Shown: positions 1 through 64,000 of the stretch, piece after piece
How positions within the stretch are numbered: position 1 is the first letter of the stretch
Layout of the letters: each line of letters opens with the position of its first letter
Assembly (NCBI RefSeq): GCF_947487805.1
Contig: NZ_CANKXW010000002.1
Location: 124,001 to 188,000, forward strand
Length of the DNA: 64,000 nt
Reading direction: 5' to 3'
From: an uncultured Tateyamaria sp.
GTDB lineage: Bacteria; Pseudomonadota; Alphaproteobacteria; Rhodobacterales; Rhodobacteraceae
The notes under the pieces: model-generated
Seen by the model: only the letters and a program-made list of their open reading frames with translations
Told to the model about the DNA's origin: nothing
The model's database searches: none
Made by a program: the position numbers and the translations under genes

Positions 1-915
1 GTACACCCCCACCCCCTTGGACCGGATCAGGCGCGCCACCTGTTCGACCTTGTCGACCAGCGCCTTGGGTGCGTCCTCAAAGAGCAGGTGCGCCTCGTCA
101 AAGAAGAAGACCAGCTTGGGCTTGTCCGGATCGCCTACCTCGGGGAGTTCTTCGAACAGCTCCGACAGGAGCCAGAGCAGGAACGTGGCATATAGCTTCG
201 GCGCTGCCATCAACTTGTCGGAGGCGAGGATATTGATCATGCCCTTGCCCGCAGCGTCCGTGCGCATCAGGTCCGACAGCTCAAGTGCAGGTTCGCCGAA
301 AAGCTGGCTGGCGCCCTGATTTTCGAGCACCAGCAGGCGGCGCTGGATCGCGCCGATGGACTGGGTGGAGACGTTGCCATAGCGCAGGCTCAGATCCTTG
401 GCGTTCTCGCCGACCCAGACCAGAAGCGCCTGCAAATCCTTGAGATCGAGAAGCGGCATGCCCTCTTCGTCCGCAAGACGGAAGGCGATGTTGAGGATGC
501 CCTCTTGCGCTTCGGTCAGTTCCAGGAGTTGCGCAAGGAGGAGCGGGCCCATTTCAGACACGGTAGTGCGGACCGGATGGCCCTGTGCGCCGAACATGTC
601 CCAGAAGGTGACCGGACAGGCATGGTAGGTATAGTCCGTGAACCCGATCTTGGCCGCGCGTTCGGTAAAGGGCACATGCAGTTTGTGATCCGGGCTGCCG
701 GATTTGGCGAGGCCGGAGAGATCCCCCTTCACATCCGACAGGAACACCGGCACGCCTGCATTGGAGAACCCTTCGGCAAGGATTTGCAGCGTCACCGTCT
801 TGCCTGTGCCGGTGGCACCGGCAATCAATCCGTGGCGGTTTGCATATTTCAGGGTGAGGCCCTGTTTCTCTGCATATTCGATGCCGCCGCCACCGATGAA
901 AATATTGTCGGTCAT
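1..915 (-). CDS. HerA-like ATPase, DUF853 (YjgR) family, C-terminus outside window
   Basis: The first 305 codons of a minus-strand gene that runs off the left edge; there is no stop inside the window. The start is the ATG at 915 ([10 protein letters not shown]). A P-loop is plain near residue 34 (AGATGTGKT), followed by features I associate with the DUF853/YjgR branch of the FtsK-HerA superfamily: a [10 protein letters not shown] segment that would carry the first acidic motif, and a Walker B-like run ([15 protein letters not shown]) at about residues 270-285. The family is usually about 500 residues, so roughly 60 percent is visible. HerA-type ATPases are hexameric translocases, but the physiological role of the YjgR branch is unsettled. 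The gene is monocistronic at its 5' end and diverges from the small RNA candidate at about 975. Confidence 0.85.
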
Positions 916-974
916 CCTGTTAACCTTTTGTCCACGCACCATGTCGCAGCGACCATACAAAGTTAACGATTGGG

Positions 975-1069
975 TGCCATAGTGTTTTTCGTTCCCGCCT
1001 AAATGTCCTCCTGGCGCGGAACACTTCCTCCCTGTCAGACTGGCCGCGCCTTGTGCGCGGCCTTTTTTT
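975..1069 (+). ncRNA. Candidate small RNA with two anti-Shine-Dalgarno CCUCC motifs
   Basis: No convincing ORF lies here, yet a well-formed intrinsic terminator at 1042-1069 ends a plus-strand transcript. Just upstream, 991-999 (GTTCCCGCC) pairs with 1013-1022 (GGCG-C-GGAAC) with a single bulge, displaying a 13-base loop that contains CCTCCT at 1007-1012. A second CCTCCC at 1027-1032 is single-stranded between this hairpin and the terminator. Pyrimidine-rich CCUCC loops are the hallmark of alphaproteobacterial stress small RNAs such as Rhodobacter CcsR and the rhizobial cuckoo/ar14 type. The 5' end is a guess; no clear promoter was identified. Alternative: the 5' leader of a transcript that is terminated before ialB. 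Confidence 0.5.
1042..1069 (+). terminator. Intrinsic terminator
   Basis: A perfect 8-bp stem, GGCCGCGC with GCGCGGCC, encloses a five-base loop and is followed by seven T residues. The T-tract is on the plus strand only, so it ends the small RNA candidate and does not serve the minus-strand HerA-like gene. Confidence 0.85.
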
Positions 1070-1122
1070 GTCCCGGACACGGGGGGAATGCGAACAACCT
1101 GCGCCAAGTGCACGATTTCCGG

Positions 1123-1151
1123 TTGACGGTTTGCCGCACCTTTCGTAACGT
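1123..1151 (+). promoter_or_regulatory. Possible sigma-70 promoter upstream of a second terminated leader
   Basis: TTGACG at 1123-1128 is followed 17 bases later by TAACGT at 1146-1151. A start near 1158 would give an RNA of about 65 bases ending at the terminator at 1200-1223. This could be an independent short RNA or an attenuated leader of ialB. No regulatory RNA class is recognised. Confidence 0.35.
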
Positions 1152-1199
1152 CCCGTCAATAAGTCGGCCAGTCCGACGGGGAGAAAAATACTTGAAAAA

Positions 1200-1223
1200 G
1201 GGGACCTTACGGTCTCCTTTTTT
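1200..1223 (+). terminator. Intrinsic terminator, potentially bidirectional
   Basis: GGGGACC pairs with GGTCTCC (one G-U pair) around a TTAC tetraloop, followed by six T residues. Five A residues precede the stem, so it could also work on the minus strand. It lies 122 bases upstream of the ialB start, in a leader position. Confidence 0.7.
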
Positions 1224-1345
1224 GCGTTTGGGCAGAAGCCTGCCGGACATGGACGCGCGGTGCATCAAATCTTTGCGCTTTGCGCCTGACACCAGCGCCG
1301 GAGCATGCTAGCAACGCGAAAACTTGTAACAAAAGCGGAACTGAT

Positions 1346-1945
1346 ATGCGTACCTCTTTGATTGCCCTGACCCTCGCTTTGGTCCTGCCAACCCAACTGT
1401 TGGCCCAGTCCACCGATGATGCCGAAGAGGCACCCGCCGGATCGCTGATCGAGGATCAGCTGAGCCTCGGCGAAGACGCCAGCATCCCCCAGGTTGGAGA
1501 GACCTATACGGCAGAAACAAATGGCGATTGGGATCTGCGCTGCATCAAGACCGAAGATGGCAACGATCCGTGCCAGATGTACCAGCTGTTGTCCGATGCG
1601 GATGGAACGCCAGTGGCAGAGATTTCGGTGTTCCGCCTGCCCGAAGGGGGCCGTGCGGTGGCCGGTGCGACGATCATCGTGCCGCTTGAAACCTCCCTGC
1701 CCCAGCAGCTGACCATGCAGGTGGATGGCGGTTCGGCACGACGGTATCCTTATGCGTTCTGCAACCCTATCGGGTGCTATTCCCGTGTCGGCCTTGTCGC
1801 TGACGAGGTTGCCGCGTTCCGCCGTGGCAACGCGGCGAAGGTCACGATTGTGCCGGCCCTTGCACCTGATCAAAAGGTTGAAGTGACCATGGGTCTGTCG
1901 GGCTTTACCGCGACATTCGACAAGACGACCGTCACGCAGAACTGA
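1346..1945 (+). CDS. Invasion-associated locus B (IalB) family exported protein
   Basis: A 199-residue protein starting MRTSLIALTLALVLP with a clear Sec signal peptide (cleavage likely after LLAQS or nearby), then an acidic linker and an IalB-type domain. The core (WDLRCIKTEDGNDPCQMYQL, then the CNPIGCYSRVGL segment with paired cysteines, then a final GFTATFDK strand) is what I know from IalB proteins. The ATG at 1346 is chosen because it begins the signal peptide; in-frame upstream codons from 1280 give no signal-like sequence. IalB proteins are periplasmic or membrane-associated and of uncertain function; despite the name, they are common in free-living alphaproteobacteria and do not imply virulence. 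The gene is followed by a strong terminator. Confidence 0.85.
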   Translation: MRTSLIALTLALVLPTQLLAQSTDDAEEAPAGSLIEDQLSLGEDASIPQVGETYTAETNGDWDLRCIKTEDGNDPCQMYQLLSDADGTPVAEISVFRLPEGGRAVAGATIIVPLETSLPQQLTMQVDGGSARRYPYAFCNPIGCYSRVGLVADEVAAFRRGNAAKVTIVPALAPDQKVEVTMGLSGFTATFDKTTVTQN

Positions 1946-1967
1946 ACTTAGTGACACCGCGATATTG

Positions 1968-1999
1968 GGCCGCTCTTCTCACGAAGGGCGGCCTTTTTT
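1968..1999 (+). terminator. Intrinsic terminator of the ialB-family gene
   Basis: GGCCGCTCTTC pairs with GAAGGGCGGCC (11 bp, one G-U) around a TCAC loop, followed by six T residues. It sits 22 bases after the stop and just before the end of the convergent synthase gene. Confidence 0.9.
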
Positions 2000-2000
2000 A

Positions 2001-3209
2001 TCAGATTTTGCGCAGGGCCAGAACCGCATTCATGCCGCCAAAGGCGAACGCATTGGACAGCGCCACGTCGACCTTCGCATCGCGTGCCTCGTTCGGCACG
2101 ACGTCGAGCGCGCACTCGGGGTCGGGTTCCTCGTACCCGATGGTGGGCGCCACAACCCCGTCGCGCAGAGCCATGATACAGGCCATGAGTTCCACCGCTC
2201 CTGTGCCGCCGATCAGGTGGCCGTGCATGGATTTGGTGGACGAGATCATCAGACGGTCAGCGTGTTGGCCGAATACATCCGCGACGGCGGCGCATTCGGT
2301 CTTGTCATTGGCGGCGGTCCCGGTGCCATGGGCGTTGATATAGCCCACCTCGTCCGCGTTGATCCCGGCATCGGCCAGCGCCCCGGCCATGGCACGCGCA
2401 GCACCGTTCTTGGACGGCATCACGATGTCGGCGGCGTCCGAGGACATGGCAAAGCCCACGACCTCACACAGGATCTCTGCGCCACGGGCACGGGCGCGTT
2501 CGTAGTCCTCAAAAACGAAGACGCCCGCGCCCTCGCCCTGCACCATGCCATTGCGGTTGGCGCTGAAGGGGCGGCATGCGTCCTTGGACATCACGCGCAA
2601 CCCTTCCCACGCCTTGACCCCGCCGAAGCACAGCATCGATTCCGACCCGCCCGTCAGCATCGCAGGCGCCATTCCGGACCGCACCATCTGGAAGGCCTGC
2701 GCCATCGCGTGGTTGGAGGACGCACAGGCCGTTGAGACGGTAAAGGACGGCCCCTTGAGGTTGTACTCCATGCTCACATGGCTGGCGGCGGCGTTGTTCA
2801 TCAGCTTGGGCACGACAAAGGGGTGGACCCGGTTCTTGCCCTCTTCGTAGACCGAGCGGTAGTTCGCGTCCCAGGTGCTGACCCCGCCCCCGGCTGTGCC
2901 CAGAACCACACCGCTTTTGGCGGCGGTTTCCCCGGCAAAGGTTATGCCCGACTGGGTTATTGCCTCTTTGGCCGCTGCCAGCGTGAACTGGGTAAAGCGG
3001 TCATAAAGGCTCATTTGCTGGCGGTTATAACGTCCTTCGGCCTCGAACCCGCGCACCTGCCCACCGATCTTGATGGAGAGGCGATCAACGTCCTGAAAAT
3101 CAAGTTCGCCAATACCGCAGTGGCCCTCGCGCATGGCCTCAAGCGTGCTGGCCACGTCATGGCCAAGCGCATTGACCGTGCCCGCGCCCGTGATGACAAC
3201 GCGGTGCAT
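2001..3209 (-). CDS. Beta-ketoacyl-ACP synthase (FabF/KAS II type), specialised paralogue
   Basis: A 402-residue thiolase-fold condensing enzyme. The active-site triad is intact: nucleophile Cys162 in VSTACASS, His294 in NAHGTGTAAND, and His331 in TKSMHGHLIGGTGAVE. Such enzymes elongate acyl-ACP with malonyl-ACP. Its ATG overlaps the stop of the upstream acyl carrier protein gene (TGATG), and the LpxD-type gene lies before that, so the three are probably co-transcribed. The dedicated carrier and acyltransferase suggest a role in a special acyl chain, for example a long lipid A chain, rather than bulk fatty acid synthesis. This role is inferred from context; polyketide-like or lipopeptide acylation is also possible. 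Confidence 0.85.
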   Translation of the reverse strand: MHRVVITGAGTVNALGHDVASTLEAMREGHCGIGELDFQDVDRLSIKIGGQVRGFEAEGRYNRQQMSLYDRFTQFTLAAAKEAITQSGITFAGETAAKSGVVLGTAGGGVSTWDANYRSVYEEGKNRVHPFVVPKLMNNAAASHVSMEYNLKGPSFTVSTACASSNHAMAQAFQMVRSGMAPAMLTGGSESMLCFGGVKAWEGLRVMSKDACRPFSANRNGMVQGEGAGVFVFEDYERARARGAEILCEVVGFAMSSDAADIVMPSKNGAARAMAGALADAGINADEVGYINAHGTGTAANDKTECAAVADVFGQHADRLMISSTKSMHGHLIGGTGAVELMACIMALRDGVVAPTIGYEEPDPECALDVVPNEARDAKVDVALSNAFAFGGMNAVLALRKI

Positions 3210-3469
3210 CAGGTTTTTTGATCCGCGATCAGCGCGTTGATGCCGGCGATGATCGTACGCACGCTCGTGATGTCGAAATCGCTTTTCTCAGGTTCGTTGG
3301 CGTTGAAGGGGATCTGGATGTCGAACTCTTCTTCGATGGCAAAGATGCTTTCGACGAGGCCGAGGCTGTCGATGCCGAGATCCTCCAAGGTGCTGTCAAG
3401 GCTGACATCCGATGGTTCAAGCACCGCTTGCTCTGCCACGATCTCGATGACCTTGTCGCTGACGTCCAT
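3209..3469 (-). CDS. Acyl carrier protein, AcpXL-like
   Basis: An 86-residue acidic protein with the phosphopantetheine site LGIDSLGLVE (Ser35). A longer reading from a TTG at 3484 is possible, but a strong GGGGGAA ribosome site six bases before the ATG at 3469 decides for the shorter form. The sequence after the site (FAIEEEFDIQIPF) and the tail with an SVRTI segment resemble AcpXL, the rhizobial carrier of very-long-chain acyl groups for lipid A, more than housekeeping AcpP; this judgement is by eye. It overlaps the downstream synthase start by one base and follows the acyltransferase gene by 42 bases. Confidence 0.85.
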   Translation of the reverse strand: MDVSDKVIEIVAEQAVLEPSDVSLDSTLEDLGIDSLGLVESIFAIEEEFDIQIPFNANEPEKSDFDITSVRTIIAGINALIADQKT

Positions 3470-3511
3470 CCCGCGTTCCCCCAAGTCTGACGCTGCTGTC
3501 TCAGCAGTGAT

Positions 3512-4603
3512 TTAGTCACTGCCATCAGAGTTGAAAACAGATTTCTTCAGCGCCGCGACGTCGCGTAGGATCCGCGGGAGGCGGCGGATGTTCTTGTAGC
3601 TTTCGAGGCTGGCCTTCATCTCGACCGCCGGATAGCCCAGCATCACCTTGCCATCGCGTACCGAGCTCATCACCTTGCACGCGGCCCCCAGGACTACGTT
3701 GTTGCCGATGGTCAGGTTGTCGGACACGCCGACCTGCCCCGCCATCACGACAAATTTGCCGGTCACGGTCGATCCGGCCACGGCGACGCTGCCGCACAAG
3801 AGGTTATCGTCACCGATGACGACGTTGTGGCCCACCTGCACAAAATTATCCATCTTGACGCGGTGACCGACGCGGGTGGGTCGGATTGTGCCGCTGTCGA
3901 TGGTGGTATTGGCACCGATGTCGACATCGTCGCCGATGATCACGCTGCCAAGGCTGGCGATGCGCACCCATGGCTGCCCGGTCGCGGCACCCTGGTCCCC
4001 GAGGCTTTCGCGCACCTCTTCGACGGCACCCTTTTCCGGGGTGACAAAGGAAAACCCGTCGCCGCCGATGCGCGCGCCCGGCTGGGCGATGAACCGCGCG
4101 CCGATCTGCACACGGGCCCCGACGCTGACATGTTCGCGCAGGTAGCAGTTCGGCCCCAGCACCGCGTCCTTGCCCACATAGCTCAGTGGCCCGAGGATAC
4201 AGCCATCGCCAATCACCGCGCCCGGTCCCACCACTGCATTGGGGCCTACATAGACATTCGCGCCCAGCACCGCCGTGGGATCGATGACAGCGGACGCGTG
4301 GACTCCGGGCGCGAAACCCTGTCCGGGGTCCATGAGGCCGGTCAGGCTGGACATGGCAAAGCGCGGGCGCACTGGCAGGATCGCGGCCTCCAGCCCAAGG
4401 GACTGCCAGTCGGCGCCGGACCAGAGCATTGCGGCGCGCGCCGACCCGTTGGCCAGCGCCTCAGCGTATTTGGGATTGCCAGCAAGCGCCAGTGTCTCGG
4501 CAGTCGCCGCCGCCGGTTCGGCCAAGCCAGAGATGACAAGGCCGGTGTCACCGACCGCCTCGGCTTCCAAGGCGGTCGCGATCTCGGCAATTGTGTACGG
4601 CAT
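3512..4603 (-). CDS. lpxD: UDP-3-O-acylglucosamine N-acyltransferase (LpxD family)
   Basis: A 363-residue left-handed beta-helix acyltransferase. The N-terminal uridine-binding domain (about 1-95) is followed by some nine turns of hexapeptide repeats (for example VYVGPN, AVVGPG, AVIGDG, CILGPL) and a C-terminal helical tail. The catalytic histidine is H259 in FVQVGHNVVIG. A TTG 15 bases upstream and another ATG at 4609 are in frame, but GAAGGGG is spaced six bases before the ATG at 4603. LpxD adds an N-linked 3-hydroxyacyl chain to the lipid A precursor. It stands apart from the usual lpxD-fabZ-lpxA-lpxB neighbourhood and next to a private ACP and synthase, so it may be a second paralogue acting on lipid A or another nucleotide sugar. 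Confidence 0.85.
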   Translation of the reverse strand: MPYTIAEIATALEAEAVGDTGLVISGLAEPAAATAETLALAGNPKYAEALANGSARAAMLWSGADWQSLGLEAAILPVRPRFAMSSLTGLMDPGQGFAPGVHASAVIDPTAVLGANVYVGPNAVVGPGAVIGDGCILGPLSYVGKDAVLGPNCYLREHVSVGARVQIGARFIAQPGARIGGDGFSFVTPEKGAVEEVRESLGDQGAATGQPWVRIASLGSVIIGDDVDIGANTTIDSGTIRPTRVGHRVKMDNFVQVGHNVVIGDDNLLCGSVAVAGSTVTGKFVVMAGQVGVSDNLTIGNNVVLGAACKVMSSVRDGKVMLGYPAVEMKASLESYKNIRRLPRILRDVAALKKSVFNSDGSD

Positions 4604-4633
4604 CGGCATCCCCTTCAAACTCAGGGGCTGGCT

Positions 4634-6241
4634 TTACCCCTGAACGGCGCGCAGGGCCACCCCTGCATTGTTCAGCGCGTTCCAGATCTTGGCATCGCGC
4701 CCGTAGACGTCACGGCGGTACTGTGTGTGACCCTTGGGCGTGGTGAACGCCGTGCGGTAGATAATGTGCACCGGCACCGGAGATTTCAAATCCACGCGCG
4801 TTTCGCGCCCCGTGGCCAGCACCGACTGGAAGTAACTTTCGGGGTTGCTTTCCTGTTTTGCGAGCAGTGCGTAGGCAAAGTCGAACGGATCGGCCAGACG
4901 GACGCAGCCGTGGCTATAGGCGCGGACTTCGCGACCAAAGAGGTTCTTGGCCGGGGTGTCGTGCAGATAGATGTTGTGCACGTTGGGGAACATGAATTTT
5001 ACCAGACCCAGCGCATTACCCTTGCTGGGCGGTTGGCGCATGGCGAAGGGGAACGTCTTGGCCGTGTATTGCGAGAAATTGACGGCACCCCGGTTGACCA
5101 CGCGGCCCCGGCTGTCGGTGATTTCGATGTGGCGCACAGCGTTGCGGTTGCGTTGGAGGGCGGGCAGATATTCCTTGGTCACGATGGAGCGTGGCACGTA
5201 CCAGCTTGGATTGATAACCATGAATTCCATCACGTCGGAAAACTCCGGCGTCGGACGGTCGTCCTGATTGGCACCGACAACCGACCGGGTCTGGAACGTG
5301 ACCTTGCCACTGTCCATGATCTTGGCGGTAAAGTCGGGGATATTCACCAGCACGTGGCGTTTGCCCCGCTCCTGGTTGACCCAGCGTTCACGCTCCATCG
5401 CGACGATGATCGATTGCAGGCGGGCCTGAACGCTCTTGTTCATCTCGGTGATGGTGGCCGGGCCTGCGGCACCATCTGCAACCAGCCCATGGGCCAGCTG
5501 GAACTGCTGCACCGCCGATTGCATCGCCGCGTCATAGGTTTGGCTGTTGGTGCGCTTAAGAAAACCCATGGCGATCAAGCGGTTGCGCATGGCCACGACG
5601 GAAGCTCCGGACTGACCGGGTTTCAGCGCGTTTGCAGGCACCTTGGGGCCCCAGCCACCTTTGGCCAGCAGGCGTTCCATCCGCAGCTTTTCCTTCATCA
5701 GCGCGGTGTATTCCATGGTCTTGGGGGCCAGCGCCTTGAAGAACCCGCCGGGGGAGGACTTGGCGAAGTTCACGAGATAGGACGTGCGGTCGCGATATGG
5801 CACCTGTCGCACGATGGCGCGGTCGACGCGGCTGGGCACCAGTACCCCTGTTTGCAGATCGCGGGAATATTGCAGGAACGTGCGGCTCATCTCGACCTCG
5901 ACAAGGCCGCGGTCGCGGGCCGTGCGGGCCGCTTTCAGCTTGGCCTTGAGCCCTTCGGCGTCATAGCGCGCGACGGGCAGACCGTGGTTGCCGGCCTGCG
6001 ACAAGGCTTGGAACAACGCCGTGCGGCGCTGGCGTTCGCGGCCCGACCGGCCCGTCCAGACGCTGTCATACCCGTTTGCCTTGTAGAACGCGGCGATATC
6101 CGCGTCACGCGCGGCGGCCTCTGCGACCGCCTGTTTGAAGGCCGTGACCTGAGCGGTGGCCGGTTTCGGTGCCCCCAAAAGGAACAGGGCCAACACCATG
6201 CTCAAAGCGATTGTCCAGAAACGGGAACCTGCCACAGTCAT
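4634..6241 (-). CDS. L,D-transpeptidase (YkuD domain) with peptidoglycan-binding domain, YcbB/LdtD-like
   Basis: A 535-residue exported enzyme. A signal peptide (about 1-30, ending ATAQ) is followed by a helical scaffold region, a PG_binding_1 repeat (LKPGQSGASVVAMRNRL to VADGAAGPATITEMN) and a YkuD catalytic domain. The active site is the SHGCVRLADP motif with Cys446, preceded by the conserved His in NIYLHDTP. This arrangement is that of E. coli YcbB (LdtD), which makes 3-3 cross-links in murein. The ATG at 6241 has a GAGAGG site upstream. It is divergent from a DUF882 gene; in E. coli ycbB is also next to the DUF882 gene ycbK, so the pairing is conserved. Confidence 0.9.
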   Translation of the reverse strand: MTVAGSRFWTIALSMVLALFLLGAPKPATAQVTAFKQAVAEAAARDADIAAFYKANGYDSVWTGRSGRERQRRTALFQALSQAGNHGLPVARYDAEGLKAKLKAARTARDRGLVEVEMSRTFLQYSRDLQTGVLVPSRVDRAIVRQVPYRDRTSYLVNFAKSSPGGFFKALAPKTMEYTALMKEKLRMERLLAKGGWGPKVPANALKPGQSGASVVAMRNRLIAMGFLKRTNSQTYDAAMQSAVQQFQLAHGLVADGAAGPATITEMNKSVQARLQSIIVAMERERWVNQERGKRHVLVNIPDFTAKIMDSGKVTFQTRSVVGANQDDRPTPEFSDVMEFMVINPSWYVPRSIVTKEYLPALQRNRNAVRHIEITDSRGRVVNRGAVNFSQYTAKTFPFAMRQPPSKGNALGLVKFMFPNVHNIYLHDTPAKNLFGREVRAYSHGCVRLADPFDFAYALLAKQESNPESYFQSVLATGRETRVDLKSPVPVHIIYRTAFTTPKGHTQYRRDVYGRDAKIWNALNNAGVALRAVQG

Positions 6242-6564
6242 TACGCACCTCTCAAAATTCAGCAGTCAGCAGTCAGCAGCTTGGGACCTTATCTCAAACC
6301 GGCCGCAAACCTGTCCATTCACATTGCCATCAACGGGCAAACTAACGGCGGGCTGATGCGTGCAGGCACCGATCCCGCGCAGATTGGCCACAATGAGCAG
6401 AATTTGCGCAAAAATTTGCCTATATCTATTGCGACCGTCTCAGCACTGGATTCAGCGCTTGGTAAACGAATCAAGCTATGCCATAGAAATGTTGCATCTG
6501 GGGATGAGATGGCAAAGCCCGTGTAACATCACGGGAAGGCAGACGTACGGGACGACGCAGCTAC
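6242..6564. other. 323-base divergent intergenic region without a gene
   Basis: It separates the L,D-transpeptidase and DUF882 genes and must hold both promoters. I see a short direct repeat (CAGCAGT repeated nearly three times, 6260-6279) close to the transpeptidase start and a 10-base palindrome TTTGCGCAAA at 6403-6412. No ORF with a convincing start and no RNA structure was found. Confidence 0.5.
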
Positions 6565-7134
6565 ATGACGAACGAAATCTCAACGGGTATGACCCGCCGG
6601 GCACTTCTTGGTGCATTTGCAGCGACCACACTCGTCGCCGCGCCAACCTACTCCAACGCTGCGGGTTTTCTGCGCGGATCGGGCGACATTCGCAGGCTGC
6701 GGATGTATTCCGGGCGCACCGGCGAGCGGATCGACATGATCTACTGGATCGAAGGGCACTACATCAAGGACGCGGTCAAGGAAGTGAACCACTTCATGCG
6801 CGACTGGCGCACCAACGATGTCAAGTCGATGGACCTGCGGACAGTGGACATCATGGCCGCCGCGCACAACCTGATGGAAGTCGACGAACCCTATATGCTA
6901 CTGTCGGGCTATCGCAGTCCCAAGACGAACGCAATGCTGCGATCGCGCAGCCGCGGTGTCGCCAAAAACTCCCTGCACATGAAAGGTCAGGCCGCTGATC
7001 TGCGCCTGTCCACCCGTTCGGTCAGCCAGATGGCCCGCGCGGCCCAAGCCTGTCGCGGTGGCGGCGTCGGCAAATATTCCGGATCGAATTTTGTCCACAT
7101 GGATTGCGGCGTTGTGCGCAGCTGGGGCGGCTGA
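6565..7134 (+). CDS. DUF882 (M15-like, YcbK) Tat-exported peptidase-like protein
   Basis: A 189-residue protein whose N-terminus has a twin-arginine signal (MTRRALLGAFAATTLVAA). The C-terminal domain carries the zinc-site pattern of the LAS/M15 peptidases: SLHMKGQAADLR supplies His and Asp, and FVHMDCG supplies the second His. A GYRSPKTNAML segment lies before it, as in YcbK. Members of this family are thought to cleave or bind peptidoglycan stem peptides in the periplasm. Start choice is open: the ATG at 6565 gives eight extra residues before the Arg-Arg motif, while the ATG at 6589 begins at it; neither has a strong ribosome site. The neighbouring L,D-transpeptidase supports a cell-wall role. 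Confidence 0.85.
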   Translation: MTNEISTGMTRRALLGAFAATTLVAAPTYSNAAGFLRGSGDIRRLRMYSGRTGERIDMIYWIEGHYIKDAVKEVNHFMRDWRTNDVKSMDLRTVDIMAAAHNLMEVDEPYMLLSGYRSPKTNAMLRSRSRGVAKNSLHMKGQAADLRLSTRSVSQMARAAQACRGGGVGKYSGSNFVHMDCGVVRSWGG

Positions 7135-7159
7135 ACCCCACCTGACAGGTTCCAGCATG

Positions 7160-7185
7160 AAGGGCGCCCATAGAGGCGCCTTTTT
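7160..7185 (+). terminator. Intrinsic terminator of the DUF882 gene
   Basis: GGCGCC at 7163-7168 pairs with GGCGCC at 7175-7180, extended outward by G-T and A-T pairs, with a CATAGA loop and five T residues. Confidence 0.8.
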
Positions 7186-7227
7186 CTGTTTCACCGACCG
7201 CCAAAAGTCGCGGAAATCCGCGGGGCA

Positions 7228-7282
7228 TGACATCTTGCTGTGACATCGCGATGTCACACGGTTAGCGTGAAAGCAGATGTCA
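7228..7282. promoter_or_regulatory. Palindromic operator upstream of cpdB
   Basis: A perfect 20-base palindrome, TGTGACATCGCGATGTCACA, occupies 7239-7258. Its half-site TGACATC recurs outside it at 7228-7234, and its complement GATGTCA at 7276-7282, giving four half-sites spaced 13 and 26 bases apart. The cluster ends 18 bases before the cpdB start codon, so a protein bound there could block transcription or initiation. The ten-base gap between TGTGA and TCACA is too wide for a standard CRP/FNR site. I cannot name the regulator. Confidence 0.6.
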
Positions 7283-7300
7283 CTTACTTCGGGGGATTCC

Positions 7301-9259
7301 ATGACACATTTCATCTCGCGCCGCACGTTCCTTGCGACCACCGCAACCTTTGCAGCGCTGCATCCCTTTAGTGTCCGCGCCGCCAGCAATCAGGCCCACC
7401 TGCGCATCATGGAAACGACGGACCTGCACGTGCACGTCTTTCCCTATGACTATTACGCCGACAAACCGCGCGACACGGTCGGTCTGGCGCGCACCGCCTC
7501 GATCATCGAAAGCATCCGGGCCGAGGCGACCAATTCCATGCTGATCGACAATGGCGACTTCCTTCAGGGCAACCCGATGGGCGACTACATCGCCTATGAA
7601 CGGGGCATGAAGGAGGGCGACAGCCACCCCATCATCACCGCCATGAACATCGTCGGCTTTGATGCAGCCACCTTGGGCAACCACGAATTCAACTACGGGT
7701 TGGATTTCCTGATGAAGTCCCTCGCGGGGGCCGATTTCCCCGTGGTGTGCGCCAATGTCGCCACCCAGCAGGGCAGCACGCCCACAGCCGATAAAACGCT
7801 TGTCCCACCCTTCACCATCCTTGAACGCACAGTCACCGACGGCGACGGCAACACACACCCGATCAAGGTCGGCCTGATCGGCTTTGTCCCGCCGCAGATC
7901 ATGAACTGGGACCGCCGCCACCTTGAAGGCAACGTGCAGGCGCGCGACATCGTCGACACGGCCAAGGCACTGGTGCCACTGATGAAAGAACAAGGTGCGG
8001 ACATCATCATCGCGCTCAGCCATTCCGGGATTGGGGCCGCAGATCACAGCGACGGGATGGAAAACGCCTCTGTCCCGCTGGCCGCGATCGACGGGATCGA
8101 CGCGGTGCTGACAGGCCACCACCACCAGGTCTTCCCCTCGCCCAGCTATGCTGACATGCCTGCCGTTGATGTGGCGGCCGGTACGATCCACGGCAAACCC
8201 GCGGCGATGGGCGGGTTCTGGGGCTCGCATCTGGGGCTGATCGACCTGATGCTGGAACGCGACGGCAGCAGCTGGCGCATCGCCGGGCACACGTCCGAAG
8301 CACGCCCAATCTCTAAACGCAACGAGGACCGTTCGATCACAGCGCTGGTCGAAAGCCAGGCCCCGGTTCTGGCCTCGGTTCAGGCAGACCACGACGCAAC
8401 ACTGGCCTATGTCCGCCGCGCGGTGGGCAAGACGGACGCGCCCCTGCACAGCTATTTCGCGCTGGTTGCGGATGATCCATCGGTCCAGATCGTGTCGATT
8501 GCCCAAAGCTGGTACATCAAGGACATGATGCAAGGCACTGAATACGAAGGACTTCCTATCTTATCTGCAGCCGCACCCTTCAAGGCAGGCGGACGTGGCG
8601 GACCTGAATACTTCACGGACGTGCCCAAAGGCGATGTGGCGATCAAGAACGTCTCCGACCTCTACCTTTACCCCAATACCGCGCGCGCTGTGCTGGTCAC
8701 GGGGGCCGAGGTCAAGGATTGGCTGGAACGCTCTGCCGGCATGTTCAATCAGGTGGCACCGGGCGGCACGGATCAACCGCTGCTCAACCCCGACTTCCCG
8801 TCCTACAACTTTGATGTGATGGACGGGGTAACTTACCAGATCGACCTCAGCCAGCCGTCCAAGTTCGATCCCAAGGGCAACCTGATCAATGCGGATGCCA
8901 ACCGGATCGTGAACCTGCAACACAACGGGGCACCGCTTGATCCTGCGGCCAAGTTCATCATCGCCACCAACAACTACCGTGCGGGTGGCGGCGGCAACTT
9001 CCCCGGGGCCAAGGGCGACAGCATCGTGTTTGAGGCGCCAGACACCAACCGCGACGTGATTGTCCGCTACATCGTGGATCAAGGCACGATCAGCCCGCGC
9101 GCCGACGCCAATTGGTCCTTTGCCCCCCTGCCCGGCACGTCGGTGCTGTTTGAAACCGGGCCAAAGGCCGCCGATTACATCGACGATGTCAAAGGGGTCG
9201 AGATTGAACCGGCAGGTGACGGTCCGGACGGGTTCGCCCAGTTCCGTATCTCGCTCTGA
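7301..9259 (+). CDS. cpdB: 2',3'-cyclic-nucleotide 2'-phosphodiesterase / 3'-nucleotidase
   Basis: A 652-residue periplasmic enzyme of the 5'-nucleotidase superfamily. A twin-arginine-like signal (SRRTFLATTATFAAL) precedes the metallophosphatase domain, with metal-site motifs TTDLHVHVFPYDYY, IDNGDF, LGNHEFNYGLDF, ALSHSG and TGHHHQVFP. The C-terminal 5'-nucleotidase domain (about 370-600) holds the nucleotide-stacking FPSYNFDVMDG segment. The DLHVHVFPYDYY signature points to CpdB rather than UshA. The product releases phosphate and nucleosides from external cyclic nucleotides. The ATG at 7301 is preferred over an in-frame ATG at 7277 because GGGGGA lies just before it and it begins the signal. 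The operator cluster upstream suggests tight control. Confidence 0.92.
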   Translation: MTHFISRRTFLATTATFAALHPFSVRAASNQAHLRIMETTDLHVHVFPYDYYADKPRDTVGLARTASIIESIRAEATNSMLIDNGDFLQGNPMGDYIAYERGMKEGDSHPIITAMNIVGFDAATLGNHEFNYGLDFLMKSLAGADFPVVCANVATQQGSTPTADKTLVPPFTILERTVTDGDGNTHPIKVGLIGFVPPQIMNWDRRHLEGNVQARDIVDTAKALVPLMKEQGADIIIALSHSGIGAADHSDGMENASVPLAAIDGIDAVLTGHHHQVFPSPSYADMPAVDVAAGTIHGKPAAMGGFWGSHLGLIDLMLERDGSSWRIAGHTSEARPISKRNEDRSITALVESQAPVLASVQADHDATLAYVRRAVGKTDAPLHSYFALVADDPSVQIVSIAQSWYIKDMMQGTEYEGLPILSAAAPFKAGGRGGPEYFTDVPKGDVAIKNVSDLYLYPNTARAVLVTGAEVKDWLERSAGMFNQVAPGGTDQPLLNPDFPSYNFDVMDGVTYQIDLSQPSKFDPKGNLINADANRIVNLQHNGAPLDPAAKFIIATNNYRAGGGGNFPGAKGDSIVFEAPDTNRDVIVRYIVDQGTISPRADANWSFAPLPGTSVLFETGPKAADYIDDVKGVEIEPAGDGPDGFAQFRISL

Positions 9260-9339
9260 TCAAGCGGAGGCGCGGGTGACGCGCGCCTTGCGTTTTCCAA
9301 TTGCAGGGCGCGGATGGCACAGCTATACCGCGCCCCAGT

Positions 9340-9416
<77 letters not shown>

Positions 9417-9471
9417 TTCTTCTTTGTTTTCGGCAACGACGCATGATCCGCACGGTATCCTGGCGGCAAGT

Positions 9472-11223
9472 TCAGAAACGGACCTCGGTGAAGTCGCCCG
9501 TTGTGATTTCCATGCGCGCCTCGCGGCGTTGGCCGTCTGGACCAATGTGCACAAGGATATATGACCCGTCCGAAATCGACTGGCGCACGGCATCCCCGGT
9601 CAGAGCGGCGAGTGCCCTGCCCGACGCATCCTGCAATTCGAACGAGCCGCCCGCTACAGGTGCTTGTGCCTCGAACCAGCCGGGCGTCACCACGACGCGA
9701 ACATCCACAGGCTGCACACCGCTGGGCACGACAAAGGACAGGATATGCCGCCGCGCGCCTTCGACCGTGATACCGTAGTTGCCGGGGTCCAGACTGACCG
9801 CGCTTTGTCGCTGGGTGAGTGGTTTGGTGACGCCAGAGGAATCCACGAGCACGACAGACGGGCTGTAGGGCAGCAAATCCAATGTCGGCTGACGCACGTC
9901 AAGTTCGATAGCGACCGAACGGGGCGTCGTTCCCGCCGCCGCGCGAGAGAAGTCCAGCGCCGCAGTTGTGGTGTCGTCAAAGCGCACGTTGACCGGGACC
10001 GTTTGCGTCACTCCGCGGGCGCTGCCTTTTACGGTATAAGTGCCTGCCATCAGCACAAAATCGCGGTTCAGCTGTGCCGCCCCTCCCGGCAACAGGTTGC
10101 GGCCACTGGCATCGATGATCTCCAGCGCGTCCAACTGGTTCAGCGGCTGCCCGTTGGCCGTCGCGGTCAGTTCTATTCGGCCCGCCTCGATGGAAAACAC
10201 GATGTCAGCGTCGGTCTGTACATCGCGTTTCGTCCGCCATGTGTTCTGTCCATCCGTCAGGACAAAGTCATAAACGCCTTTCGATAGCGGCAGGCTGCTT
10301 TGTGCCGGGCCTCCGGAAGCGAGCGTGCGAGAATTTGCGGGATAGGCCTGGAAGGTCATGCCGATCAGGTCAATTGTGCCTGCGTTCAAAAGATCAGGCG
10401 TCGTGCTGGTCACCTTGGCCGTGACGGACACGGTGTCGAGAAAATCCTTGATCGTTTTTTGTGGCGTATCGCCGCCCGGATCGTGACTGTCCGTCTTGGC
10501 CGGGACACAATCGAGGACATCGAAAACAAGATTGGAGCTGGGGATTTCCAGGATCCTGATTTCAACACTGCCCCCGGCATCCGCAAGAAAGTTCAGGTTG
10601 GGCAGTATCTGTTCGCAGACGGTTTGGTCCGGTGGCGCGCAGTTGATGTCTTCGAAGTCAGAAAATGCGGCAATCTGATAGCGTCCGCCCTTGCCGTGTT
10701 CGGCAATAATGGATTCCAAAGCCATGTTGATCGCCGAGCCCTGCGGGGTCATGCCGCCACCGGGCGTGCCATTGGGCAGTCCGGATATGTAAGACTTGAG
10801 TCTATCAAACGTCCCGGATGTCGGAGCGGCAAAACCACCTGTAACCGACTTGATGTCTTTGCACAGAGGGCCGGTTTGCGGGTACTCGGCGGAATTGTTG
10901 AACTCGCGTTGCGCGGCAGGCTTGCGTTGCTCGCGGCGCAGCGTCTCGACAAAGTTTGTCTCCGCACCGAAAATCAGAACCTCGGTTGGAACGGTATCAC
11001 CAAGGTCTTCGAGTTGGTCAAAATACTCCTCCGCGAGCGCCATCGCTTCGTTCCAGCGGCTGCCTTCGTTCTGAGGATAGCTGTTGCGCCGCATGCTGCC
11101 GGACGCGTCGAGGATCACGACCCGTGCGTCCAAGCGTTGGCTCTGTGCTGCGATGGCTTGCGGGCTCGCAACCATGGTTGCGAGCGCCATGGACGGAAGG
11201 AGTCTTTTCCAGAAACGGGTCAT
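9472..11223 (-). CDS. Exported von Willebrand factor A domain protein
   Basis: A 583-residue protein with a signal peptide (about 1-26, ending AIAA) followed at once by a vWA domain: VVILDASGSMRRN carries the complete MIDAS metal site (DASGSM, 39-44), with a GGGMTPQGSAINMALESI segment supplying the conserved Thr and an AAFSDFEDINC strand. After about residue 270 come several beta-rich segments that look like repeated immunoglobulin- or carboxypeptidase-regulatory-like modules; no membrane anchor is seen at the C-terminus. Its ATG overlaps the stop of the upstream exported protein, so the two form an operon diverging from the tubulin-like operon. vWA domains bind partner proteins through a divalent metal; here the partner may be the other vWA protein or the membrane proteins of the system. 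The partner is inferred. Confidence 0.8.
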   Translation of the reverse strand: MTRFWKRLLPSMALATMVASPQAIAAQSQRLDARVVILDASGSMRRNSYPQNEGSRWNEAMALAEEYFDQLEDLGDTVPTEVLIFGAETNFVETLRREQRKPAAQREFNNSAEYPQTGPLCKDIKSVTGGFAAPTSGTFDRLKSYISGLPNGTPGGGMTPQGSAINMALESIIAEHGKGGRYQIAAFSDFEDINCAPPDQTVCEQILPNLNFLADAGGSVEIRILEIPSSNLVFDVLDCVPAKTDSHDPGGDTPQKTIKDFLDTVSVTAKVTSTTPDLLNAGTIDLIGMTFQAYPANSRTLASGGPAQSSLPLSKGVYDFVLTDGQNTWRTKRDVQTDADIVFSIEAGRIELTATANGQPLNQLDALEIIDASGRNLLPGGAAQLNRDFVLMAGTYTVKGSARGVTQTVPVNVRFDDTTTAALDFSRAAAGTTPRSVAIELDVRQPTLDLLPYSPSVVLVDSSGVTKPLTQRQSAVSLDPGNYGITVEGARRHILSFVVPSGVQPVDVRVVVTPGWFEAQAPVAGGSFELQDASGRALAALTGDAVRQSISDGSYILVHIGPDGQRREARMEITTGDFTEVRF

Positions 11224-12461
11224 CAGCGCAGATCCAGTTCAGCGAGCGGCAGCGACGCCGATTGGCAATAGTGGCGCGACACAGACACAATCAGCGCGTC
11301 CCGTGGCGAAGAGGGATCGCTGAGCTTCATGTCAAAAGCACCGCCTGGCCTGCACCCGGCCTGCGATTGCAGCTCCAGCCGCGCGGCATATCGCGCAGGC
11401 GCTTGTCGGTGTGGCGTCGGAGTCGCGCCCGGTGCCAGAGCGAATGAACCAATATGGGCGACCACATCCATACCGGGCAGACGCGCCGGACCGGACAAAA
11501 GCAGATCGCGTAGCGCGGGCGCCTTGGGATCGGCCACAAGGTGAACCGGCGTCGTGTCCAGATGGCTGGCAACACCGGCGAACTGAGGCAGATTTCGGCA
11601 TGCTGTCACGCGGCTGCGATGGGCCAAGGCCCCCGGTACGTCGCAAACCGCCGTACTGCCGTTCAAACCGGCGCTGCCAAATGGCACCATCACGATGCTG
11701 TCGCCAAAGGGACATTCCGGCATGGCGACGCCACGCGTCAGAACGTTGGAACGCCGATCCGGACTGCCGGTAACCACGGTAGACAACGCCGACATACCCG
11801 CGTCCGTCGGTGCCAGACCACCCAGTGGAGGCAGAAAAAAGAACTCCAGATCGACATAGCCCGGGAGCAGTTTCTGCGCATTGCGCCCCTCATGTACGCA
11901 AATGGCCGGCCGCTCCGTTTCGACCACCCGACCCGCGGAGTCTTCGTTTTCGGTCACCCAGTCCTGGGCAAAGACATGCAAAGCCACCCGCTTGGGCACG
12001 GGTTGCTTCCTGTTGAAGGGCCAAATGCCCCGGCCTTGCACCATGCCGGTGTTATTGATCACATCGTGAAACCGGTCGCGCAGGTCGACCAACTCGAACC
12101 CGGCGCTTGCCTGCCCGGCCCCGGTGCGCACCTGATCAAGCAGGTCCTTGAAAACGCTCTGGCGGGAAAGATCGCGGCTGGTGTCCACGCCCGGATATAC
12201 CTCGACGCTGGACCGCCGCTCATAAAGAAGCACGGTTTCCCGCGCAGGTTCCTCGCTTTCGATTTTTGCAAGGCTGTCGACCATCGCGCTGATGGCGTCC
12301 TGCCGGGCCTGGATCGGCTGGATCTCGGCGAAATGCCCGGTGTCGATAAAAACAATCCGTAAATCGAGGTTTCGCGGTTGTGCAACTGCAATACTGGCAG
12401 ACCAAAGAACGGCGCACGCCACAAAAACTGCACGCAAAGACGCTCTCAATAAAACCAACAT
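11223..12461 (-). CDS. Exported protein of unknown function, first gene of the vWA operon
   Basis: About 412 residues: a hydrophobic signal (AVFVACAVLWSASIAVAQ), then a mature part beginning NLDLRIVFIDTGHFAE. The strand followed by D-T-G and a helix with evenly spaced acidic residues recalls the first part of a vWA fold with a lost MIDAS site, but this is only a shape argument. Six or more cysteines (for example AICVHEG, MPECPFGD, TAVCDVPG, VTACRNLP) fit an oxidised periplasmic protein. The start is uncertain: the ATG at 12461 is given, while a GTG at 12488 would add nine residues; neither has a good ribosome site. It overlaps the downstream vWA gene by one base. I recognise no family. Confidence 0.7.
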   Translation of the reverse strand: MLVLLRASLRAVFVACAVLWSASIAVAQPRNLDLRIVFIDTGHFAEIQPIQARQDAISAMVDSLAKIESEEPARETVLLYERRSSVEVYPGVDTSRDLSRQSVFKDLLDQVRTGAGQASAGFELVDLRDRFHDVINNTGMVQGRGIWPFNRKQPVPKRVALHVFAQDWVTENEDSAGRVVETERPAICVHEGRNAQKLLPGYVDLEFFFLPPLGGLAPTDAGMSALSTVVTGSPDRRSNVLTRGVAMPECPFGDSIVMVPFGSAGLNGSTAVCDVPGALAHRSRVTACRNLPQFAGVASHLDTTPVHLVADPKAPALRDLLLSGPARLPGMDVVAHIGSFALAPGATPTPHRQAPARYAARLELQSQAGCRPGGAFDMKLSDPSSPRDALIVSVSRHYCQSASLPLAELDLR

Positions 12462-12658
12462 TGCTATACCCAGATAGATTCTCTGCACCGTGCCAAGTTC
12501 TGTTTAAGCATGCAAGATTTCAAACGGCGCAACAAAGAGATTGCCAATCTTGTCTAAGATCGGCGGCAGGAACCAAAGTTTTTGGGATCAGGACTTGTCA
12601 AATTTTCGTCAATATTGCTTCCTCAAGGGGAGTTGGGCATCGGAGTGAGGGATTCTTT
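12462..12658. promoter_or_regulatory. Divergent promoter region with overlapping palindromes
   Basis: About 197 bases between the exported-protein operon and the tubulin-like operon. AGATTG-C-CAATCT is a perfect palindrome at 12538-12550, overlapped by ATCTT-GTCT-AAGAT at 12547-12560. The octamer CAATCTTG (12545-12552) recurs as its complement CAAGATTG at 29733-29740 in the other divergent region of the same block. A common regulator is a reasonable guess. No promoter hexamers stand out, though TTGTCA at 12595-12600 is a candidate -35. Confidence 0.45.
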
Positions 12659-15600
12659 ATGGCGACTGACAACAATTTTCGTCCAACTCTGCTTGTCGGC
12701 GTTGGCGGCACGGGATCCATCATCGCAGAACAGATCATGGAGCAGGCGCTTGCTGCTGATGCGTCATTGGGCAACTGGATCCGCATTCTTGTTTTGGACA
12801 CGGATGCAAATGATCTGGGCAAATTGAAAAACCTGACTGATCGCTCGCAATATCAGTTTTCAAAACCGGAAACCGTGTATCGAATTCTGGAACGTAATCC
12901 GTCTATTGAGACGGATTGGTGTTACAGCCGAAATGATCCCGAAATGTCCCAAGTGGTTCTGGGCAAATCTCTGATTGAGGGTGCAGGCCAAATCAGGATC
13001 CTGACCCGGATGGCGCTGCATGACAGTTTCGTCAATGACAACCTTTTATCGCGCATGGAGGATATCCTCGGGTCACTGACGACGCATGATGATGATCAGC
13101 GGTTCGGCGGCGCAGTGCACGTGCTGATGCTGGGATCGCTCGCAGGTGCGACCGGCTCTGGATCCTTCACTCAGGTGGCACTGGCGTTGAAACAGGCGGC
13201 CCGCAACCGATCCGTTCATGCGACGGTGCGCGGCGTGTTCCTACTGCCCGATGTCTATGCGCGCAGTGGCGCGTTGCCGCGCACGCAGGTGCCCAACGTT
13301 TTGGCCAATGGCTATGCCGCGCTCAAGGAACTGAACGCGATCAACGTTCGGGCGCAACTGCCGCAACGCAAGGCGAATTTTTCGTTCGAATACCTGCCCG
13401 GCCATGACCTCAAGGACGGCAATTCGCCCTTCGAGGCGGTCACCTTGCTGGACTACGAGAACTCCGAAGGCGGATCGATGGGCCGCAACCTCAACGCGTA
13501 TCTGCGCATGGCGGCGCGGTCCGGCTACCTCTTGGTGTTCTCGCCACTCGGCGCAAGCTATGGGTCTGTCACGATCAACGATGTGCGCCAACAGATCGGC
13601 GCAGTCGCAAATGGCAGCACGAACCTGTATTCCGGGATCGGCGTGTCCGCGGTGAACTATCCGCGCGACAGTATGCGGCGTTTCCTTGGACGCAAATTGG
13701 TTATCGAGAACCTCAAGGGCGACTGGATGCGGCTCGACAATGCCTATCGCAGTCAGGTCGCGCGTTTTAAACGCGAGCAGGCCGCAGGTCAGACAGCCGC
13801 CGAAGAACCGAAACAATCCGAGTCCTTCATTCGCGGCCTGTCGCAACTGGCCCAGGAAGAACCCAGAATCCCATTCTTCCGCGAGAATTATGACTACCTC
13901 TTCCCCGAGGTCGAGGACGAGATGACGCGCGAGCGCAAGATCAAGCCACGCCACATTGCCTACCTTGATGCGTTGACCGACTACATATCGCGGCAATTCT
14001 GGAGCGAGGGCGACACCGCGCAAGTCAAGTCGCGTGCATCCATGGATGAAAGCGCGCTGCTGGAAAGCGACAGCCTGGTCGATACCGTGCGTCGGCAAGA
14101 AGCAGACCTCGACAGCGACTTCCGCGTCGTTGACGCCGCATTGCAGAAGCGGCCAGAGGATTATTTCATCAACACGCAAATCACGGCAGATGGCGTCGGA
14201 CCCGGCGAGTGGGCAGCGCACCATGTGCAAAGCTATATCGTGGAAAACGCGCCGCATCCTGTCGGCGTGCGTGCGTTCCTCTATCTGGTGCAAAAGGAGA
14301 TCGCGGAGCGCCGAGCGAAACTCGACCCGCGCGCGCAGCGCCTCAAGCTGTTCCGCATCGCCAACATGTTCCGCGAAGAGGAAGAGATCTCTGCCACCAA
14401 CAACCGCCCCACATCCCGAGGCGCGCCGCGCGTAAGCGACCACGCGACCAAGGCGGATGAAGGCGGATCGGTTCTCAACAAGCTGACCGGACGCAAGCGC
14501 AAGGCCTTTGCCCAGGACTATGTCGAGTATTTCAACGCCTCCCTGACGTCGATGCGAAACTATGTCGACATCAGTATCGAAGCAAAGATGCTGGATCAGG
14601 CCGATGCGGAGATTGCCGCCTTGATCCGCGTGTTCGAAGGGTTGTTCACGGAAATTCAGGACATCATCTTATCCCTCGAAAACGATGTCGAAAAAGAGCT
14701 CAAGCCCTATGATCCGAGCACCGGATTTTCGGGCGACGCCTATGTCTACGCCAACCGCGCCTGCAAGGAAGATGCGTGGCAAAAGCTGAGCCAGAACGCC
14801 ATGGGGCTCAAGCTTGATGACGGCGTGAACATGCAGCTTGTGCGTTCCGTATATGACAAGCACCGTTCGGACCGGGTTGATCGGAAACAAAGCGATTTCA
14901 GTCAGATCAACGCACTTTTCCGGCGGGAAATTGTTGAAGGGTTCGGGCAAAAGACCGTGGATACGGATTTCCGGTCAGCATTCGAGATGACGGTCATCGA
15001 TGCCATTCGGGCGCAATGCGCCGTGGAAGATGCCGAAGCGATCCGGCTGGCAGAGGAGCGTAACGAGGACCCACCACGCCCGGCGTCTGTTGAGGATCGG
15101 CTCAAGGCAATTGTGGACCGCGCGGCAAAACAATCACAGCCTTATCTGGCACTGTCGCGCCCTGATTCAGACGGGACACCGATCAAGTTCTGGACGTTGC
15201 ACCCCGCCTGTGAAGACGCGCTGAACGATGAAGCGTTGTTTAGCGAGATGTTCAATTCGCAGGACGGCGATCGTCCTATCGTTGAACCGAACTTTTCCCG
15301 GTACGAGCTGATCTGTGTGAACCTGCGGGTGAATGTGGAATTGCCGCATCTGTCCAAGCTGGCCATGGCAGACAGCGCCAATGCATCGTCGGTGCATGCC
15401 CAGACCGAAGGGCGGCTGTCCCAAGCCTATCAGGAACTGGTCGACCGGATGCTTGATCCCAAGCGATCTTCGGGTGCGGGTGCGGAAATCACGCCCCATC
15501 TCGACAAAAGCTGGCACATGCCCGGCGCCTTGCCGGAAATCCACCGGGAACTGGAAGGCAAGATGCAGGTGGATGTTGCGCGCGGCTATGCGATTGCCCG

Positions 15601-16144
15601 CCTTCACGATCTCATCAAGCTATACCGTGACGGCGGCGTCCCGGTCGCGCAATTCTCGACCGTCGGTTTCGGTCTGCCGAACTCGTTTGACGAGGAGCTG
15701 GCACAAAGCCATGATCCATGGACCGTGTACCAAAGCTTTGCGGCGAATATGCCCTATGTCGGCGGGGCCGTTGCCTTCTGGGAGAAGGTCAAGTCAGGGT
15801 CCAATTCCGGGTTGCAGGCACATCCGTCATTCAAGAGCCTCACCGATCCCGAGGGCCTTATGCATCTGGCCATGCCTGCCACGGTCCGTAACGACACGGC
15901 GGACGACCGTGACGCGGCCGTGCGTGACAGCTTCAAGGCGTGGATTGGTCTGATTTCCGAACTCGTGGATGCGCAGGAAACCGGCATGACCAACCGTGGT
16001 CGCCGGATCGCCAAACAGGAATGCGTCGACAAGGCGCGTCAGGATTTGATGGCGTTCCTGCGTGAGGAGGAATTCGAGCCCGTTCATATTCAGATCGTCG
16101 AGCGTTTGATTGCCCAGGCTTACGATGACGTTTTTGCGCAATAG
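12659..16144 (+). CDS. Giant tubulin/FtsZ-like GTPase
   Basis: A 1161-residue protein with an N-terminal tubulin-superfamily nucleotide-binding domain: T1 loop GVGGTGS (14-20), T3-like LDTDAND (47-52), and the tubulin signature GATGSGS (163-169) followed by a helix and a RGVFLLPDVY strand. FtsZ has GGGTGTG at this place. From about residue 400 on, a long, largely helical region of unknown fold follows, with no membrane segment. The ATG at 12659 has GGAGTGAGG upstream; in-frame codons before it do not resemble a protein. Proteins of this kind (Tubulin_2-type) occur with vWA proteins and GTPases and have been proposed to build filaments for membrane remodelling. It heads a five-gene operon. Filament formation here is inferred. 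Confidence 0.85.
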   Translation: MATDNNFRPTLLVGVGGTGSIIAEQIMEQALAADASLGNWIRILVLDTDANDLGKLKNLTDRSQYQFSKPETVYRILERNPSIETDWCYSRNDPEMSQVVLGKSLIEGAGQIRILTRMALHDSFVNDNLLSRMEDILGSLTTHDDDQRFGGAVHVLMLGSLAGATGSGSFTQVALALKQAARNRSVHATVRGVFLLPDVYARSGALPRTQVPNVLANGYAALKELNAINVRAQLPQRKANFSFEYLPGHDLKDGNSPFEAVTLLDYENSEGGSMGRNLNAYLRMAARSGYLLVFSPLGASYGSVTINDVRQQIGAVANGSTNLYSGIGVSAVNYPRDSMRRFLGRKLVIENLKGDWMRLDNAYRSQVARFKREQAAGQTAAEEPKQSESFIRGLSQLAQEEPRIPFFRENYDYLFPEVEDEMTRERKIKPRHIAYLDALTDYISRQFWSEGDTAQVKSRASMDESALLESDSLVDTVRRQEADLDSDFRVVDAALQKRPEDYFINTQITADGVGPGEWAAHHVQSYIVENAPHPVGVRAFLYLVQKEIAERRAKLDPRAQRLKLFRIANMFREEEEISATNNRPTSRGAPRVSDHATKADEGGSVLNKLTGRKRKAFAQDYVEYFNASLTSMRNYVDISIEAKMLDQADAEIAALIRVFEGLFTEIQDIILSLENDVEKELKPYDPSTGFSGDAYVYANRACKEDAWQKLSQNAMGLKLDDGVNMQLVRSVYDKHRSDRVDRKQSDFSQINALFRREIVEGFGQKTVDTDFRSAFEMTVIDAIRAQCAVEDAEAIRLAEERNEDPPRPASVEDRLKAIVDRAAKQSQPYLALSRPDSDGTPIKFWTLHPACEDALNDEALFSEMFNSQDGDRPIVEPNFSRYELICVNLRVNVELPHLSKLAMADSANASSVHAQTEGRLSQAYQELVDRMLDPKRSSGAGAEITPHLDKSWHMPGALPEIHRELEGKMQVDVARGYAIARLHDLIKLYRDGGVPVAQFSTVGFGLPNSFDEELAQSHDPWTVYQSFAANMPYVGGAVAFWEKVKSGSNSGLQAHPSFKSLTDPEGLMHLAMPATVRNDTADDRDAAVRDSFKAWIGLISELVDAQETGMTNRGRRIAKQECVDKARQDLMAFLREEEFEPVHIQIVERLIAQAYDDVFAQ

Positions 16145-16165
16145 CGCGTGGGATAACCCAATTTG

Positions 16166-18328
16166 ATGAGTGAGATTTCCACCAGGACCATTGTCATAAA
16201 CGGCGACGACGGTTGGCCCTTTCGCGATTTGCTGTGGTGCCACGGGCTGGACCTGTATCCGTTGGACACTGGGGTGGATATTTTTGACGTCGTCCCCCTG
16301 CCCGGAGACGATGGCGGACCAAGCGCGCGAAACTACCAAACGGTGATCGGCAATTTTCCGGAGGATTATTCGAACGAGCCGGACACATTGCTCGAAGAGA
16401 TTGATGAGACGGTTGCCGGGCTTGCGGATGCTGAGAACCGCGACAAGTACCTGTCGATTGCCCTTGTGATCAATCGCGCCGATTTCGAAGCGCTTGCGAC
16501 CGCCAAGGACGCGGATGACCCGGCTGTGTCCCAAGGCGCGATGTCCGGCTACCTCGCCTTGCGGAGAGCCATGCAGGCGGTGGAAAACCAAGGCGACCGC
16601 GACGATCCGACAAACGTGATCGGTCGCATTTCGACACGGGTCTGGTTCAGCCTGATCGTACGGGACGCAGGCGCAGACAAGGCAGATGAGCGCAACGGCG
16701 AAAAGGTCATGGCGTTCATGAAACAGAACCGCATGGGGCTGGGTCATATCTTTTTCCTGTCGGAAAGTCGCGCCCGCGAGGCATCCGACAAGACGCTGGA
16801 CCGCCAATTTGCCAAGTTAAGGGTGCTGATCGACATACTGCGACAGTTCCACACCGATGCCGTCCAGAAAAACATGACGACAGAGTCCCTGCGCGGCTTT
16901 GGTGCGGACACGTCCAAGCTTGTCTGGGTGCGCAGCAACGACAGCGAAGCGACCTTGTTGGCCAAGGCAGATCTGTTGCGGCGTGGGCTGGTGTTCCGGA
17001 TCGCTGCGATGGACCGGGAAAACAAGAAGAAAAATTCAACATGGCGCGAAGAATTTGAATCGCTCAAGAAAGAGTTCAATGCGCTCCTGCCGGGTTTGCA
17101 GACAGACCAGCAGGCGGCTGATGACGCATCCGAGGCATATAACGAAGTCACGGCGCTGAACGCCGTTGTGACGGCTGCCAAGAATGCAAACGCAGCAAAT
17201 CGCGACGTCACTGACCAGAACCTCGATGCCGATGAACAGATCAGCCGGTGTATTTCAACATTGGCAAACTCCAAGAGAACGTTGTTTTACAGCGCCAATG
17301 CGGCGCGAAATATTGAAACCAGCGCCGCCGAATACAATGCCGCGCTGAGCCACGCGCGTGACATGTACGGGCATTCCCTGTCCGCAGAGATCGATCGCTT
17401 GCGCGCTGATCTGGAGCACAAACGGATCGAGCTTCATGCGGTGATGGACCGCATAACGCTTCCCAGCGACAATGAAGCGCTGCAGACCGTGAATACGTAT
17501 TGCGCCAACGTTCTGGATGTCGGATGCGCTGCCGCCGCCTCGGAAATCAAAGAAGCGCGCGCCGTTGTTGCCAAACAGGATGCATTGAACGAAACCATTT
17601 GGGCGAGCATGGCGTCGTCGCGCGCCACGGCGGTCGCGCGGCTTCTAGACACGGAAAACCGGCTTTTGAGGTGGCGCTCGACCATGTTGGTCATCGGCAT
17701 CGTGTCTTTCGTCGCTCTCTTGCCAATCTTGTTGGTGCCGATCATTCGGTCGATCGCGGGATCGGGTGCAATTGTTCCCTTTGGCAATATGTTGGGGCCC
17801 ATGGGGGTCATTCTTGGCTTCAGCGTCATCATATCCTTGGCCTTTGCCGTCGTTCTGGCCCTCCGGCTTCGCGCGCGGCGCAATGCCGCCCTAGATCTGG
17901 TTACCGATGCGATGGATCGTCACTACAAAGAGTTGCGATTGTGCTTTGCCAGCCTGTTGCGGATCGCCGTCAATCGGTGGCGCTTGTCCTTGCTCAACAC
18001 CACCCAACAGTTCCTTCGACCGGCATTTCGGCCCGGTGACGAGTCGCCTGAGCGGTTTGCCAACAAGCTCGCCATCGGCCAAGCCCGGCTGAGTGCTGCA
18101 TCCTATGAGGTTTCACCCAAAACGGATCAGGCCCTTGATCAGGCGTTCAACCAGAAAAGCGATCTGTCGGACAAGATAACGTCGCTCCTGGTGGCGGATC
18201 TGCCGCTGGAGTCTGCACACCCGTTGCTTATCGAACCCGGACATTTCGGAGGAACCGAGTTCACGCTGGCAAGCACCAGTAGCCTTGCGCCAATCTCGGT
18301 GAAGCTGGGAGTTGTTGGTGATGAGTGA
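16166..18328 (+). CDS. Two-TM, coiled-coil-rich protein of unknown function
   Basis: A 720-residue protein. Residues 1-240 look like a globular alpha/beta domain (TIVINGDDGWPF, LSIALVINRADF, RVWFSLIVRDAG and HIFFLSESRA form a series of buried strands), 290-500 are strongly helical with coiled-coil character, two membrane helices lie at about 506-530 and 547-570, and a helical tail ends the protein. The topology suggests both ends in the cytoplasm. It follows the tubulin-like gene by 21 bases and overlaps the next gene by 8 (ATGAGTGA), so it is translationally coupled. An in-frame TTG precedes the ATG by one codon. I recognise no family; a membrane receptor or anchor for the tubulin-like protein is a guess from position. 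Confidence 0.75.
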   Translation: MSEISTRTIVINGDDGWPFRDLLWCHGLDLYPLDTGVDIFDVVPLPGDDGGPSARNYQTVIGNFPEDYSNEPDTLLEEIDETVAGLADAENRDKYLSIALVINRADFEALATAKDADDPAVSQGAMSGYLALRRAMQAVENQGDRDDPTNVIGRISTRVWFSLIVRDAGADKADERNGEKVMAFMKQNRMGLGHIFFLSESRAREASDKTLDRQFAKLRVLIDILRQFHTDAVQKNMTTESLRGFGADTSKLVWVRSNDSEATLLAKADLLRRGLVFRIAAMDRENKKKNSTWREEFESLKKEFNALLPGLQTDQQAADDASEAYNEVTALNAVVTAAKNANAANRDVTDQNLDADEQISRCISTLANSKRTLFYSANAARNIETSAAEYNAALSHARDMYGHSLSAEIDRLRADLEHKRIELHAVMDRITLPSDNEALQTVNTYCANVLDVGCAAAASEIKEARAVVAKQDALNETIWASMASSRATAVARLLDTENRLLRWRSTMLVIGIVSFVALLPILLVPIIRSIAGSGAIVPFGNMLGPMGVILGFSVIISLAFAVVLALRLRARRNAALDLVTDAMDRHYKELRLCFASLLRIAVNRWRLSLLNTTQQFLRPAFRPGDESPERFANKLAIGQARLSAASYEVSPKTDQALDQAFNQKSDLSDKITSLLVADLPLESAHPLLIEPGHFGGTEFTLASTSSLAPISVKLGVVGDE

Positions 18329-21300
18329 CACCAGTGCCAGCAATCACGACCTTCCGACATCGGAACTTGTGGGCGGAAAGCTGGCAGGCATCCTGCTTGC
18401 CGTTCTGTTCCTGACCGCCCTTGGCGTTGACGTTTTTCTTTTGGATGACCTCATGGGCGCGCAAACGCCCGAACGGTATTTTGCCGATCCTTGCCGGGTC
18501 GGCATCGAGGGGCCTGCCGGTGGATACGCACTGGCCTTGGTGGCAGTGCTAGGGATTGCGTTGCTGGGATTGCACCTGTTTTCCAAACGCAGCTTTATGC
18601 TGTCGCTGGTTCTTATGGGTCTTGGGATCCTCTTGCAGATCTACGTCATCGCCCGTCACCGCGCCCTCGAAAACTTTCTGGCGCAGGACTACCCGTGGTA
18701 TCACAATTTTCCTGCGCTTGGAGCCGTCACCGGCAGTTGCGAGGGTGCACTGCTGCGCGATCAGGTTTATGCACGGTATCAGGCCGTTCTGGATGTTGCA
18801 CAGCCGGACGGCGGCGTACAGGAAACGTTCACAATCATGTTGCAATTCAACGTCATGATCGGTGCGGTGATCGCCGCGCTGATATGGAGCGTTGGCGGTG
18901 TGACGTGGGCCATTCGAACTGTTGGGCGCATCGTCCGCGGCGAAGCACATGACCCTAGGCTAGGCGCGATCAGCTCGGCATGGCTGGGCGTACCCGAGCG
19001 GACGATCCTGTTTCAGACATCGGTTTTAACCCTGATAGCCGCCATGGCCGGGCCAACGCTCATGCTGTTTGTCGACAGCCCCGATGGTGCGGTGGTTTCC
19101 GTCAGAGACGTCATCTGGTTGCCAGCTCTGCTGTTCCTTTTAGACCTCGCGCGTTGGGCTCTCTTGACCGCGTCGGATGCCGCTGTGGAAACACCGCACG
19201 AACCCGAAGCGCCCGCGCCGGTCGATCTGTTCCTGCATGACACCGTTACCCGTCTGAGACGCGCCTTGGGCAAGGAAATCAAGACATTCGTCGAATTGCC
19301 CGCCGACGAAACACGCACTCCGGTACCGCATGATAGTATCGAGGCAATGGAGGCCGGGACAGGTTTGATGATTTCGGAAACTCTTGGCGTCCGGCATTTC
19401 GCGCTAATCGCCAAGACGGTGAACGAACAGGTGCTGGACCGTGGCCACACGGTTCTGATCATCTGCCCCGAAGAGCATCTGGATCAGACCGAAAGCCTCT
19501 TTTACGAGTTGCTGGGAAGTGGCCCGCGAAATGGCAGTCGACCGCGGATATGGCGTTTGGGCCAGGACGGAGAGCGGCCCGAAGGTTTGATCGACGTGCT
19601 GCTTGTCAGCCAGTTTTCTCTCGAAGTGCTTGCGTCCAATATCGAGAACTACGAAAACGAACTGCGTTTGCTGGGCGGTGTCGTGGCGCTCAATCTGCAT
19701 GAGACGGATTTCGGCGTGCTCGACATCGCGCTGGATCGCATCAAGGGTGCGATTCCGCCGCCAAGCAAGCTGGTTGGTGTATTCCAGAGTGAACCGCGGA
19801 AGGACATGGAAACACGGATCGGAAACTTTACGATCACCCGCGGCAACAGCATTGAGCATGCCAGCACCAACCGGTTCGAACGCAGCATCCCGCAATGGCT
19901 TTTGATCGTGAATACGGATGGAACCGCCACCTTCGACGACACCGCTAAACTCCCGGTCGGGTTTCGCGCCGCCATCGAAACCTACGACCCGGATCACAAT
20001 ATTCACCCGTTCGTGCACGGCGCCTCTGCCACCTATGCCGATTTGAACTGGAAACGGGTGACGCGGAACCGTCTGCACAACGACAGCGCAGAGCTTATTT
20101 CGCACCTGCGCGCGATAACCCAAACGACTCTCTTGCCCGCACGCGTGCCGCATTCCGTGTCCATTGTCGACGATCCCGGAAACCTTGCGGATGCCGTCGG
20201 CATCACGAGCAGTACACCGGTTGCTCTTGAAGCAATTAAAATCGTCGCGCGTGGCAATTATCCGGTTGCGCCGTTCCTGACGGCACGGTTGCAGGCGGAG
20301 CTGAAATCAAAAGCGACGTCAAAAGACAAACGCGATGCCTTGGACGAATTTCGTACCAAATACGGATCAATTGCACCGGAACAGCGGCAGGGGCCGCGTG
20401 AACTTGCCACCAAAGTGCGAATGACATTTCGCGCAGAAGCGAAAGCCACAGCCGCAGCCGCCGGGCTGAACCAGATCAACGGATTGCTCAAGCTCAGCCA
20501 AAACAAGGTTGCCGCCTTCCTCGACCGACCTGACCGCGCCCTCCGGCAACTGCGCGTGAACACGTCACGCGGCGGTATGCAGCGGCTCTTTCGATCGGCC
20601 TTCCGGCTGAAACCGGGTCAAAGCGTCGTCGCCGTTCGGCCCGCCGATGCGACGGATCAAGCCGGTGGTGAAGGTCGGTTGAGGATCAAGAACTTTGTTC
20701 TGTCGGGCCCGCCCGCCGAAGACGAAGAGGCGGTCCCTGCGCTGTCGGTTCTCGACTTTGCAGACCACCATCTGCCCTTTGCCGATCACGGGCTCAGCTA
20801 CGCGCAAAATACACGCATCTGGCTGGGTCAGAAAATTCTGCGCGTTCAACAGATCAACATGGATACGCGAACAGTCTATTGTCAGGTGTTGAACGACCAT
20901 CCACTCAAACCGACCCTGTTTGTGCGCGACTACGCCCTGCAATTCACCGACACCGAGCGTCGCAGTTTCGCGGTGGAACGCTACACGGAAGAACTGAGCA
21001 GCAAGCAGCCCTACGAGATCATCACGGGCTTCATCGATTGCGCCGCGCGGACGCGCCGGGCTTATGAATTCGGCACCGTCGCGCAACCGTTCGGAGAAAA
21101 GAACCTGCGACCTGAGCGGATCGAAACATCCGCACTCAGCCACGCACAGATGCGGTCCGGCACACTGCTGCGCATATTGGCAGGCACGGATGCCAATGGC
21201 GGCGCGCAAACCCGCAAGCGTCGTGGACCCGGGCAAGCCTTTCGCAAAACGCAGACAACAGGCCAGTTCACGCCAGAAATCGCCTTCACACTTGCAATGA

Positions 21301-21824
21301 CGTTGCAGGACGTGCTCGCCGTCCAGTTCCCGAACCATGCCCACAGACTGGCCGTAATCTGCCCTGAAGCTTCGGGCGTCGACATGACAACAGCCGGCAC
21401 ACTCGACAGTTTCACCTATGACCGCTTACGCCATTTGACGTCATTGAACGACAGCGGATTGCCCGTGGACCGGGTCGATGCAACTGCAGTCCCAACCGAG
21501 CTTGCTGATCGCTTCGAGCAATTTTCCCGAGATTTTTCGGCGCTCGCCAGAATGGAAAACAAAGTCGAAACCGCGCCTCATGCGGCCGGGTTGTCCCTTT
21601 TGTTGATCGAAGACAGCGATCACGATCTTGGCGTGGCACAGTCGTTCTATATTCACCGGGATCGCATCTTTGGTATCTGGCGCGATTTTCTGATCCATTG
21701 TGAGAACTCAAAATCGAAGCCCCAGGAGACAGGCTATGATTTCGGCAGCGGATCAGTTTCGACCTTGCTCGACTTTGCCGGTGCCCGTGCTGTCGTGGAG
21801 GCGCTCTGTGACACGAAACGCTAG
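18321..21824 (+). CDS. Six-TM protein with a degenerate SF2 helicase-like cytoplasmic region
   Basis: An 1167-residue protein. Six hydrophobic helices lie within residues 18-285 (for example GILLAVLFLTALGVDVFLL and MLQFNVMIGAVIAALIWSV). The rest is soluble. Read against DEAD-box helicases it shows a decayed order of motifs: SETLGVRHF (352-360) where A-x-TGSGKT should stand, HTVLIICPEEHLDQ (from 376) like motif Ia, LNLHETDFG with HETD (460-463) in the DEAD position, and FQSEPRKDM (S490-P492) at the SAT position. The end (LLIEDSDHDLGVAQSF, about 1092, then YDFGSGS) recalls the DUF1998 tail of YprA-type helicases without its cysteines. The invariant lysine is absent, so ATP hydrolysis is unlikely. 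This reading is inference. The start has a GGGAG site; the gene overlaps both neighbours. Confidence 0.7.
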   Translation: MSDTSASNHDLPTSELVGGKLAGILLAVLFLTALGVDVFLLDDLMGAQTPERYFADPCRVGIEGPAGGYALALVAVLGIALLGLHLFSKRSFMLSLVLMGLGILLQIYVIARHRALENFLAQDYPWYHNFPALGAVTGSCEGALLRDQVYARYQAVLDVAQPDGGVQETFTIMLQFNVMIGAVIAALIWSVGGVTWAIRTVGRIVRGEAHDPRLGAISSAWLGVPERTILFQTSVLTLIAAMAGPTLMLFVDSPDGAVVSVRDVIWLPALLFLLDLARWALLTASDAAVETPHEPEAPAPVDLFLHDTVTRLRRALGKEIKTFVELPADETRTPVPHDSIEAMEAGTGLMISETLGVRHFALIAKTVNEQVLDRGHTVLIICPEEHLDQTESLFYELLGSGPRNGSRPRIWRLGQDGERPEGLIDVLLVSQFSLEVLASNIENYENELRLLGGVVALNLHETDFGVLDIALDRIKGAIPPPSKLVGVFQSEPRKDMETRIGNFTITRGNSIEHASTNRFERSIPQWLLIVNTDGTATFDDTAKLPVGFRAAIETYDPDHNIHPFVHGASATYADLNWKRVTRNRLHNDSAELISHLRAITQTTLLPARVPHSVSIVDDPGNLADAVGITSSTPVALEAIKIVARGNYPVAPFLTARLQAELKSKATSKDKRDALDEFRTKYGSIAPEQRQGPRELATKVRMTFRAEAKATAAAAGLNQINGLLKLSQNKVAAFLDRPDRALRQLRVNTSRGGMQRLFRSAFRLKPGQSVVAVRPADATDQAGGEGRLRIKNFVLSGPPAEDEEAVPALSVLDFADHHLPFADHGLSYAQNTRIWLGQKILRVQQINMDTRTVYCQVLNDHPLKPTLFVRDYALQFTDTERRSFAVERYTEELSSKQPYEIITGFIDCAARTRRAYEFGTVAQPFGEKNLRPERIETSALSHAQMRSGTLLRILAGTDANGGAQTRKRRGPGQAFRKTQTTGQFTPEIAFTLAMTLQDVLAVQFPNHAHRLAVICPEASGVDMTTAGTLDSFTYDRLRHLTSLNDSGLPVDRVDATAVPTELADRFEQFSRDFSALARMENKVETAPHAAGLSLLLIEDSDHDLGVAQSFYIHRDRIFGIWRDFLIHCENSKSKPQETGYDFGSGSVSTLLDFAGARAVVEALCDTKR

Positions 21825-24570
21825 ATACCTTTTGCACTGTCTTTGTGCTGCATGGATTGCCGTCCTGTTTATCTGCGCGCCGCTGCACGCCAAGACAATT
21901 GCCATTCTGTTTGACACAAGTGGTTCGATGCAGGAGCGCTATCAGCTTCCTTCATTTGGCGCACGATTGCTGGCGGCGACTATGGATGGTCGCGCCGGGT
22001 TCGACCGTCTGTTGATCATGAACTTCAACGAATATGCCAACACGCTTGGCAGCACCATCGCAGGTGTCGATGCAACGATGGCCTCGGGGGCGGCGCCGGA
22101 CATCGACAATCTGGTCGGGCGCATTCCGAATGCCGTTCGCGATGTGTCTGTTACGTCCGCAGCCGATCACCAGGCGCTGATGCGGGAACTGGAACGGCAC
22201 TTCAGGTACGACAGCAATACATCCACGCCCTATGGCCCGATCGAGGTGATGCTGCACCGGATCGAAGCCGAAGCCCAGCCCGGCGAAGAGATCGTTTTCG
22301 TTCTGGTGTCGGACGGTGAGTACGACAACGGGGATCTGTTCAAGGGTGGCGCCATGGTGCCCCGGATGCGCCAAGCCTTCGAGGCGACGCGCGATGCGAT
22401 CACAGCCCGTGGCGGCACGCTTTCTGTTCAATACCTGTTCATCGACCGGCAAGGCGGCAGCAGCCTTCGGACCACCGTCAAGGATCAAGGCGTACGGGAC
22501 ACGTTGACTTCGGTCTTCAACGGAGACCCGGCAACGGGGTCCAAATACGTGTCCAGCGCGGACGAGCTTTGGGAAGCGTTGCAGGATATCATTGCCGAGG
22601 TGTCTGACACGGACCGAGAAGCCCAGGGGCGCTTTATTTCCTACAAGGGCAACACGATTTCGCTGAGCACCCCCTTGTCAATTTCACGAGTCGTCATCGT
22701 TGCGACCGGACCGCGTGGCGCAGTGCCGCGGCTGCAAACGACAACATTTACCGAAACGCCGACCGAAACGCGGCGCATTTCGACAGAGATGTCCGGCACG
22801 GATGGTGCACTGGGCAATCCGGCGCCTCGGGGGGGCGTCGTCGAACACCTGTATTTCCAACGCGCAGTGCCAGCCGGGGATTACGACCTGACCTTCAATG
22901 CGCCCGTGGACCGGGATGTTTTCCTGCTTTTCGAAACACGGGCGGTGAATGAACTGAGCATCTTCGACTCTTCGGGCCGCGAGATACAGCCGACCGCTTC
23001 TGGGACATATCGGCTTTTCGTTGGGCAGGACTATGAGTTCCGGTCACAGATCCTAGATGGCGAGAACACGCCCACCCCCGTGGACTTTGCAACACTGCCA
23101 AACACGCTCAGCATGAACCTCACGTTGACGATGGCACAGGGTCCGATTACGTCCAGCATGACGCTGGACGATGCCACCGACACCGGTCGGTACGCTTGGA
23201 GCCCGCAACAAACTGGCGATGTCGCGGCCACCTCCCGCGCCTCCGCAGGTATTTTGTCGCCGCGTTCAGAAACGTTGCGGATAACTGTTCTAGACAGTTC
23301 CGCCAATGTGTCGGTATCCGCGATCACACCCTCGGCCGCCTGCCCGAACTGTGCGTCGGACGAGATAAACGTGCCCCTGGACGTGCAGGGCGGCGCACCC
23401 ATTGGCACCTTCGCGGTCGAGGCACAGGCCGAAATCGACGGGCAAATTGACTTTGCCGGAACAAAGATCCCACCGGGCATGGAAATCCGTGATGCCAGCG
23501 GGGCGACTGTCGATCTGGACGGCCCAATCGACTTTGGCGCAGGCAGTTCCCAGCAATTCACCATCTGGCGCACTGAGAACGCAACGCCCGAGGAGATTGC
23601 GGAAGGCATGGACGCCCTGGTCATCCTCGCCAACCCGACGGGCCAGTGGAGCGGCACAACCGCTCAGACCCAATCGAAACCCAGGCTGGAAGCGCCAGGC
23701 CTTGGGATGGAATTGGTCGACGTGACGCAACCCCTGACGCCCGGAGAGATTGATGGCCTGAAAACACCAGCGGGCGAATTGCTGCGTGGGCAATTCGCGG
23801 CACAGTTTTCATTGGTGTCACTGCTGACACCACCGGACCCCGAGCGGATTGATGAATTGGTCAACGTATCCTCCACTGGCGCATTTGCCGGATTGGTTGA
23901 TCTCAAACCCGTCTTTCCGAACCCGGCGGCCACCGGTTTCAACGCGCTGGAGATCAAGCCGGAAACTAGTTTCTGGTGCCTGTGCTGGCTTTGGGGCGCA
24001 AATGTCGTGACGGGCACAGACGTGCGGGATGTGACGGTGAACTACAGTTATGCCGTGTCTGGCGTCACGATCCAGCAGGCCAGCGCCACGGTGCCCTTTG
24101 CTTATCCGATCGCCTTCATCCCACAGGGCGGTCTGTCATGCGCCTTGAACCTTCTTTACGCCTTTTTGACGTGGGTGTTCCTGCGCGGACTATGGGCCCT
24201 GTTTACAACGCATCGTTTCCCCAAAGGCTCGATGGTGGAGATCAACCGCGGCAACGCGGCACCCAGTTTCAAGCGATTGGACAAGGGCAGCGGACTTTGG
24301 TGGCGCGCGTGGTTCGCCGCGTTCACTGGCAACCCGGATCAAACCATGTCCATCGAGGGTCTGCGCATGCGCGCCACACACAAGGGCGCCATCGTGGATA
24401 TCAGCAAGACCGTCCCGCCTTGGCGACTTGAACGGCTGGATGCCAGTTTCCAAGAGCTGAAAGAAACCCAGCCCAAGAAAACCGAGCACCGCCTCATCTG
24501 GAGCGACAGGCTCGACAGCACCTTTGACCCAACCCTTTCCATGCGCCTCAAGAAACGCCGTGGTGACTGA
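21808..24570 (+). CDS. Membrane-anchored, exported von Willebrand A domain protein
   Basis: A 920-residue protein beginning with GTG at 21808 inside the end of the previous gene (17-base overlap), with a GTGGAGG site eight bases before. A signal-anchor (LLHCLCAAWIAVLFICAPLHA) is followed at once by a vWA domain with a complete MIDAS (FDTSGSM, 36-41) and a VLVSDGEYDNGD strand. Several beta-sandwich-like segments fill 280-720, with a paired-cysteine AACPNCASDEINV motif. A hydrophobic helix at about 776-800 (LNLLYAFLTWVFLRGLWALF) precedes a basic tail of about 120 residues that would lie in the cytoplasm. It could therefore link periplasm and the cytoplasmic tubulin-like protein. The longer reading from 21700 is rejected because it lacks a signal at its start. 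Confidence 0.82.
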   Translation: MTRNARYLLHCLCAAWIAVLFICAPLHAKTIAILFDTSGSMQERYQLPSFGARLLAATMDGRAGFDRLLIMNFNEYANTLGSTIAGVDATMASGAAPDIDNLVGRIPNAVRDVSVTSAADHQALMRELERHFRYDSNTSTPYGPIEVMLHRIEAEAQPGEEIVFVLVSDGEYDNGDLFKGGAMVPRMRQAFEATRDAITARGGTLSVQYLFIDRQGGSSLRTTVKDQGVRDTLTSVFNGDPATGSKYVSSADELWEALQDIIAEVSDTDREAQGRFISYKGNTISLSTPLSISRVVIVATGPRGAVPRLQTTTFTETPTETRRISTEMSGTDGALGNPAPRGGVVEHLYFQRAVPAGDYDLTFNAPVDRDVFLLFETRAVNELSIFDSSGREIQPTASGTYRLFVGQDYEFRSQILDGENTPTPVDFATLPNTLSMNLTLTMAQGPITSSMTLDDATDTGRYAWSPQQTGDVAATSRASAGILSPRSETLRITVLDSSANVSVSAITPSAACPNCASDEINVPLDVQGGAPIGTFAVEAQAEIDGQIDFAGTKIPPGMEIRDASGATVDLDGPIDFGAGSSQQFTIWRTENATPEEIAEGMDALVILANPTGQWSGTTAQTQSKPRLEAPGLGMELVDVTQPLTPGEIDGLKTPAGELLRGQFAAQFSLVSLLTPPDPERIDELVNVSSTGAFAGLVDLKPVFPNPAATGFNALEIKPETSFWCLCWLWGANVVTGTDVRDVTVNYSYAVSGVTIQQASATVPFAYPIAFIPQGGLSCALNLLYAFLTWVFLRGLWALFTTHRFPKGSMVEINRGNAAPSFKRLDKGSGLWWRAWFAAFTGNPDQTMSIEGLRMRATHKGAIVDISKTVPPWRLERLDASFQELKETQPKKTEHRLIWSDRLDSTFDPTLSMRLKKRRGD

Positions 24571-24593
24571 CCCATAGCAAGAGATATTATTCC

Positions 24594-26510
24594 ATGACTG
24601 ATATTGCAGAACGCACCGGCCCCCGTTTTACCACCTCGAACCTGATCCTGTGGGGGACCATCGCAGGCTCGATCGCGCTGTCCATCGTGTCGGCCTACGA
24701 GACGTGGCTGGGGCTTGATGATTTCATGCCGCAGGGGTTCATCGGCGCGATCATGGCGTTCATCCTGACCTTTGGAGTGCAGGTCATCCTGTTCGCGATC
24801 TCTTGGTCCATCGCGGAATATGCCCGCGACGGCTTCAAGGCCAATCTGTGGCGCATCTCGATCTGGATCATGTGCGCCTTCTTCTCGGGGTATTTCTCCT
24901 TCTACGGCTTTTTCCAGGGCACCGGCGGGCGCGATGATGTCGAACGGTCGAACGTCATACAAACCGAGCGCAGCCGCATCCTGAACGGCATTCAGGAGAA
25001 CCTCGTGACCGGCTTGAACACCCAACACCAAGACCAGCTTGTCAACAACGCGACATACCGCACCTGGATCGAAGAACTGCGCAGCGTGATCGACGCCGCG
25101 AATGGCGCGCAGGCCCAAATCGAGGCGAACTCACGGGTAGAGAGCGCGCGCCTGCGGGATCAGCAACGGGAATTGCGAGACGAGCGGGATACGCTGACCA
25201 ATGAACGCAGCCGGTTTTCGGTCAGCTCGCAAACAGGGGCGCAGCGCCTGACTGATTTGCGTCGCGAGGTGAACGCGCTTGAGGCGCAACTGGCCACCCA
25301 AAGCCGTGAAGTACAGCGTCTGGAAATTGAGCGGGACGCCTTACAAAGGCAGTTTGAGGTTGAAAGCTCTGACGGCGTTGGCCCTCGCGCGCGAGCTATT
25401 CTAGCGAACCAGCAGACCAATTCCGCCGCCTTGACCGCCGCAGAAACACTTTTGTCTGGCACAGAAAACAGCCTGGAAAGGTTGCGCCCGCAATTGCAAA
25501 ACGCGACTGCCACGGCACAGGGCGGCGTTGCCGAGCAGCGTATCAACGAAATCGACAGCCGCCTTGACGGGATCAAGGACGAAATCGCACTTATCGATAC
25601 GAAAATCGAAGACCTGTCAGACGGGATCGACTTCGACTTCCAAACGCAGTCCGCAACGTTGACCCGGCTTCAGTCTAACCTCGAAGGGCAGGACTACGAA
25701 GCTTATGCCGGGCTCCTAGACCAATGTTCGACCCTCAAGCAGCAGTTGACGGATGCAAATGTTGGGCAGTCGACAGCAGGCGTCACCTGCGCCAACAGTA
25801 CCGTTCTCGCCACCGTCAATGCGCTCAAATCCGTCCAGTCAAATATTGGGGCATATGATGAACAGTGTCTGAGCGCCCAACCTGCACCCGAAAAGCGTGA
25901 AGGTCAGGAATTGTTCACGTTGGACCCCCTGATTTCGCATCTGGAAGGATGTGTTCAATACGAACCCGACCGTAGCGAACGCGATGACCTTGTCACTTAT
26001 ATCGGCAGTATGAAAACGGGTCGCGGTGACTCGGCAAAACCGATCAATCAGGCAGCGGTCGCTCTGTTCAAGGACCAACAGGGCAACGCGGTCTTGTCTT
26101 TTGTCTTTGCAGCTATTGTCGACTTGCTCGTTCTTCTGTGCGCTCTTGTAGGCAAGAATGTGGGCCTGCCGGAAAGCGTCCGCGCGATTGACAAGCTGAT
26201 CAACCTGATGCGCAAGCCCCAACCGGAGCGGCCTGGTGTGGAAGCGATTGCCCCCCTGCCCGAAGACCGGCAACAGTTGGACATGCTGGATCCTATCATC
26301 AACAGATTGATCCGCGATGGTTACGCCGAATTCGAGGTGTCAGATATCAACGACAGCTCTCAATTGGTGATGCTGAAAGGCGCGCGTCAGTACCTGTCGC
26401 ACCTGCGTAGCATGGAAATCTCGGAACAGCGGGTCAATGCGCCGATCAAATCGGAAACGGAGACATCGCGCACCCGAGGAGGTCGCCGCCGCCCGCAGGA
26501 ACCTATCTGA
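24594..26510 (+). CDS. Four-TM coiled-coil membrane protein, DUF4407-like layout
   Basis: A 638-residue protein. Three membrane helices lie at about 16-36, 49-73 and 84-106; then a long heptad-rich region (about 150-360, dense in RxxE and LxxQ patterns: RLRDQQRELRDERDTLTNER); a segment with four cysteines (about 370-460); a fourth helix at about 500-520 (FVFAAIVDLLVLLCALVG); and a basic C-terminal tail. The cysteines and the odd helix spacing place the coiled coil outside the cytoplasm. The layout is like DUF4407 proteins, though I cannot confirm homology. It starts 23 bases after the vWA gene, with an AAGAGA site, and is the last gene of the five-gene operon. Confidence 0.75.
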   Translation: MTDIAERTGPRFTTSNLILWGTIAGSIALSIVSAYETWLGLDDFMPQGFIGAIMAFILTFGVQVILFAISWSIAEYARDGFKANLWRISIWIMCAFFSGYFSFYGFFQGTGGRDDVERSNVIQTERSRILNGIQENLVTGLNTQHQDQLVNNATYRTWIEELRSVIDAANGAQAQIEANSRVESARLRDQQRELRDERDTLTNERSRFSVSSQTGAQRLTDLRREVNALEAQLATQSREVQRLEIERDALQRQFEVESSDGVGPRARAILANQQTNSAALTAAETLLSGTENSLERLRPQLQNATATAQGGVAEQRINEIDSRLDGIKDEIALIDTKIEDLSDGIDFDFQTQSATLTRLQSNLEGQDYEAYAGLLDQCSTLKQQLTDANVGQSTAGVTCANSTVLATVNALKSVQSNIGAYDEQCLSAQPAPEKREGQELFTLDPLISHLEGCVQYEPDRSERDDLVTYIGSMKTGRGDSAKPINQAAVALFKDQQGNAVLSFVFAAIVDLLVLLCALVGKNVGLPESVRAIDKLINLMRKPQPERPGVEAIAPLPEDRQQLDMLDPIINRLIRDGYAEFEVSDINDSSQLVMLKGARQYLSHLRSMEISEQRVNAPIKSETETSRTRGGRRRPQEPI

Positions 26511-26520
26511 ACCGACCATA

Positions 26521-26546
26521 CCGCGCCGCTGATGCATGCGGCGCGG
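26521..26546. terminator. Strong hairpin between convergent operons
   Basis: CCGCGCCGC pairs perfectly with GCGGCGCGG around an eight-base loop TGATGCAT. There is no T-tract on either side, so it may act as a barrier or a processing signal rather than a standard terminator. It lies in the 53 bases between two convergent coding regions. Confidence 0.5.
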
Positions 26547-26563
26547 CACAGGTTCCGTTGGGT

Positions 26564-28492
26564 TCAATCGTGCGTTTTGCCAAACAACTCGTCCGTGCTG
26601 GCATAGAGTTCAGAGAAAAACTCGCCGAGGCCGTAATCCCACCAGATCGCCTGTGGGTTGTGCAGTTTTGCATCCCGTTGCTGATAGCTTTCGAACCCGT
26701 TCAACCACACGAAAAATTCGTTGATTAACTCGTCATTGGGAACGTCCAGCTGAATGTTTCGCCCTTCGCGGCTGGACAGGTATTTCGCCAGATTGCGCTC
26801 GCGGCGGGCAATGTCGTGGATTTCACCGATGAGACGATCGACACCAACCTCTTCGATATAGTTACGGAACATCGTGCGGTACATGCTGCCGCCGTTGTCT
26901 GTATACACGCCTAGATATGGCAAGGGGTCATGGGTGAACATGCGGTCCAGTTCATCTCGCAATTGATTTGGATCCCGTCCTGCCGCCGCAAAGTCGATGA
27001 TCAGTTCCAAAAGGTCCCGAAAGCTGCCGACGATGATCCGATCTGCAACGTCACTACGCGGGTAGTGGTCAAAGGGTGGTTCCATGATGAGGCGCAACCG
27101 CGCGTCCAATTGGAAAAACCCTAGGGCGATCTCACGCAGCTTTTCTCGACTGACCGGCGGCGTTTCACCTTGCGGCAAGTCCCGATACTTGAGCAAAGTT
27201 GGCCACTGGATCGTGTCGAGTTTGTAAAGCGCCTGCGCTGCTTCGGGCGGGCTCGCTGCACTTCGGCCACTGCTTTGTATACCGTACATCGCTCCGAAAC
27301 CGGCCTCGGCGAGGTCGTGCCCTTCGAGGTCCAGCACAATTTCGTCGACGCCGTCATCGCTGTCAGAAACTGGTTCGGCATGTGCTGTATTTGGTTTTTC
27401 AATCTTGCCTGTTATGGGCACCTTTACGAAATCGTCTTCTTCCACGTACGCCTGAACCGTCGACGCATTCGATGCGTCCTGCTCACCTTCGACCTCTACT
27501 GAATTGGCGAACTCTTCCGGCAGGTGTTCTGGCCAGTAATTGTCGGCTGTCAATGTGTTGGGGCGCCGTGCATGAAGTGCCTGGTCAAATGTCTTGATAT
27601 GCCGCCACTCCGGTATGATCGGCGCCAGGTCGGATTGAACCGGCGGCGGAAACCAGACAGGCCGCGTGTCGTCAAACCCAAGAGGCGTCCCATGCGCAAT
27701 CTCTTCGGTTGCCCGTGTATCCAGCGAAATGAAGAAACCACCCCCCGCGGGCCCGGTAATGTCGTCGCTGACACCGCTGGCAAAGGACAAAAACCGCCCC
27801 TGAGTGGCAAATGCAGACCCATCCCGCACACCATCGGAGAACCCAGACGTCTCGAGTTCATCCGCGAGCCAATCTGCCACATCCACCTGTCCCGGCGCCT
27901 CAACACTGTCACCTTCGACTGATGGGCACGGCAACCGCACACGGGAGATTGAGACAATATCGTCGAGTGATTTCAACCCGCGATCCTTGAAACCTTCGGC
28001 CGGCAGATCAGCTCGGCGAAGGTCCGGACAATTCAGTCTATTCCGGTCCTCCTGTTTTTCGGAAACCGGCAAACCCCAACACCGATCACCATATTGCGTG
28101 GTAAAGAGCATGCGCGCGGCCCACCGGATCAATGCCGGTTCCCACTTGTCTTTGACAATCAACGCAGCGCAGTGCGTGAAACGCCGACCACCCTGCCCCT
28201 TGCCGCGTTCCGGTCGCGCCTCGATCCGGGAAAACACGCTAAGGTGCTCGCCCTTCAGGTACACAGGTGCGAACACAAAGGCGCCGCCCTTCATCCGCCG
28301 GGCGTCGATCTTTGTAACGGGCGGGTTCTCGGGAAAAAACAGACTGGTCGTGCACAGTTGCTGATACCGTTCGGGAAAGTCTTCGGTGGAAGCGACCAGT
28401 CGCGCCTCTACGCCAGGCTTGATCGGACCATCGGGTCCTTTTCCGCGCAAAAGTTTGCTGTAGATGCCCAAATGGTACTTGTACTGTTCCAT
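26564..28492 (-). CDS. Unknown cytoplasmic protein paired with the GTPase
   Basis: A 642-residue soluble protein beginning MEQYKYHLGIYSKLLRG. The ATG at 28492 is chosen for the GAGGGG site eight bases upstream, inside the stop region of the GTPase gene; a longer reading from 28612 overlaps that gene heavily. The N-terminal 150 residues form an alpha/beta-looking domain (CTTSLFFPENPPVTK, GGAFVFAPVYLKGEHLSVFSRIEA), a low-complexity acidic linker follows (about 330-420), and the C-terminal half is helical. Two-gene units of a P-loop GTPase and a large partner are known as GTPase-associated proteins (GAP1 type) in bacterial conflict systems; I suspect but cannot show that it belongs there. It is 11 bases downstream of the GTPase. 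Confidence 0.7.
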   Translation of the reverse strand: MEQYKYHLGIYSKLLRGKGPDGPIKPGVEARLVASTEDFPERYQQLCTTSLFFPENPPVTKIDARRMKGGAFVFAPVYLKGEHLSVFSRIEARPERGKGQGGRRFTHCAALIVKDKWEPALIRWAARMLFTTQYGDRCWGLPVSEKQEDRNRLNCPDLRRADLPAEGFKDRGLKSLDDIVSISRVRLPCPSVEGDSVEAPGQVDVADWLADELETSGFSDGVRDGSAFATQGRFLSFASGVSDDITGPAGGGFFISLDTRATEEIAHGTPLGFDDTRPVWFPPPVQSDLAPIIPEWRHIKTFDQALHARRPNTLTADNYWPEHLPEEFANSVEVEGEQDASNASTVQAYVEEDDFVKVPITGKIEKPNTAHAEPVSDSDDGVDEIVLDLEGHDLAEAGFGAMYGIQSSGRSAASPPEAAQALYKLDTIQWPTLLKYRDLPQGETPPVSREKLREIALGFFQLDARLRLIMEPPFDHYPRSDVADRIIVGSFRDLLELIIDFAAAGRDPNQLRDELDRMFTHDPLPYLGVYTDNGGSMYRTMFRNYIEEVGVDRLIGEIHDIARRERNLAKYLSSREGRNIQLDVPNDELINEFFVWLNGFESYQQRDAKLHNPQAIWWDYGLGEFFSELYASTDELFGKTHD

Positions 28493-28503
28493 TTGCGCGC
28501 CCC

Positions 28504-29655
28504 TCAGTCCGAGATATGCGCCAACGCGCGGTCTGCGGAAAATGACACCGGACCGGTGATGCGCCCGGTGAGCGCATAGAGCAGCGGTGGTGCGATATTG
28601 AACGGGCGCCACAACGACCGCGCCTGATCATCCTTCAGCGCGATCGGAAAGTGGTCCTTGTATTTCGACAAGTCTATGTCGTCATAGACGTCAATCGGTT
28701 CCGCCGCATAATCGTCAATCGGTTCCGCCGCATAGTCGTCAATCGGATCCACGGCGCGCGTCAACAGTCCGGGCGATTTTGACCATGGATAGAAATTCGG
28801 GCTGCCCGAATTCCGCACAAAACCGTAGGTCGACACCGGAAACACGCGCATGTCGAACGTGTCGTCCTTCAGGCTGTACGCGAGAAGCGACCTGAAGGTG
28901 GACAGAACTGCATTTCCACGAAAAAACCCATCGTAACGGGCCATCTCTGTTGCGCTTTCAGCCGCATAGACGCCATCGTTCATAAACGCGCGTTCGCATT
29001 TGGTGAAACACAGGGCGATACGCTGAAGCTTGGGCAGCGTGCCCAGCTTTTCGCGTTTGCGGCGTAGAGATTCCGTAATTTCACCCAGAAACCGCTGCGA
29101 AATGGCCGCTTTTGTCCCTTCATCATCAGACATCAGCGGCATGAACAGAACAAAGCCGCTGGAATCGTCCATTCCGTCCCGGTATTCTTGCCTTCGCGCC
29201 GTCGCATCCTTGTCATCTGACTGGATCATCTCGACCGGGGCCGCATCGGCGCCGCGCCCGTCCACGATACTGAATTCCAGTTCTTCCTCGCGCGCGGGCG
29301 CGGAGGACGACAGCGATGGAATGCCCAACCAGCCGGACTTCTGTACTTTTGCTTGCGCAGGTTGATGGAACGACATCTTGATGCCGTATCGACGGGCGGC
29401 GTTTGTTCCCTCGAGAAGGTACTCCTTGCCGGCCAGTAGAGATGCATAGTGCGTTCGAAGGTAGTCAAACGCGCGCTCTTCTTCGCTCCCGCTGGTAAAC
29501 ATCTCGCTTACAGAAAAATTCTGAACAAAATCGGGGCCATCCTCGAGATCCAGCCAAGACGGATTGTGGTTCAGAAATGCAGTAAGAAGGTTCGTCTTGC
29601 CCGACGCCGCTTGCCCCAGAAGGGTAATCGTCGGTAACTTCTTGTCTTTCTTCAT
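28504..29655 (-). CDS. P-loop GTPase of the tubulin-like/vWA block
   Basis: A 383-residue protein with the G-domain motifs in order: G1 GQAASGKT (14-21), G3 IVDGRG (Asp132-Gly135, the DxxG motif), G4-like FTKCER (T218-K-C-E221 in place of NKxD) and a G5-like FPVSTYG. A variant G4 motif means the base preference is uncertain. A short octapeptide repeat (PIDDYAAE, twice and a third partial) lies at about 303-325. There is no membrane segment. A GTPase is an expected partner of tubulin-like/vWA sets. It is the first gene of a two-gene minus-strand operon starting in an AT-rich divergent region. It has no strong ribosome site. Confidence 0.8.
   Translation of the reverse strand: MKKDKKLPTITLLGQAASGKTNLLTAFLNHNPSWLDLEDGPDFVQNFSVSEMFTSGSEEERAFDYLRTHYASLLAGKEYLLEGTNAARRYGIKMSFHQPAQAKVQKSGWLGIPSLSSSAPAREEELEFSIVDGRGADAAPVEMIQSDDKDATARRQEYRDGMDDSSGFVLFMPLMSDDEGTKAAISQRFLGEITESLRRKREKLGTLPKLQRIALCFTKCERAFMNDGVYAAESATEMARYDGFFRGNAVLSTFRSLLAYSLKDDTFDMRVFPVSTYGFVRNSGSPNFYPWSKSPGLLTRAVDPIDDYAAEPIDDYAAEPIDVYDDIDLSKYKDHFPIALKDDQARSLWRPFNIAPPLLYALTGRITGPVSFSADRALAHISD
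28690..28750 (-). repeat. 24-base tandem repeat within the GTPase gene
   Basis: Two exact or nearly exact 24-base units (28690-28713 and 28714-28737) and a partial third encode PIDDYAAE-PIDDYAAE-PIDVYDD. The number of units may vary between strains by slippage and would change the length of an acidic surface loop without breaking the frame. Confidence 0.85.
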
Positions 29656-29806
29656 GGCAACCGAGCGATCTTATTGAACAATGTTTAATTTGTTCCTTGA
29701 GTATGGGCAATTTACCATAATTATAAAAGGCGCAAGATTGTCAAAACCAAACGTGTATCCTAAGTTTATTTAATATTTAGACAATCTGTCAACGAACGCT
29801 GGTGCC
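29656..29806. promoter_or_regulatory. AT-rich divergent promoter region with inverted repeat
   Basis: A 151-base region between the GTPase and the orphan gene, much richer in A and T than anything around it (runs such as TTTACCATAATTATAAAAGG). AGATTGTC at 29735-29742 is the exact complement of GACAATCT at 29780-29787, 37 bases apart. The core octamer CAAGATTG (29733-29740) matches the palindrome region at 12538-12560. A shared repressor site is a hypothesis. Confidence 0.45.
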
Positions 29807-31900
29807 ATGGCTCTGTACGAATATCTCTGGGATGATAGGGCGAACTGTCTGCTGGTTTACGTGGACGCCCCCGAGGATATCGACGTCGTCACAGTCGAAC
29901 ATTTGCAGGACGGAGAATTCCGCACCATCGGCGTCGGAATACCTGGTGTGTCTGGTCAGGGCGGGTTCGAGATCTTTGCCGTTGCATTGCCCGAAGATGC
30001 CGGAATTGCGCCCGTTATGCTCACCGTCAGTGGCGTCAAATCAGCCAAGTCTTCTGGTGGTCCGCGCCCAACCGAGTTGATCGAGCGCATCACGCTTGAT
30101 GCACATGCAAATTTCGATAAGGCAGATCGAAAGCACTGGATCGTCGAATACGCAAACGACACGCCGATGATCAACATACTGGATGCAGACGAAAAAGTGC
30201 CGACAAGCACGATTTCATCGGTATTGGCGAGCACGCGCCACGGCCAGACCATCGGTCCTGCACAGAACTCGTCCGGCGAAGGTCAGGGCGGCACGTTGCG
30301 CGCGCGCATCTTTCAGGACGAAAGCGGCGAGCACGGCGCACTCGAAGTCGAGATAGTCGCGGCGGACGACGAATTGCTGCCTGAAACGCAAGTCAGCTTT
30401 TACACGCTGTCGGCCGTTGACCATGTTCTGCCCGCTCTTAAATCCGGTCGCATGGACCTTGAGACGCTCAACAATGCGGACATTGCTGTGTTTGGTGGCG
30501 TGCGCAACGGCACGCGCCAGCATGTGTTTCAAACCCCTTCGGACAGCAACGACGAGAACAGCAAGCACATCGCATTTCTGGATCGCATCGCCATTGCGAC
30601 ACGGCCACCGTCACGCTTTATCTTCGAACGCTCCGCGACCCAATCGCATCCTATTGGCAAGAAGGGCGCGATGATGATCGTGAACGGCAAGGATGACTTT
30701 CCCTATGTCGACGATGGCGCCTTGCTTGACGTGTTCCTCGATGCGCAGCCTGCAATAACAACGGCTAGCAACATGGATTTCGTTCGGGCCTTTGCGGACG
30801 CTGGCAAACCGATGCAGCCTGACGACCTGGACTTTGCGAACGAGCTTACAGCCGCCGTCTACAGTGAGTTGGCTCACCTGATCGCCGACACGCATCAAAG
30901 CAATGCGGCACATCTTGCGCCCGCAGGTATCAATCAGTTCCTGAGTGCACCCACTTATTTCGGTATGCTTGCCGCCTTGGATCCCGCTCGGATGCCAACC
31001 TTCGGGCCCCGGCGTTTGGCGTCTGAACTGGCGCGCGGGACAGAAACCGAAGTATTGCAATACCTCGCCAGTATCGTGTTGCAGACGGAAGCGAAAGATC
31101 AGCCCCGCATCAAACTATGGCTCGATAGTATCGATGCCTCTCAATCTGCATTCCGGGCCATCACCCTACCCTTCCATGAGCAATCATTGACAGCCATTGC
31201 GGCCGGTATTGACGCCTCTCACATCGAACTTGGTCAAGTCGACCAGCTTTCTGACCTCGTTGACATCAGTATGCGGCGCCAAATCCTTGACGTGCTAACA
31301 GCTGCCGAAGTTCTGCCAGTCGAATACGCCGCGCAATTTATCAGCGCCGCATCCGATGACATCGGCGAAGACGCGAGCGCGGTGCATGAGCTCGTGGACG
31401 AGACGCTTGATTTTTGCCAACGCGCCTTTGACGCAAGCGGTCTGCATCGCGGCGGCGCGCTCGAGACGCGAGATTTGTTTGCCTTGGCGCAGGTCACTGT
31501 GCCCAAACGCGCCGCACGGACGGTCGTGGACACGGCGCAAACCAGTTTGCTGGTCAAACTGACAGAAAGCCTTGCGGGTGAGACGATCTCACTGTGGGAA
31601 TACCCGGTGGATGCTTTGCTGAACCGCATCGCGACGTTTCTTTACGAACGGTTCAAAGCGGATTTTGACCGAATCCAGTCCATTGTTCGCAGCGCAAACC
31701 TCGTGGACCCTTTGCAGGGGACACCTGGGACCGTGGTGCAATTCTCACCGAACCAGACAGCCTCCTTGCATGATGAAGCGCCGGGGTTCCGCCGCCGTCC
31801 CAGCCATGACGAGATGGCGTGGCTGAGCGCGATTGACGGTGACCCTGTGCTCATTGCCGAGTGCAAAGCGGACTTGCTGCGTCAGCTTGACGTCGCCTGA
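29807..31900 (+). CDS. Protein of unknown function at the end of the block
   Basis: A 697-residue soluble protein. Residues 1-130 look like a beta-sandwich (YEYLWDDRANCLLVYVDAPEDIDVVTVEHLQDG), 160-215 hold a second beta-rich segment, and 330-640 are helical and repetitive in feel. No signal peptide, membrane helix or catalytic motif could be recognised. It has its own promoter region, diverging from the GTPase, and ends five bases before the convergent peroxidase. Base composition resembles the rest of the block. It may be an adaptor or effector of the system; this rests on position only. The ATG at 29807 has no strong ribosome site. Confidence 0.7.
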   Translation: MALYEYLWDDRANCLLVYVDAPEDIDVVTVEHLQDGEFRTIGVGIPGVSGQGGFEIFAVALPEDAGIAPVMLTVSGVKSAKSSGGPRPTELIERITLDAHANFDKADRKHWIVEYANDTPMINILDADEKVPTSTISSVLASTRHGQTIGPAQNSSGEGQGGTLRARIFQDESGEHGALEVEIVAADDELLPETQVSFYTLSAVDHVLPALKSGRMDLETLNNADIAVFGGVRNGTRQHVFQTPSDSNDENSKHIAFLDRIAIATRPPSRFIFERSATQSHPIGKKGAMMIVNGKDDFPYVDDGALLDVFLDAQPAITTASNMDFVRAFADAGKPMQPDDLDFANELTAAVYSELAHLIADTHQSNAAHLAPAGINQFLSAPTYFGMLAALDPARMPTFGPRRLASELARGTETEVLQYLASIVLQTEAKDQPRIKLWLDSIDASQSAFRAITLPFHEQSLTAIAAGIDASHIELGQVDQLSDLVDISMRRQILDVLTAAEVLPVEYAAQFISAASDDIGEDASAVHELVDETLDFCQRAFDASGLHRGGALETRDLFALAQVTVPKRAARTVVDTAQTSLLVKLTESLAGETISLWEYPVDALLNRIATFLYERFKADFDRIQSIVRSANLVDPLQGTPGTVVQFSPNQTASLHDEAPGFRRRPSHDEMAWLSAIDGDPVLIAECKADLLRQLDVA

Positions 31901-31905
31901 GAAGA

Positions 31906-34608
31906 TTACAACCGCCCCATCATCGCGCGGGTTTCCCGGACGGACACCACCGGGCGCGCGGTTTTGATCGCGGCACTTTGCTCGGCCAGTTCCGGGAACA
32001 GCTCCAATAGCTCCGCCCGCGTGGCCGGATCCATGGTACGCAGAGCTTCGGGGCCTGTGTGCAGGCTTTCCGATGCGATCCCTTCGGCGAACACAATCTC
32101 ATGCGCGTCAAAGGCGATGTGGATATAGGTCACGAGGCCGCCGGGCACGGACCGGATCGTGCCGTTGTTCACCAACCCCTTGGCCGGGGCCAAGACGGCA
32201 TCTTCGGCGCAATAGATCTGGCTGCGCCAGTCGGCCAACAACATGCGGTGCTGCGGCGACACCCATAGGTCCCGCCCGTTACCCAGCGTGTCACGCGTGA
32301 TGCAGATCGGGGCCAATGCGCCCTCTGCCGGAACTGTTGAGCGCCCGATCCAACGGACCGGTTGCAGCCCACGGTCGAGTGTCCAGACGAGATCCCCGAC
32401 CTTGAGCGAGGCGATGTCGACTTTGCCCGCCTGTGCGATGATCCGCGTGCCCGGCGTGAAACAGGTGACCCCTTCGATATTCTCGAAGGTGACGGAATGG
32501 CCGGTTTCGCTGCCATCTGCGTTCAGGTACACGATGCGCCCGGAACCGCTTGCCGAACTGCCGCCGTCCCAGTCGATACGGTGCAGCCCCTCGACCGTCA
32601 GCCGATCAAGGCCGGAACCGCCATCGAGATGACCAATCGCGGCCCCGGCAACGAGACGCAGCGCGTCATTGCCAGCACCCGCATCTACCGTGCCTTGGAC
32701 GCTGGCGCGACTGCCAATCGAAATCGTGTCGCCACCTGCTCCGGTATCCACCCCACCATTTACAGAGGCCCGTCCGTCCATCCACAGGAAGTCGTCACCG
32801 GCTCCACCAAGTACATCGCCGCCCACCTGCGCCATGTCCATGAGAGCAATCGTGTCGTTCCCCGTACCACCCCGCATGTCGCCCTGCACCTCACCGGAGC
32901 CTGCAATGACGACATGGTCATCCCCCGAACCCGCATGGATGTCGCCACGGACATTGCCGCTGGTTTGTATGATACGATCAGCACCCGCGCCCGTGCGCAC
33001 TTCGCCGTCGATATCTGTCCCACCTTCGATCAGAACCGTGTCGGCACCTTTGCCGGTCTCGACGCTATCCGTGATTGCAACGGCGGACAGAGTGACGTCA
33101 TCCGCGGCATCGCTGGTGTCTGGCGCATCCGCGGCCTCCACATCGCGTTCGACAGCGACAAATACATCCTCCTGTACCATGTCCACGTCGGTATTGCGGA
33201 CAATGATATCCGCAAACCCGCTGGCTTCGACTTCGGCGATGATCTCGGCGCCCAAGGCCGGATCGAGGTGGCCAAAGGTTTCGTCTGCTGCGCGCGTGCG
33301 GTCGAACTGATCCGCGACGATGGCGGTGAAGAGAGGGCCGATCTGCGTGCCGGGCACGGGGTCTTCGGCCAGCCCACCGGTCCAGAGATCCACCTGGAAC
33401 ACATCGTCAAACGCTGCCGCCAAACGCGCCTGGGTGTCCGGATCAGAGGTGAAAATGCTGAAATTTTCGGGGGCGAGCGTCGACGGGTCGATATCCCCCA
33501 AGAGGGCCGCGCGCGTGTCCACATAGCTTTGCAGGCCGTGGTCCAGACCGCGCGCCATGTTCAACGCAGGCAATGAAAACCCGCTCACCCCGTCCGGCGT
33601 TTCGAGAAAGAAGTTCAGCGCATCCACAACTTGTGCGTCGACTTCCTGGGCGGTGTTCGCCAACTGTCCACGGATCAGGCTTTCGATGCCATTGGCCTGC
33701 ACACCGGTGTGGTTAAAAAAACTGTCCATCAGCCCGGCAGAACCATCATCGGCCCCGGCATCATCCATGCTGTCGATCTGGTCGCTGACCAGCGTGTGGC
33801 CCAGCCGGAAAGCGGCGGTGGAGAACTCGACCGACATTTGTCCGTCGGCATCCGGATCATGGGACGCATCATCATCCACCGCATCCCCGATCAGATGCGG
33901 CAACCATTCTTCGTAGGTGATCTTTTGCATCTCGTATTCGACGATCTGGCGCGCGCCGTCATAGAGCTGTTCGTCGTCCCAATGGGGATGACGTTCGGCC
34001 AGCCGTTCGGCCCAATAGTTGTGCTCACGCACGAAGAGCGTGTGCATGGACAACAGGTTAGGGTTCTCGTTGGCACGGATATCCCCGGCCAGGTAAACCG
34101 GGTTGGCTGATGTGATATCCCCCGCCATCACCGCGTCTTCGCTGGCTTGCGGCAACAGATCGCGGGCGGAACTGGCGTCTTCGGTCACGCTCAGCTTGCC
34201 ACCCTCAAAGGCGCGCAAAAGGGCGGCGCGATCCTCGGTCGAGCCATAGACATTGCTACCGTCGATTTGCCAGGTAACGGCGTTTACGGGCACACGGGCG
34301 CCATCCTCGTCCAGTTCGAATTCGGATCTGTGGATGTCATGCGGCATGCCCGACACGGCGAGCGTACCTGCATCCTCGCTTTCTGGTGTCAGGACGATGT
34401 CGTGGTCCAGAAACTGACCCCACGTGGTGAACAGCGTCGACAGGTTCGCGCTGTTGGGCATGTCGCCGTCCTGATCAAAGACGGTACGCGCAACGCTCAG
34501 CGGGTCCGCGCCACCGGCAAAGGGCGTGCTGACATCGTCGTCATAGCGCGCTTCGTTCAAACGCACCTGACGCTCCATCTCTTCGAGGAACGGACACTTG
34601 CTACTCAT
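31906..34608 (-). CDS. Animal-type haem peroxidase with RTX-like repeats and C-terminal Hint domain
   Basis: A 900-residue protein in three parts. The peroxidase domain (about 1-470) has the distal His in WGQFLDHD (63-70), the catalytic Arg in LFVREHNYW (R194), and the proximal His in AFRLGHTL (H271), the myeloperoxidase arrangement. About 530-690 hold seven GxGxD-type calcium motifs (TGAGAD, AGSGDD, GGTGND, GGAGDD and others) separated by beta-helix-like turns. From Cys716 (CFTPGTRI) a Hint domain of the kind common in roseobacters follows (VSPQHRMLL, YIHIAFDAHEIVFAEG). No signal peptide; RTX motifs suggest type I secretion, but no transporter is nearby. Related peroxidases oxidise halides; the substrate here is unknown. 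Confidence 0.88.
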   Translation of the reverse strand: MSSKCPFLEEMERQVRLNEARYDDDVSTPFAGGADPLSVARTVFDQDGDMPNSANLSTLFTTWGQFLDHDIVLTPESEDAGTLAVSGMPHDIHRSEFELDEDGARVPVNAVTWQIDGSNVYGSTEDRAALLRAFEGGKLSVTEDASSARDLLPQASEDAVMAGDITSANPVYLAGDIRANENPNLLSMHTLFVREHNYWAERLAERHPHWDDEQLYDGARQIVEYEMQKITYEEWLPHLIGDAVDDDASHDPDADGQMSVEFSTAAFRLGHTLVSDQIDSMDDAGADDGSAGLMDSFFNHTGVQANGIESLIRGQLANTAQEVDAQVVDALNFFLETPDGVSGFSLPALNMARGLDHGLQSYVDTRAALLGDIDPSTLAPENFSIFTSDPDTQARLAAAFDDVFQVDLWTGGLAEDPVPGTQIGPLFTAIVADQFDRTRAADETFGHLDPALGAEIIAEVEASGFADIIVRNTDVDMVQEDVFVAVERDVEAADAPDTSDAADDVTLSAVAITDSVETGKGADTVLIEGGTDIDGEVRTGAGADRIIQTSGNVRGDIHAGSGDDHVVIAGSGEVQGDMRGGTGNDTIALMDMAQVGGDVLGGAGDDFLWMDGRASVNGGVDTGAGGDTISIGSRASVQGTVDAGAGNDALRLVAGAAIGHLDGGSGLDRLTVEGLHRIDWDGGSSASGSGRIVYLNADGSETGHSVTFENIEGVTCFTPGTRIIAQAGKVDIASLKVGDLVWTLDRGLQPVRWIGRSTVPAEGALAPICITRDTLGNGRDLWVSPQHRMLLADWRSQIYCAEDAVLAPAKGLVNNGTIRSVPGGLVTYIHIAFDAHEIVFAEGIASESLHTGPEALRTMDPATRAELLELFPELAEQSAAIKTARPVVSVRETRAMMGRL

Positions 34609-34696
34609 GGCTCACCCAACGCGGACACTCACAAAACCGCTATATGCCATGCGGGTGTGGCGAAAGTTTGGCAGCTTGGTGTGTTAAATCCGAGAC

Positions 34697-35917
<1,221 letters not shown>

Positions 35918-35918
35918 C

Positions 35919-36515
35919 TTAAAGTCCTCCGGCTGACACGCCCATCAGGGTCAGAATCAGCATCAATCCCAAAAACAGGCCCGCGATCACCGACACGAAC
36001 AGACCAAAGGCCTGAAACAGGGATCCAAAGCGATGTGCTGCACTGATGAAGTGCAACAAGAGCCAGAAAGCCACCACGACAACAATCAGGGCAAAGAGCC
36101 CCGCCAGCATCGGCACCGCAAGGCTGAGCACGAACACAACAAGCTGTGCGGCGGCGCGCAAGCCCTGTAACCAAACCAGCAGGACCAGCATATCTACCAT
36201 GCTGCCCTGCCCGCCCATGGCGCGACCGGCCCAGTACAACGCCTGCACCATGACGACCAAGCCACCAGCGACAAGCGCAAACAGCACGAACGGGCGTTCC
36301 ATCAACGTCAGGATCGGCATCGCTTGCCGCGCAGCGTCATCCACTGATCCGGGCAGCAGCACCACGGGCGCCGACGTCAGGATTGCATTGACCGCGGCCA
36401 CCGCAAAGAGCGCCATGTAGACGATCCTGCTGTCCAGCTCCCACGCCATGATCCGCTGCGCCGTAGCTTGTGGGTCGCGCAGCGTGTCCACCGCCAGCTC
36501 GATGACCGGTTTCAT
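35919..36515 (-). CDS. Yip1-like membrane protein
   Basis: A 198-residue protein starting MKPVIELAVDTLRDPQATAQRIMAWEL, followed by five hydrophobic helices (for example IVYMALFAVAAVNAILTSAPVVLL and LFALIVVVVAFWLLLHFISAA). A soluble amphipathic N-terminus followed by about five membrane spans is the Yip1-domain pattern. The ATG at 36515 overlaps the stop of the upstream gene (ATGA), which decides for this start over a longer reading. It lies between sufD and sufS and is certainly part of their transcript, but a role in Fe-S assembly is not known. Confidence 0.75.
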   Translation of the reverse strand: MKPVIELAVDTLRDPQATAQRIMAWELDSRIVYMALFAVAAVNAILTSAPVVLLPGSVDDAARQAMPILTLMERPFVLFALVAGGLVVMVQALYWAGRAMGGQGSMVDMLVLLVWLQGLRAAAQLVVFVLSLAVPMLAGLFALIVVVVAFWLLLHFISAAHRFGSLFQAFGLFVSVIAGLFLGLMLILTLMGVSAGGL

Positions 36516-36994
36516 GCAGCGCGCTCCTGCGCCAGCGACCCAGAGATCCAGAACCACACAAACAAAACCAGCCAAGCAAGCCCCACGAGCTGCATCTGGA
36601 TGCCCGGCCCGATAAAACCGGCGACCAGCCCGTGCAGCAACAGGACCGGCGTGGAAGCCAGCAGGGCCCAGAACAGCGCCAGCCGCGCACCATAGGGTGT
36701 GCCCTTTCCGCCAAGAACCCGGCCTACCAGCCGCGCCAAAAGCGCGATGCAATAAAGCAGAAGCGGCGCGATGAAGATCCACGCCATCAGCGTCGCCCCC
36801 ATCAGCATGTCCAGATCCTGCCCGGTCAGATGCGCCTCGCGCGCAAGGCGCGGCAGCTGTGCCACAAAGATCAGGACACAAGCCCCCATCAGATAGGCAA
36901 GCGCGCGGTCCTCGCGTGGTCCCAGCGTCAAAAGACGCCGGATCACACGCCCCGGACCGCGATAGGTGGCTGCAATGTTACGGGTAATGGCCAT
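36512..36994 (-). CDS. Second small membrane protein, Yip1-like
   Basis: A 160-residue protein starting MAITRNIAATYRGPGRVIRRLL, then four hydrophobic helices (AYLMGACVLIFVAQL, MLMGATLMAWIFIAPLLLYCIALL, LALFWALLASTPVLLLHGLVAGF, VGLAWLVLFVWFWISG). It resembles its downstream neighbour in layout, a basic N-terminus followed by membrane helices, and the two may act as a pair. Its start lies one base after the sufD stop, and its stop overlaps the start of the next gene by four bases. Function unknown. Confidence 0.7.
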   Translation of the reverse strand: MAITRNIAATYRGPGRVIRRLLTLGPREDRALAYLMGACVLIFVAQLPRLAREAHLTGQDLDMLMGATLMAWIFIAPLLLYCIALLARLVGRVLGGKGTPYGARLALFWALLASTPVLLLHGLVAGFIGPGIQMQLVGLAWLVLFVWFWISGSLAQERAA

Positions 36995-36995
36995 A

Positions 36996-38276
36996 TCAGC
37001 TGCGGTGACGCTCCAACCACCCTTCGAGGCGGGCAACCATCACATCGCGCAGCCCCTCGTCCTCGATCTCTTCCACAGCTTCGGCAAGGAAGGCCAGCGT
37101 CAGCAGGTCGGTGGCAATGGCTGCCGGAACGCCGCGCGAGCGCAAGTAGAAAAGCGCCTCTTCATCGATGGCCCCCGAGGTCGATCCGTGCGAACAGGCG
37201 ACATCATCGGCATAGATTTCCAGCTCGGGCTTGGCCAGAAACTGACTGTCCCCGTCCAGCAGAAGCGACTGGCTGATCTGGTAGCCGTCGGTCTTTTGCG
37301 CACCTTCCTTGACAAGGATCTTGCCCTGAAAAACACCGACCGCGCCATTGCGCAGCACTTTCTTGAACACCTGACGACTTTCGCACGCCACAGCGTCGTG
37401 GGTGATGAACACGGTGTCGTCATGGTGAAAATCGCCGTCACCGACGCAGGCGCCAGCCACATGCGCAATTGCATCATCGCCGGTCAGCTCGATCACGCAA
37501 TCATTGCGCGTAAGCCGTCCGTTCACAGTGAGGGTAAAGGATTTGAAGGTGGATTCGGTGCCCAGCCGAGCAAAGATATGCGTGGCCGCAAGCCGTTCGT
37601 GATCACGCCCCTGCGCGCGTACGTGGTGGAAGGACGCGTGGTCGGCGATATCAACCTCCATCACCTTGTTGAACCGCGCCGCGGCAGGACCGTTTTCAAG
37701 AATGGTCAGGGCCGCGCCGGCGTCCAGCTTGATCACGTGGTGCAGGATTGCATCGGAGGCATCATCGCCGTGGTTGTACACGAGGTTGATGGGCCGGGGT
37801 GCTTTGCCCGTCACATGGATCAGCACGCCGTCACTGGCAAACGCAGTGTTGAGAGCGGCCAAAGGCCGTTCGACCGGGACTTGCCCCGCAGCCTCGAGCA
37901 CGCCGTACATACCCTTGGCCCAGTGGATGTCCGCCGTAGCCTCGGCCAGACGTTCAATGCTGACATGTTCCAGCGCCAGCGCATCCGACGCCTCCGCGTT
38001 AAACACACCGTCGTCAAAGACAATGCGCAGCGCGTCGGTGCCGTCAAAGATCGGCGCTTCGTCGGAATGAAATACTGCCGCAGTCGGCGTCGACGCCTGG
38101 GTCAGAAGATCCGGACGAGTGAACTTCCAGTATTCGTCGCGCCGCCCCGGCAGGCCCATCGCCCGCAGACGCGCCAAAGCGTCCTTGCGCGTGGCTTCGG
38201 ACCAACCGCCTTGCGGCAGGGTCAGACCCGCAATCCGCGCCTCTGTCAGGTCCAGTTTTTCCGCAGTCGCCCCCAT
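36996..38276 (-). CDS. sufD: Fe-S cluster assembly protein SufD
   Basis: A 426-residue SufBD-family protein: helical N-terminal domain, right-handed beta-helix core and the conserved C-terminal DDVACSHGSTSGAIDEEALFYLRSRGVP segment, whose His is the conserved SufD ligand region at the SufB interface. SufD joins SufB and two SufC subunits in the SufBC2D scaffold that builds [4Fe-4S] and [2Fe-2S] clusters. The ATG overlaps the sufC stop (TAATG), so they are coupled. Confidence 0.93.
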   Translation of the reverse strand: MGATAEKLDLTEARIAGLTLPQGGWSEATRKDALARLRAMGLPGRRDEYWKFTRPDLLTQASTPTAAVFHSDEAPIFDGTDALRIVFDDGVFNAEASDALALEHVSIERLAEATADIHWAKGMYGVLEAAGQVPVERPLAALNTAFASDGVLIHVTGKAPRPINLVYNHGDDASDAILHHVIKLDAGAALTILENGPAAARFNKVMEVDIADHASFHHVRAQGRDHERLAATHIFARLGTESTFKSFTLTVNGRLTRNDCVIELTGDDAIAHVAGACVGDGDFHHDDTVFITHDAVACESRQVFKKVLRNGAVGVFQGKILVKEGAQKTDGYQISQSLLLDGDSQFLAKPELEIYADDVACSHGSTSGAIDEEALFYLRSRGVPAAIATDLLTLAFLAEAVEEIEDEGLRDVMVARLEGWLERHRS

Positions 38277-39031
38277 TACGCCACCTCGGCCAGGATGTCG
38301 GCGTAGCCGTTGTTTTCAACTTGGAGCGCCAGTTCAGGGCCCCCGGTTTTCACGATGCGCCCATCGGCCATGATGTGCACGACGTCGGGTTTGATGTGGT
38401 CAAGCAGACGCTGGTAGTGCGTGATCACAAGGAACCCACGGCCCTCGGAGCGCAGCGCGTTCACACCGTCGGCCACCAGTTTCATTGCGTCGACATCAAG
38501 GCCGGAGTCGGTTTCGTCGAGGATGCACATCTTGGGCTCAAGCATGGCCATCTGCAGGATTTCGTTACGCTTTTTCTCACCACCGGAGAAACCCACGTTC
38601 ACGGGGCGCTTGAGCATGTCGGCATCGATCTTGAGTTCCTTGGCGCGTGCGCGCACAACCTTGAGGAAGTCGGCGGCACTCATTTCTTCTTCGCCGCGCG
38701 CCTTGCGCTGGGCGTTCACGGATGTCCGCAGAAACGTCATGTTGCCGACGCCGGGGATCTCAACCGGGTACTGGAAGGCCAGGAACAGGCCCGCGGCCGC
38801 GCGCTCTTCGGGTTCCATTTCCAGAAGGTCCACATCGCCCAGATGCGCTTCGCCGCCGGTCACTTCATAGCCGTCGCGCCCGGACAGCACGTAGGACAGC
38901 GTGGATTTGCCGGACCCGTTGGGGCCCATGATCGCGTGCACCTTGCCCGCTTCGACGGTCAGGTCGACGCCTTTGAGGATTTGCTTGTCCTCTTCTTCCA
39001 GTTTCACGTGCAGGTCTTTGATCGTCAGCAT
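38276..39031 (-). CDS. sufC: Fe-S assembly ATPase SufC
   Basis: A 251-residue ABC-type ATPase: Walker A GPNGSGKSTL, signature VGFSGGEKKRNEIL and Walker B CILDETDSGLDVDA, followed by the H-loop histidine in LVITHYQRLL. SufC powers the SufBC2D scaffold; it has no membrane domain. It follows the FkbM-type gene by 24 bases with an AAGGAAG site and overlaps sufD by one base. Confidence 0.95.
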   Translation of the reverse strand: MLTIKDLHVKLEEEDKQILKGVDLTVEAGKVHAIMGPNGSGKSTLSYVLSGRDGYEVTGGEAHLGDVDLLEMEPEERAAAGLFLAFQYPVEIPGVGNMTFLRTSVNAQRKARGEEEMSAADFLKVVRARAKELKIDADMLKRPVNVGFSGGEKKRNEILQMAMLEPKMCILDETDSGLDVDAMKLVADGVNALRSEGRGFLVITHYQRLLDHIKPDVVHIMADGRIVKTGGPELALQVENNGYADILAEVA

Positions 39032-39055
39032 CAGTTTTCTTCCTTTGTCATAGCG

Positions 39056-39949
39056 TCAGGCCGCCCCCGCCCGACGCAAGTCGGACGGCAGGTCAGCGAT
39101 ATAGGTCTGGGCGGCCAGTGCTGGAACACGGCCGCGGTCTTCGAGAATTTCAAGGCAGCGCAGGGTCAGGTCGTGGCTGGCCCATGCGCCCGCGCTAAGC
39201 AGCGCGAGTGTGATCAGCGCGTCGGTGTCCGCGTTGTCGATCCCGTCGAGGTTTCGGATATATACGGCATCCCCGTCGATCAGTTGCGACCGCACCCGGC
39301 GGCGGTTCAGCGCGTCGATGTGACGCGAGCCCACGGCAAAGCGGTTGTGATCCAGCATCTTGTGCATCGCAAAGCCCTGGTCGGTCAGTTCGCTGTGTAC
39401 ATCCGCAAAGGTCGGCTCGTTTTCATAGAGCGGGAAGTAACGCAGTTCGACAATCACCGCAGTGGCCTGCGCAAGTTTGGCGCGCGCGCCCCGGATCACG
39501 TCCAATTCGGCCCCCTGCACGTCCAGTTTCAGCAGGTCGATGGCCGGCACGTCGTCCAGTGCGTCGAGGCTGTCCAAAGTCACGGGATGGTGCGTGGCCT
39601 GATCGGGCAGCGCCTGAAACCGGCGCAGATATTGCAGGGTGCGCTGGCGCAGTTGGAACAGGGACGCGAGGCCAGATTGGCGCGGATAGACGTGCAGTGT
39701 GCCTGTCCCCGCAGGGCCGACGGCGGCGTTGATGAACTGGGCGTGCTCTGGCGCGTCCTCGGTCAGGGCAGCAAATGCCTCGGCCTGCGGCTCGAACCCG
39801 ATCAGATGGGCCAGACCAGCCTCCGCCAGCGGCGCATAGGGCGGATCGTGCAGCGGGTTGGCCCCCACGTCCACAATCGACAGGGGCCGCGCAGGCGCAA
39901 GCGCCGCGGCCAGATCCGTCAACCGTTTGGAGAGAAGCACGTCCCGCAT
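39056..39949 (-). CDS. FkbM-family SAM-dependent methyltransferase
   Basis: A 297-residue protein. The SAM-binding glycine-rich segment is LSIVDVGANPLHDPP, an acidic residue follows in HLIGFEPQAEAFAAL, and the FkbM hallmark DLLKLDVQGAELDVIRGA is at about 140-160. FkbM enzymes methylate hydroxyl groups of sugars or polyketides, often in surface polysaccharide pathways. Its place between sufB and sufC in one operon is unexpected; four bases separate it from the gene before and 24 from sufC. A housekeeping O-methylation linked to Fe-S assembly is not known to me. Confidence 0.85.
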   Translation of the reverse strand: MRDVLLSKRLTDLAAALAPARPLSIVDVGANPLHDPPYAPLAEAGLAHLIGFEPQAEAFAALTEDAPEHAQFINAAVGPAGTGTLHVYPRQSGLASLFQLRQRTLQYLRRFQALPDQATHHPVTLDSLDALDDVPAIDLLKLDVQGAELDVIRGARAKLAQATAVIVELRYFPLYENEPTFADVHSELTDQGFAMHKMLDHNRFAVGSRHIDALNRRRVRSQLIDGDAVYIRNLDGIDNADTDALITLALLSAGAWASHDLTLRCLEILEDRGRVPALAAQTYIADLPSDLRRAGAA

Positions 39950-39953
39950 CGCT

Positions 39954-40268
39954 TCAGCCCAGAACCACGGCGGTGCCGGACACGCTGACCATCAGCATGC
40001 TGTCACCGACCACTTCGTAGTCGATATCTATGCCCACAACCGCATTTGCACCCAAAGCACCCGCGCGTTGCTCCAGCTCGGCCATAGCGGTGTCGCGGGC
40101 ATCCTGAAGTTTGGATTCGTAGGCACCAGACCGGCCCCCGATGATGTCGGTGATGCCGGCAAAGAAATCGCGCACCACATTGGCACCCATGATCGCCTCG
40201 CCCACGACAATGCCCCGATAGTCGGTGATGGTGTACCCTTCGAGGGTTGAGGTGGTGGTCAGGATCAT
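39954..40268 (-). CDS. YbjQ (DUF74) heavy-metal-binding-domain family protein
   Basis: A 104-residue protein: [51 protein letters not shown], followed by an [26 protein letters not shown] segment. This is the full-length YbjQ/UPF0145 pattern, a small pentameric fold of unknown function despite its metal-binding name. It overlaps the upstream small membrane protein gene by four bases and sits in the Suf operon. Confidence 0.88.
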
Positions 40269-40522
40269 GTGTCGTCCTCTGGCAGGTCACGTGCAAACAC
40301 CTGTTGAACGCCCCGCGCAATCGCCGCCGCAGCGAGCAAGAGCGCGCACCAGACCCAAAACGACGTGAGCGCGCCGGGTGCGAGCATCGCCGCTACAATC
40401 ATCCCGCCGAGCATGGCAACAACAAAGGCCAGCCCACCCTGTTGTGTACCATCAAGGTCAGAGACCGTGTGACGCTTGATCGGCTTGCGGGTGTCGGGAT
40501 CGCTGTCCAGCGCGTGTTTCAT
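40265..40522 (-). CDS. Small two-TM protein of unknown function
   Basis: An 85-residue protein: a polar start with [15 protein letters not shown] and two adjoining membrane helices ([22 protein letters not shown] and [22 protein letters not shown]). It overlaps both neighbours by four bases, which makes it a real member of the operon. No family recognised. Confidence 0.6.
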
Positions 40523-40851
40523 TTCTCCCGCCCCTTGATCTCGGCAAGGGACGCGCGCACGTCCTCCTCGGTCCGCGCGTTGCCTTCAGGGGCCAGTTCT
40601 TCGGACATGATCAAGAACAACGCAACCGCGCCAGCGCCAAAGGTCATTGCACCACACAACACAAAGGCCACCAAAAGGCCCGGTGCCACAATTACACTGA
40701 GCACGCCGCCAAAGAACGCACCACAGATCACGGCGAGGAACATGCGGCCCGCCACGCTGGGCCGAGCGCTGCGCGCAGGCGTCGCCACAGCATCGGCCTT
40801 GCGATGCTCAAAGGTGCGGCCCACCATGCTGTTGTCCTCAAGACCCGCCAT
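40519..40851 (-). CDS. Small two-TM protein of unknown function
   Basis: A 110-residue protein: a polar N-terminus, two membrane helices (GRMFLAVICGAFFGGVLSVIV and LLVAFVLCGAMTFGAGAVALFLI) and a charged tail ([27 protein letters not shown]). It starts three bases after sufB and overlaps the next gene by four. Like its neighbour it has no recognised family; the two may form a complex. Confidence 0.6.
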   Translation of the reverse strand: MAGLEDNSMVGRTFEHRKADAVATPARSARPSVAGRMFLAVICGAFFGGVLSVIVAPGLLVAFVLCGAMTFGAGAVALFLIMSEELAPEGNARTEEDVRASLAEIKGREK

Positions 40852-40854
40852 GGA

Positions 40855-42381
<1,527 letters not shown>

Positions 42382-42410
42382 TTCAGACATTCCTCTCGCT
42401 GCTACGCGGC

Positions 42411-43457
42411 CTAAGCCGCCCGCGCCTGGTGTTTTTTCAACTTTTGCGCCCAAACCTCGGCAAAACGCAAAACGTCCTCTTCCGTTGTCTCAAGACCCAG
42501 CGACACCCGTACCGCATTGGCCGCCACATCCCCCAATCCCATCGCCGTCAGGACCTTGCTGGCCTTGACCTTTCCGCTGGAGCACGCCGACCCTGCCGAA
42601 ATGGCAAACCCGGCCAAGTCCATCTGCATCACTTGCGTTTCACCCTTCCAGTCGGGCGTTGCGAAACAGGATGTGTTGGGAAGACGCGGCGCATCTTTCC
42701 CGACAAAAATAGTTGTATTTGACGCAGCAGCAAGAGCACTTTCTAGAATATTTCTAAGTTTCTCGACGCGGCCCCATTTTCCGGCCTCCACATCCTGCTG
42801 CGCAGCCTCAGCCGCGGCACCAAATCCGGCGATGCCGATGACGTTCTCCGTGCCAGACCGACGCCCCATCTCCTGACCGCCCCCGCGCAGGATCGCTTGC
42901 GGATCATCGGCGGTGAAATTGATCAATGCGCCCACGCCCTTGGGTCCACCCAGCTTGTGCCCCGACAAGACCATGTAGGCCGGCGTGCCGTCGCCATATT
43001 CGACAGGCACCTTGCCGACCATCTGGGTGACGTCGCACACAACCGAAGGCCCCGCTACGACCCGCCGGTCGGCCTGCATGATCCCCGTCTCGCTGTTTGC
43101 GCCCGATATCGCCATGAGGGCCGGGCCGTCCATCGCATCTGGCACGCCCTCGCTCCAGTCGCCGAAACAGTCGTGTTCGGTCGGCAAGGCTGCAAATCGC
43201 CCCCCATGCCGATCCTTTTGTGCCACCGCCAATGCGGCGGCCTCAGTCGCAGAGCCCGTAAACACAACTTGTGTAGGCAAACAGCCAACCAATCCCGCCA
43301 CCTGGCTCCGCGCCCGCTCCACCACCATCTTCGCTGCGCGCCCCTCGGCATGCACAGAGGACGGATTGCCCACCACGTCCATCGCAGCCAGCATCGCATC
43401 CCGCGCCTCGGCGCGCAGCGGTGTCGTCGCATTGTGATCCAGATACACGCGGCTCAT
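42411..43457 (-). CDS. NifS/IscS-like cysteine desulfurase family protein
   Basis: A 348-residue class V PLP enzyme: [19 protein letters not shown] at the start, PLP lysine in [15 protein letters not shown], and the mobile-loop cysteine in [17 protein letters not shown]. The long active-site loop places it in group I (IscS/NifS), unlike the SufS at the end of the same operon. It is shorter than IscS (about 400). It lies between iscR and sufB; two desulfurases in one Suf operon is a common alphaproteobacterial arrangement. It probably supplies sulfur for clusters, though division of labour with SufS is unknown. Confidence 0.87.
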
Positions 43458-43467
43458 AGAACCGATC

Positions 43468-43512
43468 CTTCATTGTTCATGAAATATGCCGGGGGTCTGG
43501 GGGCCGGCCCCC
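43468..43512 (-). repeat. Dispersed GC-rich repeat, copy 1
   Basis: On the minus strand this reads GGGGGCCGGCCCCC, AGACCCCCGGCATATTT, CATGAACAATGAAG. A second copy on the plus strand at 49968-50010 shares the ACCCCGGCATATTT and GAACAATGAAG parts and an analogous GC hairpin. Here it fills the gap between iscR and the desulfurase gene, so it would be transcribed within the operon and could form a hairpin. Confidence 0.75.
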
Positions 43513-43514
43513 AG

Positions 43515-43976
43515 TCACGCCTCATCAACCACCGCCATCAGGTTGGGCACCGCCGGACAAGGGGCCAATTCATTGCCTACAACATCTGACAGGCGGGTCT
43601 GGTGCAAGAACACGTAGACATGCGCGCTCAATCCTTCCCAGAGCCGGTTGGTCAGTGACTGCGCCTTGGATCCGGACGCGGCACCCGACGCGCCCGCACC
43701 CTTGTGCATTGCGTCCACCTTCTCATCGACCGCCTCGAGAATATCCGCCACACGAATTTCCGACGCCGGTCGCGCCAACCGGTATCCCCCGCCAGGTCCA
43801 CGCACGGATACGACCAGTTCGGCGCGCCGCAGCTTGACGAACAGCTGTTCCAGATAGGGCAGCGAGATATCCTGACGGGTGGAAATATCCCCCAGACTGA
43901 CAAGCATGTCACCGGGTTGCAGCGCGATATCGGCAAGCGCCACCATCGCATAGCGCCCTTTTGTCGATAGCTTCAT
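43515..43976 (-). CDS. iscR: Rrf2-family iron-sulfur regulator IscR, single-cysteine type
   Basis: A 153-residue regulator: winged helix (MKLSTKGRYAMVALADIALQ, with a recognition helix in SLPYLEQLFVKLRRAELVVSVRGPGGGYRLARP), dimerisation helix and a C-terminal tail. Classical IscR binds [2Fe-2S] with three cysteines; this one has only Cys140 (LAPCPAV). Rhodobacter sphaeroides IscR likewise has a single cysteine and still binds a cluster, so the gene probably regulates the operon it heads. The ATG at 43976 has a GGGGGTG site; the reading from 44051 does not fit the family. A palindrome at 44056-44070 is its likely site. Confidence 0.9.
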   Translation of the reverse strand: MKLSTKGRYAMVALADIALQPGDMLVSLGDISTRQDISLPYLEQLFVKLRRAELVVSVRGPGGGYRLARPASEIRVADILEAVDEKVDAMHKGAGASGAASGSKAQSLTNRLWEGLSAHVYVFLHQTRLSDVVGNELAPCPAVPNLMAVVDEA

Positions 43977-44055
43977 GACCACACCCCCAATTGACGTCTC
44001 AGTCCAGACGCCATACATGCTTTGCCACCGCAGGACGTGTTTCCTGCCCACAAGT

Positions 44056-44070
44056 TAGAAACGTTCTAAA
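44056..44070. promoter_or_regulatory. Palindromic iron-type operator upstream of iscR
   Basis: TTAGAA-ACG-TTCTAA is a perfect inverted repeat of six-base arms, 80 bases before the iscR start. It fits the Iron-Rhodo-box type attributed to IscR in Rhodobacterales, as I remember it. Expected function: IscR represses the suf operon, including its own gene, when iron or clusters are plentiful. Confidence 0.75.
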
Positions 44071-44133
44071 GTATCCGATTATTTTCGTCAAGAAATCGGA
44101 TCGTCAAAAAGACGCGCGAGGACAGACACGCAT

Positions 44134-44787
44134 ATGCCCGAGGTCATTTTTCCCGGACCCGAAGGCCGCCTCGAAGGCCGCTATCACCCCCAGAAAGAAC
44201 GTGACGCACCCATTGCAATCGTGCTGCACCCACATCCACAGTTCGGTGGAACGATGAACCACAAGGTTGTGCATGCTCTGCACTATGCCTTCTACAACAT
44301 GGGGTTCACCGTGCTGCGGTTCAATTTCCGAGGTGTGGGGCGCAGCCAGGGTGAATACGATCAGGGCATTGGCGAGTTGTCGGATGCTGCCTCGGCGCTC
44401 GATTACCTGCAGTCGATGAACAACAACTCGAAGCACTGCTGGGTTGCGGGTTTCAGCTTTGGCGCGTGGATCGGGATGCAGCTGCTGATGCGCCGCCCCG
44501 AGATCACCGGGTTCATCAGCGTGTCGCCCCCGGCGAACATGTATGACTTCTCCTTCCTCGCGCCCTGCCCGTCCAGCGGCCTGATCATCAACGGCACCGC
44601 CGACCGCGTGGCCCCACCCGCGGACACGGAATCTCTGGTGGGCAAACTGCACGAGCAAAAAGGCATCACGATCACGCATACGCAGATCGAGGGTGCGGGC
44701 CACTTCTTTGAAGAGCCGCATATGGACACGTTGATCGGGCACACCACCGATTACGTCAAACGCCGCCTGACCGAGACGACGCGCTGA
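44134..44787 (+). CDS. Alpha/beta hydrolase
   Basis: A 217-residue single-domain hydrolase. The oxyanion segment HPHPQFGGTMNHKVV, nucleophile elbow GFSFGAW (Ser), acid GTADRVAPP (Asp) and histidine GAGHFFEEP are all present and in order. The HPHP signature places it with the CocE/NonD-like or YhfR-type small hydrolases acting on unknown small esters or peptides. It starts a three-gene coupled unit, the next gene overlapping its stop (TGATG). It diverges from iscR. Confidence 0.87.
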   Translation: MPEVIFPGPEGRLEGRYHPQKERDAPIAIVLHPHPQFGGTMNHKVVHALHYAFYNMGFTVLRFNFRGVGRSQGEYDQGIGELSDAASALDYLQSMNNNSKHCWVAGFSFGAWIGMQLLMRRPEITGFISVSPPANMYDFSFLAPCPSSGLIINGTADRVAPPADTESLVGKLHEQKGITITHTQIEGAGHFFEEPHMDTLIGHTTDYVKRRLTETTR

Positions 44788-45026
44788 TGGCTGACCCCGT
44801 CGTCATTGAAATGGCCAACAAGCTGGCCGAGGAATGTCTCGCCGTGCAAGGCGAACTGGGCAACGACCGGTTGTTCATGGAAGTGGGCGATGTACTGGGC
44901 GCATCGTCCCAAACCCTCGAAGAGGCGTTTTTGACCGCGATCCGGACGCGGATGGCCAACGACGCGGGCCGCCGGTTCCTGGCGCAACGTCTCAAGGCGC
45001 ACCGCGCCGCCGCTGCCCAAGAGTGA
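44787..45026 (+). CDS. Small helical protein of unknown function
   Basis: A 79-residue helical protein (VIEMANKLAEECLAVQGELGNDRLFMEVGDVLGASSQTLEEAFLTAIRTRMANDAGRRFLAQRL). Its ATG shares a base with the stop of the hydrolase gene, and its TGA overlaps the GTG of the next gene (GTGA). This tight coupling supports a real gene. No family is recognised. Confidence 0.65.
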   Translation: MADPVVIEMANKLAEECLAVQGELGNDRLFMEVGDVLGASSQTLEEAFLTAIRTRMANDAGRRFLAQRLKAHRAAAAQE

Positions 45027-45601
45027 CGCGACTGGACCAGCAGATCGCCTTTCTGAACGAGGCGGACAAGCTGAAGTCGATCACCCGCGCCACCACCCTC
45101 GCCGATGGTAGCCGTGCGGAAAACAGCGCGGAACATTCGTGGCATTTGACCCTTTATGCGCTGGTGCTGGCCGATCAGGCCGGGCCGGACGTCGACATCG
45201 ACCGCGTGATCAAGATGCTGATCCTGCACGATCTGGTCGAGATCGACGCGGGCGACAATCCGATCTTTGACGATGTGGATGCGGCCGCTGTTGCCGCTCA
45301 GGAGGCGGCGGCGGCCGACCGGATCTTTGGCCTGTTGCCGGATGACATCGCCACGTCGCTGCGCCCCATCTGGGAAGAATTCGAGGCCGCAGAGTCCCCC
45401 ACGGCGCAGTTTGCCAAGGCATTGGACCGGTTCCAACCGCCGATGTTGAACCTTGCGTCAGGTGGCGGCAGTTGGACCGACTACAACGTCACCGAAGAGA
45501 TGATCGCCGCCCGCGTTGGCACGAAAATCGCGCGCGGTGCGCCGGGATTGTGGGACTATGCCCGCAAACGCATCGCCGGGTTCTTTGCATCTGCGGGTTG
45601 A
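45023..45601 (+). CDS. HD-domain hydrolase, HDDC2/YfbR-like 5'-deoxynucleotidase
   Basis: A 192-residue protein starting at GTG 45023. The HD superfamily metal site is complete: His in SAEHSWHLTL, His-Asp in LILHDLVEIDAGD, and a downstream Asp in AKALDRFQPPMLN. The EHSW and HDLVEI signatures match YfbR/HDDC2, which dephosphorylate deoxynucleoside monophosphates. An in-frame reading extends to 44834 but lies within the previous gene; the GTGA overlap decides the start. Confidence 0.83.
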   Translation: MTRLDQQIAFLNEADKLKSITRATTLADGSRAENSAEHSWHLTLYALVLADQAGPDVDIDRVIKMLILHDLVEIDAGDNPIFDDVDAAAVAAQEAAAADRIFGLLPDDIATSLRPIWEEFEAAESPTAQFAKALDRFQPPMLNLASGGGSWTDYNVTEEMIAARVGTKIARGAPGLWDYARKRIAGFFASAG

Positions 45602-45614
45602 TCCTTAAAATTTA

Positions 45615-45630
45615 GTATACCGTTGTATAC
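45615..45630. promoter_or_regulatory. Palindrome upstream of icd
   Basis: GTATAC-CGTT-GTATAC is a 16-base inverted repeat of two self-complementary hexamers, 68 bases before the icd start. GTATAC-centred sites are common for GntR-family regulators. It may control icd; the regulator is not known. Confidence 0.4.
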
Positions 45631-45697
45631 AGACTTTTCAAACGGGGCGTAACGCGCTAAGCGCGAAGGCAAACCAGTGCTGCAAAGGACAAGGTCC

Positions 45698-46912
45698 ATG
45701 ACCAAGATCAAGGTAGAGAACCCCATCGTAGAAATGGACGGGGACGAAATGACCCGCATCATGTGGGATTTCATCAAGAAAAAGCTGATCGAGCCCTATC
45801 TCGACATCGACCTGCTCTATTACGATCTGGGCATCGAAGAACGCGACCGGACCGAAGACCAGATCACTATCGACGCCGCGGAAAAAACCAAGGAAGTTGG
45901 CGTGGCCGTCAAATGCGCCACCATCACGCCGGACGAAGCGCGGGTCGAGGAATTTGGCCTTAAGAAGATGTGGCGCAGCCCCAACGGTACAATTCGCAAC
46001 ATTCTGGGCGGTGTGATTTTCCGCCAGCCGATCATCTGCAAGAACGTGCCGCGGCTTGTGCCCGGTTGGACCAAGCCCATTGTGGTCGGGCGTCATGCCT
46101 TTGGCGACCAGTACAAGGCGACGGACATGAAGTTCCCCGGCGCGGGCACGTTGACAATGAAATTCGTGGGCGAAGATGGCACCGAAATCGAGCACGAGGT
46201 CTATCAGGCCAAAGATGCGGGCGTGTTCATGTCGATGTATAACATCGACCCGTCGATCTATGACTTTGCGCGTGCGTCGTTCAACTATGGTCTGAGCCTC
46301 GGCTGGCCGGTCTATCTGTCGACCAAGAATACGATCCTCAAACAATATGACGGGCGGTTCCTCGAGGTCTTTCAGGAAGTCTATGACGCTGAATTCAAAG
46401 ATAAATTCGAGGCGGCAGGCATCTGGTACGAGCACCGCCTGATCGACGACATGGTCGCCTGTGCCATCAAATGGAACGGCGGATTTGTCTGGGCCTGCAA
46501 GAACTATGACGGCGACGTGCAGTCAGACGTCGTGGCGCAAGGGTTCGGGTCCCTGGGCATGATGACCAGCCAGTTGATGACCCCCGATGGTAAGATTGTG
46601 GAGGCCGAAGCGGCCCACGGCACCGTCACGCGCCACTACCGCCAGCATCAGGCGGGTGAACAGACGTCCACCAACTCCATCGCGTCGATCTATGCGTGGA
46701 CCGGGGGGCTCAAGCACCGCGCCAAACTGGACGGCAACGCAGCCCTCCAGAACTTCGCCGAAACGCTGGAAAAGGTGATCGTCGACACGGTCGAAAGCGG
46801 CCACATGACCAAGGATCTCGCCCTTTTGGTCGGGCCCGATCAGGGCTGGCTGACCACAATGGGGTTCCTTGAAAAGATCGATGAAAATCTGAACGCAGCC
46901 CTCAAGGGCTGA
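45698..46912 (+). CDS. icd: NADP-dependent isocitrate dehydrogenase
   Basis: A 404-residue monomer-type II isocitrate dehydrogenase (eukaryote-like class): [19 protein letters not shown] at the start, the substrate segment [44 protein letters not shown], and the metal- and cofactor-binding [13 protein letters not shown] close to the C-terminus. It converts isocitrate to 2-oxoglutarate in the TCA cycle. The ATG at 45698 begins the family-typical MTKIKVENP and has AAGG just upstream. Confidence 0.95.
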
Positions 46913-46923
46913 ATACGCATCTG

Positions 46924-46950
46924 CAACGGCCCGCCCCAAACGGGCCGTTG
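46924..46950 (+). terminator. Hairpin between icd and the convergent DUF6356 gene
   Basis: CAACGGCCCG pairs perfectly with CGGGCCGTTG (10 bp) around CCCCAAA. Only a short, weak T-run follows on either strand, so termination strength is uncertain. It ends right at the stop of the convergent gene. Confidence 0.6.
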
Positions 46951-47157
46951 TCACGCGCCGCGATTGTGCGTCCGCGCGTACATGTCCGCGATCATGCGGC
47001 TTGCCGTTTTCTCAAACAGGCACGGGATGACCGCATGTATCAGGGCGGCCCCACTTGCGAGCAAAAGGCGCAGCGCAAATCCCCCGGCAAACACGGCATG
47101 TTCCGCATAACTCTCGTCAACGCTGTGGGGATGGGACAGAAAAACGCGATGCAACAT
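46951..47157 (-). CDS. DUF6356-family small membrane protein
   Basis: A 68-residue protein starting MLHRVFLSHPHSVDESYAEH with an AAGGAGCG site before the ATG at 47157. A single hydrophobic segment follows (FALRLLLASGAALIHAVIPCLF), then a positively charged tail with the MIADMY motif. The HPHSVDESYAEH start is the family hallmark. Found in many alphaproteobacteria; function unknown. Confidence 0.8.
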   Translation of the reverse strand: MLHRVFLSHPHSVDESYAEHAVFAGGFALRLLLASGAALIHAVIPCLFEKTASRMIADMYARTHNRGA

Positions 47158-47273
47158 TTGAACGCTCCTTGAGTGGCTTTCCACCAAACTATGCGAGGGC
47201 AAGGTTGCAATACTCCCATTTATCACGCTCATTTGGGCTTTGAGCGGGAATAAATCCCATGTATTGCCTCGCT

Positions 47274-47732
47274 ATGGAGAATATTGACCATATCGACGCA
47301 CGTATCTTGTCCGCGCTGCAACGCGACGCGGGCCAATCGCTGGACACGCTGGGCGATACCGTCGGTCTGAGCAGAAACGCCTGCTGGCGGCGGATCAAGT
47401 CGCTGGAAGACCGTGGCGTGATCCGCGGGCGCGTAGCGATCGTTGATCCCGGCGCAGTGGGACTGGGTCTGATGGTGTTCATGCAGATCCGCACCCAAAG
47501 CCATGATCCCGACTGGCAGGCCTTGTTCAACGCGGCCACACGCAAGATCCCCGGTATCCTCAGCGTCTATCGCATGACGGGCGATCTGGATTACCTGATC
47601 CGCGCCCGCGTGCGTGATATGGCGGGATATGATGCGCTCTACCAACAATTGATTCACCTTGTGCCTGTTGCCGATGTGGCCGCCAGCTTCGTGATGGAAG
47701 AAATCAAGGACAGCACCGCCCTGCCCGTCTGA
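47274..47732 (+). CDS. Lrp/AsnC-family transcriptional regulator
   Basis: About 152 residues: N-terminal helix-turn-helix (DHIDARILSALQRDAGQSLDTLGDTVGLSRNACWRRIKSLEDRGVI) and C-terminal RAM ligand domain (GILSVYRMTGDLDYLIRARVRDMAGYDALYQQLI). The family starts just before the D-x-x-D-x-x-IL motif, so the ATG at 47274 is given; an ATG at 47259 with a GCGGGA upstream is possible. The ligand is probably an amino acid. It precedes an SMR transporter gene by 13 bases and may control it. Confidence 0.85.
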   Translation: MENIDHIDARILSALQRDAGQSLDTLGDTVGLSRNACWRRIKSLEDRGVIRGRVAIVDPGAVGLGLMVFMQIRTQSHDPDWQALFNAATRKIPGILSVYRMTGDLDYLIRARVRDMAGYDALYQQLIHLVPVADVAASFVMEEIKDSTALPV

Positions 47733-47745
47733 AAAGGAACCGATA

Positions 47746-48081
47746 ATGCCCGTGCACTACATCTACCTGATCGTGGCCGTGGCCGCCGAAACGATCGGTA
47801 CAACAGCCCTTCAGGCCAGCAACCAATTTACGCGGGTCGGTCCGACCATCCTTGTCGTCCTGGCCTATGCGGTTGCGTTCTATTTTCTTGGCGTTGCGCT
47901 CAAGTACATTCCCGTAGGCATCGCATATGCGCTTTGGTCCGGGCTTGGCATCGTGTTGATCGCACTCATCGGTTTCGCGGTCTTTGGCCAAACGCTGGAC
48001 TTGGCCGCGGTGCTCGGACTGGCCATGATCATTGGCGGAATCGTCGTGATCCAGCTCTTCTCCAATTCTGCGACACACTAG
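47746..48081 (+). CDS. SMR-family small multidrug transporter
   Basis: A 111-residue, four-helix membrane protein. The essential membrane glutamate is in YLIVAVAAETIGTTAL, matching Glu14 of EmrE; helices 2-4 carry the YALWSGLGIVLIALIGFAVFGQ signature. It exchanges cationic compounds, guanidinium-like ions or quaternary amines for protons. It has an AAGGAA site and follows an Lrp-type gene in the same direction. Confidence 0.9.
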   Translation: MPVHYIYLIVAVAAETIGTTALQASNQFTRVGPTILVVLAYAVAFYFLGVALKYIPVGIAYALWSGLGIVLIALIGFAVFGQTLDLAAVLGLAMIIGGIVVIQLFSNSATH

Positions 48082-48140
48082 ACCTTCCTTTCTGCGTCGC
48101 AGCGCTATATGGGCCGGGCAACAACTCATGAGGCCCGTCT

Positions 48141-49958
<1,818 letters not shown>

Positions 49959-49967
49959 GGGCGCACC

Positions 49968-50010
49968 GGGGCGCTGCCCCGGACCCCGGCATATTTGAAG
50001 AACAATGAAG
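49968..50010 (+). repeat. Dispersed GC-rich repeat, copy 2
   Basis: GGGGCGCTGCCCCGG is followed by ACCCCGGCATATTT and GAAGAACAATGAAG. It matches copy 1 at 43468-43512 in the opposite orientation. Here it lies just after the typA stop and runs into the typA terminator. Confidence 0.75.
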
Positions 50011-50039
50011 GGGTCGCCGTTATTGGGCGGCCCCTTTTT
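50010..50039 (+). terminator. Intrinsic terminator of typA
   Basis: GGGGTCGCC pairs with GGCGGCCCC (one T-G pair) around a seven-base loop, followed by five T residues. It begins where the dispersed repeat ends. Confidence 0.85.
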
Positions 50040-50045
50040 GTTGCG

Positions 50046-50333
50046 CTATTCCGAGGTTTCGACGATGAGGAGTTCGCGTTCGGACGCGCCGCGGGCATGT
50101 GCAAGTGCGGCTTGGTAGGCGGCGGAGTGGTAGCATTTCTCGGCCGTTTCGACGTCCGGGAATTTGGCCACGACATTGCGTGGGCGGTCCGTGCCTTCGA
50201 GTTGGACATAACGGCCACCACGGGCGATGAAAGTGCCGCCATGGTCGGCAATGGCGACTGTCGCGCCGGCGGCATATTTCTTGTATGCTTCTTCGTCTGT
50301 CACCGTGACATGCGCAATCCAGAGTGCTGGCAT
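50046..50333 (-). CDS. DUF1330-family protein
   Basis: A 95-residue ferredoxin-like-fold protein: MPALWIAHVTVTDEEAYKKYAAGATVAIADHGGTFIARGGRYVQLEG and the VVAKFPDVETAEKCYHSAAYQAALAHA segment typical of DUF1330. The ATG at 50333 has GGGAGG six bases before; the ribosome site overlaps the alaS stop, so it is likely read through from alaS. Function unknown. Confidence 0.87.
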   Translation of the reverse strand: MPALWIAHVTVTDEEAYKKYAAGATVAIADHGGTFIARGGRYVQLEGTDRPRNVVAKFPDVETAEKCYHSAAYQAALAHARGASERELLIVETSE

Positions 50334-50334
50334 C

Positions 50335-52989
50335 TTAACCTCCCAAGATGGATTTTGCGGCTGCAATCGCTGCATCCGCATTGCTTGCATCCTTGGCGCC
50401 GCCCTGCGCCATGTCGGGGCGCCCGCCTCCGCCCTTGCCGCCCAGTTCGACCACCGCGGCCTTGACCAGGTCCACAGCGCTGACCGTGTCCGTCTTGTCG
50501 GCCGTAACCCCGGCAGCGACGGCTACCTTGCCCTCTGCGTCCGCGATCAGCAGGATTGCACCGCTGCCGAGGCGCTGTTTGTGTTCGTCGATCAGGGCGG
50601 GCAGATCCTTGCCCGTCACACCTTGCAGGACCTGAGCGAGGAAGGCGGTGCCACCCACGTCCTCGGCTTCGGGCGCGGCCTGACCGCCGCCCGACATGGC
50701 CAGATCACGGCGCAATTGCGCAACCTCCGCCATCAGTGCCTTGCGCTCGTCCAGCAGGGCTTTGACCCTGCTTGGCACGTCCTGCGCCTGCGCCTTGAGT
50801 TCAGAGGCCGTTTCGGCCAGCAAATGATCCTGTCCGCGCAGATATTGCAGGGCCGCGTCCCCGGTCAGTGCCTCGATCCGGCGCACTCCGGCACTTGACG
50901 CGCTGTCTCCCAGAGTAACGAAGGCGCCGATATCGCCGGTCTGGCGCACATGTGTGCCACCGCAAAGCTCGAGCGAATAGGTGTCGCCGCTTGTGCCCTT
51001 GCCGGATCCGTCTTGCGTGCCCATGGACACGACCCGCACCTCGTCCCCGTATTTCTCACCAAAGAGCGCCTGCGCACCGAGCGCACGCGCGTCATCCGGG
51101 GTCATGATGCGGGTTTCGACGGCATCATTCTGGCGGATAAAACTGTTCACCTCGGCCTCGACCTTTGCCAGATCATCCAGGCTGAGCGCCTTGCCGTGGC
51201 TGAAATCAAAGCGCAGCCGGTCCGGCGCGTTCAGTGACCCGCGTTGGGCCACGTGATCGCCAAGCGCACCGCGCAGGGCCTCGTGCAGCAGGTGCGTGGC
51301 CGAATGGTTGGCGCGAATGGCCGTGCGGCGCGTGTGATCCACTTCAAGAACAGCCGCTTGCCCATTGGAAAGGCTACCTTTTGTAACCGTTGCGATGTGG
51401 ATGAACACATCGGCGGTTTTGCGGGTGTCCGTTACCTGTGCCTCACCGCTTTCGGTTCGGATGAGGCCGGTGTCGCCGACCTGCCCGCCACTTTCCGCAT
51501 AGAACGGAGACTGGTTCAAGGCAATCTGCACGGACGTCCCGGTGGGGGCGCTGTCGGTCTGTGCGCCGTCCACGACGATGGCGACGATCTGGCCTTCGGC
51601 GGTTTCAGTGTCATACCCGAGGAAATCGGTCGTGCCCGCCGTTTCGGCCACGTCAAACCAGACAGTCGCATCCGCCGCCTCACCTGACCCGGACCAGGCC
51701 GCGCGCGCCTTGGCCTTTTGCTCCGCCATCGCGGCATCAAAGCCCTCGGTGTCGACCCCCAGCCCCTGTTCGCGCAGGGCGTCCTGCGTCAGGTCCAGCG
51801 GGAAGCCATATGTGTCGTAGAGCTTGAACGCGGCGGCACCCGGCAGATCGGCACCTTCGGCCAACCCGGCCACTTCGTCATCCAGCAGTTTCAGGCCCCG
51901 ATCCAGCGTTTGTTTGAACCGCGTTTCCTCGGCCTGCAAGGTCTCGGTGATCAGGGATTGCGCCTGCCCGAGTTCCGGATAGGCCGCGCCCATCTGGCGT
52001 ACAAGCGTCGGCACCAATTGGTACATGACCGGATCCTTGGCCCCCAGCAAATGCGCGTGCCGCATGGCCCGCCGCATGATCCTCCGCAGTACATAGCCGC
52101 GCCCGTCATTGGAGGGCATAACACCGTCCGCAATCAGGAAGGATGTCGACCGCAGATGGTCCGCGATCACCCTGTGATGGACGTTCTGATCGCCGTAGGG
52201 ATCGACGCCGGTTGCATCGGCAGATGCCTCGATCAGCGACTTGAACAGATCCGTGTCATAGTTATCATGGCTGCCTTGCAGCAAGGCGCCAATGCGCTCG
52301 AGACCCATGCCGGTGTCGATGGACTGCATATCCAAGTCTATCATCGAGCCGTCTTCGAACTGTTCGTTCTGCATGAAAACGATGTTCCAGATCTCGATGA
52401 AACGGTCACCGTCCTCTTCGGGACTGCCGGGAGGGCCACCCCAGATGTGATCTCCATGGTCATAGAAAATTTCGGTACACGGTCCGCAGGGTCCGGTGGG
52501 TCCCATCTGCCAGAAATTGTCCGAGGTCGCGATGCGGATGATCCGGCTCTCCGGCACACCGACCTTTTTCCAAATCTCATAGGCTTCGTCGTCGGTGTGA
52601 TAGACCGTCACATAAAGCCGATCCTTAGGGATGTCGAACTCACCCGTGATCAGGTTCCAGGCAAAGGGGATGGCTTCATGCTTGAAATAGTCACCGAAGC
52701 TGAAGTTCCCCAGCATTTCGAAGAACGTGTGGTGGCGCGCGGTGTAACCGACATTGTCGAGGTCGTTATGCTTGCCGCCCGCCCGCACGCATTTTTGTGC
52801 CGTTGTCGCCCGGGTGTAGTCCCGCCGTTCGAGGCCGGTGAACAGGTTCTTGAACTGCACCATCCCCGAGTTCACGAACATCAGGGTCGGGTCGTTGCGG
52901 GGCACCAGCGGGCTGGATGGCACAACCGCATGGCCCTGTTTTTCAAAGTAGGACAGGAAGGTCGAACGGATGTCGTTGAGCGAAGGCAT
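50335..52989 (-). CDS. alaS: Alanyl-tRNA synthetase
   Basis: An 884-residue class II synthetase: [37 protein letters not shown] at the start, the aminoacylation core ([22 protein letters not shown]), the editing domain zinc motifs [11 protein letters not shown] and [13 protein letters not shown], and the C-terminal oligomerisation domain ([11 protein letters not shown]). Full length. It is followed by the DUF1330 gene; recA lies upstream in the same direction, with its own terminator between them. Confidence 0.97.
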
Positions 52990-53049
52990 AAGCGTGTGTT
53001 CCGGGGCGTCTGATGGGTTGCTCTGACATAGCTCTGTGCGCTTGGACTG

Positions 53050-53089
53050 TCCACAAACGAAACAGGGCGCAGTCGATGCTGCGCCCTGT
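53050..53089 (-). terminator. Terminator of recA
   Basis: ACAGGGCGCAG at 53062-53072 pairs perfectly with CTGCGCCCTGT at 53079-53089 around TCGATG. On the minus strand the hairpin is followed by TTTCGTTTG. It lies between recA and alaS. Confidence 0.8.
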
Positions 53090-53118
53090 CGCTGTTCCTC
53101 TTAAAGCCGGGTGCTTAA

Positions 53119-54198
53119 TCAGGCCTCCAGAATATCGTCATCCGCGGCCTTTTCACCTTCGGGCATATCAAAGTCGAGCCCGTGTGCGGCGCGGATCTTG
53201 TCCTCGATCTCGAAGGCCATCCTGCTGTTGTCGCGCAGGAAACTTTTGGCGTTCTCACGACCTTGGCCAATCCGTTCGTCGCCATAGCTGAACCAGGATC
53301 CGGATTTTTCCACGACACCAGCCTTGACGCCCAAGTCCAGAAGCTCACCCATTTTCGAGATGCCTTCGCCATACATGATGTCGAACTCGACCTGTTTGAA
53401 CGGGGGGGCGACCTTGTTTTTGACCACCTTGACGCGGGTGGCGTTTCCGACAACCTCGTCGCGATCCTTGAGCGCGCCGATGCGGCGAATGTCGAGACGC
53501 ACCGAGGAGTAGAATTTCAGGGCGTTGCCACCGGTGGTCGTTTCCGGCGAGCCGAACATGACGCCAATCTTCATGCGGATCTGGTTGATGAAAATGACCA
53601 TGCAGTTCGAACGGCTGATCGAACCGGTCAGCTTGCGCATGGCCTGGCTCATCAGGCGAGCCTGAACGCCCACGCTGCTGTCGCCCATATCACCTTCGAG
53701 TTCGGATTTCGGCGTCAGGGCCGCCACCGAATCGACGATCACCATATTGACCGCTCCGGACCGCACCAGCGTGTCGGTGATTTCCAAGGCCTGTTCACCC
53801 GTGTCGGGCTGCGAGATCAGCAACTCGTCGATGTTCACACCCAGTTTCCGCGCGTATTGCGGATCAAGCGCGTGTTCCGCATCGACGAAAGCACAGACCC
53901 CGCCCTGCTTTTGCTGTTCGGCCACACAGTGCAGTGTCAGCGTCGTTTTGCCTGACGATTCAGGGCCATAGATCTCGACAATGCGCCCCATGGGCAGGCC
54001 ACCGATGCCGAGGGCAATGTCCAGACCAAGGCTGCCTGTCGAGCTGGCCTTGATATCCTGGATCGCACCCTCGTCGCCCAGCTTCATGATCGACCCCTTG
54101 CCGAACTGGCGTTCGATCTGGGCCAACGCGCTGTCCAGCGCCTTTTGTTTGTCTGCCGATTTCTTGTCTGTCATGGTCAGTAGGTCTGCCGTTGCCAT
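53119..54198 (-). CDS. recA: Recombinase RecA
   Basis: A 359-residue RecA: Walker [11 protein letters not shown], Walker [14 protein letters not shown]-binding loop segments ([46 protein letters not shown]) and the interface signature. The ATG at 54198 (MATADLL) is chosen because AAAGGA lies eight bases before it; the ATG at 54219 has a weaker site. It mediates strand exchange and LexA self-cleavage. An SOS box upstream suggests LexA control. Confidence 0.97.
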
Positions 54199-54260
54199 TG
54201 CGTTGATCCTTTGTGTCATACCCGCTGGGGGGCGGCAATCACTGCCGCTTCTGCTTCGAT

Positions 54261-54275
54261 GTTCCCCTTGCGTTC
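54261..54275. promoter_or_regulatory. LexA (SOS) box upstream of recA
   Basis: GTTC-CCCTTGC-GTTC is an exact match to the alphaproteobacterial GTTC-N7-GTTC LexA site, 63 bases before the recA start. No lexA gene lies in the window. Confidence 0.88.
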
Positions 54276-54396
54276 CTTATGAGATCAAAAAGAGAACATT
54301 TCAATTAAATTCTACAGACCTACCTTTTGCCCTGAGGAGTTAAGGAGTAGTTTACGAACAAAAGGGCTGTTGAAATAAATTCTGTGAGGTGAGCGG

Positions 54397-54993
54397 ATGA
54401 TGGTGTTCTACAAGGCGGGCCTTGCCTTTCTTTCGGTCCCCAAGACAGGCACGACCGCCTACGAAAATGCTTTGCGCGATCACGCAGATTTGGTGATCTC
54501 CGAACCGCCGATGCTCAAGCACGCGCCGGTTTACCGCTATAACAGGTTCGTCCGGCCCATGTTCGTGAACGTCTGCAAGGTGGAACTAGAATTGATGGCA
54601 GTCATGCGAGAGCCGATCAGCTGGCTGGGCAGTTGGTGGCGATACCGCCAGCGCCCCTTCATGGTCGGCAAGCCGAACGCGACGCACGAGATAAGTTTCG
54701 ATGAGTTTGTTCTGGCCTACATGAAAGGTCAAAAACCCGGTTTTGCCGATGTGGGCAGCCAATTCAAATTTCTTGAAACCCAGCCAAACGGTACGGGCAT
54801 TACGCATCTCTTTCGGTACGAGGACCAGCACAGGTTGCAGGCGTTTCTGACCGACCGGCTTGGAGTGACGTTCGCTCTGGAACGCGCGAACGTCTCCCCT
54901 TCTGTGCCGGTCGAACTGTCAGCGGGTGTCGAAGAAAGGTTGCGCCGCAAATTTGCCGATGAGTTTGCCTTGTACGACAGCATTCCGCACTGA
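54397..54993 (+). CDS. Sulfotransferase-like protein
   Basis: A 198-residue protein with sulfotransferase hallmarks: VPKTGTTAYENAL near the start is a P-x-x-GTT phosphosulfate loop, and VMREPISWLGSWWRYR has the 3'-phosphate R-x-x-x-x-x-x-S pattern. It is shorter than most family members (250-300). Its acceptor is unknown; in roseobacters such genes often belong to surface polysaccharide or adhesion pathways, though none is next to it. A GAGGTGAG site precedes the ATG. It lies alone between recA (divergent) and cckA (convergent). Confidence 0.7.
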   Translation: MMVFYKAGLAFLSVPKTGTTAYENALRDHADLVISEPPMLKHAPVYRYNRFVRPMFVNVCKVELELMAVMREPISWLGSWWRYRQRPFMVGKPNATHEISFDEFVLAYMKGQKPGFADVGSQFKFLETQPNGTGITHLFRYEDQHRLQAFLTDRLGVTFALERANVSPSVPVELSAGVEERLRRKFADEFALYDSIPH

Positions 54994-54995
54994 GA

Positions 54996-57299
54996 TCAGT
55001 GAAGCTGCTTGTGCACCGTTTCCGCAAGATCGTTCAGTGAGAACGGCTTGGGCAGGAATACCGAGTTCGGAATGCTGTCCTGCTGATTGTTCAGCCTGTC
55101 TTCGGCATAGCCGGACACGAAGACCACCCGCACCTCCGGCCGCACCTTGAGCGCCTCGCGCACCCAGCTTGGCCCGTCCTTGCCCGGCATCACGACATCC
55201 GTCACAAACAGGTCGACGTTCAGGTCTTTGTCTTCGAGCGTCTTCAGTGCCGCCTCAGCAGAATCCGCCTCGAGCACCGTGTACCCCCGCAAACGCAATG
55301 CGCGGCTGGCAAATGCGCGTACGGGTGCCTCGTCTTCGACGAGGAGGATCACGCCGTCGCCATGTTTTGGCTCGGAAACCTGGGCGGGTTGCACTGCCGC
55401 CTTTGGCTTGGGCGTCGAGCGTTCAAGTACGGGGAAAAGGATCGAAAACGTTGTGCCCTTGCCCAGCGTACTGTCGACAAAGATATACCCGCCCGTCTGT
55501 TTCACGATGCCGTAAGCGGTGGACAGCCCGAGCCCCGTTCCCTCGCCAGTCTTCTTGGTGGTGAAAAACGGCTCGAACACCTTTTGCATCTTGTCCGCGG
55601 GAATCCCGATGCCCGCATCCTTGACCCGCAGGCACACGTATTCGCCCGCTGGTACAGTGACCCGATCACGTTCAAGCGGATTTGCCAGTGTCATACACTC
55701 AGTTTCGATCGCGATTTCACCGCCTTCCGGCATGGCGTCGCGCGCATTGACCACCAGGTTCATCAGAACCTGCTCCAATTGGCGCTTGTCGGCGCGAATG
55801 GGTTTGAGAACAGGATCGTGGCTGAGCGACAATCGCACCTTTTCCCCCACCAGGCGATTCAACAGGTGCGTGAGGTCCGCCATTGTATCCCTGAGATCAA
55901 GCTCCTCCGGGCGCAGGTTCTGCTTGCGCGAAAAAGCGAGAAGCTGGCCAACAAGGGCTGCGGCGCGATTGGCGTTCTGGTTGATCTGGATGAGATCGCT
56001 GTAGTCCGAATCGCCCTGGTCATGGCGCAACAACAGCAAATCACAGTGCCCGGAAATCGCAGTCAACAAGTTGTTGAAATCATGCGCCACCCCGCCCGCC
56101 AACTGGCCAATAGCCTGCATCTTCTGGCTTTGGACGAACTGCGCCTCGAGCGTTTTGAGTTCGGTCGCATCGGCCAAGACAGCCACAATCGATACATCAC
56201 CATGGTCCGCCATACGGTTGAGCGCGACCTGCACGAACATCTCCTTGTCCTCGCGCTTGAGGCGCAGGAACTCGGATTGCTGTACCGCGCGCCCGGACAC
56301 GGTTTCATCAAGCCAGTCGGCGATGGGGCGACCCAGACCCGCCATCAAATCGGATATGTGCACGCCTTCCTCAAGCCCGGGACCCACCAGGTCGGCACCC
56401 TTTCGGTTGAAGCTGCGCACGGTGCCATCGGGCGCGAAGCGCACAAGCGGAACAGGCAGATCCTGGAACGACGACCATGTCGCGGTCGCTTCCCCTTCTG
56501 CAGGGGGCGGCAGCAGATAGATGGCCGTCCGCCCGGCCCCTGCGTCGACCCGCGCTGCCAGAACATCCACGGATCCTTCGGCTGTCGAAATTTGATTGAC
56601 TTGCCCAAAGCGCACCGGCAGCGCATCGAAAATGCCGTCGATAGCCTTGATCCGGCCGCCGATCAGTGTGCGGGCGTTTTCGTTCATATACAGCACGGCC
56701 CCATTGCGCCCCGTCATGACCATGGGCAGCCCCGGCCCCTCGGTCCCGCGACCCTGACCCGTATCCGGGACGGCTTCCAAACGCCACAGCAGGCGATTGT
56801 CATCCATTTCGTGCACCGCAAGGCGCATGTGACCGCGCCGCGTGACCAGATCTTCCCGGGCTGCCCCATCGATCTCGGCCGCGGCCTTGAGACGGAACAG
56901 GATACCACCCGGATTGGCAAAGGTGTTGCGCAAAGTACCGGCCAGCGTTTCACCGGACCGTGTGGAATAGAGTTGCCGTGCCGCCGCATTGGCACGGATC
57001 ACTTCGCCATCGGGCGTGCAGACAAAACTGGGTGAGGCATCCTTTTCGATAAAGGAACTGATTGCGGACAGGGCCAGCGCGTCCTTGCCGCGTGCCTTGC
57101 GGGTGGTCAGTGTCACCGCGAAACCCAAACCCATCAGCACCGCGGCCCCAACGGCCAGCCCCAATTGGATCAAAGGCTCGGGCGCCAGTGCGGCCATAAC
57201 ACCCAACAGAGCAGCCGCCCCAAGAAGGCTGGCTGCACGATGGTTGCCACCCTCAGCCGGGCGTGCTTGCGTGGTGGTCGGCTGAGCGCTGTCTGACAC
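54996..57299 (-). CDS. cckA: Hybrid sensor histidine kinase CckA
   Basis: A 767-residue hybrid kinase: two N-terminal membrane helices (about 22-66), PAS-like domains (about 75-380), HisKA with the phosphorylatable His in GGVAHDFNNLLTAI, HATPase with GIGIPADKMQKVFEPFFTTKKTGEGTGLGL, and a C-terminal receiver (DLFVTDVVMPGKDGPSW). CckA is the cell-cycle kinase/phosphatase that feeds the ChpT-CtrA pathway; in Rhodobacterales the pathway controls motility and gene transfer agents more than division. Domain order and length fit CckA. It is two bases from the convergent sulfotransferase-like gene. Confidence 0.92.
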   Translation of the reverse strand: MSDSAQPTTTQARPAEGGNHRAASLLGAAALLGVMAALAPEPLIQLGLAVGAAVLMGLGFAVTLTTRKARGKDALALSAISSFIEKDASPSFVCTPDGEVIRANAAARQLYSTRSGETLAGTLRNTFANPGGILFRLKAAAEIDGAAREDLVTRRGHMRLAVHEMDDNRLLWRLEAVPDTGQGRGTEGPGLPMVMTGRNGAVLYMNENARTLIGGRIKAIDGIFDALPVRFGQVNQISTAEGSVDVLAARVDAGAGRTAIYLLPPPAEGEATATWSSFQDLPVPLVRFAPDGTVRSFNRKGADLVGPGLEEGVHISDLMAGLGRPIADWLDETVSGRAVQQSEFLRLKREDKEMFVQVALNRMADHGDVSIVAVLADATELKTLEAQFVQSQKMQAIGQLAGGVAHDFNNLLTAISGHCDLLLLRHDQGDSDYSDLIQINQNANRAAALVGQLLAFSRKQNLRPEELDLRDTMADLTHLLNRLVGEKVRLSLSHDPVLKPIRADKRQLEQVLMNLVVNARDAMPEGGEIAIETECMTLANPLERDRVTVPAGEYVCLRVKDAGIGIPADKMQKVFEPFFTTKKTGEGTGLGLSTAYGIVKQTGGYIFVDSTLGKGTTFSILFPVLERSTPKPKAAVQPAQVSEPKHGDGVILLVEDEAPVRAFASRALRLRGYTVLEADSAEAALKTLEDKDLNVDLFVTDVVMPGKDGPSWVREALKVRPEVRVVFVSGYAEDRLNNQQDSIPNSVFLPKPFSLNDLAETVHKQLH

Positions 57300-57445
57300 C
57301 TGTCACCTCATTGCGGTCGATTCGTTGGATCAGTTTTGCGCTGGAAACGGTTAATTGGCTCTTAAGCCCACAGCACATCCGACCTGTCAGAGCATCTATA
57401 ACACAACCTGAGGGCAAGTTGCTAAACTTTAGGTTGCGCGCAATC

Positions 57446-58603
57446 TCAAGCGATCTGAAGGCAGGCGAGAAAGAAGCCATCGCCATCTTTGTCAACCGGC
57501 CATGTGCAGCTTGAAAGCACCTGCCAGCCGGGATGCCTGGCGCGGAAAGCGGCCACTTGTGCTGCGTTCTCGACCGCAAGCACCGAGCAGGTCGCATAAG
57601 CCAGAACCCCGCCGGGCGCGACATGCGAGACGGCCGCGTCCAGCACGCCCGCCTGCATCTGTTGCAATGCGGTCAATCGGTCTTGGGTCAACGCCCATTT
57701 GGCGTCGGGTGTCCGGCGCCATGTCCCGCTGCCCGAACAGGGCGCATCGCAAAAGACAAGATCGAAATGGCCTGCCTTGCCGATGTTCTCGGGCGGACAG
57801 ATGTCGATGCGATGACCACCGCGTGCGGCCCTTGCCGGCAGGTCACGCATGCGCCCAGGATCGATATCGTGGGCCGTCACAGCCCAACCCTGCGCGGCAA
57901 GAGCAAGGGCCTTGCCACCCCCACCGGAACACAAATCCAGGGCGCGTCCCGCCTGCTGGAACCCCGCGACGGCGGCTTGGCTCGACGCATCCTGCAACTC
58001 GATCAAGCCGTCGGCAAAGGCTTGGCTCAACCGCACACGTTTTGCGCCTTCGATCACAGTCAGCGCTGTCTCCGCACGCGCGTTGCGCGCTGTTGAGATA
58101 CCCTCTGACAAAAGCGCAGCCTGTGCCTGAACCACAGTGCTGCGGGTGCAGTTCACGCGCAGTGTCACGGGCGCACGCGTCGCCAGTGCCATCGCGGTAG
58201 GTTCCGCGTCTTCGCCCAAACTTTCCTTGAAATGCGGAACCATCCAGTCCTGGAGGTTCCAACGGTCGCCGGGCGTTTCGGGGATGCCGCGCGATGCCTG
58301 TTCAACCTCGGTCAGAACGGACGGCGCGTGGCCCTGACCGGTAAACATGTCGGACGGATCGATGCCCAGATCGCGCAGCCGCCCGATCATGCGAGCGCGG
58401 CCCGTGTCACCTCCACCGCGCACCGCGTCACTGCGCCAATTCCGCAGGACGTCAAACACGTGGTCGCGCACGGCCGCGCGGTCTTTGGATCCAGCAAATC
58501 GGCTGTTGCGCGCCCAGCGGGTCAGCTCCTGCTCCGCCGCTTGCCCACCCGCAATGGCGTCTATGATCTCGATGGCCGCGGCCACGCGTGCGCCGGGGGT
58601 CAT
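57446..58603 (-). CDS. RsmB/NOP-family 16S rRNA (cytosine-C5) methyltransferase
   Basis: A 385-residue enzyme. The N-terminal part (about 1-170) is the RNA-binding region; the SAM domain has motif I (ALDLCSGGGGKALALA), motif IV with the catalytic proline-cysteine (FCDAPCSGSGTWRR), and motif VI (YATCSVLAVEN), whose cysteine is the nucleophile. Shorter than E. coli RsmB (429), which has an N-terminal NusB-like domain; only a partial one seems present. Its exact target cytosine cannot be read from sequence. Confidence 0.87.
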   Translation of the reverse strand: MTPGARVAAAIEIIDAIAGGQAAEQELTRWARNSRFAGSKDRAAVRDHVFDVLRNWRSDAVRGGGDTGRARMIGRLRDLGIDPSDMFTGQGHAPSVLTEVEQASRGIPETPGDRWNLQDWMVPHFKESLGEDAEPTAMALATRAPVTLRVNCTRSTVVQAQAALLSEGISTARNARAETALTVIEGAKRVRLSQAFADGLIELQDASSQAAVAGFQQAGRALDLCSGGGGKALALAAQGWAVTAHDIDPGRMRDLPARAARGGHRIDICPPENIGKAGHFDLVFCDAPCSGSGTWRRTPDAKWALTQDRLTALQQMQAGVLDAAVSHVAPGGVLAYATCSVLAVENAAQVAAFRARHPGWQVLSSCTWPVDKDGDGFFLACLQIA

Positions 58604-58646
58604 GCCGGTGCCCGCGCAATTGTCAGGCGAACGCCGTTAGGCATGA

Positions 58647-60188
<1,542 letters not shown>

Positions 60189-60209
60189 TCACATGCGCAA
60201 AGTGCCGCC

Positions 60210-61175
60210 ATGACAAACAGCTATGATAAAGGCCGCCTCGACCTGCCCTTCGTGGGCATCTCGACCTTTGGCAAACGCCCCTATGTCGCGGATTGGAGCA
60301 CACTGGACGCGGATGTGGCGATCCTTGGTGCGCCGTTTGACGCAGGCACCCAGTGGCGGTCGGGTGCACGGTTTGGACCGCGCGCGGTGCGCGAGGCGTC
60401 GACCCTGTTCAGCTTTGGGCACGCAGGCGCCTATGATCACGAGGACGACGCAACCTACCTGCCCGAGACAGTGCGAATTGTGGACATGGGCGACGCGGAC
60501 ATCATCCACACCGACACGACCGGCTCGCACGCCAATATTGAAACCGGTGTGCGCGCGGCGCTCAAGGCCGGGGCCTTGCCCGTCACTATCGGCGGTGATC
60601 ATTCGGTCAACATCCCCTGCATCCGCGCCTTTGACGACCAGGGCGACATCCACATCCTGCAAATCGACGCGCATCTGGATTTCGTCGACGAACGGCACGG
60701 GGTGCGCCACGGACACGGCAACCCGATGCGTCGCGCGGCTGAATGCGACTACGTCACGGGCCTCACCCAGGTGGGTATCCGCAATGTCAGCTCCACCGCC
60801 AAGGAAGGCTATGCCGACGCGCGTGCGATGGGGTCCGACATCCTGTCCGTACGGCAGGCGCGCGCGCTTGGGCCGAAGGCGCTGATCGACCGCATCCCGG
60901 CCGGTGCGCGGCTCTACATCACCATCGACATCGACGCCTTCTGCCCCTCCATCGCGCCGGGCACCGGTACGCCCAGCCATGGCGGGTTTCTCTATTACGA
61001 CGTGCTCGAGATGTTGCAGGCAGCCGCACAGCGACACGACATCGTGGGCATCGATCTGGTCGAAGTCGCACCCGACTACGACCCCACAGGATCGACCGCG
61101 ATCCTGGCCGCGCAGGTGCTGATGAACCTGCTGGGTTTTGTCTTCCACGCCCGCGCAGCCGCCGCAGACGTCTGA
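60210..61175 (+). CDS. speB: Agmatinase/ureohydrolase family enzyme
   Basis: A 321-residue ureohydrolase. The binuclear manganese site is complete: GGDHSVNIP, IDAHLDFVDERHGVRHGH, and TIDIDAFCPSIAPGTGTPSHGG. The fold and motifs fit agmatinase, but guanidinobutyrase, guanidinopropionase and formiminoglutamase-like relatives share them, so the substrate is uncertain. The ATG at 60210 begins the family-like N-terminus; the reading from 60120 lacks support. It diverges from guaB. Confidence 0.82.
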   Translation: MTNSYDKGRLDLPFVGISTFGKRPYVADWSTLDADVAILGAPFDAGTQWRSGARFGPRAVREASTLFSFGHAGAYDHEDDATYLPETVRIVDMGDADIIHTDTTGSHANIETGVRAALKAGALPVTIGGDHSVNIPCIRAFDDQGDIHILQIDAHLDFVDERHGVRHGHGNPMRRAAECDYVTGLTQVGIRNVSSTAKEGYADARAMGSDILSVRQARALGPKALIDRIPAGARLYITIDIDAFCPSIAPGTGTPSHGGFLYYDVLEMLQAAAQRHDIVGIDLVEVAPDYDPTGSTAILAAQVLMNLLGFVFHARAAAADV

Positions 61176-61279
61176 ACCGCGAAAAAACTGACGCGGCCAA
61201 CCCAAGCGATGTCGTTTGGCACCTTTCCCCTGACAGCGCGCCGACTATTGTAGCGTCAACCAAGACCACTGAGGCCGAC

Positions 61280-63319
61280 ATGAGCACTGACCCACTCGTT
61301 GTTTTTACACCTTCCGGCAAGCGCGGGCATTTCCCCGTGGGCACGCCGATCCTGACAGCGGCCCGGCAACTGGGCGTGGACCTCGATTCCGTCTGCGGCG
61401 GGCGCGGCATCTGCTCCAAATGTCAGGTCACGCCGGGTCTGGGTGAATTTCCCAAACACGGGGTCACGGTCGCCACGGATGCCTTGTCAGACTGGAACGC
61501 GGTCGAGGAACGCTACAAGTCCAAGCGCGGTATGATCGACGGGCGCCGCCTCGGATGTCAGGCAACGGTGCAGCGCGACGTGGTCATCGACGTGCCGCCT
61601 GAAAGCCAGGTGCACAAGCAGGTCGTGCGCAAGCGGGCCGAGGCGCGGGATATTGTGATGAACCCGTCGACCAAGCTCTATTATGTCGAGGTGCAGGAAC
61701 CGGACATGCACGAGCCGTCCGGCGATCTGGAACGCCTGGTCCGCGCCATCGAGGCCGATTGGGGCATCACAAACATCCACGCGGATCTGCATATCCTGCA
61801 AATCCTGCAGCCTGTCCTGCGCAAGGGCGATTGGAAGGTCACCGTTGCCATCCACCTCGGCGACAACGCGAACGCGCCGCGCATCATGCACATCTGGCCG
61901 GGCTATTATGACGGGGTGGTCTACGGTCTTGCCGTCGATCTGGGTTCCACAACCATTGCCGCGCATCTGTGCGATCTGACAAACGGTGCAGTGGTCGCGT
62001 CCTCCGGCATCATGAACCCCCAGATCCGCTTTGGCGAAGACCTGATGAGCCGGGTCAGCTATGGCATGATGAACGCAGGCGGCGCGGGCGAAATGACCGC
62101 GGCCGTGCGCGAGGGGATGAACGCGCTTTTTACCCAGATCGCCAGCGAGGCGCAGATCGACAAGGGCCTGATCGTGGACGCCGTGTTTGTCTGCAACCCG
62201 GTGATGCACCACCTGTTTCTGGGTATTGATCCGTTCGAGCTGGGCCAGGCGCCCTTTGCGCTTGCCACATCGGATGCGCTGCGCATGCGGGCCGACGATC
62301 TGGATCTCAACATCCACCCGTCTGCGCGCGTCTACATCCTGCCCTGCATCGCGGGGCACGTGGGCGCGGATGCCGCCGCCGTAGCCCTGTCCGAAGCGCC
62401 CGACAAATCGGACGACCTCGTGCTGGTCGTCGACGTGGGCACCAACGCCGAGATTCTGCTGGGCAACACCGAAAAGGTGCTGGCCTGCTCCTCGCCCACC
62501 GGCCCCGCTTTTGAAGGTGCACAGATTACCTCCGGCCAGCGGGCGGCGCCGGGTGCCATTGAACGGGTCGAGATTGACCCTGTAAGCAAGGAGCCGCGCT
62601 TTCGCGTGATAGGCGTCGATCTGTGGTCCGACGAAGACGGATTCGAAGAGGCCACCGCCGCCAGCGGCATCACGGGTATCTGTGGGTCCGGCATCATCGA
62701 GGCGATTGCAGAGATGCGGCTTGCGGGCCTCCTCGATGCCTCGGGCCTGATCGGCAGCGCAGAACAGACCGGCTCCGCCCGGTCCATCGCGGACGGGCGC
62801 ACACATTCCTATCTGCTGCATGACGGATCCGCCACGGGCGGGCCCCGCATCACCGTGACCAACCCGGACATCCGTGCGATCCAAATGGCCAAGGCTGCCC
62901 TTTATTCAGGCGCGCGCCTGCTCATGGACAAGTTCGGCGTCGAAAAAGTCGACCGTGTTGTGCTGGCCGGTGCTTTTGGCGCACATATCTCGCCCAAACA
63001 TGCTATGGTGCTTGGCATGATCCCGGACGCTCCGCTTGACAAGGTCACATCCGCTGGCAATGCGGCCGGAACCGGCGCGCGTATTGCCCTACTCAACCGC
63101 GATGCGCGCGGCGAGATAGAAGAGACGGTGCGCCGTATCCACAAGATTGAAACCGCCATCGAACCACGGTTTCAGGAGCATTTCGTCAATGCCTCCGCGA
63201 TCCCCAATGCGACCGACCCGTTTCCGGTGCTGAATTCGGTCGTCACACTGCCCGACGTCAGCTTCAACACTGGCGGCGACACTCAGGGTGGCGGCCGCAG
63301 GCGGCGCAGACGCGCATGA
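61280..63319 (+). CDS. [2Fe-2S] and ASKHA-domain protein, corrinoid-activator (RamA/RACo) type
   Basis: A 679-residue protein: an N-terminal plant-type ferredoxin domain with Cys39, Cys45, Cys48 and Cys93 (CGGRGICSKCQ and LGCQ), a linker, and an ASKHA-fold domain (VYGLAVDLGSTTIAAHLCDL, DLVLVVDVGTNAEILLGN and VVLAGAFGAHISP). This is the DUF4445 group, whose studied members use ATP to reduce the cobalt of corrinoid methyltransferases. No corrinoid protein gene is visible here. The stop overlaps the following methyltransferase start by four bases (ATGA). The ATG at 61280 has GAGGCC before it; upstream in-frame codons lie within the agmatinase gene. Confidence 0.87.
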   Translation: MSTDPLVVFTPSGKRGHFPVGTPILTAARQLGVDLDSVCGGRGICSKCQVTPGLGEFPKHGVTVATDALSDWNAVEERYKSKRGMIDGRRLGCQATVQRDVVIDVPPESQVHKQVVRKRAEARDIVMNPSTKLYYVEVQEPDMHEPSGDLERLVRAIEADWGITNIHADLHILQILQPVLRKGDWKVTVAIHLGDNANAPRIMHIWPGYYDGVVYGLAVDLGSTTIAAHLCDLTNGAVVASSGIMNPQIRFGEDLMSRVSYGMMNAGGAGEMTAAVREGMNALFTQIASEAQIDKGLIVDAVFVCNPVMHHLFLGIDPFELGQAPFALATSDALRMRADDLDLNIHPSARVYILPCIAGHVGADAAAVALSEAPDKSDDLVLVVDVGTNAEILLGNTEKVLACSSPTGPAFEGAQITSGQRAAPGAIERVEIDPVSKEPRFRVIGVDLWSDEDGFEEATAASGITGICGSGIIEAIAEMRLAGLLDASGLIGSAEQTGSARSIADGRTHSYLLHDGSATGGPRITVTNPDIRAIQMAKAALYSGARLLMDKFGVEKVDRVVLAGAFGAHISPKHAMVLGMIPDAPLDKVTSAGNAAGTGARIALLNRDARGEIEETVRRIHKIETAIEPRFQEHFVNASAIPNATDPFPVLNSVVTLPDVSFNTGGDTQGGGRRRRRRA

Positions 63320-64000
63320 CCAACGACGATCAGGAAACCTTCTGGAATACTTCTGCCGGTCCGGCCTGGGTGTTCCTGCAGGCACAGATGGACACTCTGA
63401 TGCAGCCGGTGCTCGACACCTTGCTGGACACGGCCGTACTGCGCCCCGGCGACCGGGTGCTGGACGTGGGCTGCGGCACTGGCGCAAGCGTGATCGAGGC
63501 CGCCGCACGTGTGGGCGATCAGGGCCACGTCACCGGGGCCGACATCGCTGACACCATGCTGGATCTGGCGCGCGACCGGCTGGTCGACCACCCCAACACC
63601 ACGCTGATCAAGGTCGATGTCCAGACCCATGCTTTTGAACCGGCGAGCTTTGACGCGGTGATTTCCCGGTTCGGGGTCATGTTTTTTGACGACACGGTCG
63701 CGGCCTTCGCCAACATGCGCACGGCACTGAAGCCGAACGGCGCGATGACCTTGGCCACATGGGCCAGCCCCGCTGACAACCCATGGTTCATGGAACCGGC
63801 GCACGCTGCCCGCGAGATCCTCGGCCCGATGCCCAAGGTTGACCGCACCCTCCCCGGCCCCTTCGCCTTCGAGGACCCGGCGCGCATCATACCGCAGCTG
63901 GAACAGACCGGTCTGAGCGACGTGCACGTGACGACACATGGCCTGCCCCTGACACCGCGCGGCAGTCTCAAGGACGTGGCCGACCTCTGCTGCCGCATCG
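63316..64000 (+). CDS. SAM-dependent methyltransferase, class I, C-terminus outside window
   Basis: The first 228 residues of a methyltransferase: motif I RVLDVGCGTGASVIEAAARVG, an acidic post-I segment (VTGADIADTMLDLARDRL) and SFDAVISRFGVMFFDD near motif IV. It is of the Methyltransf_11/25 type; the substrate cannot be told. The start overlaps the stop of the corrinoid-activator-like gene by four bases, so they are translationally coupled. It is cut by the window edge. Confidence 0.87.
   Translation, partial: MTNDDQETFWNTSAGPAWVFLQAQMDTLMQPVLDTLLDTAVLRPGDRVLDVGCGTGASVIEAAARVGDQGHVTGADIADTMLDLARDRLVDHPNTTLIKVDVQTHAFEPASFDAVISRFGVMFFDDTVAAFANMRTALKPNGAMTLATWASPADNPWFMEPAHAAREILGPMPKVDRTLPGPFAFEDPARIIPQLEQTGLSDVHVTTHGLPLTPRGSLKDVADLCCRI

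Follow-up and report, generated by a model that had tools for sequence, protein, structure and literature searches.

Introduction

The closest described relatives of the locus examined here are the FtsZl1 (Tubulin_2, PF13809) operons, for which Makarova & Koonin proposed a role in membrane remodelling in 2010 (PMC2875224). As the parts of that paper drawn on here describe them, these operons encode a protein with an N-terminal FtsZ-like domain, a coiled coil and a helical C-terminus, accompanied in the majority of cases by a vWA gene, frequently by a diverged P-loop GTPase gene and, in several genomes, by an OmpA-family gene that is not a defining member. Since 2010 it has been asked whether FtsZl1 forms filaments and what its C-terminus is. 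A comparable cast appears among the GTPase-centric conflict systems of Kaur et al. (2020), in which, according to the portions of PMC7159879 used here, a double GTPase is combined with GAP1, a tubulin and a vWA protein.

Here we analyze a 64,000-nucleotide stretch of a contig from an uncultured Tateyamaria sp. (the window), in which a 22-kb block of ten genes, designated A-J in our list of open reading frames with refined starts, has a giant tubulin relative at its centre (Table 1). This protein, C, has the FtsZl1 domain plan, and the vWA and GTPase genes of FtsZl1 operons have counterparts in F and, putatively, I, while the block lacks an OmpA or kinase gene. Two differences concern the less familiar parts of the locus: the consulted parts of PMC2875224 do not describe E as a membrane pseudohelicase, and Makarova & Koonin did not find the C-terminal tubulin domain that our model indicates in C. 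D or E may be among the unnamed families A1-A2/B1-B9 in that paper.

Results

Composition of the block

The open reading frame coordinates of the original prediction were all confirmed; its count of nine genes was not, as its own list sums to ten. Spacing is operon-like, with successive gaps of 21, -8, -89 and 23 nt from C through D, E and F to G (the start of F is uncertain), 11 nt between I and H, and an overlap of 1 nt between B and A. The motifs previously picked out in C, F, A and I are all present. Kyte-Doolittle scanning, our sole method for the hydrophobic segments of D, E, F and G, reproduced the two TM segments claimed for D and the six for E and gave F a signal peptide plus one further segment; of the four claimed for G it found three, the fourth (about 84-104) being visible by eye, and the G relative in G1046 scores four. 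It is on hydrophobicity that the predicted machine spanning the inner membrane finds its support.

Table 1. Features of the block and its insertion site, in window positions
Feature	Position	Strand	Basis or remark
tRNA-Arg(CCG)	9340..9416	+	ARAGORN; left edge of insertion
Insertion relative to sister genome G1113	9417..34703	.	contains genes A-J plus a haem peroxidase gene
A, exported vWA protein, 583 aa	9472..11223	-	MIDAS DASGS; relatives
B, exported protein, 421 aa (start uncertain)	11223..12488	-	upstream of A; L011 relative
C, giant tubulin-like GTPase, 1161 aa	12659..16144	+	Tubulin_2, AlphaFold2 model, fold matches
D, C-terminal two-TM hairpin, 720 aa	16166..18328	+	relatives, topology
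E, six-TM N-terminus and degenerate SF2/DUF1998-type helicase fold (by orthologue), 1167 aa	18321..21824	+	profile, orthologue model
F, signal peptide, then vWA and another region (both predicted periplasmic), one TM	21736..24570	+	MIDAS DTSGS; relatives
G, protein of several TM segments and a long coiled coil, 638 aa	24594..26510	+	relatives
H, large soluble partner after GTPase gene, 642 aa	26564..28492	-	relatives adjoining I
I, P-loop GTPase, 383 aa	28504..29655	-	GQAASGKT; DGRG/TK motifs
J, soluble protein, 697 aa, divergent from I	29807..31900	+	positional counterparts

When all ten proteins were compared with Pfam, PADLOC and NCBIfam, Tubulin_2 alone exceeded a curated cut-off. Pfam gave neither an OmpA-family nor an FNIII match among them, and an OmpH match of D (E 0.28) lies under the cut-off. 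The PADLOC 2023 models yielded weak coiled-coil and P-loop matches at most, which speaks against a defensive role.

An insertion at tRNA-Arg

The block is an insertion at tRNA-Arg, a setting that the original prediction did not notice, and is patchily distributed in the family. The tRNA gene was matched by blastn in all ten sister-species stretches; G1113 presents the empty site, in which sufS follows tRNA-Arg, and in L072 only 201 bp, with the tRNA in between, separate the nucleotidase and sufS matches. None of the eleven large genes (A-J and the peroxidase) was found to encode an integrase, and the right junction shows no duplicated tRNA end. The haem peroxidase, the other large gene of the island, is not a defence gene, which counts against a defence reading. 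Here the block is probably chromosomal, beside the suf genes.

A giant tubulin with an apparently divided fold

C has a tubulin fold. Residues 12-346 match Tubulin_2 (E 1.9e-40, Pfam), the T1 and T4 loops read GVGGTGS and GATGSGS, and an AlphaFold2 model (pLDDT 81.2) matches CetZ, TubZ and tubulin, the top Foldseek match being TubZ (2xka, E 1.1e-4). Among C proteins longer than 700 aa (n=40, the window's included), GGTG lies within the first 60 residues in 36 and the T4 pattern occurs in 37. C shares the tubulin/FtsZ fold with CetZ and TubZ but is about three times longer, and in the model an insertion seems to split its C-terminal domain; helices span 473-511 and 612-681, and the remainder to 1159 is mostly helical with some strands. 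Thermaceae tubulins form a separate branch, with 26-30% identity over a quarter of C, which counts against a defence reading. A first scan of genome contigs with C alone returned 15 pattern matches, none of them a relative.

Membrane subunits D and E

The hairpin of D was scored as three abutting windows in the hydrophobicity scan. Relatives of D were detected in L005 (E 8e-8) and L010 (E 3e-9), and proteins of D-like position and topology recur in other loci; hhalign between the alphaproteobacterial and Gram-positive D profiles gave 10%.

E had been called helicase-like, and the description holds on the evidence of an orthologue. The model of a Microbacterium E protein, rather than of the window's E, contains two RecA-like domains and a C-terminus of the type found in DUF1998/MrfA helicases, and matches MrfA (E 2.6e-23); the profile of the window's E is in turn linked to the mostly Gram-positive E family (prob 99.2, E 2.4e-19). 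Computation indicates an SF2/DUF1998 fold without Walker A, modelled on the orthologue and extended to the window's E through the profile link. In its cytoplasmic part, E would share its overall fold with MrfA, a DUF1998 SF2 DNA helicase (PDB 6znp/6znq/6zns), from which E differs in being membrane-tethered and in lacking Walker A (motif I), which is absent from the window's E.

Among long E proteins (matches above 700 aa plus the G1046 protein, n=32), a loose Walker A pattern occurs in three: in L038 it directly precedes the PFYRD stretch, and for the two remaining cases, at 1094 and 1350, position was the sole criterion. P300, F301, Y302 and D304 are invariant in 24/24 E proteins of alignment A12, and 19 of the 32 carry an extra HExxH stretch. 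PDB sequence searches with the E, C, I and H profiles gave no meaningful match. Among the titles and abstracts listed in literature searches, none presents a membrane DUF1998 protein associated with a tubulin, which is weak evidence of absence.

vWA, exported and coiled-coil proteins

F probably has a periplasmic vWA domain, a TM segment near residue 798 and a cytoplasmic tail of about 125 aa. Its relatives share 24-46% identity, and an F-type vWA protein occurs in 34 of 37 loci; a MIDAS motif is present in 33 of the 34 F proteins longer than 650 aa, that of L044 lacking it in the first 130 residues. The match of A to VWA_2 (Pfam, E 0.0079) lies under the cut-off, and relatives of A occur in a Rhodobacteraceae MAG (L011, E 3.5e-41) and in L048 (E 2e-26). 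Because iterated profiles of A and of F each spread to vWA proteins in general, the two were separated by place and pairwise tblastn only.

B has a relative in L011 (E 3e-25), and its similarity to its positional counterpart in G1046 is not significant. That counterpart, an 856-aa protein, has vWA similarity (34% over 64 aa, E 0.01), so its reading as a B-A fusion draws on position and the vWA match only. Relatives of G were found in SSD5 (E 4e-31 and 2e-35) and G1046 (E 5e-28); SMC-like matches of G and D were taken as coiled-coil noise.

An inconstant GTPase pair

Relatives of I occur in SSD5 (41% identity) and G1046 (E 3e-32), in both of which a relative of H adjoins them, the H match in G1046 being N-terminal (E 2e-6). 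I is present in one of six other tubulin-bearing genomes or records, plus G1046. Of 394 genomes of the family, four have a match to I, with C alongside in two (G000, G1046). In G805, 17 kb around an I relative (E 1.1e-12) contain no match to C or other window proteins. This distribution rules out strict GTPase-tubulin co-occurrence. A match of I in G914 (E 3e-5, residues 67-153) was taken as chance. The divergent slot beside I holds a large gene in G1046 and G805 (709 aa; up to 975 aa), for which no sequence similarity to J could be shown.

Recurrence across phyla

The genes of the block and their arrangement are found again in other genomes, with same-family matches in one further genome and in L011, and the C-D-E-F gene set is conserved across phyla. 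Both claims on which the original prediction was staked stand for C-F: the fold of C, on which Tubulin_2 match, model and structural matches agree, and co-occurrence with its neighbours, which extends to the vWA and membrane subunits and not consistently to the GTPase pair. One locus, L006, is labelled 'Bacteriophage sp.'; by eye, its other open reading frames look bacterial. TIR genes may be frequent in gut Firmicutes in any case, which counts against a defence reading.

Discussion

We tentatively read the block as an island-borne machine of the FtsZl1 (Tubulin_2) class, anchored in the inner membrane, whose likeliest role is not housekeeping but envelope surveillance that ends in defence against phage or other invaders (probability roughly 0.45). 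The metal-dependent vWA domains of F, together with exported A and B, would sense an envelope signal in the periplasm, which would be relayed inward through the cytoplasmic tail of F, the hairpin of D and the TM helices of E. E may serve as a membrane-tethered dead helicase, a scaffold binding nucleic acid or a partner, and the switch would be GTP-dependent assembly or disassembly of C, clustering the complex. G might brace the periplasmic side, and the I/H pair would be an add-on regulator. A more specific version, which strikes us as rather unlikely in its full detail, has a split-fold tubulin polymer and a dead DUF1998-type membrane helicase capturing invading nucleic acid at the inner membrane, with periplasmic vWA sensors to arm the machine; its output would be the attached HExxH metallopeptidase in Gram-positives, and the coiled-coil protein G with optional GTPase modules in Alphaproteobacteria.

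The membrane remodelling proposed for FtsZl1 operons, in which C would form filaments held on the inner membrane by D, E and G and deform it while vWA proteins tie the assembly to the envelope, is a possibility we take seriously while thinking it unlikely on balance. The Tubulin_2/FtsZl1 match, vWA and GTPase partners like those in the operons described in PMC2875224, four predicted membrane proteins and a CetZ/TubZ-like fold typical of filament formers all favour it, and the same prediction reappears in the cited part of an archaeal survey from 2015. The proposal was, however, built on context alone and contested in print by a reviewer, as the consulted portion of PMC2875224 records; a membrane-bound helicase fold is unexpected in a shaping machine, and its rarity and island setting in the family make a basic cell function unlikely here. 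DNA positioning, with the helicase fold of E binding DNA at the membrane and TubZ-like C moving or holding it, seems improbable. It accords with the plasmid-segregating TubZ as top structural match of C, with the MrfA fold of the E orthologue and with relatives on Azospirillum and Thermaceae plasmids, but it leaves the periplasmic vWA proteins without a place, none of the ten proteins resembles a ParB- or TubR-like adaptor by Pfam, and the locus is probably chromosomal here, while the contigs that carry it are 4.26 Mb long in SSD5 and 4.0 Mb long in G1046.

We strongly doubt that the block is a divergent form of the conflict systems of Kaur et al., with I as DO-GTPase and H as GAP1. The broad cast is alike: in the parts of PMC7159879 consulted, GAP1-N2 tubulin systems share with the block a tubulin with a helical C-terminus, a membrane vWA protein and a GTPase with a large partner, and here too the GTPase gene lies directly upstream of its partner. 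Yet GAP1-N, DO-GTPase and FNIII went undetected in the block, Pfam giving no GAP1 or DO-GTPase match, and those parts do not mention a multi-TM pseudohelicase. With profiles of 2-4 sequences only, hhalign gave 0.3% for H against two GAP1-N1 proteins and 12% for I against four adjacent GTPases. GAP1-N2 was found in none of seven core-bearing genomes, while the Corynebacterium glutamicum control was detected; GAP1-N1 was found in 2 of 150 phylum genomes and not in the block's own.

Should the surveillance machine we favour indeed serve defence, it would represent a system based on a tubulin that no PADLOC 2023 model matches strongly. The near-constant company of a membrane-anchored pseudohelicase opens a mechanistic way into the membrane subunits and connects the loci with the fold of DUF1998 helicases. 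The split-fold model of C predicts that residues from about 830-960 would complete the tubulin fold, which provides a direct test of what the FtsZl1 C-terminus is.

A tRNA-associated island rare near its host

An open reading frame scan of the window places ten genes in the block; the original prediction counted nine, although its own list names ten. Only the tubulin-like protein C passes the Pfam cut-off (Tubulin_2, E 1.9e-40), and a PADLOC search of the ten proteins returned nothing beyond weak coiled-coil or P-loop matches.

Layout of the block and its insertion site (window positions)
Feature	Position	Strand	Remarks
tRNA-Arg	9340-9416
Stretch between tRNA-Arg and sufS	9417-34703		25 kb
Ten-gene block	9472-31900
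B, then A		-	both exported; MIDAS motif in A
C-D-E-F-G (tubulin-like; two-TM hairpin; six-TM pseudohelicase; vWA protein; multi-TM coiled coil)		+	gaps of 21, -8, -89 and 23 nt
I (P-loop GTPase), then H (its large partner)		-	11 nt between them
Direct repeats in I	28683-28754		three of 24 nt, encoding a DDYAAEPI-like repeated stretch absent from both relatives of I
J (soluble)			divergent from I
Haem peroxidase, animal-type, with Hint domain	31906-34608		same tRNA-Arg insertion as the block

We searched 19 other genomes of the genus for the 5'-nucleotidase gene upstream of the tRNA: 17 hold a closely similar copy (74-93% identity), and the remaining two have distant matches only. Comparing the downstream side of this gene in ten of the 17 (L072-L081), we found the tRNA region matched in all ten, with sufS 0.2-2.8 kb after the nucleotidase in seven (0.8-2.8 kb in six of these) and not found within the fetched stretch in three. 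The sister genome G1113, in which sufS lies about 66 bp after the tRNA, presents the empty site. Across the genus, tRNA-Arg/sufS is a variable site. No integrase was found among A-J and the peroxidase. We did not meet this insertion in the literature surveyed. Counting the window's own genome each time, C is present in 1 of 20 genomes of the genus, 1 of 196 of the order, 2 of 394 of the family and 3 of 398 of the phylum, two of these three being weak N-terminal matches.

A conserved core and an accessory module

An alignment scan recovered 37 loci related to C. The alphaproteobacterial ones come from Neomegalonema (twice), Methylobrevis, a Rhodobacteraceae MAG fragment (64%) and SSD5 (L010), a MAG titled Exiguobacterium profundum yet with genes of alphaproteobacterial look; the others come from one Myxococcales MAG, Actinobacteria, many Firmicutes and a few MAGs titled Proteobacteria. 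On an Azospirillum ramasamyi plasmid, the genes D, E and F come in this order after C (37% over 90% of the query). Iterated profiles detect F in 34 of the 37 loci and E in 30, and wherever either is missing C lies less than 1.2 kb from the contig end concerned; in SSD5 both are fragmented. Gene order is C-D-E-F in alphaproteobacteria and F-C-D-E elsewhere. Profile comparison joins E of alphaproteobacteria to E of a mostly Gram-positive set (99.2% probability, E 2.4e-19, 605 columns), against 0.1% and 1.3% for the D-E and E-D controls. D is linked between the two groups by place and topology only: among the 29 loci whose E is long, 27 have between C and E a single reading frame of more than 380 aa that contains two or three hydrophobic segments. 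Of the two remaining intervals, one has a short frame, and in the other D came from a profile search instead.

Upstream of C, the window, L005, L008, L009, L011 and G1046 carry a second vWA gene; none was found at this place in L010 or L044. In G1046, of the same family, G comes after C-D-E-F, then a 709-aa gene at the position of J, then I and H (only 290 aa); relative to the window, G and the J-I-H part are inverted. SSD5 carries A, I and H together near 0.45 Mb and C apart at 3.50 Mb of 4.26 Mb, with an IS5-like gene, read by eye, beside both places. I was not found in five of six other genomes or records searched (one of them just a plasmid record); within the family, 4 of 394 genomes have a match to I, two of them without C. 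C-F is therefore the core, with G and A/B frequent in alphaproteobacteria and I/H(/J) an accessory module. Both the tubulin family and its association with vWA and GTPase genes are already known. In the literature surveyed we met neither the conserved core with a pseudohelicase nor the putative split tubulin fold, but D or E may be among the unnamed families in the supplement of Makarova and Koonin 2010.

Another family genome, G805 (L087), holds a relative of I without tubulin, accompanied by a divergent gene that is at most 975 aa long and by three downstream genes without Pfam match; this is perhaps a sister system built on the same GTPase module. A stretch resembling an HExxH metallopeptidase, with Pfam matches that stay below the cut-off, occurs in L012-L014, L016-L018, L032 and others: it is part of E in most Firmicutes loci, is a separate gene in the Actinobacteria and one Erysipelotrichaceae locus, and may be a protease output of the Gram-positive system.

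Possible roles of the block

Membrane remodelling was proposed from gene context by Makarova and Koonin 2010 (PMC2875224), where a reviewer objected that cytoplasmic FtsZ cannot touch periplasmic partners. The predicted anatomy answers this objection: F is predicted to have a TM helix with a tail in the cytoplasm, and D, E and G to be membrane proteins. We consider remodelling less likely than defence. A second published reading comes from Kaur et al. 2020 (PMC7159879), who count tubulin-vWA-GTPase sets among GTPase-centric conflict systems. However, GAP1-N2 is missing from all seven core-bearing genomes searched, and profile comparison (2-4 sequences per profile) gave no tie between I/H and DO-GTPase/GAP1.

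We tentatively favor a role in defence or surveillance, at a probability of roughly 0.45, because the block forms an island, is rare in the family, has plasmid copies and has relatives with defence neighbours. Of 31 other loci, 4 have TIR proteins that score above the Pfam cut-off (raw count). All three Thermaceae plasmid matches (L007, L082, L083) show the order vWA-tubulin-X-BrxL, where X is an uncharacterised protein of about 680 aa, and in one of them an IS separates X from BrxL; the distance of this branch from the block's C counts against defence. In Meiothermus the vWA-Tubulin_2-X-BrxL set also adjoins HmaC and a DUF1156 gene. The Thermaceae tubulin, tied as it is to a BREX protein, deserves separate study.
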